A DNA stretch of 64,000 nucleotides from an uncultured Flavobacteriaceae bacterium. GTDB taxonomy: Bacteria; Bacteroidota; Bacteroidia; Flavobacteriales; Flavobacteriaceae. Made by a program: the position numbers and the translations under genes. The DNA is taken from positions 62,001 to 126,000 of the forward strand of contig CANMSA010000016.1 of NCBI GenBank assembly GCA_947500385.1, in the 5' to 3' direction. The notes under the pieces are model-generated. The model ran no database searches, was not told the origin of the DNA, and worked only from the letters and a program-made list of their open reading frames with translations. Below are positions 1 to 64,000 of the stretch, piece after piece. Position 1 is the first letter of the stretch; every line of letters begins with the position of its first letter.

Positions 1-38
1 AAAGGCCCTTCCAAGGGAATTTTATGCGATGGTTCGGT

Positions 39-764
39 TCACAACTCCTCATTACAAGGCCATTTAAAATTTGCCACTTTCTCGTTCGATGCCTTTCCGT
101 AATTATAGTGCCACCATTCGGTGCGTACCGACCAAAAACCATGGGCTTCCATCGTTTCTTTTAACAGGATCCGATTGTCCAGAATTTCCTGGGGTAGTTC
201 CGTCATATCATGATAGGCTTTCTTTCCAAAAAAATCAAAATCGGTTCCCATGTCAAGTTCCTCTCCATCCAAGGTTTCCAAGGTAATATCTACCGCCCCT
301 CCCTTGTTATGAATTGATCCTTTTTTTGGGTTTGCCACGTATTGTGGATTTGGCACAATTTTCCACATTTTATACTGCACGGAATTGGGACGGTAACAAT
401 CAAAAAACTTAATCCTTACTCCTTTTTTTTTAAACACTTTGTTGGCCGCTATCAATACTTTGGCCGTCTTTACCCTTGTATAACATTCGGCACAATCATA
501 TACTTTCTCCTTTAAAAAATTATTGTTCGTAGCGTAGCGCATATCATACGAAAAGCCATCACTAAAGTCGGCCAAACGAACAAAAGTAGTATCGGCCAAA
601 CCATCGAAAGATCGGAGTTTTTTGGTGGGTTTCAGGGTTACTACCAGGGTATCCAATGACGTGGTCCCATCGGTTGACGGAACCTGATCTATTTTTTTTT
701 GCGAAGGGTCCTCTTTACAAGAAATCACTATACTGCTTAGTAAAAAAAAGAAAAAAAATCTCAT
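39..764 (-). CDS. D-alanyl-D-alanine dipeptidase (VanX-like, peptidase M15D), lipoprotein
   Basis: This 241-residue protein carries the zinc dipeptidase signature of the M15D family. The motifs seen are RPNSVQ, SIHNKGGAVDIT (zinc ligands His and Asp) and EWWHYN (catalytic Glu and third zinc ligand His). The family hydrolyses D-Ala-D-Ala, usually for recycling peptidoglycan peptides; without van genes nearby a resistance role is not suggested. The N-terminus is a hydrophobic stretch ending in IVISC, a lipobox, so the enzyme is probably anchored in the periplasm. It runs in the same direction as the serine hydrolase upstream of it (55-bp gap) and may be co-transcribed with it. The family call is firm; the exact substrate is inferred. 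Confidence 0.9.
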   Translation of the reverse strand: MRFFFFFLLSSIVISCKEDPSQKKIDQVPSTDGTTSLDTLVVTLKPTKKLRSFDGLADTTFVRLADFSDGFSYDMRYATNNNFLKEKVYDCAECYTRVKTAKVLIAANKVFKKKGVRIKFFDCYRPNSVQYKMWKIVPNPQYVANPKKGSIHNKGGAVDITLETLDGEELDMGTDFDFFGKKAYHDMTELPQEILDNRILLKETMEAHGFWSVRTEWWHYNYGKASNEKVANFKWPCNEEL

Positions 765-819
765 TTGAAGTCTTAATTTTAAATTCGAGCTGCTCTTTAA
801 TTACTGTTGGGTAGCATGC

Positions 820-1917
820 CTACTCTTCAATGGCCAAAGCTAACCTTTTAAAAAATTCATTGTATACAAATGGCTTTCCTTTTTCCGGATTTCCGTCCTC
901 ACCCCTACGAACGAATACCATATTCCATTCGGGAATTACGAAACACATATTATTGTGCAAACCACTTGCGTAATAGAGCGACTTTGGGGCATCGGGCATG
1001 TGCATTTTGCCAGTAGGCATTTCACCATTTACCCACCAATTGTACCCATAACAACCACGCCCATCTACTTTTTTACGATCCGTATCGGCCACCGCGTTTG
1101 TAAATACTTGATTGGAAGTTGCTTTTTGAACCCATTTTTTGGAAAGTAGCTGTTTCCCGTTCCAATTACCCTGATTTAAGTAAAAAAGCCCAAAACGGGC
1201 CAATTGCTCCGCGTTGATCATGACCCCCGTACAACCATTATTGATCGGTAAGCCGTCAATATCCTGTTCGGTTCCCCATTCATAGTTCCCAAGACCAATC
1301 GCTGTCCCTATCTGATCATCAAAAATGGTCTTGAGTGTTTTTCCGGTTTTTAGGGTCAATAAACGACCAAACATCATCTGTGCTTCGTCCCAATAGGCGT
1401 ACTTGGTCCCAGGGTCAAACAATGCAGAATCGATTACATAGGGTGTCCAAGACCAATCTTCGCTTGGTTCGTTCCAACGACTCACCCCTTTTCCACTATA
1501 GCCAGAGGTCATGCTCGCAAAATGTTTAAGCTGCGCCAAAGGATATAAACCTGATAAGGCCGTATCGATATCCTTAGCATAGCTATCTTCGCTCAAGATA
1601 CCTTTATCGCTAAGAATACCTAAAACAGTACTGGTAAAGGATTTGCTGGAAGAATAAATATTATGCTGTTTATAGATACTGTCGCCTTTATAAATGTTAT
1701 AACCATTGCGTACTATAAAAACTTCCTCAAGGCCATCTTCACCAGACTCAGAGGCCAAGTACGCTAAGGCCGACTTCAATTTTTCACTGTTTACTCCCAA
1801 AGCTTCGGGCGACTTCTCTGACCATTGTGTCGAAGGGAACACTGCAGGCAAGGGTTCCTTTTTTTTTTCACAGGAAACGAACAACACCGAACAAAACAAG
1901 ATGAATAGATATCGCAT
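820..1917 (-). CDS. Serine hydrolase, class C beta-lactamase/esterase fold, lipoprotein
   Basis: The 365-residue product begins with a lipoprotein signal (FVSC at residues 13-16) followed by a Lys-rich start of the mature protein. Residues 89-92 are SSSK, fitting the SxxK nucleophile motif of the class C beta-lactamase/penicillin-binding-protein-like hydrolases. The second motif, normally YxN, appears to be YWD, and the usual C-terminal KTG/HxG is not obvious (ASGLHNN may replace it). It is therefore a divergent member whose substrate (ester, amide or peptide) cannot be told. It lies between the M15 peptidase and the DUF5060 protein, all on the minus strand. Confidence 0.82.
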   Translation of the reverse strand: MRYLFILFCSVLFVSCEKKKEPLPAVFPSTQWSEKSPEALGVNSEKLKSALAYLASESGEDGLEEVFIVRNGYNIYKGDSIYKQHNIYSSSKSFTSTVLGILSDKGILSEDSYAKDIDTALSGLYPLAQLKHFASMTSGYSGKGVSRWNEPSEDWSWTPYVIDSALFDPGTKYAYWDEAQMMFGRLLTLKTGKTLKTIFDDQIGTAIGLGNYEWGTEQDIDGLPINNGCTGVMINAEQLARFGLFYLNQGNWNGKQLLSKKWVQKATSNQVFTNAVADTDRKKVDGRGCYGYNWWVNGEMPTGKMHMPDAPKSLYYASGLHNNMCFVIPEWNMVFVRRGEDGNPEKGKPFVYNEFFKRLALAIEE

Positions 1918-1984
1918 AGATTAACTTTTTATTCTTTGCAACAAACCAAGAAATATTGGTAGATGCATAGGCATGATCAACCTT

Positions 1985-3838
1985 TTAGTTTCTTTTTATG
2001 ACGATGACCCAATCCATATCATCTTTCCCATCCAATGCAGAAAGGGTAACACTGTTCGGTTTGGTAATTTCCCAACCTCTATTGGGCATATCATACAGTT
2101 TGCCCCCACCTTTAGGGTCATAAAATGCTATGGTAAAGGATCCGTCCCCGATTTCAAGGTCGGTTGTTTCTTTTTTGGGCAGGTATACCACATAAATCTC
2201 ATTTTTTTTGGCAAAGCAAAATGCCTTTTTATTACTTAACAACTCATCATGCCCCTGCATCTCCCAAAAAGGCAAATGATCTTGAAAAAATGAACGTGCA
2301 TTATTGCTGATGGTCCACCATTGATCTCTGGTCCTAAAGTCTTCGGCAGCCATATCATTATTAGGCGTATCCAATCCGCCAAAATACCAAGAAGTGCCTG
2401 CCCCTCCGCTCAGAAGGCTGCCCCAAAGACTACTGCGCATGACCATATCGTAATTGTTATTGGAAGCGGTATCGGTCGTCACCCCAATGTCCCAATGGCC
2501 GATCTCATCGAGATAAACGACCCAAGGCCGTTTCTTTTTTTCCGAAAGATCCCGCCATTTACGAATCTCGCTGTGTACCTCTGTGGTATCGAACATTTGC
2601 ACCGACGGCACCTCAAAATCCTTGTAGCCCAACATGGGACGCAAGGTTTCCTTTATAGGGTCTAAGGGTCTACCTTCCATACGCTTGCCGGTAACCCGAA
2701 CGTGATTGTGCACTGCAATCGGATGCTTGTACGGGTCTATTTGGCGAATGTACGTAGCATACGCTTTGAGCTGGTCAGGGGTTCTGTTGGTTTCCTCCCC
2801 CAAATTCCATACGATTCCCAAATGATGTCCGAAACGCGCTACCAATTCTTTGTAGAACAATTTTCTTTCCATACCGAGCGCCCCTTTGTTTAAAATGGTA
2901 TCGTTTTCGGTTTCCTGTGTGAAGATATTCATAGCGATACCGAGACGATCCATATGGGTGAAAACGATTTCCCACTGTGCCAATTTGCTTACATCATAAC
3001 GGTCTTGTACATTCGGTGCCGTCCATGGCCAAACATCATCACCATCCCCATGTTCGTTCATGACCAGGAAATATAGGCTATTCATTTCTTTAGAGGCCAT
3101 ATAGTTCAATGCACCAATAATGGACTTCCCCCTCAAAATATCCCAAGTGGGATCCCCAGGACGCCAATCTTTTTCATGGTTCGGGTATTCGTGCAGGCCT
3201 TTGTTCAAAGTAGGAGTTGCCGCGCCACCATTGTCAAAGGTGCCATCAAACTCAAAATAGCCCAAAAAATTCTCTGGACTCCCTACCCCATTCTTTAGAA
3301 AAGGGGTTCCCGTTTCCGACGCTTCCAAATAGTGTTTCCCTACATAGGCAAGTTTTCCGCCCTTATAAAAGCCGCGGGCAAGTGAATCGGCAAGAGCAAT
3401 TTCAAACTCTCCGCTAGTTTTCCATAGTGATTTCCCTGTTGTGGCCCGGTACCCTGCGATCCCAATCTCATTGCCTTGTAACAACTCTGCTTCGAATTGC
3501 CATTCACCGGCGCTTGGCGGGGCAAACTTCACTCGCCATTTGTTTCCAGAAAAAGCAGAAGTGTTGGCAGCATTGCCGTCTGCGGCAAAATATCCATAAA
3601 CCGGTATGGTATCCTTTTCGTTATAAAAATGAGTTATAAGGTTAAAATCCAAAAACGGATTAACACTGTCTTTCTCGGACATTTGGGGCCCTTCAAATGT
3701 GAGGGTCACCGGTTGCCATTTTTTCATATTCCCTTCAAGGGTGTAACTCTTTTGCGGCTCTTTTTCAGTACAGGCCATAAGGCAGAAGCATACTGCATAG
3801 GCCAAACTGATCGGTCTTAGCCAGCGGTGGGTCGTCAT
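1985..3838 (-). CDS. DUF5060 / DUF4038-like glycoside-hydrolase-type lipoprotein
   Basis: A 617-residue protein with a lipoprotein signal (CLMAC) and an N-terminal beta-sandwich of the DUF5060 type (about residues 33-120, where APPSAGEWQFEA is recognisable). A TIM-barrel core follows, with WNLGEETN and VVYLDEIGHWD as candidate acid/base and nucleophile regions. A C-terminal beta domain of the putative collagen-binding type (about 520-617) completes it. Such proteins are putative glycoside hydrolases of the GH140-like clan, mostly uncharacterised. It is divergent from the GH1-GH92-sulfatase-GH26 operon across 162 bp, so a shared regulatory region and a shared glycan are plausible. The substrate is unknown. 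Confidence 0.78.
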   Translation of the reverse strand: MTTHRWLRPISLAYAVCFCLMACTEKEPQKSYTLEGNMKKWQPVTLTFEGPQMSEKDSVNPFLDFNLITHFYNEKDTIPVYGYFAADGNAANTSAFSGNKWRVKFAPPSAGEWQFEAELLQGNEIGIAGYRATTGKSLWKTSGEFEIALADSLARGFYKGGKLAYVGKHYLEASETGTPFLKNGVGSPENFLGYFEFDGTFDNGGAATPTLNKGLHEYPNHEKDWRPGDPTWDILRGKSIIGALNYMASKEMNSLYFLVMNEHGDGDDVWPWTAPNVQDRYDVSKLAQWEIVFTHMDRLGIAMNIFTQETENDTILNKGALGMERKLFYKELVARFGHHLGIVWNLGEETNRTPDQLKAYATYIRQIDPYKHPIAVHNHVRVTGKRMEGRPLDPIKETLRPMLGYKDFEVPSVQMFDTTEVHSEIRKWRDLSEKKKRPWVVYLDEIGHWDIGVTTDTASNNNYDMVMRSSLWGSLLSGGAGTSWYFGGLDTPNNDMAAEDFRTRDQWWTISNNARSFFQDHLPFWEMQGHDELLSNKKAFCFAKKNEIYVVYLPKKETTDLEIGDGSFTIAFYDPKGGGKLYDMPNRGWEITKPNSVTLSALDGKDDMDWVIVIKRN

Positions 3839-3904
3839 TGGTAGTGGTTTGATTTATTACGGTAATATAGTCCTTTTTTTTTGTTGGGTAAATTCCAATC
3901 CTTT

Positions 3905-3924
3905 CAAATTCGTATTTGAATTTG
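3905..3924. promoter_or_regulatory. Inverted repeat in divergent promoter region
   Basis: CAAATTC and GAATTTG form a perfect 7-bp inverted repeat separated by 6 bp. It lies in the 162-bp space between the divergent DUF5060 gene and the GH1 operon. The size and place suit a dimeric regulator, but no cognate regulator is identifiable and the region is AT-rich, so chance is possible. Confidence 0.3.
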
Positions 3925-4000
3925 TCAGTATTTTGATAGGCATTGTGCTTTATTTTAATGATTTTTATATGCTTTATTTTATCACCTAAATGTCTAGTAC

Positions 4001-5410
4001 ATGTTGAAATTTCCTGCCGACTTTATTTGGGGTTCCGCTACCTCGAGCCATCAAATTGAAGGTGCTGCATTAGAAGATGGCCGTGCTTGGAGTATTTGGG
4101 ACGCCCATGCACATACCCCTGGGAGAACCGAAAACAATGAGCACGCCGATGTAGCATGTGATCATTACCATCGCTATAAGGAAGATGTGCAGTTGATGGC
4201 CGATATGGGACTCAAGGCCTATCGGTTTTCCATTTCCTGGAGTCGTATTCAACCTGATGGGCAAGGAGCAGTGAACCCTAAGGGAATCGACTTTTACAGC
4301 AACCTTATCGATGAGCTGCTAAAACATGATATTACTCCTTGGGTTACCCTATATCATTGGGATCTACCCTTGGCCTTGCATACCGAAAAAGATGGTTGGC
4401 TAAACCCTGAAATTGCCGATAGGTTCGCAACGTATGCGGGGATTTGTTTTGAGCATTTTGGCAATCGCGTAAAACACTGGATCACCTTGAACGAACCTTG
4501 GGTGGTATCGATATTAGGATATAGCCAAGGGGTATTTGCTCCTGGTAGAAAATCAAAGAGCGAGCCATATCAGGTAGCCCATCAGTTGTTAAGGGCCCAT
4601 GGAAAGGCCGTACAACTGTACCGTACAAAATACCAACCCTCTCAACAAGGGGAGATCGGAATAACGAATAACTGTGATTGGCGAGAGCCCTTAACAGATT
4701 CCCCTGCAGATATAGCAGCTGCCAAACGCTCTTTGGAGTTTTTTATCGGTTGGTTTGCGGATCCTATTTACTTTGGGGATTATCCCCAGGTAATGAAGGA
4801 TAGGGTCGGGGATCGTTTGCCTAAATTCACCGAGGAAGACATTGCCATGATCAAGGGTTCATCCGACTTTTTTGGCCTCAACCATTATACGGGGCTGTAC
4901 GCCTCGGATGTGGATCCCAATGCCAATATAGCAAATGAGGTATATGGTAACGGTGGTATTTTTGAAGACCAGTATGTACAACTAACGGCCGATCCTTCGT
5001 GGAAATTGACGAGCATGAATTGGGCTATTATCCCATGGGGTTGTCGAAAACTGATCGAATGGATCAGCGATCGATATGACAATCCGCCACTTTATATCAC
5101 CGAAAACGGCTGTGCCCTTGATGACCAATTGGAAAATGGGCAGGTAGCGGATACCGTGCGCCAAGAATACATTGAAAGCTATTTGGCCGCTTGTCACAAA
5201 GCCATGGAAAATGGCGTGAACTTAAAAGGGTATTTCGTGTGGTCTTTTATGGATAACTTTGAGTGGGCCCTTGGATACTCCAAACGTTTTGGGGTTCACT
5301 ATGTCGACTATGATACATTGGAGCGAACCCCTAAAAATTCAGCACTTTGGTTCTCCAAAGCCATCAAAAACGGGGGGTTTGAGTTTACCCAGGAAGGAAT
5401 TGAAATATAA
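4001..5410 (+). CDS. GH1 beta-glycosidase (beta-glucosidase/beta-mannosidase type), cytoplasmic
   Basis: The 469-residue protein is a full-length GH1 enzyme, which cleaves beta-linked terminal sugars with retention. It has the N-terminal FIWGSATSSHQIEG signature, the acid/base Glu in TLNEP (Glu165) and the nucleophile Glu in YITENG (Glu368). No signal peptide is present, so it acts in the cytoplasm. It is the first gene of an operon followed 5 bp later by a GH92 alpha-mannosidase, then a sulfatase and a GH26 mannanase. This company favours action on short manno- or glucomanno-oligosaccharides, although GH1 members cannot be assigned to glucoside or mannoside from these motifs alone. Confidence 0.95.
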   Translation: MLKFPADFIWGSATSSHQIEGAALEDGRAWSIWDAHAHTPGRTENNEHADVACDHYHRYKEDVQLMADMGLKAYRFSISWSRIQPDGQGAVNPKGIDFYSNLIDELLKHDITPWVTLYHWDLPLALHTEKDGWLNPEIADRFATYAGICFEHFGNRVKHWITLNEPWVVSILGYSQGVFAPGRKSKSEPYQVAHQLLRAHGKAVQLYRTKYQPSQQGEIGITNNCDWREPLTDSPADIAAAKRSLEFFIGWFADPIYFGDYPQVMKDRVGDRLPKFTEEDIAMIKGSSDFFGLNHYTGLYASDVDPNANIANEVYGNGGIFEDQYVQLTADPSWKLTSMNWAIIPWGCRKLIEWISDRYDNPPLYITENGCALDDQLENGQVADTVRQEYIESYLAACHKAMENGVNLKGYFVWSFMDNFEWALGYSKRFGVHYVDYDTLERTPKNSALWFSKAIKNGGFEFTQEGIEI

Positions 5411-5415
5411 GACCG

Positions 5416-7686
5416 ATGCGCAAATTGCTACCCGTATTTTTTTTAGCTTTTTATTTTCAGTTTGTTAGCGCCCAAGACCCGGTTTCCCTCGTGAATCCCC
5501 TTGTAGGTTCCGATTCTTCTTTTGACCTTTCCAACGGAAATACCTACCCGGCCATCGCGGTGCCTTGGGGAATGAATTTTTGGACGCCTCAAACCGCGGA
5601 AAACAAAGATGGCTGGACCTATGCCTATGATTCCCCTACTTTTAACGCCATTAAACAAACCCATCAGGCTTCTCCTTGGTTAAACGACTATGGCACTTTT
5701 TCCCTGATGCCTCGTATCGGAAAGAGCGAAACTACCGAAGAAAAAAGAAAGTCGTTTTTTAGTCATAAGGTAGAAACATCCAAGCCACATTATTACCAAG
5801 TATATGCCGCGGACTATGATATTTGGGCAGAGGTGACCCCCACCGAACGTGCGGCTCGTTTTCGTTTCACCTACCCTGAAGCAAAAGATGCCCATTTGGT
5901 CATTGACGCCTTTAATATGGGTTCGCATATAAAGGTGGAGGGAAATACGATTACAGGCTATAGCCAGTACAACCACGGCGGTGTGCCGGATAACTTTCGC
6001 AACTATTTTATAATCCAGTTAGACAAAGCCATTGAAAGTGTGGAATTATACGACGACCATAAACGATTGGCAGATGCCACCACCGAGGCGACCGGCACCC
6101 ATATACTCGCGATTATCAGATTTCAAACTGAAGAAAAAGAGCAGGTACAACTACAAACGGCCTCTTCCTTTATCAGCTTAGCCCAGGCAAAACTAAATCT
6201 AGATCGCGAAATAGGCAATAGCGACTTCGAAAGTGTTAAAGAACAGGGAAAAAACAGTTGGAATACCTGGATGAACCGCATTCAGGTAAAAGGAGGATCT
6301 TTAAAAGAGCGTCAAAACTTCTATACCGCGCTGTACCGTTGTTTGCTATTTCCAAGAAAATTTTATGAGGTGAATGCCGAAGAGCAGTTGGTGCATTATA
6401 GCCCCTACAATGGTCAGATCGAAAAAGGATACCTCTTCACGGACAATGGTTTTTGGGATACCTTCCGCGCTGTATTTCCATTATTTACACTGGTATATCC
6501 TGATATGAACGAACAAATGATGCAAGGCTTGGTCAATACCTACAAAGAAAGTGGTTGGCTTCCAGAATGGGCGAGCCCTGGACACCGTTCCGTAATGATC
6601 GGTTCAAACTCGGCAGCGATTATTGCCGACTCCTATTTGAAAGGAATTCGGAACTACGATATTGAAACCCTCTATGAGGCAATCCTTAAAAACACGGAGA
6701 ACGAGGGGCCCTTGGCCTCTGTGGGCCGCTTGGGGGTTGCATACTACAATAGCCTAGGGTATGTACCCTATGATGTGGGAGTCAATGAAAATGCAGCGCG
6801 TTCCCTAGAGTATGCGTTCGACGATTTTTGTATCTACCAACTCGCCACCGCCCTGGAACGTCCTCAAAAGGAGGTATCCCTGTTCAGGGAACGGGCCGAC
6901 AACTACAAAAAGTTGTTCGACACCAACAGCAATTTTATGCGCGGAAAAAACAAGGATGGTAGCTTTCAAGAACCCTTTAATCCCGTGAAATGGGGAGATG
7001 CCTTTACCGAAGGCAATGCTTGGCACTACACCTGGTCGGTGTTTCAGGATGTTGAAGGCTTGATCCAACTAATGGACGGTAAGGAGGCTTTCAATGAAAA
7101 ATTGGATGCGGTGTTTACAAGCAAACCTGATTTCGACTTTAGCTATTATGGTTTTCAAATACACGAAATTACCGAAATGCTCATCGCCGGTATGGGACAA
7201 TACGCCCATGGCAACCAACCCGTTCAACACGCCATTTACCTCTACAATTATTCAGGTCGACCATGGAAAGCGCAGCAGCGTGTTCGCGAAGTGATGGACA
7301 AGTTGTACCTACCCACTCCGGACGGACTTTGTGGGGATGAAGACAACGGCCAAACCTCCGCCTGGTACGTCTTTTCTGCGATGGGTATGTACCCGGTAAG
7401 TTCCGCAACCAATCAATATGTATTTGGATCACCACTTTTTGATGAAATCAAATTGCAAATGGAGAACGGCAATACCTTTACCATTCAAAATCGTGACAAC
7501 CGCGCCGAGCATGTGTACATCCAAAACGCAACGCTTAACGGGGCATTGTATACCAAAAACTATATTACCCATGAGACCCTTTGGAAAGGGGGGACACTTA
7601 TTTTTGAAATGGGAAAATCACCCAATAAAGAACGCGGTGTATTAGCCACAGATACACCCTTTTCGCTAAGCAATCTACAAGAATGA
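5416..7686 (+). CDS. GH92 calcium-dependent alpha-mannosidase, exported
   Basis: The 756-residue protein begins with a cleavable signal peptide (FQFVSAQ). It has the GH92 hallmarks: NPLVGSD at the mature N-terminus, the HQASPWLNDYG loop, and GDEDNGQTSAWYVFSAMG near the C-terminus (residues 640-646 hold the general-base Asp). GH92 enzymes are inverting, calcium-dependent exo-alpha-mannosidases that act on alpha-mannans or N-glycan mannose. It lies 5 bp after GH1 and overlaps the sulfatase by ATGA, so translation is coupled. An alpha-mannosidase next to a beta-mannanase family enzyme suggests a substrate with both linkages, or two substrates handled together. Confidence 0.95.
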   Translation: MRKLLPVFFLAFYFQFVSAQDPVSLVNPLVGSDSSFDLSNGNTYPAIAVPWGMNFWTPQTAENKDGWTYAYDSPTFNAIKQTHQASPWLNDYGTFSLMPRIGKSETTEEKRKSFFSHKVETSKPHYYQVYAADYDIWAEVTPTERAARFRFTYPEAKDAHLVIDAFNMGSHIKVEGNTITGYSQYNHGGVPDNFRNYFIIQLDKAIESVELYDDHKRLADATTEATGTHILAIIRFQTEEKEQVQLQTASSFISLAQAKLNLDREIGNSDFESVKEQGKNSWNTWMNRIQVKGGSLKERQNFYTALYRCLLFPRKFYEVNAEEQLVHYSPYNGQIEKGYLFTDNGFWDTFRAVFPLFTLVYPDMNEQMMQGLVNTYKESGWLPEWASPGHRSVMIGSNSAAIIADSYLKGIRNYDIETLYEAILKNTENEGPLASVGRLGVAYYNSLGYVPYDVGVNENAARSLEYAFDDFCIYQLATALERPQKEVSLFRERADNYKKLFDTNSNFMRGKNKDGSFQEPFNPVKWGDAFTEGNAWHYTWSVFQDVEGLIQLMDGKEAFNEKLDAVFTSKPDFDFSYYGFQIHEITEMLIAGMGQYAHGNQPVQHAIYLYNYSGRPWKAQQRVREVMDKLYLPTPDGLCGDEDNGQTSAWYVFSAMGMYPVSSATNQYVFGSPLFDEIKLQMENGNTFTIQNRDNRAEHVYIQNATLNGALYTKNYITHETLWKGGTLIFEMGKSPNKERGVLATDTPFSLSNLQE

Positions 7687-9479
7687 AGCTACCCACCATT
7701 TTTTGGACTTTTATACTGCTTTTGTTCATCGGAAGCGCTTGCAAAGACAGCGCCAAAAAGCAGCCCCCGGAACCACTGGATACTGGGCGACGGCCCAACA
7801 TTGTATTAATTGTTACCGATGACCAAGGGTGGGGCGATTTGAGTAGGAACGGTAATAAAAACTTGCGAACCCCCAACATTGATATGCTTGCGGCGAACGG
7901 TGTCTCCTTCGAGAATTTTTATGTACAACCCGTTTGCTCCCCTACCCGCGCCGAATTGTTGACCGGGCGTTATTTTCTTCGCACCGGCGTATATGAGACC
8001 TCCGCAGGGGGAGAACGCATTAATATAGATGAAACCACCTTGGCCGACCTTTTAAAGAAAGAAGGGTATCACACAGCCGCTTATGGGAAATGGCATAGTG
8101 GCATGCAACCTCCTTACCATCCCAATTCAAGAGGTTTTGACGATTTTTATGGTTTCGCCTCCGGGCATTGGGGCAATTATTTTAGCCCTATGCTAGAGCA
8201 CAATGGCCGTATCGTAAAGGGAAAAGGGTTTCTACCGGACGATCTTACCGACAAGGGCCTGGCGTTCATTGAACAACATCGGGAAGAGCCCTTTTTTCTG
8301 TACCTACCCTACAATACACCCCATAGTCCCATGCAAGTACCTGACACCTATTGGAACCGTCTCAAAGATGTCGATCTAGAAAGCATTTATCATGGCGAAG
8401 AGATAGAGGATATTAACTTCACCAAAGCTGCTTTGGCGATGGTCGAAAACATTGACTTTAACGTAGGGCGTATCACCGAAAAGCTAAAAGAATTGGCTTT
8501 GGAAGAAAACACCATTGTCGTATTTCTTTCCGACAATGGCCCCAATAGCTTTCGTTATAATGGGGGTATGCGTGGTAAAAAAGGGGCTACCGATGAAGGA
8601 GGGGTGCGCAGTCCATTTTTTATACAATGGAAGGGTGTAATACCCGAAGGAAAGAACGTTTCTCAAATTGCCTCTTCTATCGATTTGTTGCCTACCTTAT
8701 CCGAACTGGCATCTTTGGATCCAAAAACCAATCATCCAATAGATGGAATAAGTCTACAACCGCTCATTCATGGAACTGCCAAAAAATGGCCTTCCCGCTT
8801 GCTCTTCAATCATTGGAACGGAAAAACCAGTGTGCGTTCTCAGAATTACCGGTTAGATCACGAAGATCGCTTGTATGATATATTCAAGGAACGTCGCCAA
8901 CAAACCGATGTAACGGAGCATGTTCCCCACATGGCCGATTCTTTAAAGCAAGCAAAAGAATCCTGGTTGGCACGTATGAACCCGCTTACACCAGAAAATG
9001 ATACCAGGGCATTTACCCTTGGACATGCCGGGGCCGTCTACACCCAGTTACCGGCACGGGATGGTATTCCGTATGGGAATATAAAACGTAGTAATCGATG
9101 GCCCAATGACAGCTACTTTACGAATTGGAAAAGTAAAAACGATTCAATCAGCTGGGACATTGATGTGTTGGAAAAAGGGAATTTTGAAGTAACGCTATAC
9201 TACACCTGTAAGCCAGAAAATGCAGGGGTAGGCCTTCTCTTGACCCATGGAAAAAGCATGCTGGGCACCCGCTTGCGAGCAGCGCACGACCCGCCCTTGA
9301 TCGGAGCCGAAAACGACAGGGTACCCAGGGGAGAATCATATGTAAAGGCGTTTAAGGCATTCCGGATGGGAACCATCCCCTTAAACAAAGGCAGAAATCC
9401 AATGACACTGAAAGCCATGGCATTTTCCGGTACAGAAGCCATTGAAGTGCGTTTATTGCAGTTTAAACGGGTGGACTGA
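7683..9479 (+). CDS. Family S1 sulfatase, lipoprotein, with C-terminal beta-sandwich extension
   Basis: The 598-residue protein has a lipobox (IGSAC, Cys20), the metal-binding VTDDQGWGD segment (about 44-52) and CSPTR at 85-89. In CSPTR the Cys is expected to be matured to formylglycine by a sulfatase-maturating enzyme. GKWHSG and LSDNGPNS are further sulfatase motifs. The catalytic part ends near residue 430; about 160 further residues look like a beta-sandwich of the kind seen in some carbohydrate sulfatases. It overlaps GH92 by 4 bp and GH26 by 1 bp. It probably removes sulfate from the glycan attacked by its neighbours; the S1 subfamily is not assignable by eye. Confidence 0.93.
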   Translation: MKLPTIFWTFILLLFIGSACKDSAKKQPPEPLDTGRRPNIVLIVTDDQGWGDLSRNGNKNLRTPNIDMLAANGVSFENFYVQPVCSPTRAELLTGRYFLRTGVYETSAGGERINIDETTLADLLKKEGYHTAAYGKWHSGMQPPYHPNSRGFDDFYGFASGHWGNYFSPMLEHNGRIVKGKGFLPDDLTDKGLAFIEQHREEPFFLYLPYNTPHSPMQVPDTYWNRLKDVDLESIYHGEEIEDINFTKAALAMVENIDFNVGRITEKLKELALEENTIVVFLSDNGPNSFRYNGGMRGKKGATDEGGVRSPFFIQWKGVIPEGKNVSQIASSIDLLPTLSELASLDPKTNHPIDGISLQPLIHGTAKKWPSRLLFNHWNGKTSVRSQNYRLDHEDRLYDIFKERRQQTDVTEHVPHMADSLKQAKESWLARMNPLTPENDTRAFTLGHAGAVYTQLPARDGIPYGNIKRSNRWPNDSYFTNWKSKNDSISWDIDVLEKGNFEVTLYYTCKPENAGVGLLLTHGKSMLGTRLRAAHDPPLIGAENDRVPRGESYVKAFKAFRMGTIPLNKGRNPMTLKAMAFSGTEAIEVRLLQFKRVD

Positions 9480-10519
9480 TGCTAGAAAAACGAACCACGG
9501 CAGACCCAAAAGCCCACAAACGGACACAGGCACTGTTAGACCGTTTGCCCAAAATCGCTAAGAAAGGGTACGCCTTTGGGCATCAAGAGGCATTGACCTA
9601 CGGCATCGGTTGGAAAAATAGCGGTTCCCAAAATAAAAGTGATATCAAAACGGTTTGTGGAGACCACCCGGCGGTGGTAGGTTTTGAACTCGGGAACATA
9701 GAAAAAGGAAGCTCCCATAGTATCGATTCGGTTTCCTTTAAAACGATGCGAAAACTGATTCGTACAATCCATAAAAAGGGCGGGATTGTTACGCTAAGCT
9801 GGCATCCGGACAATCCTGTTTCCAAAAAAGATGCCTGGGATACTACACCGGCCGTCGCATCTCTTTTAAAAAATGGACCGCTTTCTTCGGTATACAGAGA
9901 TTGGCTTTTAAATCTGGCCGCTTTCCTTAGAGGCTTAAAAGACAAGAAAGGAAAAAGAATACCGGTTATTTTTAGGCCCTTTCATGAAATGAACGGCGGC
10001 TGGTTTTGGTGGGGAAAAGGGCATTGTAGTCCCCAAGCGTTTATACAACTCTGGCGAGAGACTTTTCAATTATTGACCACAGACTTGAAAGTGCATAATT
10101 TGATTTACTGCTATTCCCCCAATTTATTGGTTCGAAAAAATGATTTTTTAAAATACTATCCCGGGGATGCCTATGTAGATATGTTGGGAATTGACATATA
10201 CCAACATTTTACGACCGCCTTATTCAAGCGGCATCTCAAAAAAGATTTAAAACTGTTACGGGACATCGCAGAAGAGAAAAATATGCCCTATGCCTTAACG
10301 GAAACGGGCTTGGAGAAAATCAAAAAGAAAGATTGGTTTACCAACGTATTGCATCCTGCCCTTGTCGGCAGTGGAATTTGTTATGTCCTAGTATGGCGAA
10401 ATGACAGTCCGGGCCATCATTACGCCCCATACCCCGGGCATTCGGTCGTTCCCGATTTTACCGAATACGTATCAAACGATAAGGTGCTGCTCTTAAAAGC
10501 GGTTCGCGAAATCAAATAA
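9479..10519 (+). CDS. GH26 beta-mannanase/mannobiohydrolase without signal peptide
   Basis: The 346-residue protein is a whole GH26 TIM barrel. Acid/base Glu170 lies in RPFHEMNGGWFWWG and nucleophile Glu275 in ALTETG; ELGN and LSWHPDNP are also typical. GH26 enzymes cleave beta-1,4-mannosidic bonds in mannan. The start codon overlaps the stop of the sulfatase (TGATG), and the first residues (MLEKRTTADPK) are hydrophilic, so there is neither a secretion signal nor room to extend one. A cytoplasmic location is unusual for the family and suggests action on imported oligosaccharides. Confidence 0.93.
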   Translation: MLEKRTTADPKAHKRTQALLDRLPKIAKKGYAFGHQEALTYGIGWKNSGSQNKSDIKTVCGDHPAVVGFELGNIEKGSSHSIDSVSFKTMRKLIRTIHKKGGIVTLSWHPDNPVSKKDAWDTTPAVASLLKNGPLSSVYRDWLLNLAAFLRGLKDKKGKRIPVIFRPFHEMNGGWFWWGKGHCSPQAFIQLWRETFQLLTTDLKVHNLIYCYSPNLLVRKNDFLKYYPGDAYVDMLGIDIYQHFTTALFKRHLKKDLKLLRDIAEEKNMPYALTETGLEKIKKKDWFTNVLHPALVGSGICYVLVWRNDSPGHHYAPYPGHSVVPDFTEYVSNDKVLLLKAVREIK

Positions 10520-10535
10520 AAACGCAATTCGAACC

Positions 10536-12167
10536 TTACCCACCACCATATAGGAACACCTCACTATCCTGGTAACCAATTCGTTCGGCCTTCGCTTCAA
10601 AACTCATGGTTTTCGGAAGGGCATCTTCAAAAATCGTCCAAACAGAATCTTTGGGACGTTTCCAAACTATAGTTGCATCTGTTTTTTTACAATGTAGGAT
10701 AATACCATCTTCCCGTTCTTCCATTTCCAATGCCGAAAGTATAGGTTGTTCGCCGTTGGGGAGCCAACTATTGATCAACTCTTTTTCGGGTATACCCCCC
10801 AAATCATTTGTTTCTTTCATCCAATCGGAGAGTAAGTCTCGATAGAGTTCCAGGGTATCTTTTAGGGCTGCCTGTGATGCAAGGTTCTCCAATTCAAAGG
10901 GGTCTTTTTCAAGATCATAGAGTTCTTCTACGGGTTTTGGGGATCGCAACCAGCTGGCCTGCGCCGGGTTTAGTTTTTCCTGTTCAAACAACGACCGCAA
11001 AGTACGCATCATGGGCATTTGTTCCCGATACGAGACCGGTAGCGCATGGGGTTTGGTACTATCGAAACTCTTAATGTATTTGTAGCGACTGCCCCGTATT
11101 GCCCGCAACCGATCGTACACCTCATCAAATCGATCTGCCGCGTGAAACGTGTACGCGGGTTTTTTAACTGCCTCGTATTCCCCGAATTGGGCGACGCCCT
11201 GCATTACTTTTGGAGGCTTGATAGACGCCATGGAAAGCACGGTTGGGGCCAAATCGATAAAACTGATCAAGCGATCGTCTCTTTCACCGGCACCTCGGTT
11301 CCCCGCAAACTTAATGATCATGGGTACCTTGGTCCCTGTTTCGTACAATGCCCGTTTATGACGGGGAAACGGGCCACCATGATCCCCATAAAAAAAGATA
11401 ATACTATTCTCGTACAACCCATCTTCCTTCAGCTCTTTCAATACAACCCCCAACTGGTCATCAAGACGTTTAAGATTGCTGTAGTTCACTGCCAAATCAT
11501 GGCGAATACTGTCGTTATCGGGAAAGTACGGCGGTACGCTTACCGCATCAGGATTTACAAAAAGGGAATCTTTTCCCCGTTTCCAAACCTGTGATTCATG
11601 GCAGACCGAAAAATTGAATACCGTAAAAAAGGGTTGACCTTCCGATCGTTTTCGCCAATGTCTTTCGTCACTGCTCTCGTCCCAAGCAGCATCGGTCTTT
11701 TCAAAATTGTAGTCTTCCTTAGGGCCATTTGCGCAATAATATCCTTTGTTTCGCAAGTATTCCGTAAACATTTTAACACCTTCTGGCGCCATCGGTGAAT
11801 AACTGGGTATTCCAATACTTGCTTCATTCGCTTCTCCCCTCCACGGGGCATAGGTTCGCATATTGTGAGTACCCAAGGTAGTTGGATACATCCCGGTAAT
11901 GATAGCACTTCTAGCCGGTGCACATACCGGTGCAGGTGAATAGGCATTTTCGAACACGATTCCATCTCCTGCCAACTTTTGAAGATGGGGCAATGCTATG
12001 GTAGCATTTCCGTACATGGGGAACCATTCTGGCGATTGGTCCTCGGCCACCAGCCAGATGATATTGGGCAATGCATCAGGACTGTTCCGGGCCGTTGGCT
12101 GCTTATCGGTACCGCAACCGAACAGTAAAAATACCGCGCCAATTAAAACGAAATTTTTTTTAAGCAT
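10536..12167 (-). CDS. Family S1 sulfatase, lipoprotein
   Basis: The 543-residue protein has a lipoprotein signal (LLFGC, Cys18), the metal site VAEDQSP, and CAPAR at 82-86, with Cys82 expected to be converted to formylglycine. FYGDHGG and the C-terminal ELYDLEKDPFELENLA are also sulfatase traits; the first resembles the heparan-sulfatase-like subfamilies. It converges on the GH26 gene (16-bp gap) and follows the isomerase gene in the same direction beyond a terminator, so it has its own promoter or depends on read-through. The target is likely a sulfated algal polysaccharide; the subfamily is not assignable from sequence alone. Confidence 0.92.
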   Translation of the reverse strand: MLKKNFVLIGAVFLLFGCGTDKQPTARNSPDALPNIIWLVAEDQSPEWFPMYGNATIALPHLQKLAGDGIVFENAYSPAPVCAPARSAIITGMYPTTLGTHNMRTYAPWRGEANEASIGIPSYSPMAPEGVKMFTEYLRNKGYYCANGPKEDYNFEKTDAAWDESSDERHWRKRSEGQPFFTVFNFSVCHESQVWKRGKDSLFVNPDAVSVPPYFPDNDSIRHDLAVNYSNLKRLDDQLGVVLKELKEDGLYENSIIFFYGDHGGPFPRHKRALYETGTKVPMIIKFAGNRGAGERDDRLISFIDLAPTVLSMASIKPPKVMQGVAQFGEYEAVKKPAYTFHAADRFDEVYDRLRAIRGSRYKYIKSFDSTKPHALPVSYREQMPMMRTLRSLFEQEKLNPAQASWLRSPKPVEELYDLEKDPFELENLASQAALKDTLELYRDLLSDWMKETNDLGGIPEKELINSWLPNGEQPILSALEMEEREDGIILHCKKTDATIVWKRPKDSVWTIFEDALPKTMSFEAKAERIGYQDSEVFLYGGG

Positions 12168-12186
12168 ATAAACTCGATTTAAGCAA

Positions 12187-12220
12187 CCAAAAAAAACGCT
12201 TCCTTGTAATCCGGGAAGCG
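12187..12220 (-). terminator. Rho-independent terminator after the GMC/isomerase operon
   Basis: Read on the minus strand, CGCTTCC (12220-12214) pairs with GGAAGCG (12203-12197) around a 10-base loop and is followed directly by eight T residues. It lies about 30 bp after the stop of the isomerase gene, which is where transcription of the GMC operon should end. Confidence 0.85.
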
Positions 12221-12250
12221 CTCTGTAAAATTTTAGAAATCAGAAACGCT

Positions 12251-13837
12251 TTATTTCAAACTCCTAAGGAATAAAAGACTGTTGGGAACCTGATCTACAA
12301 CCCTCGAAGATTCATCTTCGATAAACAAATATTCCAGTCCCATTTTTTTAGCTTCAGCAACCACCCCGGCAATATTCACTTGCCCGGTTCCCAGAACCAC
12401 GTTGTTTTCAACATCCGATTCCCCAGTATGGCTCTTTTCCACTCCCTTTTCACAGTCTTTCAAATGCATGAGTTTAAATTCATTGGGATACTTTTGCAAC
12501 CACGCCACTGGATCTTCACCGGGCAATGCAAACCAATACACATCCATCTCAAAGTTAAAATTGGAGGAATTCTTTATCATATGGTCCATTAAGGTACCAT
12601 CCTCATGAGATCTGAATTCATAGCCATGCGGATGGTACAATAATTCTACCCCTCCGCTTTTAAGTACCTCGCCCGCTTTGTTAAAAACCGAAAGTGCTTT
12701 TTGAGTGTCCGTTAAGGTAAAATCGGTTCCATTATGGGGAATCCAGAAACAAACCACGTATTTTGCATCATAGTTTTTTGCTCTTGCCAGGACTGTTTCG
12801 GGTGAATCCCGTAACTCTTCAAACGGGGCACTCACACTGACCATTTGCAAATCATTGGCTTTTAACATGGCCTTGTATTCCTCCATCGGATATCCATAGG
12901 TGCCGTCATTACCATCCTCGAGATATTTTATTCCCCATTCGTTAATTTTGGCAAAAGTACCTGGCACATCTTTCGGAAACTGATTGCGAAGACTATAGAG
13001 TTGAATCCCTATCTTGGGTTCTTTTAGCCCTTCTAAAAAAGCTAGACTTTGGGGCACCTGTTCTACCACTCTACTCGATTCATCCTCGATAAACATATAT
13101 TCTATTCCCAGTTTTTTAGCTTCTGCAACCGTACCGGCAATGTCTATCTGTCCTTGTCCCAATACCACGTTTGTCTCCACATCTTCATGGCCCGTATTGT
13201 TCCCTTTGACACCATGCTGCAGGTCTTTAAGATGCATCAGGGTAAACTTGTCCGGGTACTTTTTCATTAAGGCCAATGGGTCGGCACCTCCGTGATGGGC
13301 CCAGTATACGTCTAATTCAAAGGTAAAGTCTACGGCATTTTGAACCATATAATCGAACAGGGTACCCTGCTCCCAAGGCCGAAATTCATAGCCGTGCGGG
13401 TGATAGGCCAACACGAGGCCATTTTCCTTCAACAATTTTCCGGCTTGGTTGAAAACCCGCGTGGCATTTTTGGTTTCTTCCAGATCCCAGATGTTGTCGG
13501 TATGGGGCACCCAAGCACACATCACATATTTGGCCCCAAATGCTTTGGCATTATCGATTACCTGCTGCGGGTTTTCCGCAAGCGCTTCAAAACTGGCGCC
13601 AACGCTTACCATCTCTAGTTGATGCGCTGCCAACATTTTTTGGTATTCTTCCATAGGGAGCCCATAGGTACCGCCTCCCTCCAATTTAGTAATACCCCAT
13701 TCACTAATCGTTTTTAGGGTGCTTGGTACATCTTGTGCAAACTGGTTTCGCAAACTATACAGTTGCAGGCCCACTTCCTGGGCACAGCTTACGCTTACCA
13801 CCATGGTTGCACATACTGCTAAAAGTGTGTTCTTCAT
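12251..13837 (-). CDS. Exported double-domain sugar phosphate isomerase/epimerase-like protein
   Basis: The 528-residue protein is two complete xylose-isomerase-like TIM barrels in one chain (about 22-271 and 275-528). Each has the same landmarks in order: GxQLYSLRNQFxxDVP, YHPHGYEFR (metal Glu), FxxDVYW (Asp), LMHLKD (His) and FIEDESSRVV (Glu). Both metal sites appear intact. The signal sequence ends VSVSCAQ, so the product is periplasmic or a lipoprotein. Relatives are usually single-barrel proteins of about 290 residues, so this is an internal duplication or fusion. It is the last gene of an operon with a GMC oxidoreductase and its small subunit. Some family members act on 3-keto sugars, which would fit these neighbours; that is inference. 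Confidence 0.88.
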   Translation of the reverse strand: MKNTLLAVCATMVVSVSCAQEVGLQLYSLRNQFAQDVPSTLKTISEWGITKLEGGGTYGLPMEEYQKMLAAHQLEMVSVGASFEALAENPQQVIDNAKAFGAKYVMCAWVPHTDNIWDLEETKNATRVFNQAGKLLKENGLVLAYHPHGYEFRPWEQGTLFDYMVQNAVDFTFELDVYWAHHGGADPLALMKKYPDKFTLMHLKDLQHGVKGNNTGHEDVETNVVLGQGQIDIAGTVAEAKKLGIEYMFIEDESSRVVEQVPQSLAFLEGLKEPKIGIQLYSLRNQFPKDVPGTFAKINEWGIKYLEDGNDGTYGYPMEEYKAMLKANDLQMVSVSAPFEELRDSPETVLARAKNYDAKYVVCFWIPHNGTDFTLTDTQKALSVFNKAGEVLKSGGVELLYHPHGYEFRSHEDGTLMDHMIKNSSNFNFEMDVYWFALPGEDPVAWLQKYPNEFKLMHLKDCEKGVEKSHTGESDVENNVVLGTGQVNIAGVVAEAKKMGLEYLFIEDESSRVVDQVPNSLLFLRSLK

Positions 13838-13860
13838 TTTTTTAGTATTTCAATACTGTT

Positions 13861-14577
13861 TTAGGTCAGTAAATTTCCATTCTCGTCCCATTCGGCAATT
13901 ACACCGCGTTTGCTTTGATCCACACATTTGGCAACCCATTCCGGGTCATAGGCCATGCCGTGTTTTTCAAGTACCGCTTCTGGTACCCCATCCCAAACAT
14001 TGGGCATATTGCCTTTGTATCCCAAATCTGCAATTCCCACCTTGGAGGTATAATATCCCGTAACAGTAAGCCCACGCATAAGGCTAAAAAACTGGAGTTC
14101 CAGGGCCTGCTCCTCTAGGGGTACTTCAGGGTCGTGAAACGCAATTGTATCCAAAATCGCCTTTTGTTGTTCCAAAGTGGCTGTTTTGAACTCGGTCCCA
14201 TATTCGGTATTGCATTTATGATCCAGCCACATTAACCCGCCTAGCAATGTGGTTTGCAACTCGGGGATATCTTTCCCCATAAATTCTATAAATTCCGGTA
14301 CATTGGCCTCCAGCGGTCCCCCATGGGGTTCTTTTGGAGGAAGAATGACCGTGCTCAATACCGCAATGGTTTCTAACTCGTGGGCATTGAACAATTCCTC
14401 TTCATTCAATTTTTGTATCAATTCGAGTTCTTCGGGCGTCCTACCAAAATACTTCTCATCGGTTTGCACCATCTCTTCCCCAACCTTGGAGTCTCCTTCT
14501 GTCTTGCAACCATGAAAAGCCAAGCCGGCAGCACCCGCACCAAGAATAATCGTTTGTATACTTTTTCTTCTGTCCAT
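13861..14577 (-). CDS. Gluconate 2-dehydrogenase subunit 3 family (Tat-exported small subunit)
   Basis: The 238-residue protein begins MDRRKSIQTIILGAGAAG, a twin-arginine signal, with a Cys at AFHGC that could be lipidated. The remainder matches the gamma subunit family of membrane-associated FAD sugar dehydrogenases. That subunit carries the catalytic flavoprotein through the Tat system as a hitch-hiker. It starts 4 bp after the GMC oxidoreductase gene, the arrangement expected for such a pair. No cytochrome subunit is found in the window, so the electron acceptor is unknown. Confidence 0.9.
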   Translation of the reverse strand: MDRRKSIQTIILGAGAAGLAFHGCKTEGDSKVGEEMVQTDEKYFGRTPEELELIQKLNEEELFNAHELETIAVLSTVILPPKEPHGGPLEANVPEFIEFMGKDIPELQTTLLGGLMWLDHKCNTEYGTEFKTATLEQQKAILDTIAFHDPEVPLEEQALELQFFSLMRGLTVTGYYTSKVGIADLGYKGNMPNVWDGVPEAVLEKHGMAYDPEWVAKCVDQSKRGVIAEWDENGNLLT

Positions 14578-14581
14578 ATTC

Positions 14582-16303
14582 TTAAATGTTTTGCTGTTTT
14601 AATTGTTCGATAATGTAATCGGAGGCGCGCCATGAAAGCGCCAAAATGGTCCATGTACAGTTTTTATCGGCTTGTGAAACAAAGGGACCTGCATCTACGA
14701 TAAAAACATTATCAACATCATGCAACTGTTGATATTTATTGGTCACGGATGTTTTTGGGTCGTCGCCCATTCGGGTGGTCCCTACTTCGTGAATAATTCT
14801 ACCTGGTGCCAAAAGACCGTAGTCTTGTTCTTTGGTCGGGGTATCACCGAGCGGCGTACCGCCCATATTATGAATCAATTCTTCAAAGGTCGCTTGCATG
14901 TGTTTGGCCTGTTTTTTCTCCAAATCGGACCATTTGTAATTGAACTTCAGCACGGGAATCCCAAACTGATCTACGGTTGTGGGATCGATCTCACAATAGT
15001 TTTCTTTTCGTGCAATTCCTTCGCCCCGACCACCAAAACCTATGACGGAACCGTAGTACTTTTTAACATCATCCCGTAAACTGTCGCCATACCCGCCGAT
15101 AGGTAAGTTGAAAAACTTATTGAATTCATTCGGGTTCCAACCAAAGCCATAGTTGGGCATTCCCATACCGCCCCAGACTTCGATATGATATCCTCGCGGG
15201 AAGTCTAATTTGCTATTGTCTCCCCACCAGGGCGAATATACATGCATACCACCTACCCCATCTTCATTGTACGATACATCCCGGTTCATTAAACCGGGAA
15301 TAAATCCTGCCCGACTACTTCCCGTAGAATCATGTAGATACTTGCCCACGACATCGCTACTATTTCCCAAACCGTTCGGGTGTTGTTTGCTTTTTGAATT
15401 CAATAAGATCCTGGCCGAACTACAGGCCGACGCCGCCAAGACCACCACCTTTCCTTTGAGCTTATATTCTTTGCGATCATCCTTGCTGATATAGGAAACT
15501 CCCGTTGCCTTCCCCTCTTCATTGGTCGTAATCTCGCGGACGACCGAATTGACAAATATTTTCACCTGCCCGCCACTTTTTTGTGCCGGGAATATCAAAC
15601 AACTTCCTGAGGAGAAATCGGCATAGACCGAACAAGAACGACCACATTGCCCACAATAAAAGCACACTCCACGATCATTGTTGATCTTCTTTGTCAGCAT
15701 CGACATTCTACTAGGAATTACCGGAATGCCTGTTTTCTTTGCGCCTTCGATATAAAAAAGCTCATGTAACCGTGGTTTGGGCGGCGGTAAAAAGAAACCG
15801 TCCGGGTCGTTTTCCAAACCTTCATTGGTACCAAAAACACCCAATAATTTATCTACTTTATCGTAGTACGGCTTTACATCTTCGTAGCCAATGGGCCAAT
15901 CGTCTCCATGTCCATCACGGGTCTTTCCTTTAAAATCTTTTGGCCCAAAACGCAAAGAAATGCGTCCCCAATGATTGGTACGCCCTCCCAGCATATGCGA
16001 ACGAAACCAATCGAATTTGGTACCTTCCTCATGGGTATATGGTTCACCTTCTATTTCCCATCCGCCATAGGCCATGTCCCATTCTCCAAAAGCCCGGGTG
16101 GTTCCGGCACCTCTTCTGGGGGATTCGTAAGACCATTTGAGTTGGGTCATCGTCTTAGGATCGGCCGGATCAAAGAAGGGCCCCGCCTCTACCACTGCCA
16201 CATTGAGGCCTGCATCTGCCAATTGTTTGGTGGCCATTCCGCCGCCCGCTCCCGAGCCTACTATTATTACGTCATATACCTCGGTCGATTCTTTTATTTG
16301 CAT
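14582..16303 (-). CDS. GMC-family FAD sugar/alcohol dehydrogenase, catalytic subunit
   Basis: I place the start at the ATG of MQIKESTEVYDVIIVG (16303); an upstream in-frame ATG at 16369 adds 22 residues that look non-coding. The 573-residue protein has the FAD-binding VGSGAGGG and the C-terminal GMC domain (GTTRMGDDPKTSV). A Cys-rich loop, CFYCGQCGRSC, resembles that of gluconate/FAD-glucose dehydrogenases, where Cys residues hold an iron-sulfur cluster. It has no export signal of its own, consistent with co-export with the Tat subunit encoded next. The family oxidises sugar hydroxyls; with the isomerase downstream, a periplasmic oxidise-then-rearrange route is possible. Confidence 0.9.
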   Translation of the reverse strand: MQIKESTEVYDVIIVGSGAGGGMATKQLADAGLNVAVVEAGPFFDPADPKTMTQLKWSYESPRRGAGTTRAFGEWDMAYGGWEIEGEPYTHEEGTKFDWFRSHMLGGRTNHWGRISLRFGPKDFKGKTRDGHGDDWPIGYEDVKPYYDKVDKLLGVFGTNEGLENDPDGFFLPPPKPRLHELFYIEGAKKTGIPVIPSRMSMLTKKINNDRGVCFYCGQCGRSCSVYADFSSGSCLIFPAQKSGGQVKIFVNSVVREITTNEEGKATGVSYISKDDRKEYKLKGKVVVLAASACSSARILLNSKSKQHPNGLGNSSDVVGKYLHDSTGSSRAGFIPGLMNRDVSYNEDGVGGMHVYSPWWGDNSKLDFPRGYHIEVWGGMGMPNYGFGWNPNEFNKFFNLPIGGYGDSLRDDVKKYYGSVIGFGGRGEGIARKENYCEIDPTTVDQFGIPVLKFNYKWSDLEKKQAKHMQATFEELIHNMGGTPLGDTPTKEQDYGLLAPGRIIHEVGTTRMGDDPKTSVTNKYQQLHDVDNVFIVDAGPFVSQADKNCTWTILALSWRASDYIIEQLKQQNI

Positions 16304-16549
16304 AGTCTGCGTTTGATTGGTTTGCGAGGATAAGTTACATTTTTTATGTGAAATGAGGAATACTATCACGATGAAAAACTCCCTTCAAAACAATCTTCAA
16401 CCCTATTATTTATTGGGTTTCTCGTATTTTATTCCTGCTTAGCGACGAAACCAAACGATTCTTGTTTACCCTTATAAAATGAATTGATCAAACACGACTA
16501 TCATTTTGTCATTTTTAAAGATAATACCCTTTTAACTTGCCCAAAAAGC

Positions 16550-16577
16550 AAAAAAAAGCCGATCATAGATCGGCTTA
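16550..16577 (-). terminator. Rho-independent terminator after PhyH gene
   Basis: On the minus strand AGCCGATC pairs with GATCGGCT around a 3-base loop (16575-16557) and runs into a T tract. It follows the stop of the PhyH gene by 18 bp and separates it from the GMC operon. Confidence 0.88.
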
Positions 16578-16593
16578 AGGATGGAGGGGGAAC

Positions 16594-17352
16594 TTACAAA
16601 TAAATCAAAGGATTGTTTCCGGTATTTGCGCCTCGGCAATGATATATTTTGTGACTCTTGTTTCCGGGGTGGTCCTGATTCAAAATGAGGTCCGTGCTAA
16701 AATAACGCATCGTGTAACCAGTTCTTCGGTGCGCGCTATCGTTTGCATTTGCCCCATGAATAATGCGCGAGTCGTGTAATGAATAATGACCTTGTTCCAA
16801 TTCGAACCAAACCACGTCTTCGTCTTTTACTTCTGTTTTGATTTCGGTATCGAAGGTTGCCGTACGACCATCGATCTCCCCGTACTCGGAAAATCCATTT
16901 TTATGAGTGCCGGGTACCACTCCCATGCAGCCATTCTCCTTAAAAGAGGGGTCGATCGCCAACCAAACCGTCACAACCTTATCAAAGCTATCGAAACGTC
17001 CTTCCCAATAAGCGCTGTCTTCGTGCCAAGGCGTACGTTTGCCCACCTTTGGTTCCTTACAAATAAAATGGCTGCTCCAGAGTCCGATATTAGGACCTAT
17101 CAAGCTTTCGACAACTCCCAGTACTTCATCGGCCATTAAATAATCGAACAAGCGTTTATCCTTGAAATGAGGCACATCCAATTGGTCTGCGCCCAACGCC
17201 CCTTTATTGTTCAAATGTTCTTCGAAAATGTCATAAAGTGTACCAAACGCTTTCTTTTCAAATAACGGTCGGCCCGTTAATAAGTATCCATTGTCGGTAT
17301 AAAACTGTTTTTCTTCTGTCGAAAGGTGATGCTTTTGCTGTGTGATGGCCAT
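16594..17352 (-). CDS. Phytanoyl-CoA dioxygenase (PhyH) family Fe(II)/2-oxoglutarate oxygenase
   Basis: The 252-residue cytoplasmic protein keeps the double-stranded beta-helix iron site: His110 and Asp112 in WHEDSAYW, and distal His199 in DSRIIHGANAND. The family uses 2-oxoglutarate and oxygen to hydroxylate diverse small molecules. It is a monocistronic unit by its own terminator, lying between the AraC genes and the GMC operon. The substrate is unknown. A second PhyH protein is encoded at 28552, so oxygenases recur in this carbohydrate-rich segment. Confidence 0.88.
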   Translation of the reverse strand: MAITQQKHHLSTEEKQFYTDNGYLLTGRPLFEKKAFGTLYDIFEEHLNNKGALGADQLDVPHFKDKRLFDYLMADEVLGVVESLIGPNIGLWSSHFICKEPKVGKRTPWHEDSAYWEGRFDSFDKVVTVWLAIDPSFKENGCMGVVPGTHKNGFSEYGEIDGRTATFDTEIKTEVKDEDVVWFELEQGHYSLHDSRIIHGANANDSAHRRTGYTMRYFSTDLILNQDHPGNKSHKIYHCRGANTGNNPLIYL

Positions 17353-17457
17353 AGTTCGGTTTTAATATTACATAGGACAAAGATACGGGCCATGCAGGGG
17401 CACATTCCGTGAAATCCATGGTACACAGAACACATTTATAGGTCTGTAGCAACATCG

Positions 17458-18306
17458 TTAAAAGACGATGGCATTTTTTTTCCTGAATACATTCGGGGGC
17501 ATTCCATAAGATGCCTTAAACAACTTATGAAAGTAGTTGACATCATTAAAACCAAGCTCATACGATATCTCCTTTACACTCTTGTTGGTGGTCGCCAACA
17601 TATCCTTGGCCCGGGAGAGTCGCAAACGATTTACAAATTGGGTCAGATTCACCCCATAGTGCTTTCGTATCGTGCGGTTGACATGGGCGTTTGATCGTTC
17701 ACAAATTTTCAAAAAACCCACTGTTCCTTCCCTATAGTGATTCCCGGATGCTTCTGAATTGAACAACTTTATGGCGTACTGCAACCAGTAGGGAGCGGTA
17801 TCTTCGGTAAGGTTTGTAAAATGCAAGAGCTCAAAAACACCCAACAAGAGGCGGTCTAAAAAAAACAAGGTCCGCGGGGCTTCTAAAAAGCGATCCGCAG
17901 TATTTGAAAGTTTTTTTAGATGCATCTTACTTAAACGGTGCATTGCCGGATGCCGCCCCGTAGACCAAAAAAAACGTTTCGTATCGGGGAAGTAACGCTG
18001 CTTTAACCAATCAATGTCCTTTGCAAAAAAGGCAAGATTGTATATCAAGAGGTATTCCTGTACCGATTCAAATTCAAAGGAATGCGTATCCCGAGGGCGC
18101 ATAAAAACAACATCACCCGGGTTTAATTTTACAGGTTGTTCATTTAAGAAATGAATACAGGTACCCTCTACGACCCAAAAGAGCTCAAAGTAATTATGGG
18201 CGTGGTATTCAATTTTTGTTTTTTTGGAAATTCTATTTTTTGAAAGGTGAAAACATTCCTCCGAGTCGAGATATGCCTCCAACCGGAATACTGTTTCATC
18301 TTTCAT
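17458..18306 (-). CDS. AraC-family transcriptional regulator with cupin N-terminus
   Basis: The 282-residue protein has an N-terminal cupin-like sensing domain (FFELFWVVEGTCIHFLNEQP, about 35-70). The C-terminus is a double helix-turn-helix (about 185-282) ending in the family signature GFNDVNYFHKLFKASYG. Such proteins bind sugars or derivatives and activate nearby catabolic genes. It begins 9 bp after the stop of a second AraC gene and is probably co-transcribed with it. Candidates for control are the symporter-GH130 operon and the PhyH/GMC genes; which one is not shown by sequence. Confidence 0.9.
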   Translation of the reverse strand: MKDETVFRLEAYLDSEECFHLSKNRISKKTKIEYHAHNYFELFWVVEGTCIHFLNEQPVKLNPGDVVFMRPRDTHSFEFESVQEYLLIYNLAFFAKDIDWLKQRYFPDTKRFFWSTGRHPAMHRLSKMHLKKLSNTADRFLEAPRTLFFLDRLLLGVFELLHFTNLTEDTAPYWLQYAIKLFNSEASGNHYREGTVGFLKICERSNAHVNRTIRKHYGVNLTQFVNRLRLSRAKDMLATTNKSVKEISYELGFNDVNYFHKLFKASYGMPPNVFRKKNAIVF

Positions 18307-18315
18307 CGCAACTGC

Positions 18316-19194
18316 TTATAATACGCGTTTAATTCCGGAGAAGTCTTCCCGATAGCGAGTAGGGGTGCGCCCCTTGCTTTTTCGAAATACCCGGTTAAAG
18401 TTCGCAATACTATTGAATCCACAGATAAAGGCAATTTCAGAAATACTCAGGTCTTTTTCGATCAGCCATCGCGAGGCATACCCGATTCGCACATCGTTTA
18501 AATATTCTACAAAAGTCTTACCGGTACGCTTTTTTATGAATCTGTTAAAAGAAACATTGCTCATATTTAACAAATCGGATACCTGGCCCAGGGTAATCTT
18601 AGAGGCATAATTCTCCTGCACGAATTCGTACAGTATCTTTATTTTTTCACTGTTCTCAAAATTTTCAAGGTGGATGGTGGACGTAGAAAGCAATCGCTGA
18701 TTACGTGAGTTGGCCAAATCGAACAAAATCGACAATAACTCCATAAAATAGTCGATCCCATCCAGTTTGGATACTTTAAAAAGACGTGGCTGTAGTTGCA
18801 GCGCCGTTTCTTTGGAAAAAAGGATTCCGTGTACCGAGCGATCAAAGAGATCTTTCAGCGGCTTCATGATGCTACGTCGTAGGAATCGATCATCGAAAAG
18901 GTCTTCGTGAAACTGGATCGTAACTTCCCGTATGCTCTTATTGGTACACTTATGTTGCTCCCAACCATGATATAGACTAGGGCCTACCAATACCAGTTCT
19001 ACATTGGATATTTCCTCGATACTGTCACCGACAATGCGCTGTACCCCTTCCCCATTGGTAATGAAATTAAGTTCCATTTCGGGATGAAAATGAATGGGGA
19101 AATCAAAGAAATCCTTGGTTCGATCAAAAACCAAAAAGCTATCTTCATTTGACAAAGGGGTAATCTCACGATGTATTTTTTTTAAAATATCCAT
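18316..19194 (-). CDS. AraC-family transcriptional regulator
   Basis: The 292-residue protein has an N-terminal cupin (HFHPEMELNFITNGEG, about 36-51) and a C-terminal AraC DNA-binding domain. LNMSNVSFNRFIKKRTG is the first helix-turn-helix and GFNSIANFNRVFRKSKG the second. It is divergent from the sodium/solute symporter gene across 190 bp containing repeated TTGAAC motifs, so it probably regulates that symporter-GH130 operon. It is not closely similar to the neighbouring AraC protein, so the pair is not a recent duplicate. Confidence 0.9.
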   Translation of the reverse strand: MDILKKIHREITPLSNEDSFLVFDRTKDFFDFPIHFHPEMELNFITNGEGVQRIVGDSIEEISNVELVLVGPSLYHGWEQHKCTNKSIREVTIQFHEDLFDDRFLRRSIMKPLKDLFDRSVHGILFSKETALQLQPRLFKVSKLDGIDYFMELLSILFDLANSRNQRLLSTSTIHLENFENSEKIKILYEFVQENYASKITLGQVSDLLNMSNVSFNRFIKKRTGKTFVEYLNDVRIGYASRWLIEKDLSISEIAFICGFNSIANFNRVFRKSKGRTPTRYREDFSGIKRVL

Positions 19195-19274
19195 CTTTTT
19201 AAACGCTTTATTGCTTTTTTTTGATTTCGTTTTGATAAAATATAGTCATGACAATATTAACAAATATTTTACAT

Positions 19275-19317
19275 TTGAACAATATTATTAGTATTATTGA
19301 ACCATTAACAAGTTCAA
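19275..19317. promoter_or_regulatory. Candidate AraC-type operator (TTGAAC repeats)
   Basis: TTGAAC occurs at 19275-19280 and 19297-19302, 22 bp apart (two helical turns), with the inverted GTTCAA at 19312-19317. The direct repeat with a two-turn period is the usual layout for AraC-family sites. It is centred between the divergent AraC gene and the symporter gene. Support is by pattern and position only. Confidence 0.4.
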
Positions 19318-19384
19318 ACAATCGTTTTAAAGACTATTTTGTTTAACTTTTTATTGAATTTATTTTTCACAAAGACAAAATCGT

Positions 19385-21208
19385 ATGCTGGAAACTATAG
19401 ACATTGTAATTATTTTGGCATATCTGGTCGCTACTATGGTAATTGGACTGGTCCTGCGCAAGAGGGCACAACGTAGTAAGGATGATTATCTTTTGGGGGG
19501 CAAGTCGATTCCTTGGTATATGCTGGGCCTTTCGAATGCCTCAGGGATGTTCGACATCTCGGGAACTATGTGGTTGGTTACCATCACCTTTGTATACGGA
19601 CTTAAAAGCATCTGGATTCCGTGGCTTTGGCCCGTCTTCAATCAGGTTTTCTTAATGGTATATCTTTCGGCCTGGCTACGGCGTAGTAATGTAACCACCG
19701 GGGCAGAATGGATTTTCTTCCGGTTTGGTGAAGGGAAAGGAGGTAAATGGTCGCATACCGTGGTAGTTATTTTTGCCATTGTTAGCTGCTTGGGCTTTCT
19801 TGCCTACGGTTTTATTGGTCTTGGGAAATTTGTTGAAATATTCATTCCCTGGGAAGCTATAAGCGCCTATGTTCCTTTTGACATAGCCCCGCAGTACGTA
19901 CCGCATTTCTATGGTACCGTTTTCACTTGTTTTGCCGTGTTTTATTCTGTTCTAGGGGGAATGTCGGGTATCGTATGGACCGATTTATTGCAATTTACCA
20001 TCATGACGGTCTCGGCTTTTGCCATTGCTATTATTGCGTGGACCGCAATGGGGGAAAATACGCTCACCCTGCCAGAAGGATGGATGGACCCCTTCTTTGG
20101 CTGGAACCTGGATATTGATTGGACCGGGATCATTACGGAGGTAAATGAAAAAATTGCGTCCGATGGGTTCTCCCTGTTCGGTATCTTTTTTATGCTTTGC
20201 GTTTTCAAAGGACTGCTCTCCAGTATTGCGGGGCCCGCACCCAATTATGACATGCAGAAAATACTGTCTACCAAATCACCAAAGGAAGCGGCAAAAATGA
20301 GCGGCTTTGTATCGCTGGCCCTTATGCCGGCGAGGTATTTGATGATCGGTGGCTTTGCCGTACTAGGCTTGCTGTTCTATGACCAGCTAGATCTGCAACG
20401 CGCCGGACAAATAGATTTTGAACAAATACTGCCTTCGGCCATTAGTCAGTTTGTACCAGTCGGACTCATGGGCCTCTTATTGGCCGGTCTTCTAGCGGCC
20501 TTTATGTCTACCTTTGCCGGGACTCTCAATGCGGCGCAGGCTTACTTAGTGAACGATATATACTTGCGCTATAAAAAAGAAGCCAAACCCAAACAGGTAA
20601 GCCGCATGAACTATGCAAGTGGCATTGTTGTGGTCATTGTTAGCATTATTCTTGGCTTCTTCGTAAAAGATGTGAATTCGATTACCCAGTGGATCGTATC
20701 GGCCCTTTGGGGAGGTTATATCGTCTCGAACATCCTAAAATGGCACTGGTGGCGTTTCAACGGTGAAGGTTATTTTTGGGGAATGCTATCCGGTTTGATT
20801 CCGGCGGTTTTATTTCCCCTGGTCTTCAAAGAGACACTCGAGCTTCACTTGTTTCCATTGCTATTATTGATTACGGCCATTGGTTGTATTGTAGGTACCT
20901 ATACCGCAGGACCGACGGATGAACGGCGCCTAATGGACTTTTACAAGAAAACAAGACCCTGGGGGTTTTGGAAGCCTATACGGGACAAAGTATTGGCAGA
21001 GGACCCCAGTTTTAAAGAGAATAAAATGTTCAAAAAAGATATGTTCAATATATTTATTGGAACCGCTGCACAGACCCTATTGGTCATCATACCGCTATAC
21101 CTGGTTCTAAGAGAATATACACCTTTATTAGTCTGCTTGGGGATTTTCGCAGTTTGCGCGGTACTTCTCAAAAAATTCTGGTGGAACACCTTGGACGAAC
21201 AAATGTAA
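19385..21208 (+). CDS. Sodium:solute symporter family (SSS/SGLT-like) sugar transporter
   Basis: The 607-residue inner-membrane protein has many hydrophobic segments and SSS-family features: KDDYLLGGKSIPWYMLGLSN near the N-terminus, and FAGTLNAAQAYLVNDIY in the core. It would import a sugar with sodium, a sensible driving ion in a marine cell. It is followed 2 bp later by a GH130 phosphorylase. By analogy with bacterial mannan pathways, the cargo is inferred to be a beta-mannosyl disaccharide. Expression is likely controlled by the divergent AraC regulator. Confidence 0.92.
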   Translation: MLETIDIVIILAYLVATMVIGLVLRKRAQRSKDDYLLGGKSIPWYMLGLSNASGMFDISGTMWLVTITFVYGLKSIWIPWLWPVFNQVFLMVYLSAWLRRSNVTTGAEWIFFRFGEGKGGKWSHTVVVIFAIVSCLGFLAYGFIGLGKFVEIFIPWEAISAYVPFDIAPQYVPHFYGTVFTCFAVFYSVLGGMSGIVWTDLLQFTIMTVSAFAIAIIAWTAMGENTLTLPEGWMDPFFGWNLDIDWTGIITEVNEKIASDGFSLFGIFFMLCVFKGLLSSIAGPAPNYDMQKILSTKSPKEAAKMSGFVSLALMPARYLMIGGFAVLGLLFYDQLDLQRAGQIDFEQILPSAISQFVPVGLMGLLLAGLLAAFMSTFAGTLNAAQAYLVNDIYLRYKKEAKPKQVSRMNYASGIVVVIVSIILGFFVKDVNSITQWIVSALWGGYIVSNILKWHWWRFNGEGYFWGMLSGLIPAVLFPLVFKETLELHLFPLLLLITAIGCIVGTYTAGPTDERRLMDFYKKTRPWGFWKPIRDKVLAEDPSFKENKMFKKDMFNIFIGTAAQTLLVIIPLYLVLREYTPLLVCLGIFAVCAVLLKKFWWNTLDEQM

Positions 21209-21210
21209 TA

Positions 21211-22407
21211 ATGCAAACCATGCCAATATCTATGACTCCCATAAAGATCAAAAATTACGATGCTATCGTGGCCGACCACAGACAATTGTTAGAACGTAAA
21301 AATCCCCCGACCAGCTCAACAAATGGATTGTTTCAACGGTACACCCACCCCATAGTGACCGCTGCCCACATTCCCATTCACTGGCGTTACGACCTCAATC
21401 AAGAAACCAACCCGCACGGTTTGGAGCGCATTGGCGTAAACGCCGCGTTTAACGCCGGGGCCATAAAATGGAATGGAAAATATGTACTTGCCGTCCGCAC
21501 CGAAGGTTGGGACCGAAAATCATATTTCGCCTTTGCCGAAAGTGATAATGGAGTAGATAACTTTAAATTTTGGGACACCCCTTTGCTGATACCACAAACG
21601 GACGACCCCGATGTAAATGCCTACGACATGAGGCTTACCCTTCATGAAGACGGGTATGTGTACGGTATTTTCTGTACGGAAAGAAAAGACCCCAACTCTC
21701 CTGACGGGGATACTTCTGCCGCTATCGCAAATGCCGGAATCATTCGATCAAAGGATATGTGCAACTGGGAGCGGTTACCCGATCTTATCTCCAAATCACA
21801 ACAACAACGGAATGTTACCATACACCCAGAGTTCATCAATGGCAAGTATGCCATCTATACACGGCCACAAGACGGTTTTATTGAAACCGGCTCTGGAGGT
21901 GGTATTGGTCTAGGGTTTGTAACCGACATGGCACAACCCGAAGTGGAAGACGAGGTAATCTTAAACCCGAAAGCCTATCATACGGTTTATGAACTTAAAA
22001 ACGGGCAAGGCCCCTCCCCCATACGCACGGAGGAAGGGTGGTTGCATTTGGCCCATGGCGTTCGAAATACCGCAGCCGGACTACGATATGTTTTGTATAT
22101 GTTTATGACCGCTCTGGACGATATTACCAAGGTAATTCACCAGCCAGGAGGGTATTTTATGGCTCCTATCGATGAGGAAATGGTAGGTGATGTAGGGAAT
22201 GTATTGTTCAGTAATGGTTGGATCGCCGACGATGACGGGAAAGTATTTATATACTATGCCTCTTCAGACACGCGTATGCACGTGGCAACATCGAGCATTC
22301 CTGTTTTAATTGATTATTGTAAAAACACCCCCAAGGATAAATTGTATTCCAATGGATCTGTTCAAAGTGTATTGGATCTTATAGAAAAAAACAAGGGACT
22401 CTATTAA
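21211..22407 (+). CDS. GH130 beta-mannoside phosphorylase (4-O-beta-D-mannosyl-D-glucose phosphorylase type)
   Basis: The start is taken at the ATG 2 bp after the symporter stop; two further in-frame ATGs (21220, 21232) could also serve, and the longer ORF from 21154 overlaps the symporter. The 398-residue protein matches GH130 subfamily 1. GAIKWNGKYVLAVRTEGWDR is present, as is the general-acid Asp in NAYDMRLT (Asp139). These enzymes phosphorolyse mannosyl-glucose to mannose 1-phosphate and glucose. The partner mannobiose 2-epimerase needed for a pure mannobiose pathway is not in this window, and other beta-mannosides could be the substrate. Confidence 0.9.
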   Translation: MQTMPISMTPIKIKNYDAIVADHRQLLERKNPPTSSTNGLFQRYTHPIVTAAHIPIHWRYDLNQETNPHGLERIGVNAAFNAGAIKWNGKYVLAVRTEGWDRKSYFAFAESDNGVDNFKFWDTPLLIPQTDDPDVNAYDMRLTLHEDGYVYGIFCTERKDPNSPDGDTSAAIANAGIIRSKDMCNWERLPDLISKSQQQRNVTIHPEFINGKYAIYTRPQDGFIETGSGGGIGLGFVTDMAQPEVEDEVILNPKAYHTVYELKNGQGPSPIRTEEGWLHLAHGVRNTAAGLRYVLYMFMTALDDITKVIHQPGGYFMAPIDEEMVGDVGNVLFSNGWIADDDGKVFIYYASSDTRMHVATSSIPVLIDYCKNTPKDKLYSNGSVQSVLDLIEKNKGLY

Positions 22408-22424
22408 GGCAGCTCCCTTTTTTT
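22393..22424 (+). terminator. Rho-independent terminator of the symporter-GH130 operon
   Basis: AAGGGA (22393-22398) pairs with TCCCTT (22414-22419) and merges into a seven-T tract. The hairpin contains the GH130 stop codon, an economical arrangement. Confidence 0.75.
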
Positions 22425-22453
22425 GTTTGGTTAATTTTTTGAGTAGTGAAAAT

Positions 22454-22485
22454 GGCACCCCTCAATGGCAGGGGTGCCGTCTTTT
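22454..22485. terminator. Bidirectional terminator hairpin between convergent genes
   Basis: GGCACCCC (22454-22461) and GGGGTGCC (22471-22478) form a perfect GC-rich 8-bp stem with a 9-base loop. TCTTTT follows on the plus strand and ATTTT on the minus strand. It lies between the GH130 gene and the convergent DUF255 gene and can end both transcripts. Confidence 0.75.
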
Positions 22486-22540
22486 AAACCCGTCCCGCAT
22501 GCATTATCAAAGACAACGGCGTAGGCGTTGGCAGCGTGCC

Positions 22541-24646
22541 TTAAAAGTTCTTCAATTGCTCCAAAGCCGCTGCGGTCGTTGCTACAGGGAGTTTACACGT
22601 TTGATCTTGGCAGACAAAAATAAACGTATCATCCGCTAGGTAGCGGCCTTCGAAAAGGGGCAAATTGCTCTCGGTAACGCTCGCAACCTGGAGGGTGTTC
22701 GGTAAATGATTTTGAAAAAGTTCTTTTGCCAGTATGTTTGCATCCGGGCCTACAATGGCAATTTCATAAAAGGGAAAGGTAGCATGCATCAAGACCTTTG
22801 CCCATCTGCCATAGCTAGGGGCACTGGTAGAAACAGAGGCCGTCATGGAGGACAGCATTTCCTTTGCCATTTTTGACATTTCCTTATCATACAGTATATG
22901 CCCCAGTTGGTACAGATTGTCTGCCATGACGGCGTTTGGCGAAGGCAATACACCATCATCCGTTTTAATAATGGTAGCGATCAAACCTGTATCCTTATTA
23001 TAACGGAACATGCCCGAAGCGTCGCTGAAATTTTTCTGTACCACTGTTGTTAATTGCTGTGCAAAATCAAGATAGGACTGTTTCCCAGTTGCCGAATACA
23101 ATTGAATGCAGGCATCGGTCAAGAAAGCATAATCCTCTAGAAAACCCTCTTTCTGTTTACTTCCTTCCTTAAAGGTATGCACCAAGGCTTTTCCCTGATA
23201 ACTATTCGATTTTAGAAACTCAAAAACTGCTTCAGCCTTCTGTAAATGCGTTTCGTTACCGAAGGTTTTGTAGGAAGCTACCAGGCCTTTGATCAAAAGA
23301 GCGTTCCAGGAGGTGATTATCTTATCGTCGCTTCTGGGTCGAATTCGCTCGTCACGGACTTTCAACAGCTTTTGTTTCCATTCGCTTTTCGCTTTCTCCA
23401 AGGCCGCTATGGACATTTTGTGTTCCGCGGCAAAAGCAGCATCCTTTTTTTGAGTGCGAAGTACATAATTGCCTTCTTCCCAAACACTCTCGGGACCTAT
23501 GTTAAAATAAACGGCAAAGAGCCTAAAGTCTTTTCCTAAGACCGCTTTCAATTCTGCTTCCTTCCACAGGTAGAACTTCCCTTCCTCTCCCTCACTATCT
23601 GCATCTATGGCAGCATAATAACCCCCGCCCGGCGATTTCATTTCACGATCCAAAAAAGCAATGGTCTCCATGACCAGGGTCTTATAGGCCGGCTCTTTAA
23701 ACAGTAAGTATCCTTTCGAAAAAAGATCGATTGCCTGGGCATTGTCGTAAAGCATTTTTTCGAAGTGCGGTATTTTCCACTCGCTGTCTGTACTATATCT
23801 GTAAAATCCACCACCGACATGATCATAAATACCACCTCGCACCATTTGGTCAAGGGTATTTTTAACGTGCACTTTTGCCGCTTCGTTCCCCGATAATACC
23901 GCATAATCCAACAAAAAATCAAGATTGGAGGGCAGCATGAATTTCTGGGTACCTCGATCCCCGCCTTTTTCAAGGTCCCATAGCGGTTCCCAATTGGCCA
24001 TTCCTTCGTGAAGGGTCTCTTTGGTAAGGTTCGCAAAGTTGTTGGTGGGTTGTACGATATTGGCTTGGGCAATACCATCGGCTACCATATTGGAGTATTC
24101 CGCGGCTTGTGCGGGATCGTTTTTATAGAGTTCGCTTATTTTGGTCAGGACCTGTGTCCATTGTTCTTTCGTATGATAGGTACCTGCATATAAGGGCTTG
24201 CCATTTGGCAGAGCAATCACATTCAAGGGCCATCCGCCATTGCCGGTCATCAACTGGAGGGCCGTCATATATACTTGGTCAATGTCGGGCCGTTCTTCCC
24301 GGTCTACCTTGATATTGATAAAATGCTCGTTCATGACATTGGCTACCTCTTCATTTTCAAAAGTCTCCGCTTCCATCACATGGCACCAATGGCAAGAAGA
24401 ATAACCGATACTTATGAGCACCAATTTGCTGTCGCGCTTGGCTTCGTCCAGGGCTTCTTGGCTCCATGGCCTCCAATTTACCGGGTTATGGGCATGTTGT
24501 AATAAATACGGACTGGTCTCTTGCGCCAGCGCATTTGTAAATTTATGGTCCGTTGCAGGCGTAGTCGGTTGTTCCTTACAAGAGAAAGCCAACAGGGCCA
24601 ATACGTAAATAAAGGGCTTTTGAAAAAAAGAGAATGGCGCAGACAT
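22541..24646 (-). CDS. DUF255 thioredoxin-fold protein (YyaL/SPATA20 family), lipoprotein
   Basis: The 701-residue protein has a lipoprotein-type signal (LAFSC) followed by the DUF255 domain. Its segments are [12 protein letters not shown], the redox motif SCHWCHVM and [13 protein letters not shown]. The remaining two thirds resemble an (alpha/alpha)6 barrel like N-acylglucosamine 2-epimerases ([24 protein letters not shown]). The cellular function of this widespread family is poorly defined. Here it is exported and lies just downstream (46 bp) of an SGNH esterase on the same strand. The barrel resembles sugar epimerases, but I would not call it the missing mannobiose epimerase. Confidence 0.9.
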
Positions 24647-24692
24647 CGTAATTTTTTATAGGGCAAACATACAAATTCCAAGGGTAGCGCCA

Positions 24693-26072
24693 CTATTCGC
24701 TGCTAAAACTGGAAGCAGGCAGGTTCGCAGCATTGAACAAAGTGGCCAAATCGGTATTCCGCCAGGCAAATCTTACGTGAACCGGGACCGGAACTTCATT
24801 TGCCGATACCAGCACGTGATTGTCCTTGATCTTTGCTTTCGCTGGATAGAAAACATTATCCGCCCCGGCTATTTCAAACTGGGCCAGTTTCTTCGTTTTT
24901 GAGTAGAGCCCGGTAGCATGATCAAAGTAAACCGCTACTTTCTTCCCTTCAATTTTGATTTCCTTGAACAAGGGTCCGTTGACCTCTCCACGTTCCTTTT
25001 TGTAGTGGTACTTTAGCGCAATATTGGCCAAACGAAGTCCAACATCTTGTTTGTTCTGAGGGTGAATATCATCAATGGTACAAATATCACTTGTGACTGC
25101 CATACCTGTATTTGACAGCCCTAACGCTTTCCGTTGTTGATCTCTAACCACCACTCCTTCTTTAGGGGTGCCATACTTATAAGGAGCAATTTGCACATAA
25201 TAAAACGGAAAGTCATATCCCCAGGCCGAGCGCCATGAACGGATCATCATGGTAAATAGGTCCTGATATTTATCTGCATTTGCCGTGTTCGATTCTCCCT
25301 GATACCATAGGGTACCTGCAATCTTGAAATTGGACAAAGGCGCAATCATGGCGTTGAACAAGGAGGAGGGTTCCGTTGTCACCCATTTATTTTCACGAAT
25401 TTTCTTTGCGGATTCGAACAAATCCTTGCGGGTTTTGAACACCTCATCAGGAGTCCAAACCTCTGCACAGGAAGCCCCCCATGATGCATCGATCAAGCCA
25501 ATTGGGACGTTCGTTTCTTCCTGTACTTTTTTGGCAAAAAAATAGGCTACGGCGCTAAAATGGGGCATACTTTTAGAGGTACATGCCTCCCATTGTCCTA
25601 CCAAGTCTTCTTGTGGATGTTGTGCGGTTCTTTTTTGCACGGTAAACAAACGGATATTCGGATAATTGGCATTCGCGATCTCAGCTTGCGCATGGTCGAT
25701 ACCGCTATTTGCGCTCCACTCCATATTTGATTGCCCTGAACACAACCATACTTCCCCGATTAAAATGTTCTCCAATAAAACCTGGTTATCCTTCCCTAAA
25801 AAATGAATGGTAAAAGGGCCTCCTGCCTGCGGTGTTTGCAACAATAAACTCCATTTCGCATCATTCCCCGTGTTAACTTCCATGGTTTTGTTATCCCAAC
25901 CCGTGGTGACCCGAAACACTTCATTCGGAGCCGCCCACCCCCATAGTTTTAGTTCATTGTTACGTTGCAACACCATATCATTTGAAAAAATGGCGGGCAA
26001 CTCGATTTTTGCGAAAACCGACTGTATACCAATAAGGAAAGTGGCAAAAAGAAAAAATAGCTTAATTTTCAT
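24693..26072 (-). CDS. Sialate O-acetylesterase-like SGNH carbohydrate esterase, exported
   Basis: The 459-residue protein begins with a signal peptide (GIQSVFA). The SGNH catalytic residues are visible: Ser115 in CSGQSNMEWS, LWYQGESN in block III, and the Asp-His pair in DDIHPQNK. Family members remove O-acetyl groups from sialic acid or from plant and algal polysaccharides. Given the mannan and sulfatase genes around it, a de-acetylase of an algal or plant polysaccharide is more likely than a sialic acid enzyme, but the sequence does not decide this. Confidence 0.9.
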   Translation of the reverse strand: MKIKLFFLFATFLIGIQSVFAKIELPAIFSNDMVLQRNNELKLWGWAAPNEVFRVTTGWDNKTMEVNTGNDAKWSLLLQTPQAGGPFTIHFLGKDNQVLLENILIGEVWLCSGQSNMEWSANSGIDHAQAEIANANYPNIRLFTVQKRTAQHPQEDLVGQWEACTSKSMPHFSAVAYFFAKKVQEETNVPIGLIDASWGASCAEVWTPDEVFKTRKDLFESAKKIRENKWVTTEPSSLFNAMIAPLSNFKIAGTLWYQGESNTANADKYQDLFTMMIRSWRSAWGYDFPFYYVQIAPYKYGTPKEGVVVRDQQRKALGLSNTGMAVTSDICTIDDIHPQNKQDVGLRLANIALKYHYKKERGEVNGPLFKEIKIEGKKVAVYFDHATGLYSKTKKLAQFEIAGADNVFYPAKAKIKDNHVLVSANEVPVPVHVRFAWRNTDLATLFNAANLPASSFSSE

Positions 26073-26171
26073 TTCTACTGAATTAAAATAGAAGCTAAAT
26101 ATACTGATTTTATAGGGCTTCCCTTTCTATCGTTTTTTCAATATCTTTAAGTATTCGGTAAATTTTGAACC

Positions 26172-27542
26172 ATGAAAAAAAGTGTTTTTCATATTAACAG
26201 GCGTCGTTTTTTGAAAGGTACCACAGCTGCTCTTGCCCTTTCATCCTTTGGGGCTTATGGTATTGACCTAATGCACCGAGAAAGAGTACTCCGGGTAGGG
26301 CTTATAGGGACCGGATGGTACGGTAAGAGTGACCTGTTTCGATTGATGCAGGTCGCGAATGTGCAGGTTGTTTCCCTATGCGATGTAGATCAACGGCAGC
26401 TCGCCCAGGCCGCCGAATTGGTTCAGAAGAAACAAGCCAATACAAGCAAACCAAGAACCTTCACCAACCACCAAGCAATGCTGGCCGAGAAAGATCTCGA
26501 TATTGTGCTTATCGGTTCGCCCGATCATTGGCATGCCTTGCAAGCCATTGAAGCAATGAAAGCCGGTGCACACGTATATTTACAAAAACCAATCAGTGTA
26601 GATATATTGGAAGGCGAAGCGCTCCTCGCCGCCGCGAGAACATACGGAAGTACCTTACAAATCGGGATGCAACGCAGAAGCACCCCCCACTTAATCGAGG
26701 CAAAGCAGCAGCTAGTTGATACCGGACGGCTAGGAAAGATCGCCCATGTAGAAATGTGGTGTTATTATCATATGCGCGATACGGAAAACCGTCCCGTGGT
26801 GCCAGTTCCGGATTTTTTTGACTATGAGCAATGGACAGGGCCAGCGCCTTTGCGGGAATTTGATGGAATACCCCATAGGAGGTGGCGTGCTTTTATGGAA
26901 TATGGCAATGGTATTGTGGGTGATATGTGTGTACATATGCTCGATGCGGTTCGATGGATGCTAGATCTCGGATGGCCTACCAAAGTAAGCTCAACCGGTG
27001 GTATTTTCATGCAAAAGGCCGCCAAGGCCAATACGACGGATACCCAACAGGCCGTTTTTGAGTTTGATGAACTCAATTGTGTTTGGCAACATCGTAGTTG
27101 GGGAGCCTCGGCCGATCCCGAGTACCCATGGGCCTTTAAAATATATGGTGAAAAAGGCACCCTCACGGCGAGCGTTTTCCAATACGATTTCGAATCGCTT
27201 GAAACGGGCCAAAAAATTCATAAAAAAGTTAAATATGAAAAGGAGCAATACCCTGCGGATCTTACAGAAAAAGATATTGAACTGCACACCGCACCGGCTA
27301 CAAGAATGCATATGCTCGATTTTTTAGCGGCAATCGACCGGCGAACGCAACCTGTGTCAAATCTTACGGAGGGCCATATATCAACCGCCAGTTGTATTCT
27401 CGCCAACATGGCCCTAGCAATGAAAAGACCTTTACAGTATACGACCGAAAACAAAATTATTTTAAACGATCCGGAAGCAACCGCTTTGCTCAAACGTTCC
27501 TATCGCGAAGGCTGGTCGCACCCTTCTTTGGAATTTTTGTAG
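26172..27542 (+). CDS. Gfo/Idh/MocA-family NAD(P)-dependent oxidoreductase, Tat-exported
   Basis: The 456-residue protein has a twin-arginine signal (INRRRFLKGTTAALALSSFG) and a Rossmann fold with VGLIGTGWYGKSD. It also has the family loop QKPISVD, where Gln replaces the usual Glu of EKP. The C-terminal beta-sheet domain contains GDMCVHMLDAVRW. A Tat signal indicates export of the folded protein with bound cofactor, as known for glucose-fructose oxidoreductase-type members. Such enzymes oxidise or cyclically redox-modify sugars and glycosides. It stands alone on the plus strand; the metabolic link to the GMC/isomerase operon is inference. Confidence 0.9.
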   Translation: MKKSVFHINRRRFLKGTTAALALSSFGAYGIDLMHRERVLRVGLIGTGWYGKSDLFRLMQVANVQVVSLCDVDQRQLAQAAELVQKKQANTSKPRTFTNHQAMLAEKDLDIVLIGSPDHWHALQAIEAMKAGAHVYLQKPISVDILEGEALLAAARTYGSTLQIGMQRRSTPHLIEAKQQLVDTGRLGKIAHVEMWCYYHMRDTENRPVVPVPDFFDYEQWTGPAPLREFDGIPHRRWRAFMEYGNGIVGDMCVHMLDAVRWMLDLGWPTKVSSTGGIFMQKAAKANTTDTQQAVFEFDELNCVWQHRSWGASADPEYPWAFKIYGEKGTLTASVFQYDFESLETGQKIHKKVKYEKEQYPADLTEKDIELHTAPATRMHMLDFLAAIDRRTQPVSNLTEGHISTASCILANMALAMKRPLQYTTENKIILNDPEATALLKRSYREGWSHPSLEFL

Positions 27543-27558
27543 ACCACGAGGAACGTGC

Positions 27559-27708
27559 TTGCTGAAAAACCAAGTTCTTATCAAGGTAAAAAGGCAACTC
27601 ACCCATGGCGAAGAGCACGGTTGGCAAAAAGCCCGGTTGCAAAATGGTATATCGTATGTGAACTATGAAGCCAAAAAATGGTCGTATTTTTGGAATATAA
27701 AGAGCTAA
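27559..27708 (+). other. Short open frame without ATG between two genes; possible gene remnant
   Basis: From a TTG at 27559 a 49-codon frame reads to a TAA at 27706. Its product has a protein-like, mixed charged and aromatic composition (for example QLTHGEEHGWQKARLQNG and YVNYEAKKW). No ATG start exists and the upstream continuation overlaps the Gfo/Idh gene in another frame. It may be the 3-prime remnant of a lost gene or simply untranslated sequence. The region otherwise holds the leader of the SCO1 gene. Confidence 0.2.
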
Positions 27709-27728
27709 TTCATGTAATACAGTGGAAA

Positions 27729-28418
27729 ATGAGGTCGTTACAAGGGAGTAAGATTATCGCAGTGGTTCTAAGTTGCTGGTTATTGTCGGGGTGTAAGGAG
27801 CAGGTAGCGAAAAAAGCAAGCGGGCCGGAAGACAGCAGCAGAGTGGCCCACTTACCCTACTATAACGAGGAATCGTTTACTCCGCACTGGTTGACTCCCG
27901 ATAGTCCGGAGGAAAAAAGCTTTCATAAAATTCCCGATTTTCAGTTCATCAACCAACTGGGTGATACCATCTCACAAAAAACTTTTGATAATAAGATATA
28001 CATTGCCGATTTCTTCTTTACAAGTTGTCCGGGTATTTGCACCAAAATGACCGGGAATATGGCCAAGGTACAAGAGGCCTTTTTAAATGATCCAGAAGTT
28101 GTATTACTCTCCCATTCGGTCACCCCATCGATCGATTCGGTATCCGTTCTTAAGAACTATGCCAAAAACCATGGAGTACAGGACAACAAGTGGCATTTGG
28201 TTACTGGTGACAGAACCGCTATATACGAGTTAGGAAGAAATCATTATTTTGTGGAAAATGATTTAGGCGTTCCAAAAGACCCAAATGACTTTCTGCATAC
28301 TGAAAATTTCTTACTGGTTGACAAGAACAAACACATACGGGGCATTTACAACGGCCTAAACCGGGCATCGATCAATCAGCTGATCACAGATATTAGAACC
28401 CTATTGGAAGAATCGTGA
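27729..28418 (+). CDS. SCO1/SenC family copper chaperone, lipoprotein
   Basis: The start is set at the ATG of MRSLQGSK because it yields a clean lipoprotein signal (LLSGC, Cys22); the longer frame from 27678 begins with an unlikely leader. The 229-residue thioredoxin-like protein has the copper-binding SCPGICTKM (CxxxC) and the distal His in FLHTENF. The family helps assemble the CuA site of cytochrome oxidase or keeps its cysteines reduced. No oxidase genes lie nearby, so it is an isolated housekeeping-type gene. Confidence 0.9.
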   Translation: MRSLQGSKIIAVVLSCWLLSGCKEQVAKKASGPEDSSRVAHLPYYNEESFTPHWLTPDSPEEKSFHKIPDFQFINQLGDTISQKTFDNKIYIADFFFTSCPGICTKMTGNMAKVQEAFLNDPEVVLLSHSVTPSIDSVSVLKNYAKNHGVQDNKWHLVTGDRTAIYELGRNHYFVENDLGVPKDPNDFLHTENFLLVDKNKHIRGIYNGLNRASINQLITDIRTLLEES

Positions 28419-28551
28419 GCCCAGGGTGCTTGGACCAAGTTACCCATTGGACCATTGTCTTACGCATTATAAATCAATAGGAAACTAAAGTCCTTATATT
28501 TGGCTACTACTACTTCTATTGTCTACATTTGAGTATCATCCAAAACCTATT

Positions 28552-29436
28552 ATGATGGAAAACGTGAAGGACCTGGCCGATTATCATCGGTTATTGACGG
28601 ATTTGTTTCAATGGCCAACCTCAGCTGAAGCATGGAACCAATACCGCCTTTCCAAAGAACAAATCGACCATTTTCATGAATACGGATATGTATCGGGTAT
28701 TCAAGTACTAAACGATACGCAGATCGATCAACTTCGAAAAGAACTAGACGAGGTCCTAGACCCCAAACACCCTGCCCACCATCTCTTTTATGAGTATCAT
28801 AGCAATGAATCGGATGACCCCAATGCTGTGCTGTTCCATTCCCTGGGGCACTGGCGCATTACCAATGGTTTTCATGATGTCTTATGGAACCCCGCTTTTG
28901 TAATGGCCGCCCATCAACTGCTGGAACAGAAGGCGGTTCGGTTCTGGCACGATCAGTTATTTTACAAACCGGCGAAACACGGAGGGGTCGTTGCTTGGCA
29001 CCAAGACTATTCTTATTGGACCCGTACCATTGCCATGCAGCATCTTACCTGTTGGACCGGGCTGGACGACGCCACCACCGAAAACGGCTGCCTCTACTAT
29101 GTGCCAAAAAGCCATAAATGGGGATTGCTTGATGCCCCTTCGCTAGCCGGAGATATGAACGGACTAATGAAATACCTAACGGAAGAACAAAAAGCCCAGT
29201 TTAAACCGGTACCAATAGCACTTAAAAAAGGATTTGCCACTTTTCATCATCCACTAATGGTGCATGGTTCCTATGAAAACAAATCAGAAATGAGCCGCAG
29301 GGCTTTTGTACTGAACGTTTTTGCAGATGGCACCGTGAGCAATACGAACGAAGAATTGCTGAAGGGCGTACCTCCCATCCCGAAAGGAAAAAAAATGGAA
29401 GGCAAGTTTTTTCCAATGCTCTTTGATTTACCTTGA
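28552..29436 (+). CDS. Phytanoyl-CoA dioxygenase (PhyH) family Fe(II)/2-oxoglutarate oxygenase
   Basis: I chose the first of two adjacent ATG codons (28552/28555); an upstream TTG at 28519 is possible. The 294-residue cytoplasmic protein has the iron ligands in AWHQDYSYW (HxD) and a distal His in PLMVHGSYENKS. TGLDDATTENGCLYYVPKSH is the typical PhyH core. The substrate is unknown. It is convergent with the NRAMP-like gene and is not closely similar to the PhyH protein encoded at 16594. Confidence 0.88.
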   Translation: MMENVKDLADYHRLLTDLFQWPTSAEAWNQYRLSKEQIDHFHEYGYVSGIQVLNDTQIDQLRKELDEVLDPKHPAHHLFYEYHSNESDDPNAVLFHSLGHWRITNGFHDVLWNPAFVMAAHQLLEQKAVRFWHDQLFYKPAKHGGVVAWHQDYSYWTRTIAMQHLTCWTGLDDATTENGCLYYVPKSHKWGLLDAPSLAGDMNGLMKYLTEEQKAQFKPVPIALKKGFATFHHPLMVHGSYENKSEMSRRAFVLNVFADGTVSNTNEELLKGVPPIPKGKKMEGKFFPMLFDLP

Positions 29437-29497
29437 TGTCGGCATTGTTTTCATACGATACCCACCGGTGTACACTTTTCGTATAATCCCGTTTCTT

Positions 29498-30775
29498 TTA
29501 ATCAAAGTAAGCTAGCAAAGCTGCAATGCCGTTATAAGAGATAACACATGAAAAGAAAAGTGCGCCAATCAATCCTAGGTTTAACAAAACACCTGCCTTA
29601 TAGGTCTTCATAAGTTGTTCGTTGTTCACTAATAGTAGTATGCCCAAGATTACCAAGGGCAACACAAATACATTGAATACTTGGGACAAAATCTGCATTT
29701 CGATGGGGTTCGCACCAAGCACTGGCACTAGCAAGGCGAACAAACAAGCGATCGCGGTAATCAACTTAAATTGCTTGGAGCTGGTATCGAGTTCTCCTGA
29801 TTGGTAATCGGCCAATAAAATAGGGGCTATTAGCAAGCACGGGAAAATCGAGGAGAGGCCCGCACTCAAGGTTCCAAAGAAGAAAAGTGTCAAGGCAAAT
29901 TTCCCGGCAACAGGTTCCAAGGTATTCACCATATCGAGTACCTTAGTAACAGGTGCTCCTTGGTGAAATAAAGCACCGCTGGCTACGGCCATCACGGACG
30001 CACTGATAAAAAATACCAACCCAGCTGCCAATATCGCATCTTTTTGTTGTTGCTTTCTATTTTGCAATGTCCAGCCTTTTCCCTTTATAAACAAGGGACG
30101 CGACAAGAACGTCGCCGCTGCCATGGTAGTCCCCACAAACGCCGCGACCATCATCTTACCACCCGCCACTTTCGGGATGGAGGGCACCAGCCCTTTTACC
30201 ACCTCCATAGGCAAGGGATACACAAAAAACAGTGATACGACAAACGACAAGCCCATAATCGTAACAAACAACACCAATATCTTTTCAAAGAAGGTATATT
30301 TCCCGACCATTAGCAGGCCATACATAATTAAGATTACCACGATGGCAATTCCCAGCACCCATTGGTACTGATCGGGTGCCAAAGTTGGGAAATAGATCAG
30401 TAAAATTTCGAAAATAATATTTGAGGAAATCCCTAAGATACCCATTAAGGAATTCCACTGGCCAAAAGATACGCCTACAATAATGAGAATGGCCATTAAC
30501 CTGCCCCATTTTAGGTGTTTTTTGAAGGCAAAAAGGGCCGTTTCCCCGGTGACCAGCGCGTAATTCCCGTAGGCATAAATCAAAACTCCCGAAAAAACGC
30601 AACTTAACAACAATACCCACAGTAGTTGCATACCGTACGTACTCCCCGCTACGATCATCGAAGTTACGCTACCCGTACCGATCGTATAACCGATTGCAAA
30701 AATTCCAGGTCCAAAAGCCAGTACCAATGCAAGGAGCTTTTTTACCAAAGGAGCATTTACAGATAGCCGTGGCAT
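29498..30775 (-). CDS. NRAMP-related transporter lacking the metal-binding motifs
   Basis: The 425-residue membrane protein has about 11 hydrophobic segments and the NRAMP fold pattern. In the first segment, where NRAMP metal carriers have DPGN, it reads IGTGSVT. In the sixth, where they have MPHN, it reads MAAATFLS. Thus the Asp, Asn and His that hold manganese or iron are gone. It starts only 4 bp after the KDPG aldolase gene and is the last gene of the MFS-SDR-kdgK-kdgA operon. Its cargo is therefore open; an organic acid or sugar acid, or a larger ion, is conceivable. Most pipelines would label it a divalent metal transporter. Confidence 0.85.
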   Translation of the reverse strand: MPRLSVNAPLVKKLLALVLAFGPGIFAIGYTIGTGSVTSMIVAGSTYGMQLLWVLLLSCVFSGVLIYAYGNYALVTGETALFAFKKHLKWGRLMAILIIVGVSFGQWNSLMGILGISSNIIFEILLIYFPTLAPDQYQWVLGIAIVVILIMYGLLMVGKYTFFEKILVLFVTIMGLSFVVSLFFVYPLPMEVVKGLVPSIPKVAGGKMMVAAFVGTTMAAATFLSRPLFIKGKGWTLQNRKQQQKDAILAAGLVFFISASVMAVASGALFHQGAPVTKVLDMVNTLEPVAGKFALTLFFFGTLSAGLSSIFPCLLIAPILLADYQSGELDTSSKQFKLITAIACLFALLVPVLGANPIEMQILSQVFNVFVLPLVILGILLLVNNEQLMKTYKAGVLLNLGLIGALFFSCVISYNGIAALLAYFD

Positions 30776-30779
30776 TTAT

Positions 30780-31448
30780 TTAGGGTCTAAGTTCTTTGAT
30801 TAGCAGTAGTGTTTCTCGAACCGTACTTTCCAATAAGGCGAAGTCTTTGTTGGCCAATAGCTCTTTACTGATCAATTTTGAACCCAAACCGACACAGGTT
30901 ACCCCTGCCTCGAACCAAGCTTTCAAATTCGATTCTTCCGTACTTACCCCACCCGTAGGCATGATACTGGTCCATGGTTGCGGACCTTTGATGGCCTTTA
31001 CAAATCCAGGCCCGTATGTGGCTCCGGGAAACAACTTTACAATTTCGCATCCCATCTCTTCTGCGGTATTTATTTCGGCCAATGATCCGCAACCGGGAGA
31101 CCATAGCACCTTTCTTCTATTGCAGACGATGGCAATGTCTTCCCTAAATGCTGGGGTCACGATGAAGTTGGCCCCCATCTGCATGTACAAAGAGGCGGCC
31201 GCAGCATCCGTAATCGAGCCCACGCCCATAATCATTCCAGGAAGTTCGGACAACGCGTATTTACTGAGTTCAGAGAACACTTCAAAAGCAAAATCCCCGC
31301 GCGCCGTAAACTCAAGAAGGCGGGCACCACCATTGTAGCAAGCCTTTAGCACTTTTTTACCCAATTCGATATCTGGATGATAAAACAACGGTACCATCCC
31401 GGTTTTTTTCATGACCGTTGCCACTTCAATTCTTGTATATTGCGCCAT
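30780..31448 (-). CDS. kdgA: 2-keto-3-deoxy-6-phosphogluconate (KDPG) aldolase
   Basis: The start is set at the ATG of MAQYTRIEVATVMK (31448); a longer frame from 31478 would run into an intercistronic hairpin. The 222-residue protein is a class I KDPG/KHG aldolase. It has the Schiff-base Lys in CEIVKLFPG and the general-base Glu region LLEFTARGD, plus MPTGGVSTEE for phosphate binding. It splits KDPG into pyruvate and glyceraldehyde 3-phosphate, the last step of alginate monomer breakdown. It follows the KDG kinase gene and precedes the NRAMP-like gene. Confidence 0.95.
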   Translation of the reverse strand: MAQYTRIEVATVMKKTGMVPLFYHPDIELGKKVLKACYNGGARLLEFTARGDFAFEVFSELSKYALSELPGMIMGVGSITDAAAASLYMQMGANFIVTPAFREDIAIVCNRRKVLWSPGCGSLAEINTAEEMGCEIVKLFPGATYGPGFVKAIKGPQPWTSIMPTGGVSTEESNLKAWFEAGVTCVGLGSKLISKELLANKDFALLESTVRETLLLIKELRP

Positions 31449-31468
31449 TTCATTTAGATTAATTGAAT

Positions 31469-31505
31469 AGGTCACCAACGAAGATACCCTTGTTATTGGT
31501 GACCT
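31469..31505. other. Intercistronic hairpin between kdgK and kdgA
   Basis: AGGTCACCAA (31469-31478) and TTGGTGACCT (31496-31505) make a perfect 10-bp stem with a 17-base loop, without a T tract. It sits in the 73-bp gap between two genes of one operon and may act in mRNA processing or stability rather than termination. Confidence 0.55.
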
Positions 31506-31521
31506 TAGTTCAAGTGTTTGA

Positions 31522-32562
31522 TCAACGTGCTACCCTACCGGAAGCATCACCGCTCATGAGCTTTTCAACTTCCGCAACCGTAGCAAGATTGGCATCTCCT
31601 TTGATCGTATGTTTAAGACAGGATGCGGCCACCGCAAAATTGAGGGCATTTTGATCATCATCCGGGTATTGCAACAAACCATAAATTAGTCCTCCCATAA
31701 ACGAATCCCCTCCGCCTACACGGTCCACGATATCGGTGATTTGATATTCCGGGGATTTGAACATGGTCTTCCCGTCGTAAAGGACCCCTGCCCAGGTATT
31801 ATGCGAGGCGGATATGGACCCCCGTAAGGTAGTGATTACCTTTTTTGCCTTGGGAAACTTTTTCATCATCTGAGTGCATACCGACAAAAAGGCCTCTGCC
31901 TTTACATGCTCCCCCTGTGTGGTTATGTCCAACCCTTCCGGCTTAATTTCAAAGTGTTTTTCGGCATCTTCCTCATTTCCTAAAATGATATCACAATAGG
32001 CGGTAAGTTCTGTCATGATAGCCTCTCGGTCTCCACCATAGTTCCATAACTTGGCGCGATAGTTCAAATCGGTAGAAATAGTGATTCCCATATCACTGGC
32101 AACCTTTACTGCCTCCAAACAGACGTCGGCGGCGCCTTGGGAAATAGCGGGGGTTATTCCGGTCCAATGAAACCAACCGGCATCTTTAAAAACCGCTTTC
32201 CAATCGATCATGCCCGGTTCAATTTCGGCTATTGCCGAATGGGCGCGATCATACACCACCTTACTTCCGCGACTAACAGCTCCGGTCTCAAGGAAATAGA
32301 TACCCAAACGATCTCCTCCATACACAATTTGATCGGTACCCACTCCCCTTTTCCGCATCTCCATCAGTGCGCAGTCGCCAATATCATTCTTTGGCAAACG
32401 GGTCACAAAATCTACCGGCACCCCGTAATTGGCCAGCGAAACGGCGACATTCGATTCTCCTCCACCATATACCACATCAAAACTGTTGGCCTGTGAAAAT
32501 CTTAAAAATCCCTGGGGAGCCAAGCGCAGCATGATTTCCCCAAAAGTTACTACTTTCTTCAT
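31522..32562 (-). CDS. kdgK: 2-keto-3-deoxygluconate kinase (PfkB family)
   Basis: The 346-residue cytoplasmic kinase has the PfkB N-terminal MKKVVTFGEIMLRLAP and YGGGESNVAVSLANYG. The C-terminal signature VDRVGGGDSFMGGLIYG contains the catalytic Asp. It phosphorylates KDG, made from alginate monomers by the SDR reductases, to KDPG. It is 14 bp downstream of an SDR gene and upstream of kdgA, the classical order for uronate breakdown in Bacteroidota. Assignment as KDG kinase rather than another sugar kinase rests on this context as well as the family. Confidence 0.93.
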   Translation of the reverse strand: MKKVVTFGEIMLRLAPQGFLRFSQANSFDVVYGGGESNVAVSLANYGVPVDFVTRLPKNDIGDCALMEMRKRGVGTDQIVYGGDRLGIYFLETGAVSRGSKVVYDRAHSAIAEIEPGMIDWKAVFKDAGWFHWTGITPAISQGAADVCLEAVKVASDMGITISTDLNYRAKLWNYGGDREAIMTELTAYCDIILGNEEDAEKHFEIKPEGLDITTQGEHVKAEAFLSVCTQMMKKFPKAKKVITTLRGSISASHNTWAGVLYDGKTMFKSPEYQITDIVDRVGGGDSFMGGLIYGLLQYPDDDQNALNFAVAASCLKHTIKGDANLATVAEVEKLMSGDASGRVAR

Positions 32563-32576
32563 TTAAATTTCAGCTT

Positions 32577-33338
32577 TTAAATTCCTAATCCTTGTCCACC
32601 ACCAATTTGGATTGTTTCGGCCGTAATAAACGATGCATCGGCACTTGCCAAAAACGATACGACCGATGCGACATCTTCCGGCTGCCCCAAACGTCCCAAT
32701 AAGATATTGTTTTTCCAAGAAGCGAAGACCTCCGGTTTTGTCGATTTAATTTGCGCGTGGAAGGCTGTGTCAATGGTACCGGGAGATACCGCATTTACCC
32801 GTATTCCATACTCGGAAAGATCTTTTGCCAATGCCCTTGTAATGGCATGTACTCCTGCTTTTGAAGTTCCGTATATTCCGGCACCGGGTCCGCCCGCATT
32901 CCAACCTGCGATGGAAGTGTAGTTGATGATATTCGCATTTTCCCCTTTCTTCAGGAAGGGAATTGCCGCTCTGGAAGCGAAAAACACGGAATCGAGGTTC
33001 AATGCCATCACAAATCTATAGAACTCCGTGGTCATTTCTTCAAATCTCGACCTTCCGCCCAAGCCGCCGGCGTTATTGACCAATACATCGATCCTGCCAT
33101 ATTTTTCGCCGATAGCATTGATATTACTAGTGACCGCTTCCTCCTTGGTAACGTCAAAACCATAATACTCGGCGGTGATTCCTGAAGCTTGTAACTCTTC
33201 GACGCGTTGAGCACCTACTTCATCTTCAATACCGTTCAATACGACTATGAACCCATCCTTACCAAGTCTTTTGGCCACTTCAAATCCAATACCGCCTGTT
33301 GCTCCGGTAACGACTGCTACTTTTCCTTTGTTACTCAT
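32577..33338 (-). CDS. SDR oxidoreductase, probable uronate (DEH/ketouronate) reductase
   Basis: The 253-residue short-chain dehydrogenase has the cofactor motif TGATGGIGFE, NNAGG, and the catalytic Ser-Tyr-Lys set with YGTSK. It is cytoplasmic. Lying between the MFS permease and kdgK genes, it probably interconverts keto-uronates, for example reducing 4-deoxy-L-erythro-5-hexoseulose uronate (DEH) to KDG. A second SDR is encoded beside kdgF at 44885, so one of the two may do this step and the other a related one; sequence does not decide which. Confidence 0.9.
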   Translation of the reverse strand: MSNKGKVAVVTGATGGIGFEVAKRLGKDGFIVVLNGIEDEVGAQRVEELQASGITAEYYGFDVTKEEAVTSNINAIGEKYGRIDVLVNNAGGLGGRSRFEEMTTEFYRFVMALNLDSVFFASRAAIPFLKKGENANIINYTSIAGWNAGGPGAGIYGTSKAGVHAITRALAKDLSEYGIRVNAVSPGTIDTAFHAQIKSTKPEVFASWKNNILLGRLGQPEDVASVVSFLASADASFITAETIQIGGGQGLGI

Positions 33339-33369
33339 ATTATGAAATTTTAATCTATTCTAATTTTAT

Positions 33370-34671
33370 TTACATTTTACTTTTAAGTGGTTCTATTTTG
33401 GGGCATAATAACCAGACACTTGCCAGTGCAATTATAGCCATGGTGGCGCCTATGACAAAAGCGGGCGTATAGTTCCCCCCTGAGGTAAGCCAAGGCACCA
33501 AATAAATCAGTCCTGCAGCCGATAATTTGGCCGCCATACCCGCAATGCCGGATAAGGTACCTACCGTTTTCCCTCCGAAAAAATCACTGGGCAGTGTTTG
33601 TACGTTTCCAATCGCGGTTTGAAAACCGAATAAAATAACGGCCATGATGAGTACTGCCGTTGTTGGCCCGCCCGGATTTGCCATAGCCAATAGGCTTGGC
33701 AACATAATTAAACATCCGATCGTAATTACAACCTTTCTTGTTCTATCAACGCTCCAACCCGCTTTTAAACGATTTTGGGCGAAAAGGCCCCCGAACCATG
33801 CTCCCAACATCGCCCCTACGTAGGGTACCCAACCATATATCCCGATTGTTTTTACATCCATTCCGTACACTTCATTCAGGTAAATAGGAATCCATACAAC
33901 GAATAGCCACCATATGGGATCAATGGCCGCAGAGGCTATGATCACTCCCCAGCTCTGCTTGTGCGACAACAATTTTCCGGTAGTCGGGTTATAGCCTTCA
34001 TCGTGCATACCCGCTTCGTCAACTTCCTGATTTTGTTGCCCTGTTAAGATGTACTGACGTTCTTCTTCCGACAGCCAAGGGTGCTTCTTGGGAGGTGCTT
34101 TTACGATGATCATCCAAGGAATCAACCATAAGAGGCCCACCAAACCGACCAAGACAAAAATCATTTGCCAACTAAAATAGACGGTCAACAGTGCAATTAC
34201 CGGAATGGCAACGATACCGCCAACGGCCGCACCCGAATTGAAAAGACCCTGTGCAAACGCGCGCTCCTGCGTGGGAAACCACTCAGCATTCGCCTTCGCC
34301 GCCCCTGGCCAGTTACCCGCTTCCGCGATTCCTAAAATGGATCGAAACAAACCAAAACTCAAAACACCCCGCGCCATTGCATGAAGTGCCGTGGCAACCG
34401 ACCATACCGCAATCGAAAGGGCAAAACCGAGCCGCGTTCCGATCCAGTCGAGAATTTTTCCAAAAATGGCCTGACCAAAAGCGTATGAGAACATAAAGAT
34501 AACCGAGATGGTCGCAAAAATTTCTTTGCGTTCATCAGTAGTACTATCGGGAAACAAGTCTTCCGCAATATCTGGCCATAGCACCCCTATAGACTGGCGA
34601 TCAATGTAGTTTATTACCGTGGCGAGGGCAATCAATGCAATTACCCACCATCTTAGTCCTTTGATTCTCAT
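33370..34671 (-). CDS. MFS permease, hexuronate/anion:cation symporter type
   Basis: The 433-residue protein has 12 predicted membrane segments. It shows the ACS/hexuronate-transporter traits of the major facilitator family: INYIDRQSIGVLWPDI in the first segment and GIAEAGNWPGAAKANAEWFP in the fourth to fifth. It would bring unsaturated uronates or DEH from the periplasm into the cytoplasm, where the SDR, KdgK and KdgA act. It is the first gene of the operon MFS-SDR-kdgK-kdgA-NRAMP. A degenerate copy of the alginate operator lies 24 bp before its start. Confidence 0.92.
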   Translation of the reverse strand: MRIKGLRWWVIALIALATVINYIDRQSIGVLWPDIAEDLFPDSTTDERKEIFATISVIFMFSYAFGQAIFGKILDWIGTRLGFALSIAVWSVATALHAMARGVLSFGLFRSILGIAEAGNWPGAAKANAEWFPTQERAFAQGLFNSGAAVGGIVAIPVIALLTVYFSWQMIFVLVGLVGLLWLIPWMIIVKAPPKKHPWLSEEERQYILTGQQNQEVDEAGMHDEGYNPTTGKLLSHKQSWGVIIASAAIDPIWWLFVVWIPIYLNEVYGMDVKTIGIYGWVPYVGAMLGAWFGGLFAQNRLKAGWSVDRTRKVVITIGCLIMLPSLLAMANPGGPTTAVLIMAVILFGFQTAIGNVQTLPSDFFGGKTVGTLSGIAGMAAKLSAAGLIYLVPWLTSGGNYTPAFVIGATMAIIALASVWLLCPKIEPLKSKM

Positions 34672-34694
34672 ATTATTTTCACTTTGGAACGATT

Positions 34695-34706
34695 CTGTTT
34701 AACCAC
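34695..34706. promoter_or_regulatory. Degenerate candidate operator before the MFS operon
   Basis: On the minus strand this reads GTGGTTAAACAG, matching 9 of 12 positions of TTGGTTAACCAA, the operator seen four times elsewhere in the locus. Only a single weak copy is seen and no good promoter is obvious next to it, so control of this operon by the GntR protein is tentative. Confidence 0.3.
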
Positions 34707-34913
34707 TTTATTTTCCCAGAAAAAGACAAAGGAATAGCAAGAGGGCGAATGGCCCTTTCCGATTTTATACTTAAGGTTATGTCTGAAAATCTCTGGAAGT
34801 AATTAACCTACATATTGAATTACAACGCAATTCGATCGTTTAGTTCTAAGTATTATGTTCCCTTCGTTTTGTGTTTAGGATCAATGAAACCGTGCAATTT
34901 CATCGATCTGGTT

Positions 34914-35615
34914 TTATATGTTATAGCAATATTGATAGAGTGCTTTAAAGTGTACTTTCATTTTCTCTTTCGCGAGTTGCGCATCTTGGTTCTTAATGGC
35001 ATCGAACACCTCTTGATGTTCCTTAATTCCCATAAATGCCAAGCCTTTATCACAAACATGATGTTCTTCAAATTTGGTAATAATCTCCGGTGTTATGATC
35101 AACATGAAGGTGTTCATGGTGCTGTTGCCACTGGCCTTTGCAATTGCCAAGTGAAACAATAAATCTTCTTGCACCGCATCTTCTCCATTTTCCACTTTTC
35201 TGCTATACGCTTCCAAAGCTTCTTTCATCTGCACCAAATCTTGCTCCGTTCTACGTTGCGCCGCCAACCGAACCGTCTTGAGTTCTAGTAAAATCCTCGT
35301 TTCGACCAACGATTTGAAGTCCGGATCTTCCAAGCGTAAGATATCTTCCATCATTCCGTTCATGGCAACTTGACCAATGTCTGCAACAAAGGTCCCACTC
35401 TGGGGCTTCGATTTTAATATGCCATAAAATTCTAGTTTTTGTATCGCTTCCCTCACATTGGTTCTACTGACCTCAAACTTTTCCGACAATTGTCTTTCGG
35501 ATGGCAGTTTATCACCGGGTTCAAGGTTTTTGTAGTTCATTAAATCCCGGATCTTAGATATGATTTGATTTTGGATTTCATGATTTTCACTTTTTGTGAG
35601 GACTTCTAATTTCAT
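34914..35615 (-). CDS. GntR-family (FadR subfamily) repressor of the alginate locus
   Basis: The 233-residue protein has an N-terminal winged helix (about 12-78; LPSERQLSEKFEVSRTNVRE) and a C-terminal FCD ligand domain (about 95-230). The metal-type residues of the latter appear in DLLFHLAIAKASGN, EHQEVFDAI and KVHFKALYQY. FadR-type proteins bind TGGTNxACCA sites as dimers and release them on binding a small acid. Matching sites cover its own promoter and those of three alginate transcription units. A GntR repressor of alginate genes, AusR, is known in Zobellia galactanivorans; this is probably its counterpart, by context. Confidence 0.93.
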   Translation of the reverse strand: MKLEVLTKSENHEIQNQIISKIRDLMNYKNLEPGDKLPSERQLSEKFEVSRTNVREAIQKLEFYGILKSKPQSGTFVADIGQVAMNGMMEDILRLEDPDFKSLVETRILLELKTVRLAAQRRTEQDLVQMKEALEAYSRKVENGEDAVQEDLLFHLAIAKASGNSTMNTFMLIITPEIITKFEEHHVCDKGLAFMGIKEHQEVFDAIKNQDAQLAKEKMKVHFKALYQYCYNI

Positions 35616-35636
35616 ATCTTTTTTAAATCTTTAAAA

Positions 35637-35690
35637 TTGGTTAACCAGATTGGTTTGTTAAATTTATGAAATTTAACACTGGATCGCAAA
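35637..35690 (-). promoter_or_regulatory. Promoter and tandem operator of the GntR gene
   Basis: The operator copies are TTGGTTAACCAG (35637-35648) and the weaker TTGGTTTGTTAA (35650-35661), 13 bp apart. On the minus strand TTTG (35690-35687), 20 bp, then TAAATTTA (35666-35659) resembles the Bacteroidota promoter, and its -7 element overlaps the second copy. This suggests autorepression. Confidence 0.65.
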
Positions 35691-35753
35691 GCTCTGATGA
35701 TTTCTTCTGATAAATTCAGCAACCAAACGGTCTTTGCTCTAATTCGAAGCACT

Positions 35754-35779
35754 TTTACCGGCTCAGACCAACCGGTAAA
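35754..35779. other. Hairpin after the susC-PL7 operon
   Basis: TTTACCGG (35754-35761) and CCGGTAAA (35772-35779) form an 8-bp stem about 70 bp beyond the stop of the last PL7 gene. No T tract follows on the minus strand, so it may protect the 3-prime end of the mRNA rather than be a simple terminator. Confidence 0.4.
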
Positions 35780-35846
35780 GCGCCTCAAAAAACTAACTCA
35801 AACAACTTTCTTTTCTACATTGATTTGACAGTAGCCATTATAGCTC

Positions 35847-36827
35847 TTAATGGCTAACGGTTAAATCATAGTACTTTACCGTCGCAAAACTGGATTCATC
35901 TTTGCTTTGCAAGTAATTACCCGCTTTAAAATAATTTTCGAACACACTCCATTTTTCCATATGTATGCCGTCATACACAACTGAATCGTCCTCATTTAAA
36001 ATTACCTCTAACCTTCCGTTGGATGCAATAACTTCCAGTGTAAATTTATCCGTTCCTATCTCCTCCGGAAAAGTATGTCCTTCGTCATCGGTCCAAGCAT
36101 CGGTAAATAGCATTTCTTGATCTGAAACATTCAGGTCTTTCAATACTTTTGTTTTAACACGTACCTTTCCCTTCTCCCAATAAATCTTTAAGACCGGAGG
36201 GGCGTTATTGTCATCCTCGCCGATAAGGTCTCTTTGTTCATTGGTTAATCTGCCATGTATTTGCATCACAATGGTTCTGTCATATTCTCCCGAAGACTTC
36301 GTTGATATATTGGGTACTGCCAGTGTGCCTTTCATTCTACCACCTTCTGGGAAGGTCCAATTATCAGAATTGCTCCCAGGGGTCATTTGTTCGCGTAGCT
36401 CGGTTCTCGAATAAGTCGAATTGGGGGTCGAAGAACCTGGCACCGTATAAAAGACCAATGTACCGTCGGTAGAGTCATTATACATATAGGGCATTAAAGC
36501 ACTGTTTGTTCGATAATCCAATATGGCCGGTGGCTTTACTTCTATCGGTTTGCCATCGTCGTCTCCGACCGGCAAGGTCACTTTCCAATTGCTCAAATCA
36601 ATCTCGTTCAAGAGAAAAGAATCATCTACCGGATCTTCCGAATCAGTATCCGGGTCCGGGTCGGGTACCTCATTTTCAATATTTACTTCTTCGGGCACCT
36701 CCTCTTTGGAATCGGTAGCACAGGAAGTAATCAGGAACATAAGCAGCAAAACCGACATCATTATATGCATTCCCGCTTGGCAATCGCGCTGTTGACCGAA
36801 GCCTTTCTTTTTTATCATTTCTATCAT
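35847..36827 (-). CDS. PL7 alginate lyase, lipoprotein with acidic linker
   Basis: The 326-residue protein carries the PL7 catalytic motifs: SRTELREQM, QIH in IVMQIHGRL, and YFKAGNYLQ. These enzymes cleave alginate by beta-elimination. A hydrophobic signal ends LITSC (lipobox), followed by a strongly acidic linker (PDPDPDTDSEDPVDD) before the catalytic domain (about 75-326). It is probably anchored on the outer membrane. The start at 36827 lies 6 bp after the preceding PL7 gene; ATG codons a few residues in are alternatives. It is a paralogue of that neighbour and the last gene of the susC operon. Confidence 0.94.
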   Translation of the reverse strand: MIEMIKKKGFGQQRDCQAGMHIMMSVLLLMFLITSCATDSKEEVPEEVNIENEVPDPDPDTDSEDPVDDSFLLNEIDLSNWKVTLPVGDDDGKPIEVKPPAILDYRTNSALMPYMYNDSTDGTLVFYTVPGSSTPNSTYSRTELREQMTPGSNSDNWTFPEGGRMKGTLAVPNISTKSSGEYDRTIVMQIHGRLTNEQRDLIGEDDNNAPPVLKIYWEKGKVRVKTKVLKDLNVSDQEMLFTDAWTDDEGHTFPEEIGTDKFTLEVIASNGRLEVILNEDDSVVYDGIHMEKWSVFENYFKAGNYLQSKDESSFATVKYYDLTVSH

Positions 36828-36833
36828 TGATTT

Positions 36834-37736
36834 CTAGTGTTTCGCACTTAGCCCAAATACTTTTACGGAAGCAAAAGCCCCTTCATCACGTGTCTGAAAG
36901 TAATTTCCCACCTTAAAGTAGTTTTCAAAAATTCCCCAGCGCTTTATACTGGGACTATCATAGACAAAAAATTCGCTTTTATTCAAGGAAACGACCATCT
37001 TACCATCACTTACGTTCACCTCAATTGTAAATTTCCGAAAGCCCACCTCCTGTTCAAATGTTTTTCCCTTATCATCGGTCCAAGCTTCTTTATGTAAAAT
37101 TCCTTCATTATCTACACCTTCATACTTCAAGACCTTTGTCTTGACCCTTATTTTGCCATTCTGCCAGTAAATCTTCAATATGGGCGGTGCGTTATTATCT
37201 TTTTGACCGATCAAATCGCGTTGCGCATTTGTCAGTCGCCCATGAATCTGGGCAATAATTACCTTGTGATATTTTCCATCCGCAGCCCTGGAGACATCAC
37301 CCATCGCCATTTTGGCCTTTAAAACGCCTCCTTCCGCAAAGGTCCAGTTTACATTATCATCACCGGGAACCATTTGCTCCCGAAGTTCAGACCTTGAATA
37401 TTTTGTATTTGCAGTGGTCGCATCCGTAGGTTTGGCATAAAAAACCAATGCTCCCGCCGTTGAATCATTATACATATACGGTTTTAGCGTCTCGTTGGTA
37501 GCATACGCCAGAATTTTAGGAGGACTAACACTAATGGCACCTCCCTTTCCCTTACCTTCGGGGATAGTCACTTTCCAGTTGGTTAAATCTACCGCTGGAA
37601 GTTTTACTTTCTTTTTCCGCTTTTTGTGTTTTTTAGTTTTCGAAACCTTGCCGGTATCTACTGCTTGGCACGTACCATTTACAGCAACGAATGTCACTAT
37701 TAAAAATGCTACTATATGTTTTCGAAAAATCCTCAT
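36834..37736 (-). CDS. PL7 alginate lyase, secreted, with basic linker
   Basis: The 300-residue protein has a signal peptide without a good lipobox (AVNGTCQA), so it is likely released. A very basic linker (SKTKKHKKRKKKVK) follows, then one PL7 domain (about 50-300) with SRSELREQM, QIH in IIAQIHGRL, and YFKVGNYFQ. It is clearly related to the PL7 encoded 6 bp downstream, probably by gene duplication, but the linker charges are opposite. It may be the freely diffusing or polymer-binding partner of the anchored enzyme. Confidence 0.94.
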   Translation of the reverse strand: MRIFRKHIVAFLIVTFVAVNGTCQAVDTGKVSKTKKHKKRKKKVKLPAVDLTNWKVTIPEGKGKGGAISVSPPKILAYATNETLKPYMYNDSTAGALVFYAKPTDATTANTKYSRSELREQMVPGDDNVNWTFAEGGVLKAKMAMGDVSRAADGKYHKVIIAQIHGRLTNAQRDLIGQKDNNAPPILKIYWQNGKIRVKTKVLKYEGVDNEGILHKEAWTDDKGKTFEQEVGFRKFTIEVNVSDGKMVVSLNKSEFFVYDSPSIKRWGIFENYFKVGNYFQTRDEGAFASVKVFGLSAKH

Positions 37737-37803
37737 TCTACCAAGTCGTTATTGGCCTGAAAAATAGTATGTAGGCCCTTGTTTAAAATTTATTCGATGA
37801 TAC

Positions 37804-37838
37804 AACCACCCAGACTCATACGATGAGCCCGGGTGGTT
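37804..37838. other. Intercistronic hairpin between PKD lipoprotein and PL7 genes
   Basis: AACCACCC (37804-37811) and GGGTGGTT (37831-37838) form an 8-bp GC-rich stem, with an inner CTCA/TGAG stem. No T tract follows. It lies in the 130-bp gap that separates the susC-susD-PKD part of the operon from the two lyase genes, so it could set different mRNA levels for the two parts. Confidence 0.55.
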
Positions 37839-37866
37839 CTCATCTTCATTAATGGTTTATCCCTAA

Positions 37867-39840
37867 TTAATCCTGGGTGATTTCGATGTTATCAAAGAAA
37901 GCTTCGGCAGCATTGTCGATCACATCTTTATTCCTGACATAAATCACGATTTCATTGGTAGACGCCGTAAATTCAAAGGTACTGGTAGCATACGCATCAC
38001 CAGCGGTGGCGAAAATATTTGGAATCGCAAAATACGCATCGATTGCAGGATCTGAAGTTGAGGCATTGATACCGACCTCATCTTCAATTTCAGTATTTAA
38101 AATGAATACTTCGGACGTTATGCCGTCTGCAGTGGTCCTTGCATCGATAGAGAACGTATAGGTCTCTCCTTGTTGCACGGTAACTACTTGATATAAACGA
38201 CGGCCTCTCTCATCTAATTTGGCACCTCTTGTACCATTGTTCCCATCGCTTGTAGAGCCTGCTTGCTCACTGTTATCACCATAAAAACTATCGAGCCAAC
38301 TATCCAAGGCGCCATTATCCCAAAGTGGATCGTAAGGGCTAGGAATCTCATTTCCATCATTATCCACCACGGTGCTATTTGGAGTCATATCCCAAGCATC
38401 CGCATTGTCACCCGTATTCACGGTAAACTCATCAAATGTACCATTGAGTACTTGCACTACAAAACCTTCCGACACGACCAACTGTTCGGTAGCCACGTCG
38501 GTAGCGCCGGTAATACTATACGCAGTTAAAGTCACATCATAGATTCCATCTTCCGAATAGGTATGTGACGGGTTCATTCCGGTAAACTGGAATCCGTCTC
38601 CAAATTCCCATAACAACATCACTGCATCCTCAGAAGCATCTGTAAAACTGTACGTTCTGTAGTCATTGGGATCGACCTCGAAAGTAAATGCTGCCGTAAC
38701 GGGAGCTTGTATGTCGATGGTTTGACTTAAAGCGGTAGATAAATTGGTTTCTCCTATTGCCGTAAGCGTAACGGTATATTCAGCGGCCGAATCGTATGTA
38801 TGTGTGGGGGATTCTTCCGTGGAGGTATTTCCATCTCCAAAATCCCATTCATACGCGATGGCGTTGGTTGAGGAGTTGGTAAAGGTATACTCCAGAAAAT
38901 TAGTTTCACTTTGCGCAGAACTAAATCCTACAGAAGGTGGTACCGCCCCGGGAAGACCTACATCAATGGTAAAATCATCGAGTCTGGCCTCAACGTCCCC
39001 ATTAAAGAAATAAATCGCGACGGTATTATTGATACCTGAATTAAACGACAATTTCTGTTGCAAATAAACATCTGGCTCCGAATCATCGGTCACGGTGACG
39101 GACGCAATCGTTCCATCCGCCGCTTCTTCGGCGGTCGTGAACGTTCCCCCATTTTCCGTTACCCCCAAAACCGATACAATTAGTCTAGGATCGGAAGAAC
39201 CGCTAAGCATCGTGTACCAAAAACTTAAGTCGTAGTTGGTATCCGGTTCTACGGTAATTTCCTGATAACCCGCACGATCTGCGGCAGGCAGTGGTAGTTT
39301 GGCCCCTTGATCTCCGAAGGTTACCGGGCTACCGGTAATCTGAATTACCCCTCCGATATCATTACGCCAGGAGTCACGACCATCTCCGCCCCCTTCTGGG
39401 AGGGTGTCATCTTCAAAACCTGGTTCTAAAATGATGGGCTGAAACGGGCCTTCAACAACCATAACATCAATGGTTACGGTTCCTTCGATACCATTTCCAT
39501 CCGTGGCGGTCAAAGATACCGCATAGGTGCCCTCACCGTCTTCAAATGTGAACGTTGGGTCTTCCTCGTCGGAGGTATTGCCATTTCCAAAATCCCACGC
39601 ATAATCCAAAGCCTCCGTAGAAAGATTCGTAAAATTGATCATTCTAAAATCATCCGATGAGGAAGCGTACGAAAAGTTTGCTTCAGGAAATACCGTATCG
39701 GCTTTTGAATTTGATTCTGGCAATTCATCCCTGAAAATTTCGTCACCAACACAACTCACTATAATACTGGTCGTTACCAAACAGAGTAACAACAGCTTTG
39801 TTTTGTCAAAAAAGTTTAATTTATGTCTCATTGTTTTCAT
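37867..39840 (-). CDS. PKD-domain surface lipoprotein, probable alginate-binding protein
   Basis: The 657-residue protein has a lipoprotein signal (SIIVSC). A PKD domain (about 50-132) is followed by a beta-sandwich module (about 135-295), two more PKD domains (about 303-380 and 382-462) and a C-terminal beta-sandwich (about 465-657). The PKD signatures YAWDFGNGNTS, YEWDFGDGNTS and LWEFGDG are clear. No catalytic motif is seen. Directly following susC and susD (7-bp gap), it fits the role of the SusE/F-type surface glycan-binding protein. PKD domains act as spacers; the beta-sandwiches would bind the polysaccharide. Confidence 0.88.
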   Translation of the reverse strand: MKTMRHKLNFFDKTKLLLLCLVTTSIIVSCVGDEIFRDELPESNSKADTVFPEANFSYASSSDDFRMINFTNLSTEALDYAWDFGNGNTSDEEDPTFTFEDGEGTYAVSLTATDGNGIEGTVTIDVMVVEGPFQPIILEPGFEDDTLPEGGGDGRDSWRNDIGGVIQITGSPVTFGDQGAKLPLPAADRAGYQEITVEPDTNYDLSFWYTMLSGSSDPRLIVSVLGVTENGGTFTTAEEAADGTIASVTVTDDSEPDVYLQQKLSFNSGINNTVAIYFFNGDVEARLDDFTIDVGLPGAVPPSVGFSSAQSETNFLEYTFTNSSTNAIAYEWDFGDGNTSTEESPTHTYDSAAEYTVTLTAIGETNLSTALSQTIDIQAPVTAAFTFEVDPNDYRTYSFTDASEDAVMLLWEFGDGFQFTGMNPSHTYSEDGIYDVTLTAYSITGATDVATEQLVVSEGFVVQVLNGTFDEFTVNTGDNADAWDMTPNSTVVDNDGNEIPSPYDPLWDNGALDSWLDSFYGDNSEQAGSTSDGNNGTRGAKLDERGRRLYQVVTVQQGETYTFSIDARTTADGITSEVFILNTEIEDEVGINASTSDPAIDAYFAIPNIFATAGDAYATSTFEFTASTNEIVIYVRNKDVIDNAAEAFFDNIEITQD

Positions 39841-39847
39841 GTTAGTA

Positions 39848-41299
39848 TTAATACCCTGGATTTTGTGTCAACAGCCCATCGCTTATATTGATTTCCCTTG
39901 CTGGAATCGGTAACAATAAGGCTCTGGCTGAAAAGACATATCCCATTTCGTCGGCGTGTGCACTCAAAACGGTTTCTGCAACCCCAAATCTGAGTAAATC
40001 ATACCAGCGTTGGTTCTCAAATGCCAATTCTACGCGTCGTTCAGTTAAAAGTTCTGTTTTCGATACACTGGAGACACTGTTAGGAGCTGTATCGGGAAAT
40101 GCCCGATCTCGAATCTTTTGAAAAGAGGTCAACGCCCCGATATCAGAGGTGCTTGTACCTGAACCGATCGCAGCTTCTACATGCATTAACAATACATCGG
40201 CATAGCGTATGGCGATGTAATCGTTCCCCGCATTCCGCGCATTTTCGCCGTACGAAGGAGGAGAGGTCGTAATGTCGGAACCTTCCGGTAAAAACTTTAT
40301 TACTTCGCTCGAAGTTCCAAAGGTCGTAAAGGATACCGCGGTTCTATCGCCACCAAATGCCGTAAAATCGGCGATCAAGTTATCATTTACTATATTCTGA
40401 CCATCTTCCCTACCTTGCCGAAAAGCCGATGTAAACTCTGCCGAAAATCCTTGACTTTCTAGTGGGTTACCTGCGGCATATTGAATCGCAAAAATAATTT
40501 CGTCATTCAATTCATTATAAAAGACATCCGAAAAATTGGGTTCCAAATCAAACTCCGCGCTATTGATAATCGACTCACACAATTGTTGGGCACCCGCATA
40601 ATTACGGGTCGGCTGTGTCATATATACCTTGGCCAATAGTGCCTGGGCGGCCGCTTTTGAAGCCCTAGCTTTATGGGAATTATCCAGAACATTCGCAGCT
40701 TCCTGCAAATCTGCCACGATTTGGGCATAAATCTGTTCCTCTGGTATTCGTGTAAAAAGCGCCTCGTTATCAGTGGGGCCAACGACTTCTGTTACCAAGG
40801 GTACATCACTAAACAAACGTACTAGTTTGAAATAGGCATAGGCTCTTAGAAACTTGACCTCCGCCGTATAACTTGCCCTATTTGCCTCATCGGCAACTTC
40901 TATAAAGTTCAAGACATTATTGGCCCTGAAAATCACTTCATACATCGAGGCATAAAAATCCTCCGACTCCACATTGTTCGCATTGACCACATATCGGTGA
41001 AAATCCGATTTTGAGCCTTCAAGTGTGGCATTCCTCGTATTATCGGTTCTATGTTCGGTTAAAAGGTGTTCAAATTGCACCCCTCTGTTGGCAACGCCAA
41101 TATTGGTCACCGTGCTTTCATTCACTCCTTGGAGGGCATCATAGACGCCAAATACCCCGGCCAAGACATCATCATCGGTTTGAAAAAAAGCATCGACCAC
41201 CACTACGGTATCTGGCAATGGATTTAAGAACTCTTCAGTATCACATGAAACAAAAACGGACACTGTTACGGCAAAGATTAAATATTTTATATGTTTCAT
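39848..41299 (-). CDS. susD: SusD/RagB family surface glycan-binding lipoprotein
   Basis: The 483-residue protein has a lipoprotein signal (VFVSC) and the SusD-family N-terminus (EEFLNPLPDTVV). A TPR-like helical core (FLRAYAYFKLVRLFSDVPLV) precedes the conserved C-terminus (ERRVELAFENQRWYDLLRFG). SusD proteins form the lid of the SusC transporter and bind oligosaccharides at the cell surface. Its gene follows susC by 16 bp, and the lyases downstream point to alginate oligomers as ligand. Confidence 0.95.
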   Translation of the reverse strand: MKHIKYLIFAVTVSVFVSCDTEEFLNPLPDTVVVVDAFFQTDDDVLAGVFGVYDALQGVNESTVTNIGVANRGVQFEHLLTEHRTDNTRNATLEGSKSDFHRYVVNANNVESEDFYASMYEVIFRANNVLNFIEVADEANRASYTAEVKFLRAYAYFKLVRLFSDVPLVTEVVGPTDNEALFTRIPEEQIYAQIVADLQEAANVLDNSHKARASKAAAQALLAKVYMTQPTRNYAGAQQLCESIINSAEFDLEPNFSDVFYNELNDEIIFAIQYAAGNPLESQGFSAEFTSAFRQGREDGQNIVNDNLIADFTAFGGDRTAVSFTTFGTSSEVIKFLPEGSDITTSPPSYGENARNAGNDYIAIRYADVLLMHVEAAIGSGTSTSDIGALTSFQKIRDRAFPDTAPNSVSSVSKTELLTERRVELAFENQRWYDLLRFGVAETVLSAHADEMGYVFSARALLLPIPAREINISDGLLTQNPGY

Positions 41300-41315
41300 T
41301 ATTCTATTTTTTTAT

Positions 41316-44300
41316 TTAAAAATCAATGTTCACACCGAATGTCACCGTCTTAAATATCGGAGTACCGGCCCGTTGGGAACCGTAGGCTCTAGGATTGCTG
41401 CCATCAACATGTTCTGGGTTGAATCCGTGATAATCGTCAGCAGTGATATAAATCAAATTCTGGGCCGTGGCGTATAGTCGCAAACCATCCAGTCCTACGC
41501 GATCGAGCACATCAGACGAAAAGTTGTACCCAAGATTTACGTTGCGTAGGGAAAAATAATCCGCACTTGCAATCACTTCACTTGTCAACACCTTTTCCTG
41601 GATAAAGGATGGATGCGGAACAAGCCCGTCGGCCACCGCTTGCAATTCACCCCCACTTCTGGTTCTGTTTCCAAACCAGTTATAGAAATATTGGTCCCCT
41701 ATGTTATTTACTTGGGCTCCTAAACTTCCTTGCACCATGAAGGAGAAATCAAAGTCTCCCATTCTAAATTCATTCGTAAAGCTGTATACCAAATCTGGGT
41801 ATGGATCTCCTAAAATAGTTTTGTCTTCCTCGGTTATAATCCCGTCACCATTTAAATCCTTAACGATGGTATCATCGGCTTGGCCATTGATTCGATTCCA
41901 AGGATTGTCTACATAGGTAGTTCTAAAAGAAGTGTCATCATAGGCTTCTGTATCTACCACATATCCCCAAAATGACGAGATAGGTTCTCCGATTCGGTTG
42001 ATCCATTGTGAATTTCTACCGTAGGTATCTTCGATCAAGGCATTGTTGGAATCTCCAAAACTGAGTAATTCATTTTGGTTGGTAGATGCGATCAAGGTCG
42101 AATTCCATCCAAAATTTTCGTTCACAATGTTTTTGGTTCTCAACTCAAACTCCCATCCCCTATTTTGTACTTCTCCCAAGTTGACTATACCGTTGGAAAA
42201 TCCGGTAAGATACGATACCGGGTTGTTCAACAGCAATTCATCACTGTTACGTTGGTAGTAATCCAAGGATCCGGTTATTCTGTTATTTAAGAATCCGTAA
42301 TCCAGTCCTATGGTCGATTCTTCCGAAGCTTCCCATTGCAACAATGCGTTTGCGATATTCAGTGGTGAAACCCCTGAAACGGTCACACCGTCTACAATTG
42401 CGTTTGAATTTTGCAACAGTGCCAAATACGGCCAAGTATTTACCACTTCGGTGCCTACGTTGAAATTCTCGGCCCCTGTAAGACCGTAACTAGCTCTAAA
42501 TTTTAGATTGCTGACCGTTTCGCTATTCAGCAGAAAATTTTCTTTGGCAACATTCCAACCTACCGATACCGCGGGGAAATTACCCCATTTGGAGTCGATC
42601 CCAAAAACCGAACTACCGTCTCTTCTAAAAGAAGCATTGAATAGGTATTTGTCTTTATAGGCATAATTGATTCGTGCGAAGTAACCGATCTTTTTTAACT
42701 CGGTGTTGGATTGGAACACGGTCGTATTTTCAGGATTGGCCCCTTGTACGTTCTTGAGACGATCATCGGTAAACCCACTTGCATTCACTTGGCTCGTTTC
42801 GCTTTTTCGTTGCTGTACGGTAAGGCCGCCCAATAAGTTAAGGTCGTGATCCCCGAACGTCTTGTTATACGATAAGGTATTATCAGAAATAAGACGGGTA
42901 CGAAACCTGTTCTCCAAGAAATAGTTCGATCTGCTCGCACCGGCCGCATGGTAGTTGGTACCATCATAACGGTCTCTTTTTCGTTGTTCAAGTGTGATCC
43001 CTAAAGATGTTTTTGCCGTTAGCCCTTCTAAAAGTTCATAACTAAGATAGGTAGAGCCAAATAACTTGGTATTGAACTCATAGTGCTCTCGCTCTACATA
43101 TTGTTGATAGGGATTCGAATCCCCAGAAGTACGGGGTCGTTCTGTATTCCCGTCGTTATCCAAATCCAAATTGATCAGGTGGTTTTCAAAAAAGTAATCG
43201 CCCACCCCCACATTCGGGTAGTTATCGCGATTAATGAACTGCAAGGTTTCTTCCGTATGAAAAATAGGCAACCAAGGCGACTGACGCGTTGGGTTATGGA
43301 TCGAGGTCGGCAACCGTCTTTGTTCCGTATAGGAAGGTGTTGCCCGAATTCCAAATTTAAACCGATCTCCTATTTTGGAATCTACTTTCAAATTTGCAGT
43401 GTACAATTTGTAATCATCGGTAATAACAACCCCTTCATCATGCAGATACCGCAAGGAAGTACTGAACTTCGTATCCTCGGTACCGCCGCGAGCGGACAAC
43501 GAATGGCTTGTAACCGTTCCCCCGTTAAAAAAAACATCTTGCCAGTCCCGATCAATTCCTGTAGTAGCGACCAATAGTTGGGCATACAAGGTTTCTCCGG
43601 AAAGGGTTCCCGTTGCAGCTTGCTCTACTCTTGCCCAATCGGCAACACTCTTGCGATAATCATCGCTTCCGTGCGCTTGCTTGTAGCCCGTGTAGGTTTG
43701 ATAGCTGAATTTTGTTTTTCCTGTTTTACCACTTTTTGTAGTGATCAGGATTACCCCATTGGCACCTTCACTACCATAAATAGATGCGGACGCCGCATCT
43801 TTCAGTACTTCGAAAGACTCCACATCGTTCATATCGATGTTCGCAAGGAAATCTGAACTTACCACAATACCATCTACGACCAAGGCCGGACCGGAATCTG
43901 CCGTGATAGACCCAACACCCCTTATGGTGATCGTAGGAGCTCCACCGGCTTCCGCATTGGTTGCCTGGATGTTTACCCCGGAAACCTGCCCGATTAGGGC
44001 ATCATCGACCCTTGATACTGCAATTTGATCCAACGTTTCATTGGTAACCTTTGAAATAGAACCAGTAATTGTGGATTTTTTCTGAGTACCATACCCTACT
44101 ACCACTACCTCATCGAGTTGGGCAGCGTCTTCGACCATCACTACGTTTATACTTGTCTGCCCACTTATTATGACCGATTGGCCAACATAGCCTAAGGCTG
44201 AAAATTGAAGCACGTCGCCTTCGGTTACGGTAATTTGAAAATTCCCATCAAAATCGGAGGAAGTCCCCTTGGTGGTGTTTAAAATTACAACGTTTACCCC

Positions 44301-44420
44301 AGGAACAGGTATGCCCGCTTCATCGGCAGTTGTTCCGGACAGGGTATAGCCGTCCTGAGCAAATAATGCAATGTTGACGAACAACATCACAATAAAAGTG
44401 AATTTCATTTTTAATTTCAT
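41316..44420 (-). CDS. susC: SusC/RagA TonB-dependent outer-membrane transporter
   Basis: The 1034-residue protein has a signal peptide (NIALFAQ) and a carboxypeptidase-regulatory-like domain (about 25-100; GIPVPGVNVVILNTTKGTSS). The TonB-box region DEVVVVGYGTQKK and a plug domain (about 115-225; GVNIQATNAEAGGAPTITIRG) precede a long beta-barrel ending in Phe. It would import alginate oligosaccharides, powered through TonB. It is the first gene of the operon susC-susD-PKD-PL7-PL7, preceded by a long structured leader and a triple operator. Confidence 0.95.
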   Translation of the reverse strand: MKLKMKFTFIVMLFVNIALFAQDGYTLSGTTADEAGIPVPGVNVVILNTTKGTSSDFDGNFQITVTEGDVLQFSALGYVGQSVIISGQTSINVVMVEDAAQLDEVVVVGYGTQKKSTITGSISKVTNETLDQIAVSRVDDALIGQVSGVNIQATNAEAGGAPTITIRGVGSITADSGPALVVDGIVVSSDFLANIDMNDVESFEVLKDAASASIYGSEGANGVILITTKSGKTGKTKFSYQTYTGYKQAHGSDDYRKSVADWARVEQAATGTLSGETLYAQLLVATTGIDRDWQDVFFNGGTVTSHSLSARGGTEDTKFSTSLRYLHDEGVVITDDYKLYTANLKVDSKIGDRFKFGIRATPSYTEQRRLPTSIHNPTRQSPWLPIFHTEETLQFINRDNYPNVGVGDYFFENHLINLDLDNDGNTERPRTSGDSNPYQQYVEREHYEFNTKLFGSTYLSYELLEGLTAKTSLGITLEQRKRDRYDGTNYHAAGASRSNYFLENRFRTRLISDNTLSYNKTFGDHDLNLLGGLTVQQRKSETSQVNASGFTDDRLKNVQGANPENTTVFQSNTELKKIGYFARINYAYKDKYLFNASFRRDGSSVFGIDSKWGNFPAVSVGWNVAKENFLLNSETVSNLKFRASYGLTGAENFNVGTEVVNTWPYLALLQNSNAIVDGVTVSGVSPLNIANALLQWEASEESTIGLDYGFLNNRITGSLDYYQRNSDELLLNNPVSYLTGFSNGIVNLGEVQNRGWEFELRTKNIVNENFGWNSTLIASTNQNELLSFGDSNNALIEDTYGRNSQWINRIGEPISSFWGYVVDTEAYDDTSFRTTYVDNPWNRINGQADDTIVKDLNGDGIITEEDKTILGDPYPDLVYSFTNEFRMGDFDFSFMVQGSLGAQVNNIGDQYFYNWFGNRTRSGGELQAVADGLVPHPSFIQEKVLTSEVIASADYFSLRNVNLGYNFSSDVLDRVGLDGLRLYATAQNLIYITADDYHGFNPEHVDGSNPRAYGSQRAGTPIFKTVTFGVNIDF

Positions 44421-44727
44421 TTGTGATTCTTATTAAGTTAGCAAATAGGTACATACCCTTTTGGGCGTGCAGGTCTGTAGGTGAACCTAGTCCTCGTACT
44501 GTGTTTACTAAAACCACGCGGGAACCTTTGAAGTAAAGGATTTTTCCTATTTTTGCAATAGGCATGTATGTTTTGATACCTGCATGTTTTAGTATTACTT
44601 CCCTTCGAAATGAAGTAATCAATTTTCAAAAGGATGGGCGTGCACCCGTCCTTTTTTTTGTAGCGTACTTTATGTTTTCATGATGCTTCGATTAGGTTAA
44701 ATTGAGTTTCGTTTAGTGTTTGTTAAA
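44421..44727 (-). other. Long structured 5-prime leader of susC
   Basis: About 300 bp separate the operator/promoter from the susC start, with no convincing gene. Read on either strand it has three hairpins. The first is AAAAGGATGGG/CCCGTCCTTTT (44628-44655), followed by eight T on the plus strand. The second is ATTACTTC/GAAGTAAT (44594-44601 with 44612-44619). The third is CCTTT/AAAGG before a T run on the plus strand, near 44525-44550. GGGCGTGCA is repeated at 44463 and 44636. Short minus-strand frames here look like chance. Confidence 0.5.
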
Positions 44728-44770
44728 TTGGTTTTCCATACTGGTTAACCAATTTGGTTGACCAAATATA
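44728..44770 (-). promoter_or_regulatory. Triple operator and promoter of the susC operon
   Basis: Three operator copies lie head to tail with a 13-bp period: TTGGTTTTCCAT (44728-44739), CTGGTTAACCAA (44741-44752) and TTGGTTGACCAA (44754-44765). On the minus strand TATATTTG (44770-44763) fits the Bacteroidota -7 element and overlaps the last copy. The -33 element is weak (TTTT 19 bp upstream). A bound repressor would block the promoter. Confidence 0.75.
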
Positions 44771-44884
44771 TGTTATTAGTTTGTTAAATAAAAATTAATT
44801 TAAAATTTTATGATGCCTTTTTTTGACAACCTAGCAATTTGGTTCCCAGACTATTATTGGTTTGGTAAAAAAAAGGACCTTAAA

Positions 44885-45637
44885 TTACGAGAAAGCCAGT
44901 CCACCGTTAATATCGATATTGGCGCCGGTAATAAATGAAGTAGCCGCAGAAGCCAAACAGGCCACGGTATTCGCGATTTCCTCCGAAGATCCTTGCCGAC
45001 GTAAGGGGGTCATACCTTCTACCTTTGTACGCACCTCATCCTTGGTGAAGGTATCGTGAAAAGTAGTTGCTATCATGCCTGGGCAGAGAGAGTTTACCCG
45101 AATTCCTTTCGGGCCAACCTCCTTCGCCAACCCTCTTGTAAAGGTCATGACCGCTCCTTTTGAGGTTGCATAGGCCAACGACCCGCCACCACCGCCATCT
45201 CTTCCGGCTTGCGAAGCTATGTTTACAATGGCCGCACCGGAACCCATATGTGGCAAAACTGCTTTACAGGCCAAAAAGGTAGAGTTTAAGTTCAATTGAA
45301 TGACTTTATCAAAAAAGGCTTCATCCATCTCTGCAATAGTTTTTCTGGCCACCAGCCCTCCCGCATTGTTCACCAGAACATGGATCGCACTTCCAAAAGC
45401 CTCCCGGGTTTCCTTGACCAAATTGTCTACATCGGCCTTTTTCGTCATATCTCCTTTCACGACGATTGCCTCGCCTCCCACAGCTTTTATCGCATTCAAA
45501 GTTGCTTCGGCATTTGCCTCGTTATTAAGGTAATTTACAACCACCTTTGCGCCCTCGTTTGCGAACTTCAGCGAAATTGCCTTTCCGATATCTCTGGTCC
45601 CTCCTGTTACTATGACCACCTTTCCTTTTAAATCCAT
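44885..45637 (-). CDS. SDR oxidoreductase, probable DEH reductase of the kdgF operon
   Basis: The 250-residue protein has the Rossmann motif TGGTRDIGKAI, NNAGG and the catalytic YATSK. It is cytoplasmic and starts 6 bp after kdgF. In alginate-degrading flavobacteria an SDR beside kdgF reduces DEH, the product of KdgF, to KDG, and that is the most likely role here. It is a different lineage from the SDR at 32577. The gene belongs to the operon double-PL7 - kdgF - SDR. Confidence 0.92.
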   Translation of the reverse strand: MDLKGKVVIVTGGTRDIGKAISLKFANEGAKVVVNYLNNEANAEATLNAIKAVGGEAIVVKGDMTKKADVDNLVKETREAFGSAIHVLVNNAGGLVARKTIAEMDEAFFDKVIQLNLNSTFLACKAVLPHMGSGAAIVNIASQAGRDGGGGGSLAYATSKGAVMTFTRGLAKEVGPKGIRVNSLCPGMIATTFHDTFTKDEVRTKVEGMTPLRRQGSSEEIANTVACLASAATSFITGANIDINGGLAFS

Positions 45638-45643
45638 CCTTTC

Positions 45644-45997
45644 TTATTTTGTCATGAAATCTTCCCGAATCGGGCTAAAAACGTCGATTAAAACTCCTTC
45701 CTTCGTGCATATGGCACCGTGCAATACATGGGGCGGGATATAGACCGTATCCCCTCCTTTGACCAAACGGGTCTGCTCCCCGATAGAAAATTCAAACTCC
45801 CCGCTTTCTACATAGGTTACCTGTGAATGATAATGTTCATGCTTATACCCCACTCCTCCTTCCGAGAAGTGTACTTTCACCAGCATGATGTTGTCATCAT
45901 ACCCCATAATTTTCCTTTTCACACCTTCTCCTACAGCCTCCCACTCTAGGTCTTGATCTAAAATAAATTCCTTACTAGCACCAAATGTTTTCATCAA
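45644..45997 (-). CDS. kdgF: KdgF-type cupin, unsaturated uronate linearising protein
   Basis: The 117-residue single-domain cupin has the metal ligands in YKHEHYHSQVTYVESGEFEF and in PPHVLHGAI. KdgF proteins speed the opening of 4,5-unsaturated monouronates, the end product of alginate or pectin lyases, to the linear keto-uronate. It lies 6 bp before the SDR and downstream of the double PL7 gene, a context that supports the assignment strongly. No signal peptide is present, so it works in the cytoplasm. Confidence 0.93.
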   Translation of the reverse strand: MMKTFGASKEFILDQDLEWEAVGEGVKRKIMGYDDNIMLVKVHFSEGGVGYKHEHYHSQVTYVESGEFEFSIGEQTRLVKGGDTVYIPPHVLHGAICTKEGVLIDVFSPIREDFMTK

Positions 45998-46042
45998 TTT
46001 TAAAATTTTAATTTACTGAAACCCGACGATCAAAAGTTCGAT

Positions 46043-46059
46043 GCTAGCATAAGGCTAGC
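46043..46059. other. Intercistronic hairpin between double PL7 and kdgF genes
   Basis: GCTAGC (46043-46048) and GCTAGC (46054-46059) pair around a 5-base loop in the 128-bp gap. No T tract follows. It is one of three similar hairpins found between lyase or kinase genes and the next gene. Confidence 0.4.
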
Positions 46060-46125
46060 GGTTTGTATTCGAAAAATACTTCTGTTCGTATGCATTTCAT
46101 GTGGTTCTTAACTTTTCTATACGGG

Positions 46126-48183
46126 CTACTTTGGCGGGGTACCCATCCCAACCGTGGCTTCCCTAAACCAAACTTCGGTGTAGCAACCATTCTCATACTG
46201 CTTTGGAATATCGCCCCCATACGTTTCTGCACCCGCGCACCAAACCATATTTTTTTCAGGGCTCTTACCGTTGGTCTGGTTATAAGCACCTTGTTTAAAA
46301 TAGTTTAACTCACCACTATACGCACTCGCCCGTTCAATACCATCTTGCCCTATGGGTACAAACAGTTTTTGCACCTGTGCAGGCAGGCTCGATTTTCTTG
46401 TATACTCGGAAGAAATTAAATTCTTGGTAAAGGTTTTTGTTGCATGATTATCACTGGTAAAGGTGAGGTACATGACCCCCTTATATACATTAACTTCGTA
46501 ACTGAATTCCTCTCCTAACGCAATCCCGTCAGTAGGTTCGGCCGGGTATTCATTTTTGGCTGGCCCGACAACGGACATGTCATGGCCCCATACCGGGGTC
46601 GAATAATCCCATCTCCCAGAATTATCATCTCCCGCCGTATTGATCTCATAATTCCAAAAAACAGATCCCTTGGTATGCCCCGGGAATTTCTTGTAGAATA
46701 TTTTTAAAGGCTCATTTTCATGCCCTTCGCCACTATGGATCTGACCGACCACCGTAGCATAAGCGGCCGCCACCCGGGCATCTCCGGAGACCGAGACCTG
46801 CATTACCTTACAGGTACCCGTTAAGCGCCCGCCTTCTTCAGGTGTCCATTCTCTTTTTTCATGCAATTCGGTTCTCGTATTACTGGAATTTTTGGAGGTT
46901 ACTCCCGAATTTGGTGTTTTGTACACTACCCAGCGCCGCGTGCCATCGATAACGGTATAGAAGAAATCAGGATGTTGAAAATTGACCAGGTTTTCCGCGG
47001 TGGTCCCGTCCCCCATCAATATTTTAAAGTTATCCATGAAAGGAATCACTTCATTGGGGTACACCGTTTTGGCACTTAAACCATCATTGGCTTCGAAATA
47101 CCCGGCATTGGAAATAGCATCATCACTAATGGTAATCTGGGCCGATTTAAACCATACTTCCGCAAAATTCCCATCTGCGTATTGTTTTTGAAGGTCACCG
47201 CCGTGGGTTTGGGCGCCAGAACACCATACCTTATTTACTTTGGGATCCTTTCCATTGGTTTGGTTGTAACACCCCAACTTAAAAAAGAGGCCTTCGTCCG
47301 AATAGGCATTTTTCCGTTCTACACCATCTTGACCTATCGGCACAAATAGTTTTTCAACCTGTTCCGGCATCCCTGATGGTTCGGCATACTCAGAGGAAAT
47401 AAGGTTTTTCGTAAAGGTCTTGGTTTCATGTCCTTCACTCGTAAAGGTCAGGTGCATCATACCATCCTTAATTACTACTTCATAGTTGAACGCCTCCCCC
47501 AACGCAATACCATCTTCCGGTTCTGGCGGAAATGTATTTTCGTCCGTACCGACCACCGAAAAATCATAGCCCCAAATGGGATAGGAATAATCCCATCTTC
47601 GTGAATTGTCGTCACCGGCGGTATTTATTTCATAATTCCAAAAGACAGAACCTTTGGTATGGCCGGGAAACTTTTTGTAAAATATTTTCAGGGGTTCGTT
47701 TTCATGACCGTCCGCACTGTGAATCTGGCCCACCACTACCGAGTAGGTGGCCGCAACGCGTGGATCACCGGTGGTCGAAACATTCATGACTTTTAGGGTT
47801 GCGTTCATTTTGGCCTCGGTATTTGGTACCCATTTTTTCAATTGGGCGAGCTCGGTTCTCGTGTTGTTCGAGGTGCCGTGGGTATTGCCCGCATTGGGCG
47901 ACTTAAATACTACCCAATCACCCTGCTCGTCTGATGTTGCATAAAAGAAATCCTTGTTTTCATAGTCAACCGCCTGGCCCACATTGGTACCATCACCAAG
48001 AATTAAATTCCAATGCTCGAAAAATGGTATCACATCATTTGCATTCTTCGCGATGGTAGATTTTTCACTCCCCTCTATCTCATGCTCCTTCTTATTTGTG
48101 TCTCCACAACTTCCTAACAAGAAAACGCCACTTATCAATAGTAAAGAATGGGCAAAAGTAGATTTCATTATGCTGTAGTTCAT
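46126..48183 (-). CDS. Alginate lyase with two tandem PL7 domains, lipoprotein
   Basis: The frame is open from 48342, but that start lies over the operator. I set the start at 48183 (MNYSIMKSTFAHS), with 48168 as the alternative. The 685-residue lipoprotein (LLGSC) has two PL7 domains (about 45-360 and 375-685). Each has the full catalytic set: NTRTEL, VVGQIHS, and FFKLGCYNQTNG or YFKQGAYNQTNG. The domains share a 36-residue identical stretch after the QIH motif while the DNA differs at many third positions. They differ from the two single-domain PL7 proteins in the locus. The gene starts the operon with kdgF and an SDR. Confidence 0.92.
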   Translation of the reverse strand: MNYSIMKSTFAHSLLLISGVFLLGSCGDTNKKEHEIEGSEKSTIAKNANDVIPFFEHWNLILGDGTNVGQAVDYENKDFFYATSDEQGDWVVFKSPNAGNTHGTSNNTRTELAQLKKWVPNTEAKMNATLKVMNVSTTGDPRVAATYSVVVGQIHSADGHENEPLKIFYKKFPGHTKGSVFWNYEINTAGDDNSRRWDYSYPIWGYDFSVVGTDENTFPPEPEDGIALGEAFNYEVVIKDGMMHLTFTSEGHETKTFTKNLISSEYAEPSGMPEQVEKLFVPIGQDGVERKNAYSDEGLFFKLGCYNQTNGKDPKVNKVWCSGAQTHGGDLQKQYADGNFAEVWFKSAQITISDDAISNAGYFEANDGLSAKTVYPNEVIPFMDNFKILMGDGTTAENLVNFQHPDFFYTVIDGTRRWVVYKTPNSGVTSKNSSNTRTELHEKREWTPEEGGRLTGTCKVMQVSVSGDARVAAAYATVVGQIHSGEGHENEPLKIFYKKFPGHTKGSVFWNYEINTAGDDNSGRWDYSTPVWGHDMSVVGPAKNEYPAEPTDGIALGEEFSYEVNVYKGVMYLTFTSDNHATKTFTKNLISSEYTRKSSLPAQVQKLFVPIGQDGIERASAYSGELNYFKQGAYNQTNGKSPEKNMVWCAGAETYGGDIPKQYENGCYTEVWFREATVGMGTPPK

Positions 48184-48611
48184 GTTACTTTTTTGTATTT
48201 GTTGCCTGTGGCGTGTGCTAGTACTAGACTCGGCTTTTTTAACAGCCCTTATATTTTGCCAATGTTTGAAATGAGACGTACGTACTAATAAAAACGCCTT
48301 ATCGTAGAACGAACTTATCCCTGTTGCAAATTGGTTTACCAAATTGGTTTACCAAAAATACGGCTATTTCTAAGATTCACAAATTTTTAACAATAAATCG
48401 ACCAATATTGTTTAAAAATACCCTCTTTTACCGATGAATAGCATTAAATGGACACTACAGTCTCCCGAGCAACTTTTTTCTTCGAAGGTTTTCTCCGTTG
48501 AAATTATCATCCCCCCTTAGCGCGAACGGCACTGCTTTTTGTTCCGCGATACAAGAGGTATTCCCGTTCCGCAACGGTGCTATTAAACGGGACGTGCAAT
48601 TATACGCTTGC
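48184..48611. other. Intergenic region between PL6 and double-PL7 genes
   Basis: About 430 bp without a convincing gene. The left part is the leader of the double PL7 gene, followed by its operator and promoter (48331-48383). The right part (48384-48611) is the 3-prime flank of the PL6 gene; I see no clear terminator there. A short plus-strand frame (48498-48710) runs antisense into PL6 and looks like chance. Confidence 0.5.
48331..48383 (-). promoter_or_regulatory. Double operator and promoter of the double-PL7/kdgF/SDR operon
   Basis: Two identical perfect operator copies TTGGTTTACCAA (48331-48342 and 48344-48355) lie 13 bp apart. On the minus strand TTTG (48383-48380), exactly 19 bp, then TATTTTTG (48360-48353) is a full match to the Bacteroidota promoter. 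The -7 element overlaps the upstream operator copy, so binding should repress. Confidence 0.85.
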
Positions 48612-50933
48612 CTAGTACATGAGTTTGAGCGGAAGGTTTTCTTCGGTGATGATCTTGCCCGAATTTTCCATTTCGTTGTTTGCCTGGGAATTATTTTTTG
48701 CCCCCCATAGTTGGGCGATCAATTTTACTTTGTTGTTCAGAAATCGATTCCCCGATAGCTGTACATTGATAATACCATAGGTATTGAGCAACATCCCGTT
48801 TTCCTCTTTTGCACCGCATTGCACAAAGGAACTGTTCGTAACAATCAAATTGCCACCAACAGTAGATTCATCGTACCCTCCTCTATAATAGTCGATTACG
48901 TTTTTATCGACCTTTTCAAATCTACAGTTATGAATCAATACATTTTCTGCATTGTATTCGCCACGGTCATCCGTTTCTTCCGACAGCTCTAACCCATTGG
49001 AGCAGTTTTTAATCAAGGTGGAATTGAATTCAATAAATTCGGAGAACGAGTACTTATATCCCTTGAGAACATAGTCAAAATCAAGGATTTCACAATCCAC
49101 GACCGTAAGATTGTATAGGCTTGACATCTTGTTCTTTAAACTGGCAAACGCGTATTGTTGCCCCGTCCCTTTCAGGTGAATACCTATAAGGGTAAGGGCT
49201 CCCTTCGGATGCATTTCAAATACGGGGGTCTTAGGCATTCCATGATACTGAATTATCGCTTTCTTCGTGGCATCCGCAGTCATTATACGAAGGGTCTTGT
49301 CGATTTTCAAAGATGCCTTCAACTTATATAGGTCGGAGGTCAACAGTAGGGTATCGCCACTTTTAGCGTTTAGAATCGCCTTCCTCAACTGGGTTACTGA
49401 ACGGACTCGGTGTATCTTGGAAGCACCCCTATTTGAAGCGCTTTGAGAATACCAGTCCGGGCCGTATTGAGAAGTATCCATCAAATTGGGTTTCGTAGCC
49501 GGTATCCCGGAAATCGCACCGACCCAATTATGACGTTCCCGTGAATTGCCCAATAAATCGGTTTTGATCCGATCGAACTCGAAACCTTGGTACGGTTTAA
49601 AATTCGATAGGCCCTTTCCCGGCACCAAGATATTTTTCGCTAGTTCCGAAAGGGAGAATCCGTTACTTTCGATTCCGGGAAGCTCTTTAAAGATAACACC
49701 TTGATTATTGATTACGTTTTTTTGGAAATCGATACCGTCTAAAGAATCATGGGCTACGACAGGTTGCACATCACCGGCATCATTATAGATAAGATTGTTG
49801 GCCAAAATGGTACGAATAGGTCGCGCCGACCTTATTTCGGAGGGTGGGAGAATATCTTTTTGGTCTACGTTAGATCCCACTCCGAACTGCCATGGGGAAG
49901 TACAATTTACCCAGGAATTGTGGGCCACCACAACATCGGTAACCTGTATATATCTGTTTAGGGGTGATTTTGGAATACCGTTCATTACTGCAAGCGGACT
50001 TCTAAACGTTTTCCCTTTGAGGTTATAGAAATAATTGTTGGTCACCCAATGTCCTGTACCTATTAATCGTACACCCCCTATCTGCTCGGAATGCACATCG
50101 CCTATAAAGTAGTTTCCATCAATGATACAGTAGTTGCCATGTCTGGTCACCAAGGAGCCTTCACTTTTGTGAAAAATATTGTTTCTAAACTCATTAAAAT
50201 TTGACTTGCTGGAAATAACCTCCACTTCACCGTTGCATCGATCAAAAAAATTGTTGGCGACCAGTGTATAACTTGGGGCCATGGAAGTATAACTATTACC
50301 AAGTTGTATGGTTTCCGCACTGGGGCCGCCCTTTGGAGGTCTTGGCCCAAAATAATTATGATGTATGCGATGATAATTCTTAATGCTTCTGTTTCCTTCC
50401 AGATCGACCCTAATGGTAGGCCCCCTATTAGATTTACCGGCAATATAACAGTGATCAAGCTCGTTGTATCGCCCTCGTAGCAGCACCCAAAGATCCGTTA
50501 GGTTTCGTTGGTCCTTATTATAGTCCAGGATGACACAATTGGTAATTCGGGAGTGATTGGCAACCGTATCCCGATCAATTGCAAACTCGATAACGGCATT
50601 GGAAGGAGAAGCACCATTGGTAAAATACAAACCGCTGACGATCAAGTACTCACCCCCGAGTTTCAAATCCGATTTTCCGCCGATTCGAACCTCCCCGGCA
50701 GTTTCCGCCCTCAAGGTTATCGGCCGCGTCTCTTCGCCATACCCCACAAATCGGATGCTCACATCATCCCAATTCCCGTTGGCCATTACTATCTCATCTC
50801 CCGGATTTGCACTGGCCAGTGCCGTATTCAATGCTTGGATATCTTTTACATATGTGCGCTTTCCATTCCCATTTTTGGCAAATGAACACCATAAAAGGAG
50901 GGTGCTAATCAGTACTAAACTATGTTTTATCAT
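48612..50933 (-). CDS. PL6 alginate lyase, two beta-helix regions, exported
   Basis: The 773-residue protein has a signal peptide (LWCSFA) and an N-terminal parallel beta-helix typical of PL6 (chondroitinase B/AlyGC family). The catalytic Lys243 (VISSKSNFNEFRNN) and Arg264 (LVTRHGNY) are 21 residues apart, as in the family. A Glu in GEVEVISS and QLGNS belong to the calcium/active-site region. A second beta-helix region begins near 500, as in the two-domain AlyGC type. The enzyme depolymerises alginate, often with an exolytic or MG/poly-M preference. It is transcribed alone from its own operator-promoter. Confidence 0.94.
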   Translation of the reverse strand: MIKHSLVLISTLLLWCSFAKNGNGKRTYVKDIQALNTALASANPGDEIVMANGNWDDVSIRFVGYGEETRPITLRAETAGEVRIGGKSDLKLGGEYLIVSGLYFTNGASPSNAVIEFAIDRDTVANHSRITNCVILDYNKDQRNLTDLWVLLRGRYNELDHCYIAGKSNRGPTIRVDLEGNRSIKNYHRIHHNYFGPRPPKGGPSAETIQLGNSYTSMAPSYTLVANNFFDRCNGEVEVISSKSNFNEFRNNIFHKSEGSLVTRHGNYCIIDGNYFIGDVHSEQIGGVRLIGTGHWVTNNYFYNLKGKTFRSPLAVMNGIPKSPLNRYIQVTDVVVAHNSWVNCTSPWQFGVGSNVDQKDILPPSEIRSARPIRTILANNLIYNDAGDVQPVVAHDSLDGIDFQKNVINNQGVIFKELPGIESNGFSLSELAKNILVPGKGLSNFKPYQGFEFDRIKTDLLGNSRERHNWVGAISGIPATKPNLMDTSQYGPDWYSQSASNRGASKIHRVRSVTQLRKAILNAKSGDTLLLTSDLYKLKASLKIDKTLRIMTADATKKAIIQYHGMPKTPVFEMHPKGALTLIGIHLKGTGQQYAFASLKNKMSSLYNLTVVDCEILDFDYVLKGYKYSFSEFIEFNSTLIKNCSNGLELSEETDDRGEYNAENVLIHNCRFEKVDKNVIDYYRGGYDESTVGGNLIVTNSSFVQCGAKEENGMLLNTYGIINVQLSGNRFLNNKVKLIAQLWGAKNNSQANNEMENSGKIITEENLPLKLMY

Positions 50934-51045
50934 TTCACTTATTTCAGTGTTTTTATAGAATTCCTTTAAACAGCTATCAATTGGTTGTTTGCATTTTTAT
51001 ACGCACTGGTTATAAAAAAGTTTTACTAAGAGTCTGTTTTTATAA

Positions 51046-51097
51046 TTGGTTAACCAAATTGGTAAACCAAAAATACATATATTTGTAATATCCGCAA
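51046..51097 (-). promoter_or_regulatory. Double operator and promoter of the PL6 gene, in divergent region
   Basis: Operator copies TTGGTTAACCAA (51046-51057) and TTGGTAAACCAA (51059-51070) lie 13 bp apart. On the minus strand TTG (51097-51095), 19 bp, then TATTTTTG (51075-51068) forms the promoter, with the -7 overlapping the operator. On the plus strand TATATTTG (51078-51085) could be a -7 element for the divergent isomerase gene, though its -33 partner is poor. Confidence 0.82.
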
Positions 51098-51142
51098 CTA
51101 TTTAACTATAAATCCGCAGACCAACCGTAAATCAGCCTTAAA

Positions 51143-52108
51143 ATGAAGGGTATCAAAAAAGTCTCCAGAAGAAATTTCACCAAGTTATCGGCTAGCGCGA
51201 TCGGCAGCATTCCCCTTATGGGTTTCAATACCGAACTGTTGAGTTCTCCACAAAACAGGTTCGATGAACTCAATGTAAATTTATTTTCCAAACACCTGCA
51301 ATTTCTTGACTATAACAACATGTCGGAAGCTGCGGCCGAAATGGGTTTTAATGGTCTTGACCTGACCGTTCGGGCAAAAGGTCATGTCTTACCCGAAAAG
51401 GTACTCGATGATTTGCCCAAAGCGGCGGAAGCGATGAAAAAACACGGGCTTCATACGCAACTACTGACTACCAATGTTTGGGATACGAACGGGAGCGAGC
51501 CCATAAATGTCCTGAAAACAGCAAGTAAATTAGGCTTTTCCCATTACCGAACTGGGTGGTTAACCTATCCTGAAGATAGAACGATCGAAGAAAGTCAGTT
51601 GATGTACGGGAAACAATTTAAAGACTTAGAACTCCTTAACAAAAATCTGAAGTTAATAGGTTGCTATCAAAACCATGCCGGAAAACATGTTGGAGCGCCT
51701 ATTTGGGACCTACTACCCATTTTAGAGGCTACAAACAACGAACATGTCGGATGCCAATATGATATAAGGCACGCCGTTGTTGAAGGGGGTACTAGCTGGG
51801 AACTCGGGTTACGGCTTATACGCCCTTTTATTAAAACAATCGTCATCAAAGATTTTAAATGGGGTCTGTCAAATGGAAAATGGAAGCCTATAAACACGCC
51901 TCTGGGAGAAGGGTCGGTTGACTTCGGTCGCTATTTTTCACTGCTTAAAAAATATCAAATCAACGTACCCATTTCACTCCACTTGGAATACGATTTAGGA
52001 GGCGCGGAACATGGGGACAAAAAAATAAAGATTGACAAAAAGATCGTTTTTGAACGGATGATCAAAGACTTGACCTTCCTAAGGGAAACGTGGCGACGAA
52101 CCAATTAA
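51143..52108 (+). CDS. Tat-exported sugar phosphate isomerase/epimerase-like TIM-barrel protein
   Basis: The 321-residue protein starts MKGIKKVSRRNFTKLSASAI, a twin-arginine signal, then a xylose-isomerase-like (AP endonuclease 2 family) barrel. NGLDLTVRAKGHVLP, GCYQNHAGKHVG, CQYDIRHAVVEGG, IVIKDFKW and SLHLEYDLGG mark the probable metal-binding strands. Relatives rearrange or epimerise sugars, but many are uncharacterised. It lies divergent from PL6 across a shared alginate operator and leads into an RraA-like gene. A role on alginate-derived products in the periplasm is inferred from this place only. Confidence 0.85.
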   Translation: MKGIKKVSRRNFTKLSASAIGSIPLMGFNTELLSSPQNRFDELNVNLFSKHLQFLDYNNMSEAAAEMGFNGLDLTVRAKGHVLPEKVLDDLPKAAEAMKKHGLHTQLLTTNVWDTNGSEPINVLKTASKLGFSHYRTGWLTYPEDRTIEESQLMYGKQFKDLELLNKNLKLIGCYQNHAGKHVGAPIWDLLPILEATNNEHVGCQYDIRHAVVEGGTSWELGLRLIRPFIKTIVIKDFKWGLSNGKWKPINTPLGEGSVDFGRYFSLLKKYQINVPISLHLEYDLGGAEHGDKKIKIDKKIVFERMIKDLTFLRETWRRTN

Positions 52109-52134
52109 AACAATATCATAAACATCTAAATCCT

Positions 52135-52845
52135 ATGGACAGTATATCCAATGCCACAATAGAAGATCTTAAAAAGGTAAGCACGGCAACCATTGCCACC
52201 TGTTTGTTTAAGAAAGGACTTAAAAACCAGTATATTCAAGGGGTACAGCCGTTACAATTGGGGGGCGCTACTATGGTGGGGCCTGCTTTTACCCTTCGAT
52301 ACATCCCGGCCCGTGAAGATTTGAATCCCATTGCCGTTTTTAAGGACAGATTACACCCGCAGCGCGTGGCGGTCGAAGAATGCCCTGAAGGCCATGTGTT
52401 GGTCTTTGATAGTAGAAAGGATGCTCGGGCGGCCTCCGCAGGGTCTATCCTAGCGACCCGTTTAATGGTACGCGGAGTAGCGGGCATGGTTACCGATGGT
52501 GGCTTTCGAGACTCCGGCGAAATAAGAGAATTGGATTTCCCCGCTTTCCATCAGGCACCCTCGGCCCCAACAAATTTAACCCTGCATCAAGCCATCGATA
52601 TCAATGTGCCGATCGCTTGCGGGGAGGCGGCCGTTTTTCCGGGAGATATTGTCGTGGGGGACGATGATGGAGTCATTGTGATTCCCGCAGCAATTGCCAA
52701 TGAGGTCGCAGCAGAATGTATTGAGATGACTTCGTACGAACAGTTCGTAATGGAGAAAGTGTTAGAGGGCACCCCCATCACGGGCCTTTACCCCCTTACG
52801 AATGAAAAAATCAAAGAAGCCTATAGAACACGAAAAAAACACTAG
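52135..52845 (+). CDS. RraA / HMG-aldolase family protein
   Basis: The ATG at 52135 (MDSISNATIEDL) is preferred over an upstream GTG at 52090 that overlaps the isomerase. The 236-residue protein matches the RraA-like family, with the active-site region VTDGGFRDSGEI and GDIVVGDDDGVIVIP. Well-studied members are class II aldolases of 4-hydroxy-4-methyl-2-oxoglutarate and oxaloacetate decarboxylases; others inhibit RNase E. The gene is 26 bp after the Tat isomerase gene, so a metabolic aldolase or decarboxylase role on a keto acid is likelier than RNase control. Confidence 0.88.
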   Translation: MDSISNATIEDLKKVSTATIATCLFKKGLKNQYIQGVQPLQLGGATMVGPAFTLRYIPAREDLNPIAVFKDRLHPQRVAVEECPEGHVLVFDSRKDARAASAGSILATRLMVRGVAGMVTDGGFRDSGEIRELDFPAFHQAPSAPTNLTLHQAIDINVPIACGEAAVFPGDIVVGDDDGVIVIPAAIANEVAAECIEMTSYEQFVMEKVLEGTPITGLYPLTNEKIKEAYRTRKKH

Positions 52846-53019
52846 GGTTTCACCACAGAACTCTTAATCAATAGTATTGCTTTAAAAACCATACAAACGA
52901 GGTCATACCGGCATAAAAAACGTACCGGCTCACGGTTTACTTTCTTAACTTTGAAAATGTTGGTCCAATATTGTTTTTGACTATTGCGCTGACTTGAATT
53001 CGAAAAAGCATTCAAGAAA

Positions 53020-53595
53020 ATGACCGAAGCGTTACTGAAAATTATCGGTGAAAATAAAGATCTAAGTATACAGGAAGTTCAGAATATCAATGACGCTTTT
53101 CAGTACTTGAAAGTTACCAAGAACACCCTAATCGAGACAGAGGGCAGCACACCCGAATATCTTTACTTTATCGTTTCGGGATGCATCCGTCTGTTTTACT
53201 TGAACGAGACAGGGAGCGAGGTAACCACTTTTTTAGGTAGTGAAAATGATTTTATCACTTCTTTCCTTTCGTTCATCCATCAGGAAAAATCGGCCGAAAG
53301 CATGGCCGCCATTACTGACTGCGAAGTGCTTAGGATCAAACATCCGGTCATGAAGGCCCTTATAGACAAAAGCGAAGGCTTTAAAGCCTTTAGCGTTACC
53401 ATCTTCGAGCATGCCATTGCAACCACAAATCAACGGGCAAATGATTTTGCCACCTTAAATGCTGAAAAAAGGTATGCGAAACTGGTAGAAAACAAACCAC
53501 ATTTAATACAAAATGTACCTTTACAGTATTTGGCTTCCTATTTAGGCGTTCAGCCGGAAAGCCTTAGTAGAATTCGTCGGAATTTTGTTTCCTAA
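53020..53595 (+). CDS. Crp/Fnr-family transcriptional regulator
   Basis: The 191-residue protein has a cyclic-nucleotide-binding-like beta-roll (about 25-115; LYFIVSGCIRLFYLNETGSEV). A short C-terminal winged helix (about 145-191; PLQYLASYLGVQPESLSRIRR) follows. The Cys clusters of FNR are absent, and the typical cAMP-binding RELA motif is not seen, so the signal is unknown. This type is common in Bacteroidota. It precedes the sterol-desaturase-family gene by 62 bp on the same strand and may control it. Confidence 0.9.
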   Translation: MTEALLKIIGENKDLSIQEVQNINDAFQYLKVTKNTLIETEGSTPEYLYFIVSGCIRLFYLNETGSEVTTFLGSENDFITSFLSFIHQEKSAESMAAITDCEVLRIKHPVMKALIDKSEGFKAFSVTIFEHAIATTNQRANDFATLNAEKRYAKLVENKPHLIQNVPLQYLASYLGVQPESLSRIRRNFVS

Positions 53596-53657
53596 CATTT
53601 GTTAAGTAGATTGTATCGATACTTGCCCAATTTTGTTGTCTCAATTTAAACAACGAA

Positions 53658-54437
53658 ATGGAGGTATTAAAATCAATCTTACAACTTATTCCGGAAGGAA
53701 TCATATCTGGCTTGGCCCTCAATGGCACGCTTATCGTCTTGGCTTATTTTTTGGTTTGGAAAAAGTACAAAGAGCGCTTGCGAAATTGGCGCATTCAACT
53801 AAAGGAAAAGGTAAACAATACCCAAATAAGAAGAGAATTGAAAAATTCACTCTATACCCTTCTTGTAGGGGCCTCCTTTAGTGCTGTTGTCATTTATCTT
53901 AGTACACTGGGCTATACCAAAATCTATATTGATATTACTGAATACAACCTCTTTTATTCTATTTTTGGATTCTTTATCCTATTAATTATCGATGATACAT
54001 GGTTTTATTGGATACATCGCCTGTTGCACCATCCCAGACTATACCGATTTGTACATAGGGAGCATCATAAGAGTATTGATACGAACCCGTTTACATCCAT
54101 GTCTTTTCATTTTCTTGAGCCCCTGCTCCTATCCTTATTGATACTCCCGGTATCTTTTGTCTTTCCGATATATGCCCCGGTACTTCTAGCATTACAGGTT
54201 TGGGGTATTCTTGATAATATCAAAGCACATTTGGGTTATGAGCTATATCCATCTTGGTGGAACAGGGGTACCTTTCGCTTCATGACCTCCAGTACACACC
54301 ATAATATGCATCACAGTAAATTTAAGGGGAATTATGGGCTTCATTTCCGGTTTTGGGACCGTTTAACGGGCACAGAATTTGTGGATTACGAAAGGGAGTA
54401 TGATAAAATTCAAGAACGTAAAAACAAAAACCCTTGA
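53658..54437 (+). CDS. Fatty acid hydroxylase / sterol desaturase family membrane oxygenase
   Basis: The 259-residue integral membrane protein has the three His clusters that hold a di-iron centre: WIHRLLHH, HREHHKS and THHNMHHSKF. Four or so hydrophobic segments surround them. The family hydroxylates or desaturates lipids, carotenoids or sterol-like molecules. The stop overlaps the TTG start of a small secreted protein gene, so the two are probably translated together. The lipid substrate is not evident. Confidence 0.92.
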   Translation: MEVLKSILQLIPEGIISGLALNGTLIVLAYFLVWKKYKERLRNWRIQLKEKVNNTQIRRELKNSLYTLLVGASFSAVVIYLSTLGYTKIYIDITEYNLFYSIFGFFILLIIDDTWFYWIHRLLHHPRLYRFVHREHHKSIDTNPFTSMSFHFLEPLLLSLLILPVSFVFPIYAPVLLALQVWGILDNIKAHLGYELYPSWWNRGTFRFMTSSTHHNMHHSKFKGNYGLHFRFWDRLTGTEFVDYEREYDKIQERKNKNP

Positions 54438-54784
54438 AGCGGCTATCAGCACTACTGCTATTACTTTCATCTATGGGCCTTTTTTCGCAAACCACCTTAT
54501 CGGGAATCTGGTTCGATAGCGATCATCCTGAAAAGGAAGTGCACATGTACGTTCGGGAGGATGATAAAGTATACGGTACGAACCCAGCAGGCGATTTGGT
54601 CTTCAAAGCACTTTCGTACGACTTCAAAAACGAAGTATTCAAAGGCTTTATTGTGTCTCCTGAAAACGGAAAAGCCTTCCCGATTGAAATTGAACAGGCA
54701 GGCCCGGACATTTTCACCTTCGAAATCAAACAATTTGTAGTTAAGAAAAAGTTCAAGTTCAGAAGAAAAGAAGGTACGCGATAA
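54434..54784 (+). CDS. Small secreted DUF2147-like protein
   Basis: The 116-residue product starts at a TTG that overlaps the stop of the desaturase gene (TTGA), and no ATG precedes the signal peptide (LLLLLSSMGLFSQ). The mature part (LSGIWFDSDHPEKEVHMYVR, and KVYGTNPAGDLV) resembles DUF2147, a beta-rich domain common in Bacteroidota next to lipid-related genes. Its function is unknown. Coupling with the desaturase suggests a related envelope role. Confidence 0.75.
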   Translation: MKRLSALLLLLSSMGLFSQTTLSGIWFDSDHPEKEVHMYVREDDKVYGTNPAGDLVFKALSYDFKNEVFKGFIVSPENGKAFPIEIEQAGPDIFTFEIKQFVVKKKFKFRRKEGTR

Positions 54785-54834
54785 ACCTTTACAAACGTTA
54801 AAAGCCTGTATTCCTAACCTGCGTATATAAGCCA

Positions 54835-55059
54835 TTATAGCTTGAAACCGAGCCACATCGGGCCAACGGCCAATAGAAGCATTGCGATGTTGAAACAAAC
54901 GTTTGAGGCATTGCCGACTTTAATACAGCACGCACGATTTAAAAAGAACCAAGCAAGAATACCGGTCACTACCGTTTTACGAACCGCTTCCGGTGCTTTG
55001 TCATAGACCCAAATTGATAAACACCGAAGCATCGACCCCTGACACACCCCTGTCACCAT
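54835..55059 (-). CDS. Possible small membrane protein
   Basis: This 74-residue frame lies in an otherwise empty 373-bp gap (54785-55157) and has two hydrophobic segments (VVTGILAWFFLN and FNIAMLLLAVGPMWLGF) with a polar turn, a realistic small-membrane-protein pattern. The more likely start is the ATG at residue 10 (55032). The sequence before it holds an inverted repeat, TGACA/TGTCA, which would then be upstream DNA. I do not recognise a family, so it is a tentative gene. Confidence 0.4.
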   Translation of the reverse strand: MVTGVCQGSMLRCLSIWVYDKAPEAVRKTVVTGILAWFFLNRACCIKVGNASNVCFNIAMLLLAVGPMWLGFKL

Positions 55060-55157
55060 GCTGTTTTAGCTTTGTAATCAACAACTCACCGGAAGGCTCG
55101 GTCTCTTAACGCTCAACCCATCCTGATTACAAACATATCACTTAATACCATCGATCT

Positions 55158-56558
55158 ATGAATTTCTTACAGCAGCGCATGCAAACCGAATTAGAAAACA
55201 AATCACTTTTTGAACAGGCCAGGACCCATGCCTATGCCTATATGGACGGAATCAGTGAAATGGATGCTTTCCCGTCCAAATCGAATCTAAAGAACATGGA
55301 ATATTTTGAAGAACCTCTTTCAAAACATTCATGTGACGCGGTAGCAGTTATACAACAACTGCATCAATATGGTGCTCCGGCTACTATTGCCCAAACAGGA
55401 GGAAGGTATTTTGGTTTTGTAAATGGCGGGGCCATTCCCGTATCGTTAGGCGTAAAATGGTTGACCGATGTGTGGGACCAATGCGGGGGACTTTACCTGA
55501 CCTCTCCCATCAATTCAAAACTAGAATCGGTGTGCGAAAACTGGTTAAAAAACATTTTTGGTCTTCCCAAAACGACCGTGGCCGGTTTTGTGAGTGGTAC
55601 TTCAATGGCCAATCTTTGCGGTCTAGCCGCGGCCCGTTTTCACCTGCTGCAAAAAATGGGATGGGATATTAATGAAAAAGGGCTACAAGGAGCTCCTAAC
55701 ATTCGTATCATCGCACACGATCAAGCGCATGCCAGCATTAAAAAAACGTTGGCATTGTTAGGGTATGGTAAAAATAGTATTGAATGGGTTGCATCTGACC
55801 GTCAGGGAAAATGCCTGTTGGAAGCGCTCCCTCCATTAGATGCCAGCTGCCTTGTGCTTTTACAGGCGGGAAACGCCAACACGGGTTCCTTTGACAATTT
55901 TGATGCTATTTGCGACTTGGCCAACAAAGCGGGTGCATGGGTGCATATCGATGGGGCTTTTGGATTATGGGCCGCTGCCTCAAAATCCCTATCCCATTTG
56001 ACAAAAGGGATTCATAAAGCCTCGTCTTGGGCGGTAGACGGGCATAAAACGTTGAACACTCCGTATGATTCGGGTGTTATTCTATGTAAACATCCGCGAG
56101 CCTTGGTCAGCGCCCTGCAAGCCTCTGGGGAATATATTATTTATAGCGAACAAAGAGATCCTTTGTTATATACACCCGAACTATCCAAACGAGCCAGGGC
56201 CATTGAACTTTGGGCCACCATGAAGTATTTGGGATCCGATGGGATAGATACAATGATAACCACTTTTCATGAACGTGCAAAACAGCTGGCATCCGGGCTT
56301 GCTAAACTAGGGCTTGAAATAATGAACGAGGTTGTATTTAATCAGGTATTGGTTGCAGCGGCACAAGAAAAACATACCGAAGAACTCATTACGTACATAC
56401 AATGCTCCAAAAAGTATTGGCTGGGCGGCTCTCTTTGGAACGGGAAAAGAGTCATCCGAATTAGTATCTGTTCTTGGATGACCACTGAAGAGGATATCGA
56501 AAACATCCTACTGCTATTCAAAAGAGGGTTTGTAAATATTGTGAATCGGGCGACTTAA
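55158..56558 (+). CDS. PLP-dependent group II decarboxylase family enzyme
   Basis: The 466-residue protein is a fold-type I PLP enzyme of the aromatic-amino-acid/glutamate decarboxylase group. GFVSGTSMANLCGL holds the phosphate-binding region, WVHIDGAFG has the Asp that pairs with the pyridine nitrogen, and AVDGHKTLNTPYDSG has the Schiff-base Lys. Members decarboxylate amino acids; some are aldehyde synthases or aspartate decarboxylases. The substrate is not clear. It lies upstream of the TetR gene on the same strand but separated by that gene's operator region. Confidence 0.9.
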   Translation: MNFLQQRMQTELENKSLFEQARTHAYAYMDGISEMDAFPSKSNLKNMEYFEEPLSKHSCDAVAVIQQLHQYGAPATIAQTGGRYFGFVNGGAIPVSLGVKWLTDVWDQCGGLYLTSPINSKLESVCENWLKNIFGLPKTTVAGFVSGTSMANLCGLAAARFHLLQKMGWDINEKGLQGAPNIRIIAHDQAHASIKKTLALLGYGKNSIEWVASDRQGKCLLEALPPLDASCLVLLQAGNANTGSFDNFDAICDLANKAGAWVHIDGAFGLWAAASKSLSHLTKGIHKASSWAVDGHKTLNTPYDSGVILCKHPRALVSALQASGEYIIYSEQRDPLLYTPELSKRARAIELWATMKYLGSDGIDTMITTFHERAKQLASGLAKLGLEIMNEVVFNQVLVAAAQEKHTEELITYIQCSKKYWLGGSLWNGKRVIRISICSWMTTEEDIENILLLFKRGFVNIVNRAT

Positions 56559-56610
56559 AGAACGTATTTGGAATACCCAACCCTCCAATTATGTTAAAAA
56601 TTTATAAATC

Positions 56611-56628
56611 ATAGACCTTTCGGTCTAT
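56611..56628. promoter_or_regulatory. TetR operator before the tetR-type gene
   Basis: ATAGACC and GGTCTAT form a 7-bp inverted repeat around TTTC. The same palindrome recurs before the efflux operon. TATATTTG (56645-56652) downstream is a plausible -7 element, so the operator would cover the upstream part of the promoter and allow autorepression. Confidence 0.8.
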
Positions 56629-56707
56629 ATGTTAAAATAATTTGTATATTTGTGTCGTTTACCAGCTATTGGTACCAACGAGGTACTTGGCATGTTATCG
56701 CATTTTG

Positions 56708-57289
56708 ATGGACAAAGCAGAACGAACAAAACAACATATTCTTAAAGTCAGCGCGGATCTTTTTAACACAAAAGGATATGCGGGAACCGCAATATCCGAT
56801 ATTTTAAATGCGTCAGGTTATTCCAAAGGTGCCATGTACAATGTTTTCAAAGATAAGGACACCCTATCGGAAGAGGCATTTCAATATAACTTTGAGCAGT
56901 TACGACTCATTATACGAGGGGCGCTACAATCCGCTTCGGGATCTAAGAAAAAACTGAAAGCTGTGGTGCGCGCTTCCAAAATAACGGCCGAACAAATAAA
57001 AGGTGGTTGCCCTATGTTGAATACGGCAGTGGAAGTCGACGATACCAATGAGCGTATGAATGAAATGGTCAAAAAAAACTTTCGCGTTTGGCAAAAGGCA
57101 ATTGAAGAAGTCATAACGGCCGGCATCGCAAAGAAAGAAATACGGGCCGATGTAAATAGTGAGCAAGTAGCACTTTTTTTGATCGCGTCTATTGAAGGAT
57201 CCATTTTGCTGTCGCAATCGAAAAAGGATAAAGGAATTTTAGAAATATGTGCCAGGCAACTTGACACCTATATCGATACCTTAAGCTGA
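56708..57289 (+). CDS. TetR-family repressor of the adjacent RND efflux operon
   Basis: The start is set at the ATG of MDKAERTKQHILK; the longer frame from 56642 would overlap the promoter. The 193-residue protein has the TetR helix-turn-helix (about 7-53; ISDILNASGYSKGAMYNVFKDK) and a C-terminal ligand domain of the TetR_C type (GGCPMLNTAVE). Identical-arm palindromes before its own gene and before the TolC gene 50 bp downstream make it the likely repressor of both. The inducer is unknown. Confidence 0.92.
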   Translation: MDKAERTKQHILKVSADLFNTKGYAGTAISDILNASGYSKGAMYNVFKDKDTLSEEAFQYNFEQLRLIIRGALQSASGSKKKLKAVVRASKITAEQIKGGCPMLNTAVEVDDTNERMNEMVKKNFRVWQKAIEEVITAGIAKKEIRADVNSEQVALFLIASIEGSILLSQSKKDKGILEICARQLDTYIDTLS

Positions 57290-57305
57290 TTTTTTTTATC
57301 CCATT

Positions 57306-57323
57306 ATAGACCGTACGGTCTAT
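57306..57323. promoter_or_regulatory. TetR operator before the efflux operon
   Basis: ATAGACCGTACGGTCTAT is a perfect 18-bp palindrome sharing both arms with the site at 56611. It lies 17 bp before the start of the TolC-family gene, so binding would block transcription or its start. ATATGTTAAA follows both copies. Confidence 0.85.
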
Positions 57324-57339
57324 ATGTTAAATATATAAT

Positions 57340-58689
57340 ATGAAAAGATACATCACACTATTCTATTTTCTATCCATTTGTACTATTGGATGGTCCCAAA
57401 GTGTTTTAGACACCTATATAACGCAGGGTCTCGAACAGAACCAACAGTTCATTCGCGAACAACTAAATGCCAAGGTTGCCATTGAAGATCTAAAGGAATC
57501 TAAAAGTCTTTTTTTTCCAGATATAAGTTTCAATGCAAGTTATACCTTGTCTGAAGGTGGAAGGACCATCGGCTTTCCTGTGGGAGATCTATTAAATCCG
57601 GTTTACAAAACACTCAACGAACTTACGGCAACCAATCAATTTCCTGAAAACATTGCAAACGTCGACGAAGCACTCCTCCCCAACAATTTTCATGATACAA
57701 AAATACGGGTCATACAGCCCCTTCTTAACACCGACATCTATTACGGCTACAAGGCGAAAAAAGCACAAGTTTCCTTGGTTGAAGAAAAAACCAAAGCGTT
57801 CGAGAATGCCCTCATTTTTAAAATAAAGGAGGCATATTACAGCTATTTAAAAATACTAGAACAGCAAAAAGTACTTGAAAACACCCGTGTGGTGGTCAAG
57901 GAACTCGTACGGGTAAATTCAAAGCTGGTAAAGTACGAAGTTGCCACCAAAGAGGTGTGGTACAATGCCAAAGCACAATTGTACACGATCGATGCATCGT
58001 TGGCAAGCGTCGAAAAAGGAGTGCATGCCGCAAAGAACTTTTTCAACTTCCTTTTGAATCGGGACCTAGAAGAAACCATAGAAGTCGATTTGGATATCAA
58101 CCCGCAATTTTTCGACCAGAAATTAACGTCGCTACAGGAAACCGCAGTGGCGGCCCGTAGTGAAATTCGTCAGCTACGCAACGGAATAAAAGCCACTGAT
58201 TTTGAACTAAAAAAGAACAAAGGGTATTTAATTCCCGATATAGCAATTGCTGTAGAAATGGGGTACCAAGGCTTTGACTACTCCTTTGGTAATGAACAGG
58301 ATTATTACTTGGCAAACTTTAGTCTTTCATGGCCCCTTTTCAAAGGTGGTGGGAACAAAGCGAAAACCAGGCGATCCGCCTATCAAAAGCAACAACTTAA
58401 AGCCGAGATGAATGACTTGGAAAACACTATACGTCTTGAAGTTTCGAATGCCTATTACCGCTATTCAGAAACCATTCGCATTCATTCCGCCGCTACCGCC
58501 GTACTGAAAAACGAACAGGAAAACTTCAAGATCATTAATGGAAAGTACCGACAAAGTCAGGCAATCCTGGTTGAATTCAACGAGGCCAGAAACAATTTGA
58601 CAACCGCTGAATTAAACGAAGTAATCTCAAAATACGACATCCTAATTGCTTACGCAGATTTGCAAAGAACCCTTCAAAAACAAGACTAA
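57340..58689 (+). CDS. TolC-family outer-membrane efflux protein
   Basis: The 449-residue protein has a signal peptide (CTIGWSQ) and the long helical hairpin repeats of the OEP/TolC family (KIKEAYYSYLKILEQQKVLE and EVSNAYYRYSETIRI). It forms the outer-membrane exit duct of a tripartite pump. It is the first gene of the operon, followed by the adaptor gene 1 bp after its stop and the RND pump gene. Control by the TetR repressor is indicated by the operator just upstream. Confidence 0.93.
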   Translation: MKRYITLFYFLSICTIGWSQSVLDTYITQGLEQNQQFIREQLNAKVAIEDLKESKSLFFPDISFNASYTLSEGGRTIGFPVGDLLNPVYKTLNELTATNQFPENIANVDEALLPNNFHDTKIRVIQPLLNTDIYYGYKAKKAQVSLVEEKTKAFENALIFKIKEAYYSYLKILEQQKVLENTRVVVKELVRVNSKLVKYEVATKEVWYNAKAQLYTIDASLASVEKGVHAAKNFFNFLLNRDLEETIEVDLDINPQFFDQKLTSLQETAVAARSEIRQLRNGIKATDFELKKNKGYLIPDIAIAVEMGYQGFDYSFGNEQDYYLANFSLSWPLFKGGGNKAKTRRSAYQKQQLKAEMNDLENTIRLEVSNAYYRYSETIRIHSAATAVLKNEQENFKIINGKYRQSQAILVEFNEARNNLTTAELNEVISKYDILIAYADLQRTLQKQD

Positions 58690-58690
58690 A

Positions 58691-59737
58691 ATGAACCGAA
58701 ACAAACTTCTTGTATCCGTAGCACTATTGCTCTTTTTATCCTGTAAAAAGGAGTATGGAGAGGCCCAACAAAAAAACAGCCCATATAGTGCAGTAAAGGC
58801 AACTGCCTTAAATACCCTATCGAACGTTACGCCGATCATCGCCTCCGGGAAATTGGCTTCAAAAAAAGAAATAGTATTGTCCTTTAAAATTGGCGGTATT
58901 GTGCGCTCTTTATCCTATGAAGAAGGCGACCATGTAAAAAGTGGAAGTACCCTTGCGGCCTTGGACGTTGTAGAGATCGATGCGCAGGTAACCGCCGCCC
59001 AAAACAGTTATGACAAGGCCATGCGCGATTTAAATAGGGCCACGAATCTTTTCAAGGATACCGTCGCCACTTTAGAGCAAAAACAAAACGCGGAGACTGC
59101 CAAGGAAATCGCCGCTTCACAACTACAGATTGTTCATTTTAACAGAAGGTATGCCCAAATAAAGGCACCGCTTGCAGGAAAGATTCTAAAACGTTTTGTC
59201 GAAATCGGGGAGTTGGTTTCTCCGGGGCAGCCTATTTACAAATTTGGCGGTGCAGGTACCGGGAATTCACAAGTGGTGCGAATCGGCTTGTCTGATATTG
59301 ATATTGTTAAACTGGCCATTGGAGATAAAGCAAAAGTCACTTTCGATGCCTTTAAGCACAACAACTACACCGCCATAGTAACTGAAATTGCGGAAGTGTC
59401 CGATCCAAAGACCGGAGTCTATACCGTTGAACTATCCTTTATTGACTATCATCAAGAGCTTAAAAACGGCTTTATTGGCAAGATTAAGCTACTGCCCTCC
59501 AAAACACCAAAAACATATAAAATCCCCATGGACGCATTGGTCGAAGGCAATGGAAAAACAGCGAAAATCTTTTATACCGGTGACCTTAAAACGGCTCAGG
59601 GAAAAACCGTACAAGTTGATCAAATACTAAAAGATCATTTTACGGTACCTATCGATCAAATCGATTCAGACCATCTTATTATTACTGCTGGTGCCCCTTA
59701 TTTAAGAAATAACGATTCAATACGGATAACACAATGA
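58691..59737 (+). CDS. RND efflux periplasmic adaptor (HlyD/MFP family), lipoprotein
   Basis: The start is the ATG at 58691 (MNRNKLLVSVALLLF), giving a lipoprotein signal (LFLSC); the frame from 58646 overlaps the TolC gene. The 348-residue protein has the lipoyl-like hairpin (GGIVRSLSYEEGDHVKSGS and IKAPLAGKILKRFVEIGE) and a beta-barrel domain. It links the inner-membrane pump with TolC. Its stop overlaps the RND start by ATGA, so the three are translated in concert. Confidence 0.93.
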   Translation: MNRNKLLVSVALLLFLSCKKEYGEAQQKNSPYSAVKATALNTLSNVTPIIASGKLASKKEIVLSFKIGGIVRSLSYEEGDHVKSGSTLAALDVVEIDAQVTAAQNSYDKAMRDLNRATNLFKDTVATLEQKQNAETAKEIAASQLQIVHFNRRYAQIKAPLAGKILKRFVEIGELVSPGQPIYKFGGAGTGNSQVVRIGLSDIDIVKLAIGDKAKVTFDAFKHNNYTAIVTEIAEVSDPKTGVYTVELSFIDYHQELKNGFIGKIKLLPSKTPKTYKIPMDALVEGNGKTAKIFYTGDLKTAQGKTVQVDQILKDHFTVPIDQIDSDHLIITAGAPYLRNNDSIRITQ

Positions 59738-62700
59738 AACTACCTGAATTAGCCATAAAGAACCATCAATTTGTACTGATTGCGGTATTGCTCACAGTAT
59801 TGATCGGTATACGGGCATTTACCACGATGCCGCGTTCTGAAGACCCTTTCCTAAACCTTCCAAACTTTACGATTGTAGTGGTATATCCCGGTGCGAGCCC
59901 TGGTGATATGGAAGACCTTATTGTAGATCCCATTGAGGAGGTGGTAGACGAAATAGATAACATAGCGGAAATTCGGACCGAAATCTCCAGTGGTCTAGCC
60001 GTATTGAAGGTAGAAGGGGAATACGGGGTAGACTATGATGCCATACATGATGATATTTTACAAGAAATAGCCGCCATACGCAGTGAATTGCCCGCTGGAA
60101 TAATTGAGTTAGACGTTACTCAATTCAAACCTGAAGATCAAGTGGTTGTGCAGCAATATGCGTTCGTTTCAGAAAGCCTGCCATATAGCCGTTTACAGGA
60201 TTTTGCCGAAATGCTCGAAGATGAAATAGAAAAGGTCGCTTTCGTAAAAAAGGCCGAAATAGAGGCCATGCCAAAAGAAGAAGTAAGGGTGAGTCTCGAT
60301 TTTCAAAAAATGGCACAGCTCGGCATCAACCTACCACAAGTAATCGGAGTACTTCAAAAAAACAATGTAAATACTCCTGGAGGTAGCATAAAATCGGGTA
60401 GCTTGGCCTTCAATATCAAGACTTCGGGCGCGTATGAGAATCTGGATGCCATTCGGCAAACCGCCATCGCGGCAGAAGGCGACCAAATCGTTTATCTCAA
60501 AAACATCGCTACTGTCAACTACGCATATGAAGATCTTCGATGGAAGGCGCGGTACAATGGGGAAAAGGCAATTTACCTGACCGTTACTCAAAAAAAAGGA
60601 GGGAACATCTTAAATTTTGCCAAGGACCTCCAAGAGGTAGTTGATCGTTTTCAAGCTACCTTACCGTCTAATTTGACATTGGAAACTTCTTTTGAGCAAG
60701 CTCCGGCCGTTCAAACAAGAATCAACGACTTTATTTCCAATTTACTACAGGGAGTACTTTTGGTGGGAATCATTATTCTCTTGTTTCTGGGATGGCGACC
60801 GGCGCTGGTAGTCATGGTCGTGATCCCTTTATCGATCTTAATTGCGATCATGTTGTTGGATTTCAATGGGTATGCCCTACAGCAAATTTCAATTGCGGCA
60901 CTTGTAATCGCCCTGGGTTTATTGGTCGATAACGGTATAGTGGTCATCGAAAACATTGTTCGGTTCAGGCGGGAGGGCCATTCCCTTTTACATGCCGCCG
61001 CAAAGGGCACGGGAGAAGTCGGTTATGCCATCGTAAGTTCGACCCTTACCACCGTCTTGGCTTTTGCTCCGTTGGCAATGCTACAGAGCGGACCGGGAAA
61101 TTACCTCCGATCCCTGCCGTTAACGGTCATTTTTGTGTTATGTGCCTCCCTTTTACTGGCGCTCACTTTTACCCCTATATTGGCCAGCAGGGTGTTAAAA
61201 AAGGACAAGGTGTTAAAATCATCCAAGCTCATCGACGCTTTTGAGCATTTTATTCAAAAAAAGTATGTTCCCCTACTGCGCTATTCGCTTAAAAAGGGAT
61301 GGATTATCGTTGGTCTGGGCATACTGGTACTAGTAGGTTCCCTTGCACTGTTCCCAAGCATCGGGGTCAGTTTTTTTCCAACCGCGGACAAGCCTTTGTT
61401 GATCATCAATGTAGACCACCCCTATTCTAGCAATATCGATCATACGGATCAGAGTATCCGTTTTATCGAAAGTGTGCTAGATACGACCGAGTATGTTAAA
61501 AATTATTCCGTCAACGCAGGCCATGGCAATCCGCAAGTGTACTACAACCGTGTTCCCGATGAATACAAAACATACAGTGGGGAGGTGCTTGTTAATTTTA
61601 ATGATTGGGATCCTACCAGATTTTACCCCACACTGCAACAACTTCGCAACGCTTTTGACCACTATCCTCATGGCCAAATATCGTTTCGAGAACTCAAAAA
61701 TGGCGCCCCTTTCGAAGCTCCTATAGAAGTTTTGCTACTAGGGCAAGAAATTGATACGCTCAAAAAAATTGCCTTTGAAGTCGAAAAAATCATCTCCGAT
61801 TCACCGGGAACTATTGATGTAAGGAACCCCTTGGCCGTAGCCAAGACCGATGTCAAAATAAGCATAAACCGCGACAAGGCCGCTCTATTCAATGTATCCC
61901 TATTGGACATTGATCAAACAGTTCGCGCCAGCTTGAATGGGCTTCAAATAGACAACGTCAATATTGATAGTGAAGATGAAAACTACCCTTTGGTCATTAG
62001 ACTTCCGATAACGGAAAGAAATAGCCTTGAAGATTTTGACAAAGTATACGTCACGAACACCCAAGGCCTCGACATTCCGTTAAAACAACTGGCGTCATTG
62101 GTATTTGAACAAGACTATGCAGAGATCAATCACTTTAACACCCAACGAAATACGGCCGTTACCGCCAATGTCATAGACCCTGACAAGACCAAATTGTATA
62201 CCGAGCAAATACTTCCCAAGTTAGACGCCTACGATTGGCCAGAAGGGTATTCGTACTATATGGGCGGTGAGTACGAAACCCAAAACGAAAGCTTTGGCGA
62301 TTTGGGAATTCTCCTGGGTACCGCTTTAATTTTAATATTCGCGGTGTTGGTCCTCCAATTTCGCAGTATCGGCCAACCCCTGATTATTTTTTCCGCCATA
62401 CCCCTTGCCATCAGCGGGTCGTTCATTGCGCTTTTTCTTACGGGATGGTCTTTCTCCTTCTTTGCGTTTGTAGGCTTCATCAGTTTGATTGGAATCGTAG
62501 TGAACAACGCCATCATACTTGTTGATTATACCAACCAACTTATCCAAGAAGGCACGGAAAAGCTAAAAGCGATCGAGATGGCCGCAAGTCGCAGGTTTAC
62601 CCCAATTGTTTTAACTTCTTTAACGACGATCTTAGGTCTTATGCCACTTACCTTGGCCGGAACCCAATTATGGTCTCCCCTGGGGTGGACCTTAATCGGT

Positions 62701-62790
62701 GGTATGCTGTCTAGTACGGTACTGGCCCTTTTGGTAGTTCCGGTATTGTACAAATGGTTTACCCTCCAAAAGAAAAAAGCTTCTGTCTAA
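59734..62790 (+). CDS. RND-family efflux pump (AcrB/HAE-type), inner membrane
   Basis: The 1018-residue protein has the 12-segment layout with two large periplasmic loops. The fourth segment has LGLLVDNGIVVIENI: one Asp of the usual proton-relay pair (VDD) is present and the second is Asn, as in several RND subgroups. The N-terminus (TTMPRSEDPFLNLPNFTIVV) resembles the cation/multidrug group of environmental bacteria. It exports small hydrophobic compounds or drugs with proton influx. The cargo cannot be told from sequence. Confidence 0.94.
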   Translation: MKLPELAIKNHQFVLIAVLLTVLIGIRAFTTMPRSEDPFLNLPNFTIVVVYPGASPGDMEDLIVDPIEEVVDEIDNIAEIRTEISSGLAVLKVEGEYGVDYDAIHDDILQEIAAIRSELPAGIIELDVTQFKPEDQVVVQQYAFVSESLPYSRLQDFAEMLEDEIEKVAFVKKAEIEAMPKEEVRVSLDFQKMAQLGINLPQVIGVLQKNNVNTPGGSIKSGSLAFNIKTSGAYENLDAIRQTAIAAEGDQIVYLKNIATVNYAYEDLRWKARYNGEKAIYLTVTQKKGGNILNFAKDLQEVVDRFQATLPSNLTLETSFEQAPAVQTRINDFISNLLQGVLLVGIIILLFLGWRPALVVMVVIPLSILIAIMLLDFNGYALQQISIAALVIALGLLVDNGIVVIENIVRFRREGHSLLHAAAKGTGEVGYAIVSSTLTTVLAFAPLAMLQSGPGNYLRSLPLTVIFVLCASLLLALTFTPILASRVLKKDKVLKSSKLIDAFEHFIQKKYVPLLRYSLKKGWIIVGLGILVLVGSLALFPSIGVSFFPTADKPLLIINVDHPYSSNIDHTDQSIRFIESVLDTTEYVKNYSVNAGHGNPQVYYNRVPDEYKTYSGEVLVNFNDWDPTRFYPTLQQLRNAFDHYPHGQISFRELKNGAPFEAPIEVLLLGQEIDTLKKIAFEVEKIISDSPGTIDVRNPLAVAKTDVKISINRDKAALFNVSLLDIDQTVRASLNGLQIDNVNIDSEDENYPLVIRLPITERNSLEDFDKVYVTNTQGLDIPLKQLASLVFEQDYAEINHFNTQRNTAVTANVIDPDKTKLYTEQILPKLDAYDWPEGYSYYMGGEYETQNESFGDLGILLGTALILIFAVLVLQFRSIGQPLIIFSAIPLAISGSFIALFLTGWSFSFFAFVGFISLIGIVVNNAIILVDYTNQLIQEGTEKLKAIEMAASRRFTPIVLTSLTTILGLMPLTLAGTQLWSPLGWTLIGGMLSSTVLALLVVPVLYKWFTLQKKKASV

Positions 62791-62819
62791 ACGAACCAAG
62801 GCAACGTACAATTTTACAA

Positions 62820-62865
62820 TACATGGTAGTCTTCATTGAAAAATGAATCCCCTGGCTACCATGTA
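62820..62865. other. Two-part hairpin element between convergent genes
   Basis: TACATGGTAG (62820-62829) pairs with CTACCATGTA (62856-62865), enclosing a second perfect stem TTCATT/AATGAA with a GAAA tetraloop (62832-62847). It lies between the RND gene and the convergent hydrolase. No T tract follows on either strand, so it may be an atypical bidirectional terminator or a structured RNA. Confidence 0.5.
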
Positions 62866-62932
62866 GTTTGTATTATAAAACGGATCAATAAAAACCACCA
62901 AAACCTGCTTAAAATTGTTCTAGAAAAGAATC

Positions 62933-64000
62933 CTACTTACGCTGCGCCGCCATCCATTCCATTATCGTGACCGTTTTACCATTCATTTGCACCGGATTTC
63001 CATCGAAATCAAAATCGGCATGATTGGCATGGGAATAGATCCATGAGAAGTGCCCATTATATCGATACGCCGCTCCTCCAAAAAAACCGGTCAAATCTGT
63101 TGCATGATCGTAGTAAGAGAAATGAACGTTCGCCGCACCTGCCGCAATAAGCCGTTTGTAAAACGGAACCACCGTTTTTTCAGGAAGGGTTACGGTATCA
63201 TCCTTACAATGTACAAACCAAATAGGAATATCTTTGATAGTGGCCATTTGAGTGTCACTAATATGTTCTGTGTGATAGGCCAATGCACTAATATAGGCTG
63301 CCGCAAAATAAGTGGGATGCGCCAACAGCAACTTTAAACTCATATAACCGCCATTGGAACAACCGCCCACATAGATTCGGTTGGTATCTATTCCCGGATG
63401 ATCCGCCACATACTTTTCAATGAGCCCCATTAGCGCCGCATTGTAAATATCATTGGTCTCGCCACGAGTATATTCCCCGCTGGCACTCTGCATCCAAAAG
63501 GTGGGTGTTTGGGGAACCAAAACATAAGCCTGCCCAAATAGTTGCTGAATCGTTCTAGAAGCATAATTGGTTGCCTTATTCGCGACCAAAGGAATACTGG
63601 TATCGGTGCCGCCTTCTCCCCCACCATGCAACCAAATAATCAATGGTGAGGAGCCCAAGGTATCCTCCGGCCTGTAAGAGGCATAGGTAAGGTTGGTGCC
63701 ATCTTCATGGGTATAGGTGCCCTTTAGGTCAAAAAGATCTACCAAGGGTTGGAACCGTTCTTTTTCGGTATTCCATATCCTGTCACTTGCCTTGTTTACA
63801 ATGGTCAATTTATAGTCGATCCATTGATTGCCCCCCTGACCTTCTTTAAAGACATATTTTATCGGAGAACTTAATACCTCATCAGGGCCGACCAAAAGGG
63901 TTAATGTTAAATGGTTCCCCGATTCGAGCCGGATTCCTTTTTCGTCGGAAACATATGCAAAGAGTACTTTGCGCTCCCCACGCTGCTCCCCTGGTTGCAT
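62933..64000 (-). CDS. Alpha/beta hydrolase (prolyl-oligopeptidase/esterase type), partial at window edge
   Basis: The frame runs to the last base of the window, so the true start is probably outside; the visible part is 355 residues. An N-terminal beta-sandwich-like region (about 1-105) precedes an alpha/beta hydrolase. The oxyanion region is LIIWLHGGGEGG, the nucleophile Ser is in VGGCSNGGYM, and the acid is in HCKDDTV. The His is probably in NGHFSW. Such enzymes include carbohydrate esterases and peptidases. Convergence with the efflux operon gives no functional hint. Confidence 0.85.
   Translation of the reverse strand: MQPGEQRGERKVLFAYVSDEKGIRLESGNHLTLTLLVGPDEVLSSPIKYVFKEGQGGNQWIDYKLTIVNKASDRIWNTEKERFQPLVDLFDLKGTYTHEDGTNLTYASYRPEDTLGSSPLIIWLHGGGEGGTDTSIPLVANKATNYASRTIQQLFGQAYVLVPQTPTFWMQSASGEYTRGETNDIYNAALMGLIEKYVADHPGIDTNRIYVGGCSNGGYMSLKLLLAHPTYFAAAYISALAYHTEHISDTQMATIKDIPIWFVHCKDDTVTLPEKTVVPFYKRLIAAGAANVHFSYYDHATDLTGFFGGAAYRYNGHFSWIYSHANHADFDFDGNPVQMNGKTVTIMEWMAAQRK

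Follow-up and report, generated by a model that had tools for sequence, protein, structure and literature searches.

Tandem operators at a 13-bp pitch point to an AusR-type GntR repressor, and possibly an antisense RNA, at an alginate locus of Flavobacteriaceae

In the AusR regulon of Zobellia galactanivorans (Dudek et al. 2020, NAR), the regulator is reportedly encoded within its PUL, binds single, double or triple operator copies and is released by degradation intermediates. AusR is described as a GntR-family repressor of most alginate genes (PMC8286568, PMC8073546). Another FadR-type GntR repressor, NanR of E. coli, acts on (GGTATA)3, where adjacent dimers occupy closely spaced sites cooperatively (PMC8012715). 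FadR-subfamily operators of the UxuR/GntR type are described in the accessible part of a survey as palindromes with TKGT/ACMA boxes and a 2-nt centre; the same part lists no Bacteroidetes protein in the FadR subfamily (PMC4494728). At the RNA level, DonS of Bacteroides stands for short cis-antisense RNAs of 78-128 nt directed against PUL susC homologues (PMC7366714).

The alginate locus considered here lies in a 64,000-nucleotide stretch (the window) of the 6.03-Mb genome of an uncultured Flavobacteriaceae bacterium. The following genes are concerned:

30780-34671, minus strand: genes after ausR, encoding an MFS transporter, an SDR, a KDG kinase and a KDPG aldolase
34914-35615, minus strand: ausR-like gene, 233 aa, GntR wHTH plus FCD, the proposed repressor
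41316-44420, minus strand: susC-like gene, 1034 aa, heading susC-susD-PKD-PL7-PL7 on one strand, inferred to be an operon
46126-48342, minus strand: double PL7 lyase ORF with a TTG start
48612-50933, minus strand: PL6 (chondroitinase-B family) lyase

Four places carry copies of a palindrome and are read as putative operators:

35637-35661, minus strand: ausR site, with a good copy CTGGTTAACCAA (35637-35648) and a degenerate copy TTAACAAACCAA (35650-35661)
44728-44765, minus strand: susC array, three copies of TTGGTNNACCAA at a 13-bp pitch
48331-48355, minus strand: array of the double-PL7/cupin/SDR operon, two exact copies, 148 bp before the first ATG
51046-51070: array between PL6 (minus strand) and a divergent TIM-barrel/RraA pair (plus strand), two exact copies

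Over the 10 specified bases, the susC copies at 44728, 44741 and 44754 have 2, 1 and 0 mismatches, the strongest being 44754-44765, which is fused to a -7 box. Both copies at 48331/48344 and both at 51046/51059 have none, and the copy at 35637 has one. Position 35650 reads TTGGTTTGTTAA, a single good half-site with 3 mismatches, and holds no copy at two mismatches or fewer. The earlier note had placed the tandem at these four positions. This holds at 44728 (with the three copies announced for susC), 48331 and 51046; the ausR site has one good copy and a degenerate one instead. If the double PL7 protein starts at its first ATG, at 48183 (685 aa), its operator lies outside the gene. The third array is 113 bp from the ATG of PL6 and 73 bp from that of the TIM-barrel/RraA pair.

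The tandem is decisive while single copies are not informative. At three mismatches or fewer, the tandem was found four times in the window, against 0.01 expected, and seven times in the genome, against none for the reversed control. The seven matches form four arrays: three in the window and one of four copies at C17:52408-52458, 446 bp before an unlinked PL7 alginate lyase gene. The genome-wide motif scan proposed in the earlier note thus yielded one further alginate lyase. The sequence TAnnTTTGGTNNACCA occurred exactly only at the three window arrays; with one mismatch allowed, it was counted 30 times forward and 33 times reverse, against 35 and 28 for the control. Single copies in the window (two mismatches or fewer) numbered 59 against 43.3 +- 6.8 in shuffles, 59 being reached in 3 of 100. 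An exact copy of TTGGTNNACCAA at 10333, inside an ORF, is taken as chance. Exact single sites in the genome numbered 26, against 16 for the reversed control. The search for further targets by single copies was abandoned, and no single-site target is claimed, because these counts are at or near background.

The spacing of 13 bp announced for the window extends to the family. Across 78 GntR-homologue loci totalling 1.50 Mb, exact pairs of TGGTNNACCA within 60 bp were spaced by 13 (80 pairs), 26 (26) or 39 bp (1) and by no other distance. When two mismatches per site were allowed, pairs at 13 bp numbered 156 for the operator and 17 for the reversed control, the latter taken to sit in the arrays themselves. 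A search of 149 family genomes with gaps of 0-30 returned 104 matches (95 at 13, 3 at 26, 5 at other spacings and 1 unseen), against 11 for the reversed control. The other spacings were 12, 17, 18, 21 and 24 bp, one pair each. The regions around the 12-, 17-, 18- and 24-bp pairs contained no array as counted here, and none of these four genomes had an AusR match; the 21-bp pair, from genome G073, lies outside the four fetched regions. Among 18 regions from other genomes, 14 had an array, the remaining four being those picked for non-13 pairs. Eleven of these 14 arrays face a SusC or PL6/PL7/PL17 gene, and the others face a polysaccharide-lyase match below the Pfam cut-off, a KDG-kinase-like gene and an NRAMP-like gene (one each). 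The array-facing genes include SusC, PL6, PL7, PL17, TIM/RraA and ausR. The set comprises 120 arrays, of which 86 are distinct in sequence, so array counts are not all independent.

Slippage produces tandem repeats, and the pitch could in principle be a functionless relic of tandem duplication. Adjacent copies are, however, no more alike (80.5%) than random draws from all arrays (82.2%), and the pitch is therefore not explained by recent duplication; with up to one mismatch per site, moreover, the 78 loci contain no pair spaced by 12 or 14 bp but 101 spaced by 13. A relic was rejected and has the faintest chance of all the alternatives. The earlier note had also suggested overlapping dimers that might share half-sites through ACCAAATTGGT; on such a reading the inter-copy ACCAANTTGGT would itself be bound. 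The junction is symmetric, though by construction, and the ausR promoter retains the ACCAA of its degenerate copy beside CTGGT. Against such sharing, the exact everted motif occurs 61 times in arrays of the 78 loci and only 4 times in isolation, and three of these four are one conserved sequence. The linker between copies is T (70) or A (45) in 115 arrays, and copy 2 starts with C in 41 of them. Sharing of half-sites is consequently judged very unlikely and this part of the earlier note was dropped. Cooperative binding, that is mutual help between neighbouring dimers on separate palindromes, is plausible from the fixed pitch.

The arrays are also fixed relative to the promoter. On 113 of the 130 sides that face a gene, a Bacteroidota -7 box (TAnnTTTG) begins precisely 5 bases ahead of copy 1; the corresponding figures are 4 of 110 for the other sides and 17 of 733 TTGs for the background. 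Among the 118 arrays that have a facing gene, five show no exact box on the side of any such gene, including the four-copy C17 array. The boxes in the window are:

35659-35666, minus strand: -7-like box TAAATTTA of the ausR promoter, one mismatch to TAnnTTTG
44763-44770, minus strand: TATATTTG, susC promoter, overlapping copy 1
48353-48360, minus strand: TATTTTTG, double-PL7 promoter, with an upstream TTTG at a 19-nt gap (-33 element, assigned by eye)
51068-51075, minus strand: TATTTTTG, PL6 promoter
51078-51085, plus strand: TATATTTG, towards the TIM-barrel/RraA genes, present too in L020, L026 and L151

With the box fixed 5 bases before copy 1, a repressor should cover both the -7 box and the start site. 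This lock, the TIM-barrel/RraA pair sharing the PL6 array and the AusR literature are additions to the earlier note.

The ausR-like protein fits the FadR subfamily of the GntR superfamily, with a wHTH domain and an all-helical FCD domain. Pfam recognised GntR (3.5e-19) and FCD (3.3e-25), and the residues D151, H155, H200 and H222 are invariant in an alignment of 29 sequences. Seven helices follow the wHTH in the predicted structure (mean pLDDT 76, pTM 0.58, residues 71-80 below 50). A fold search with this model matched NanR, DhdR and FadR, NanR being the top match at a full-length TM of about 0.5. The NanR alignment starts at residue 17 of the ausR-like protein and residue 35 of NanR, so the former is without a NanR-type extension. 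NanR combines direct repeats with a 32-residue N-terminal extension, whereas full palindromes are present here; of the features of NanR-type assembly, neither a direct-repeat operator nor a long N-terminal extension was found. The operator itself appears to fit the FadR-subfamily type, a palindrome with TKGT/ACMA and a centre of 2-3 nt. As the survey describes the UxuR/GntR type, the array copies resemble it in their TKGT/ACMA boxes and 2-nt centre.

Arrays and protein co-occur. All 37 GntR-positive genomes among the 149 have 13-bp pairs (35 exact, 2 with one mismatch), and no exact 13-bp pair was found in the 112 GntR-negative genomes, a scan confined to exact pairs except in G018, where one mismatch was allowed as well. 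With the extra PL7 target, this agrees with the earlier proposals that one operator marks a regulon and that the locus-encoded GntR-FCD protein binds it, for which it is by far the best candidate. The genome encodes three FCD proteins, the ausR-like one giving the strongest match, and either of the other two, or another regulator, might bind the arrays instead, or the arrays might be activator sites. The co-occurrence in 37 of 37 genomes speaks against another regulator, and an activator would be obstructive because copy 1 covers the -7 box; only a very faint chance is left to this explanation.

We favour, with a probability of nearly nine in ten, the reading that these arrays serve as operators for a repressor of alginate use, an AusR-type GntR protein of the FadR subfamily. 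The alginate cluster is probably switched off by this one repressor, whose sites lie on the start signals of the promoters. One dimer would bind each TTGGTNNACCAA, copy 1 overlapping the TTTG of the -7 box (TAnnTTTGGTNNACCAA) and further copies following downstream at the 13-bp pitch, across the start site and on into the leader. In the absence of alginate, these dimers would block promoter opening and early elongation at the susC, double-PL7 and PL6/TIM-RraA operons, and probably at the unlinked PL7 gene too. An alginate breakdown product is expected to release the repressor.

The ausR promoter may behave differently. Its good copy is 21 bp from the ATG, while the copy that overlies the -7 box is the degenerate one, from which softer autoregulation is expected. 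Of 78 relatives, 37 have a 13-bp tandem (five mismatches or fewer in all) within the 75 bases ahead of ausR, mostly as a weak/strong combination like that of 35637-35661; none was found there in the other 41, so this route to autoregulation is not shared by all. No operator-like site (two mismatches or fewer) was present in the 242 bp between ausR and the MFS gene, and the 2-mismatch matches at 30846, 32707 and 33738 fall inside the genes after ausR.

A switch of this kind has already been described in Zobellia. As reported there, a GntR-family regulator is encoded within the alginate PUL. Alginate promoters with one or more operator copies are a further point of likeness to AusR as reported, at the level of descriptions. 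Features recorded for the present system are an array of four copies, a 13-bp pitch seen across 149 genomes and the -7-box lock.

Between the susC array and the gene lies a conserved structured element, 8-74 bases after the array, which is best read as an antisense RNA gene:

44548-44555, plus strand: -7 box TATTTTTG of the predicted antisense RNA, with a TTTG at 44527-44530 (gap 17)
44560-44659, plus strand: predicted cis-antisense RNA of about 100 nt against the susC leader, its 5' end set by assumption from the -7 box

The single-sequence fold of this RNA has three hairpins, the last being a terminator with U8 (44652-44659) and the 5' one being specific to the fold of the window and absent from the consensus. 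Matches to the element below an E-value of 1e-4 were found once per genome, in 29 of the 37 AusR genomes and 0 of the 112 others; the eight AusR-positive genomes without one are G014, G076, G084, G087, G091, G094, G119 and G134. This search ran with the stricter filters used for many genomes, and at E <= 0.01 it gave matches in 47 of 149 genomes, including those 29. Weaker matches adjoin an array in G084, G091 and, as a second one, G026; the remaining ones are probably unrelated terminators. Rfam had no family at gathering score in the window, and its five matches at 44380-44780 were all far below that score. A sigma-70-type promoter scan was unsuited to this phylum.

The element sits in the susC leader and might be a sense-strand attenuator or stability element; the first model of it was built on the sense strand. 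On that strand, hairpin 1 leads into a stretch of mostly 3-5 T. On the antisense strand, nonetheless, the terminator hairpin is followed by a longer U-run (mean 7.0 versus 4.0, the A-run being sought at >=3 A and the T-run without minimum), and the antisense -7 box is at a fixed place. In a first strand test, 658 of 663 pairs were standard for the antisense strand and 618 for the sense strand; this test leans antisense because its pairs came from the antisense fold. A fairer recount with 20 sense-derived pairs left the strands nearly equal (820 antisense and 806 sense of 896). The loop-closing pair 25-32 favours sense (40 versus 12 of 43), and without it the counts were 808 antisense and 766 sense of 853. 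At the inner pair 21-36, 42 of 45 sequences have a standard pair when read antisense, against 17 of 45 when read sense. Of segments cut to the antisense borders, 36 of 39 gave the more stable fold on the antisense strand, as did 30 of 45 cut to the borders of the sense element. One of five covariation measures was not above shuffles (further pair types, 17 versus 15.6, reached in 102 of 500). The recount slightly lowered our confidence in the antisense RNA and slightly raised that in a sense element, which we still consider unlikely.

We lean, if only somewhat, towards the view that the alginate susC promoter of many Flavobacteriaceae combines a 13-bp AusR lattice starting from the -7 box with a separately promoted antisense RNA gene of about 100 nt. 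Such an RNA would keep leaky susC transcripts low for as long as AusR remains on its sites. As predicted, it would resemble DonS, by description, in its length of about 100 nt and its antisense orientation to a susC homologue. It differs in having one strong match per genome, in a Flavobacteriaceae alginate PUL and beside an AusR-type operator. No description of such an antisense RNA came up in the literature searches made.

The operator is recognisable across Flavobacteriaceae as TAnnTTTGGTNNACCAA followed by copies every 13 bp. With this rule, unlinked alginate genes can be found and start sites predicted, which helps to annotate marine alginate degraders. The fixed pitch provides a testable model of how FadR-type dimers may pack on palindromes without a NanR extension. 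The antisense RNA, if true, would extend the RNA control of PULs, known in gut Bacteroides, to an algal polysaccharide. Both the fixed geometry and the small RNA predicted next to the main promoter merit testing.

The palindrome TTGGTNNACCAA was scanned with mismatches across the window, singly and as a tandem with a 13-bp pitch. With two mismatches allowed, single copies barely exceed shuffled sequences (59 versus 43.3 ± 6.8), and the tandem gave 4 matches against 0.01 expected. The earlier note had placed the tandem at four promoters; this holds for three arrays and was imprecise at ausR, where the second copy is degenerate.

Proposed operator sites in the window and on contig C17
44728-44765, susC operator: three copies with 2, 1 and 0 mismatches
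48331/48344, double-PL7 operator: two copies with 0/0 mismatches
51046/51059, PL6 operator: two copies with 0/0 mismatches
35637/35650, ausR site: copy at 35637 with 1 mismatch, neighbour at 35650 degenerate with one good half-site
C17 array: four copies with 0, 2, 1 and 2 mismatches

The genome comprises 6.03 Mb in 123 contigs, the window lying within C16. At up to 3 mismatches the tandem forms four arrays only, the three in the window and the one on C17, and the reversed control pattern has no tandem match genome-wide. Equal tandem density at random places in the genome, which would have spoken against a regulon, was thus not observed, and the genome-wide scan for further members suggested at the outset added the C17 array. 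The latter lies 446 bp upstream of an alginate lyase gene (CBM6 - F5/8-type - PL7); on its other side, a GCV_T gene is 305 bp off.

The spacing was followed in 78 loci of GntR homologues, the distinct ones among the best 80 of 266. Exact TGGTNNACCA pairs up to 60 bp apart were found 80 times at 13 bp, 26 times at 26 bp and once at 39 bp, and at no other spacing. When the full palindrome was searched and one mismatch per site was tolerated, 101 pairs lay at 13, 34 at 26, 1 at 39 and 1 at 33 bp, and the reversed control had none; raising the tolerance to two gave 156 pairs at 13 bp compared with 17 for the control. Across 149 family genomes, a search that allowed gaps of 0 to 30 counted 104 matches. 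Among the 75 listed, 67 are at 13, 3 at 26 and 5 at 12, 17, 18, 21 and 24. Repeating the search with the pitch fixed at 13 bp explains 28 of the other 29; 1 was unseen. Adjacent copies are no more alike than random ones (80.5% versus 82.2% identity; 184 pairs versus 20,000 draws), which argues that the pitch is kept while the copies diverge. By arithmetic (10.5 bp per turn), 13 bp is about 1.24 turns and sets neighbouring dimers about 86 degrees apart.

The protein encoded at 34914-35615 (minus strand) combines a GntR with an FCD domain; the genome encodes three FCD proteins, this one included. Its top-scoring models are LldR and NanR, both far under the cut-off. The predicted structure has seven helices past the wHTH (mean pLDDT 76, pTM 0.58) and resembles NanR, DhdR and FadR in fold, with a full-length TM of about 0.5. 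Residues D151, H155, H200 and H222 are invariant in 29 aligned sequences, in keeping with the metal site of many FCD proteins. At E <= 1e-30, an AusR-like protein was found in 37 of the same 149 genomes. Every one of the 37 carries a pair at 13 bp, exact in 35 and with a single mismatch in G019 and G132, in agreement with the proposal that one operator marks a regulon whose GntR protein is encoded in the locus. Four genomes with a pattern match and no AusR-like protein (G029, G040, G083, G110) have non-13 pairs only, and G018, the other genome of the window's genus in the set, has neither protein nor pair. Another genome (G094:C42:80498-81260) encodes a 54%-identical homologue with a triple 13-bp array shortly upstream of its own gene and no second array anywhere in that genome when one mismatch to the core pattern is allowed; it is possibly a related regulon with another target. 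In a further genome (G002:C10:69136-69822), a second homologue, 52% identical, occurs beside a 76% one.

The arrays are also locked to the promoter. The Bacteroides -7 consensus TAnnTTTG has been confirmed in Flavobacterium johnsoniae too (PMC7366714). An exact TAnnTTTG starts exactly 5 bases before copy 1, the copy that overlaps the box, on 113 of 130 gene-facing sides (120 arrays, partly non-independent with 86 distinct sequences) and on 4 of 110 sides without a gene. As background, TAnnT precedes TTG in 17 of 733 cases within 300 bases upstream. Since the box starts at this fixed distance, its TTG is common to box and operator, and later copies therefore extend downstream across the expected start site. 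In the window, the susC, double-PL7 and PL6 promoters show this arrangement; of the 118 arrays that face a gene, 5 lack the exact box, the four-copy array of this genome among them. The window's ausR site has its degenerate copy on the box, followed by a good one. Within 75 bases upstream of ausR, a 13-bp tandem (up to 5 mismatches) occurs in 37 of 78 relatives, mostly in this degenerate/good form, and is absent from 41.

Facing genes, defined as the nearest on each side within 1.2 kb, were assigned for the 120 arrays, which come from 89 of the scanned sequences, the scan covering the window, L005-L083 and L143-L160: 71 SusC, 12 double PL7, 11 PL6, 8 ausR, 4 TIM, 4 MFS (two of them behind an ausR gene merged with the array by the ORF finder), 3 like unlinked PL7, and RraA, PL7, KDG kinase and NRAMP once each. 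A further 24 had no match to the reference proteins. Domain scanning of ten proteins from nine loci, mostly unmatched, identified three as PL17-type lyases and one each as PL7 and PL6; in one more a polysaccharide-lyase match was below cut-off, two have a secretion tail only and two show nothing. Counting copies with up to 2 mismatches, SusC arrays have three in 45 of 71 cases, two in 21 and four in 5; two copies are present in 12/12 double-PL7 and 10/11 PL6 arrays. Among 18 further regions from other genomes, 14 contain an array, 11 of these facing a SusC or a PL6, PL7 or PL17 gene; three of the 14 have an ausR match within 30 kb. TIM-barrel (AP_endonuc_2) and RraA-like genes (window 51143-52845, plus strand) diverge from PL6 with the operator common to both; arrays in L008 (RraA), L020 (TIM), L026 and L151 likewise have a relative of one or both genes facing them. 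At the 5' end of the double-PL7 gene (48183-48342, minus strand), the longest ORF begins with a TTG that falls within the operator, and the first ATG, at 48183, is more probably the start.

The leader that separates array and susC is about 300 nt long, and in 62 of the 72 loci that have a susC array a covariance model (E <= 0.001) picks up a two-hairpin element in it, by construction in those of the 45 sequences used to build the model; 61 of 63 matches lie 8-74 bases past an array. Below 1e-4 the element occurs in 29 of 149 genomes, all AusR-positive; 8 AusR-positive genomes have no match at this level. The base pairs covary. Both-side changes affect 9 pairs versus 4.1 in shuffles, and the covariation score is 0.123 versus 0.082 ± 0.006, with 0.028-0.088 for slid versions; further pair types are no more numerous than in shuffles. 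One Polaribacter locus (L031:6226-6294) has an element match with no array above cut-off and a strongly degenerate array-like stretch upstream.

We read the element as antisense to susC, a predicted RNA to which we give somewhat better than an even chance (about 0.55), because of its U-run, -7 box, inner pair and fold stability. Past the terminator hairpin, the U-run has a mean length of 7.0 antisense versus 4.0 sense (58 leaders). Among 59 leaders, 37 have an exact antisense -7 box (CAAAnnTA in sense; shuffles 12.4 ± 3.1, maximum 20), with 38 of 39 positions 33-44 nt past hairpin 2; only 1 leader has the box in sense direction. Inner pair 21-36 is standard in 42/45 antisense and 17/45 sense, and the antisense fold is the more stable in 36 of 39 segments cut to antisense borders and 30 of 45 cut to the element. 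An action on the sense strand instead, which we consider unlikely, would suit the loop-closing pair, better on that strand, and the sum over all 20 pairs, which hardly sets the strands apart (820 antisense versus 806 sense of 896). If the box may also begin with T, an antisense RNA with a mean length of 98 nt is predicted for 47 of 59 leaders, its 5' end being assumed.

Predicted antisense RNA gene in the susC leader
44548-44659, plus strand: -7 box to terminator; candidate RNA 44560-44659

The window candidate folds at -29.5 kcal/mol (z -4.24) and ends in U8. In Bacteroides, susC homologues are the targets of cis-antisense RNAs 78-128 nt long (PMC7366714), which the RNA predicted here from sequence resembles in size and target. 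In the open-access literature searched, no antisense RNA of this kind was found for alginate loci.

Steric repression is, we infer, the simplest reading of the arrays: a dimer on copy 1 would block the -7 box, and the later copies, once occupied, would place dimers over the start and early leader. As the pitch is fixed, neighbouring dimers would touch. E. coli NanR binds closely spaced sites cooperatively, as several adjacent dimers (PMC8012715), and has an N-terminal extension that the GntR-FCD protein lacks, so that dimer contacts here would have to differ from those of NanR. In the original study of Zobellia galactanivorans, AusR reportedly binds operators present in one, two or three copies. 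The arrays described here have the -7 lock, a pitch kept across the family and, in one case, four copies. AusR is a GntR repressor of alginate use (PMC8286568, PMC8073546), and the array regulator would likewise be of this kind. The AusR-type switch is already known in kind and the present operon set would be a further example.
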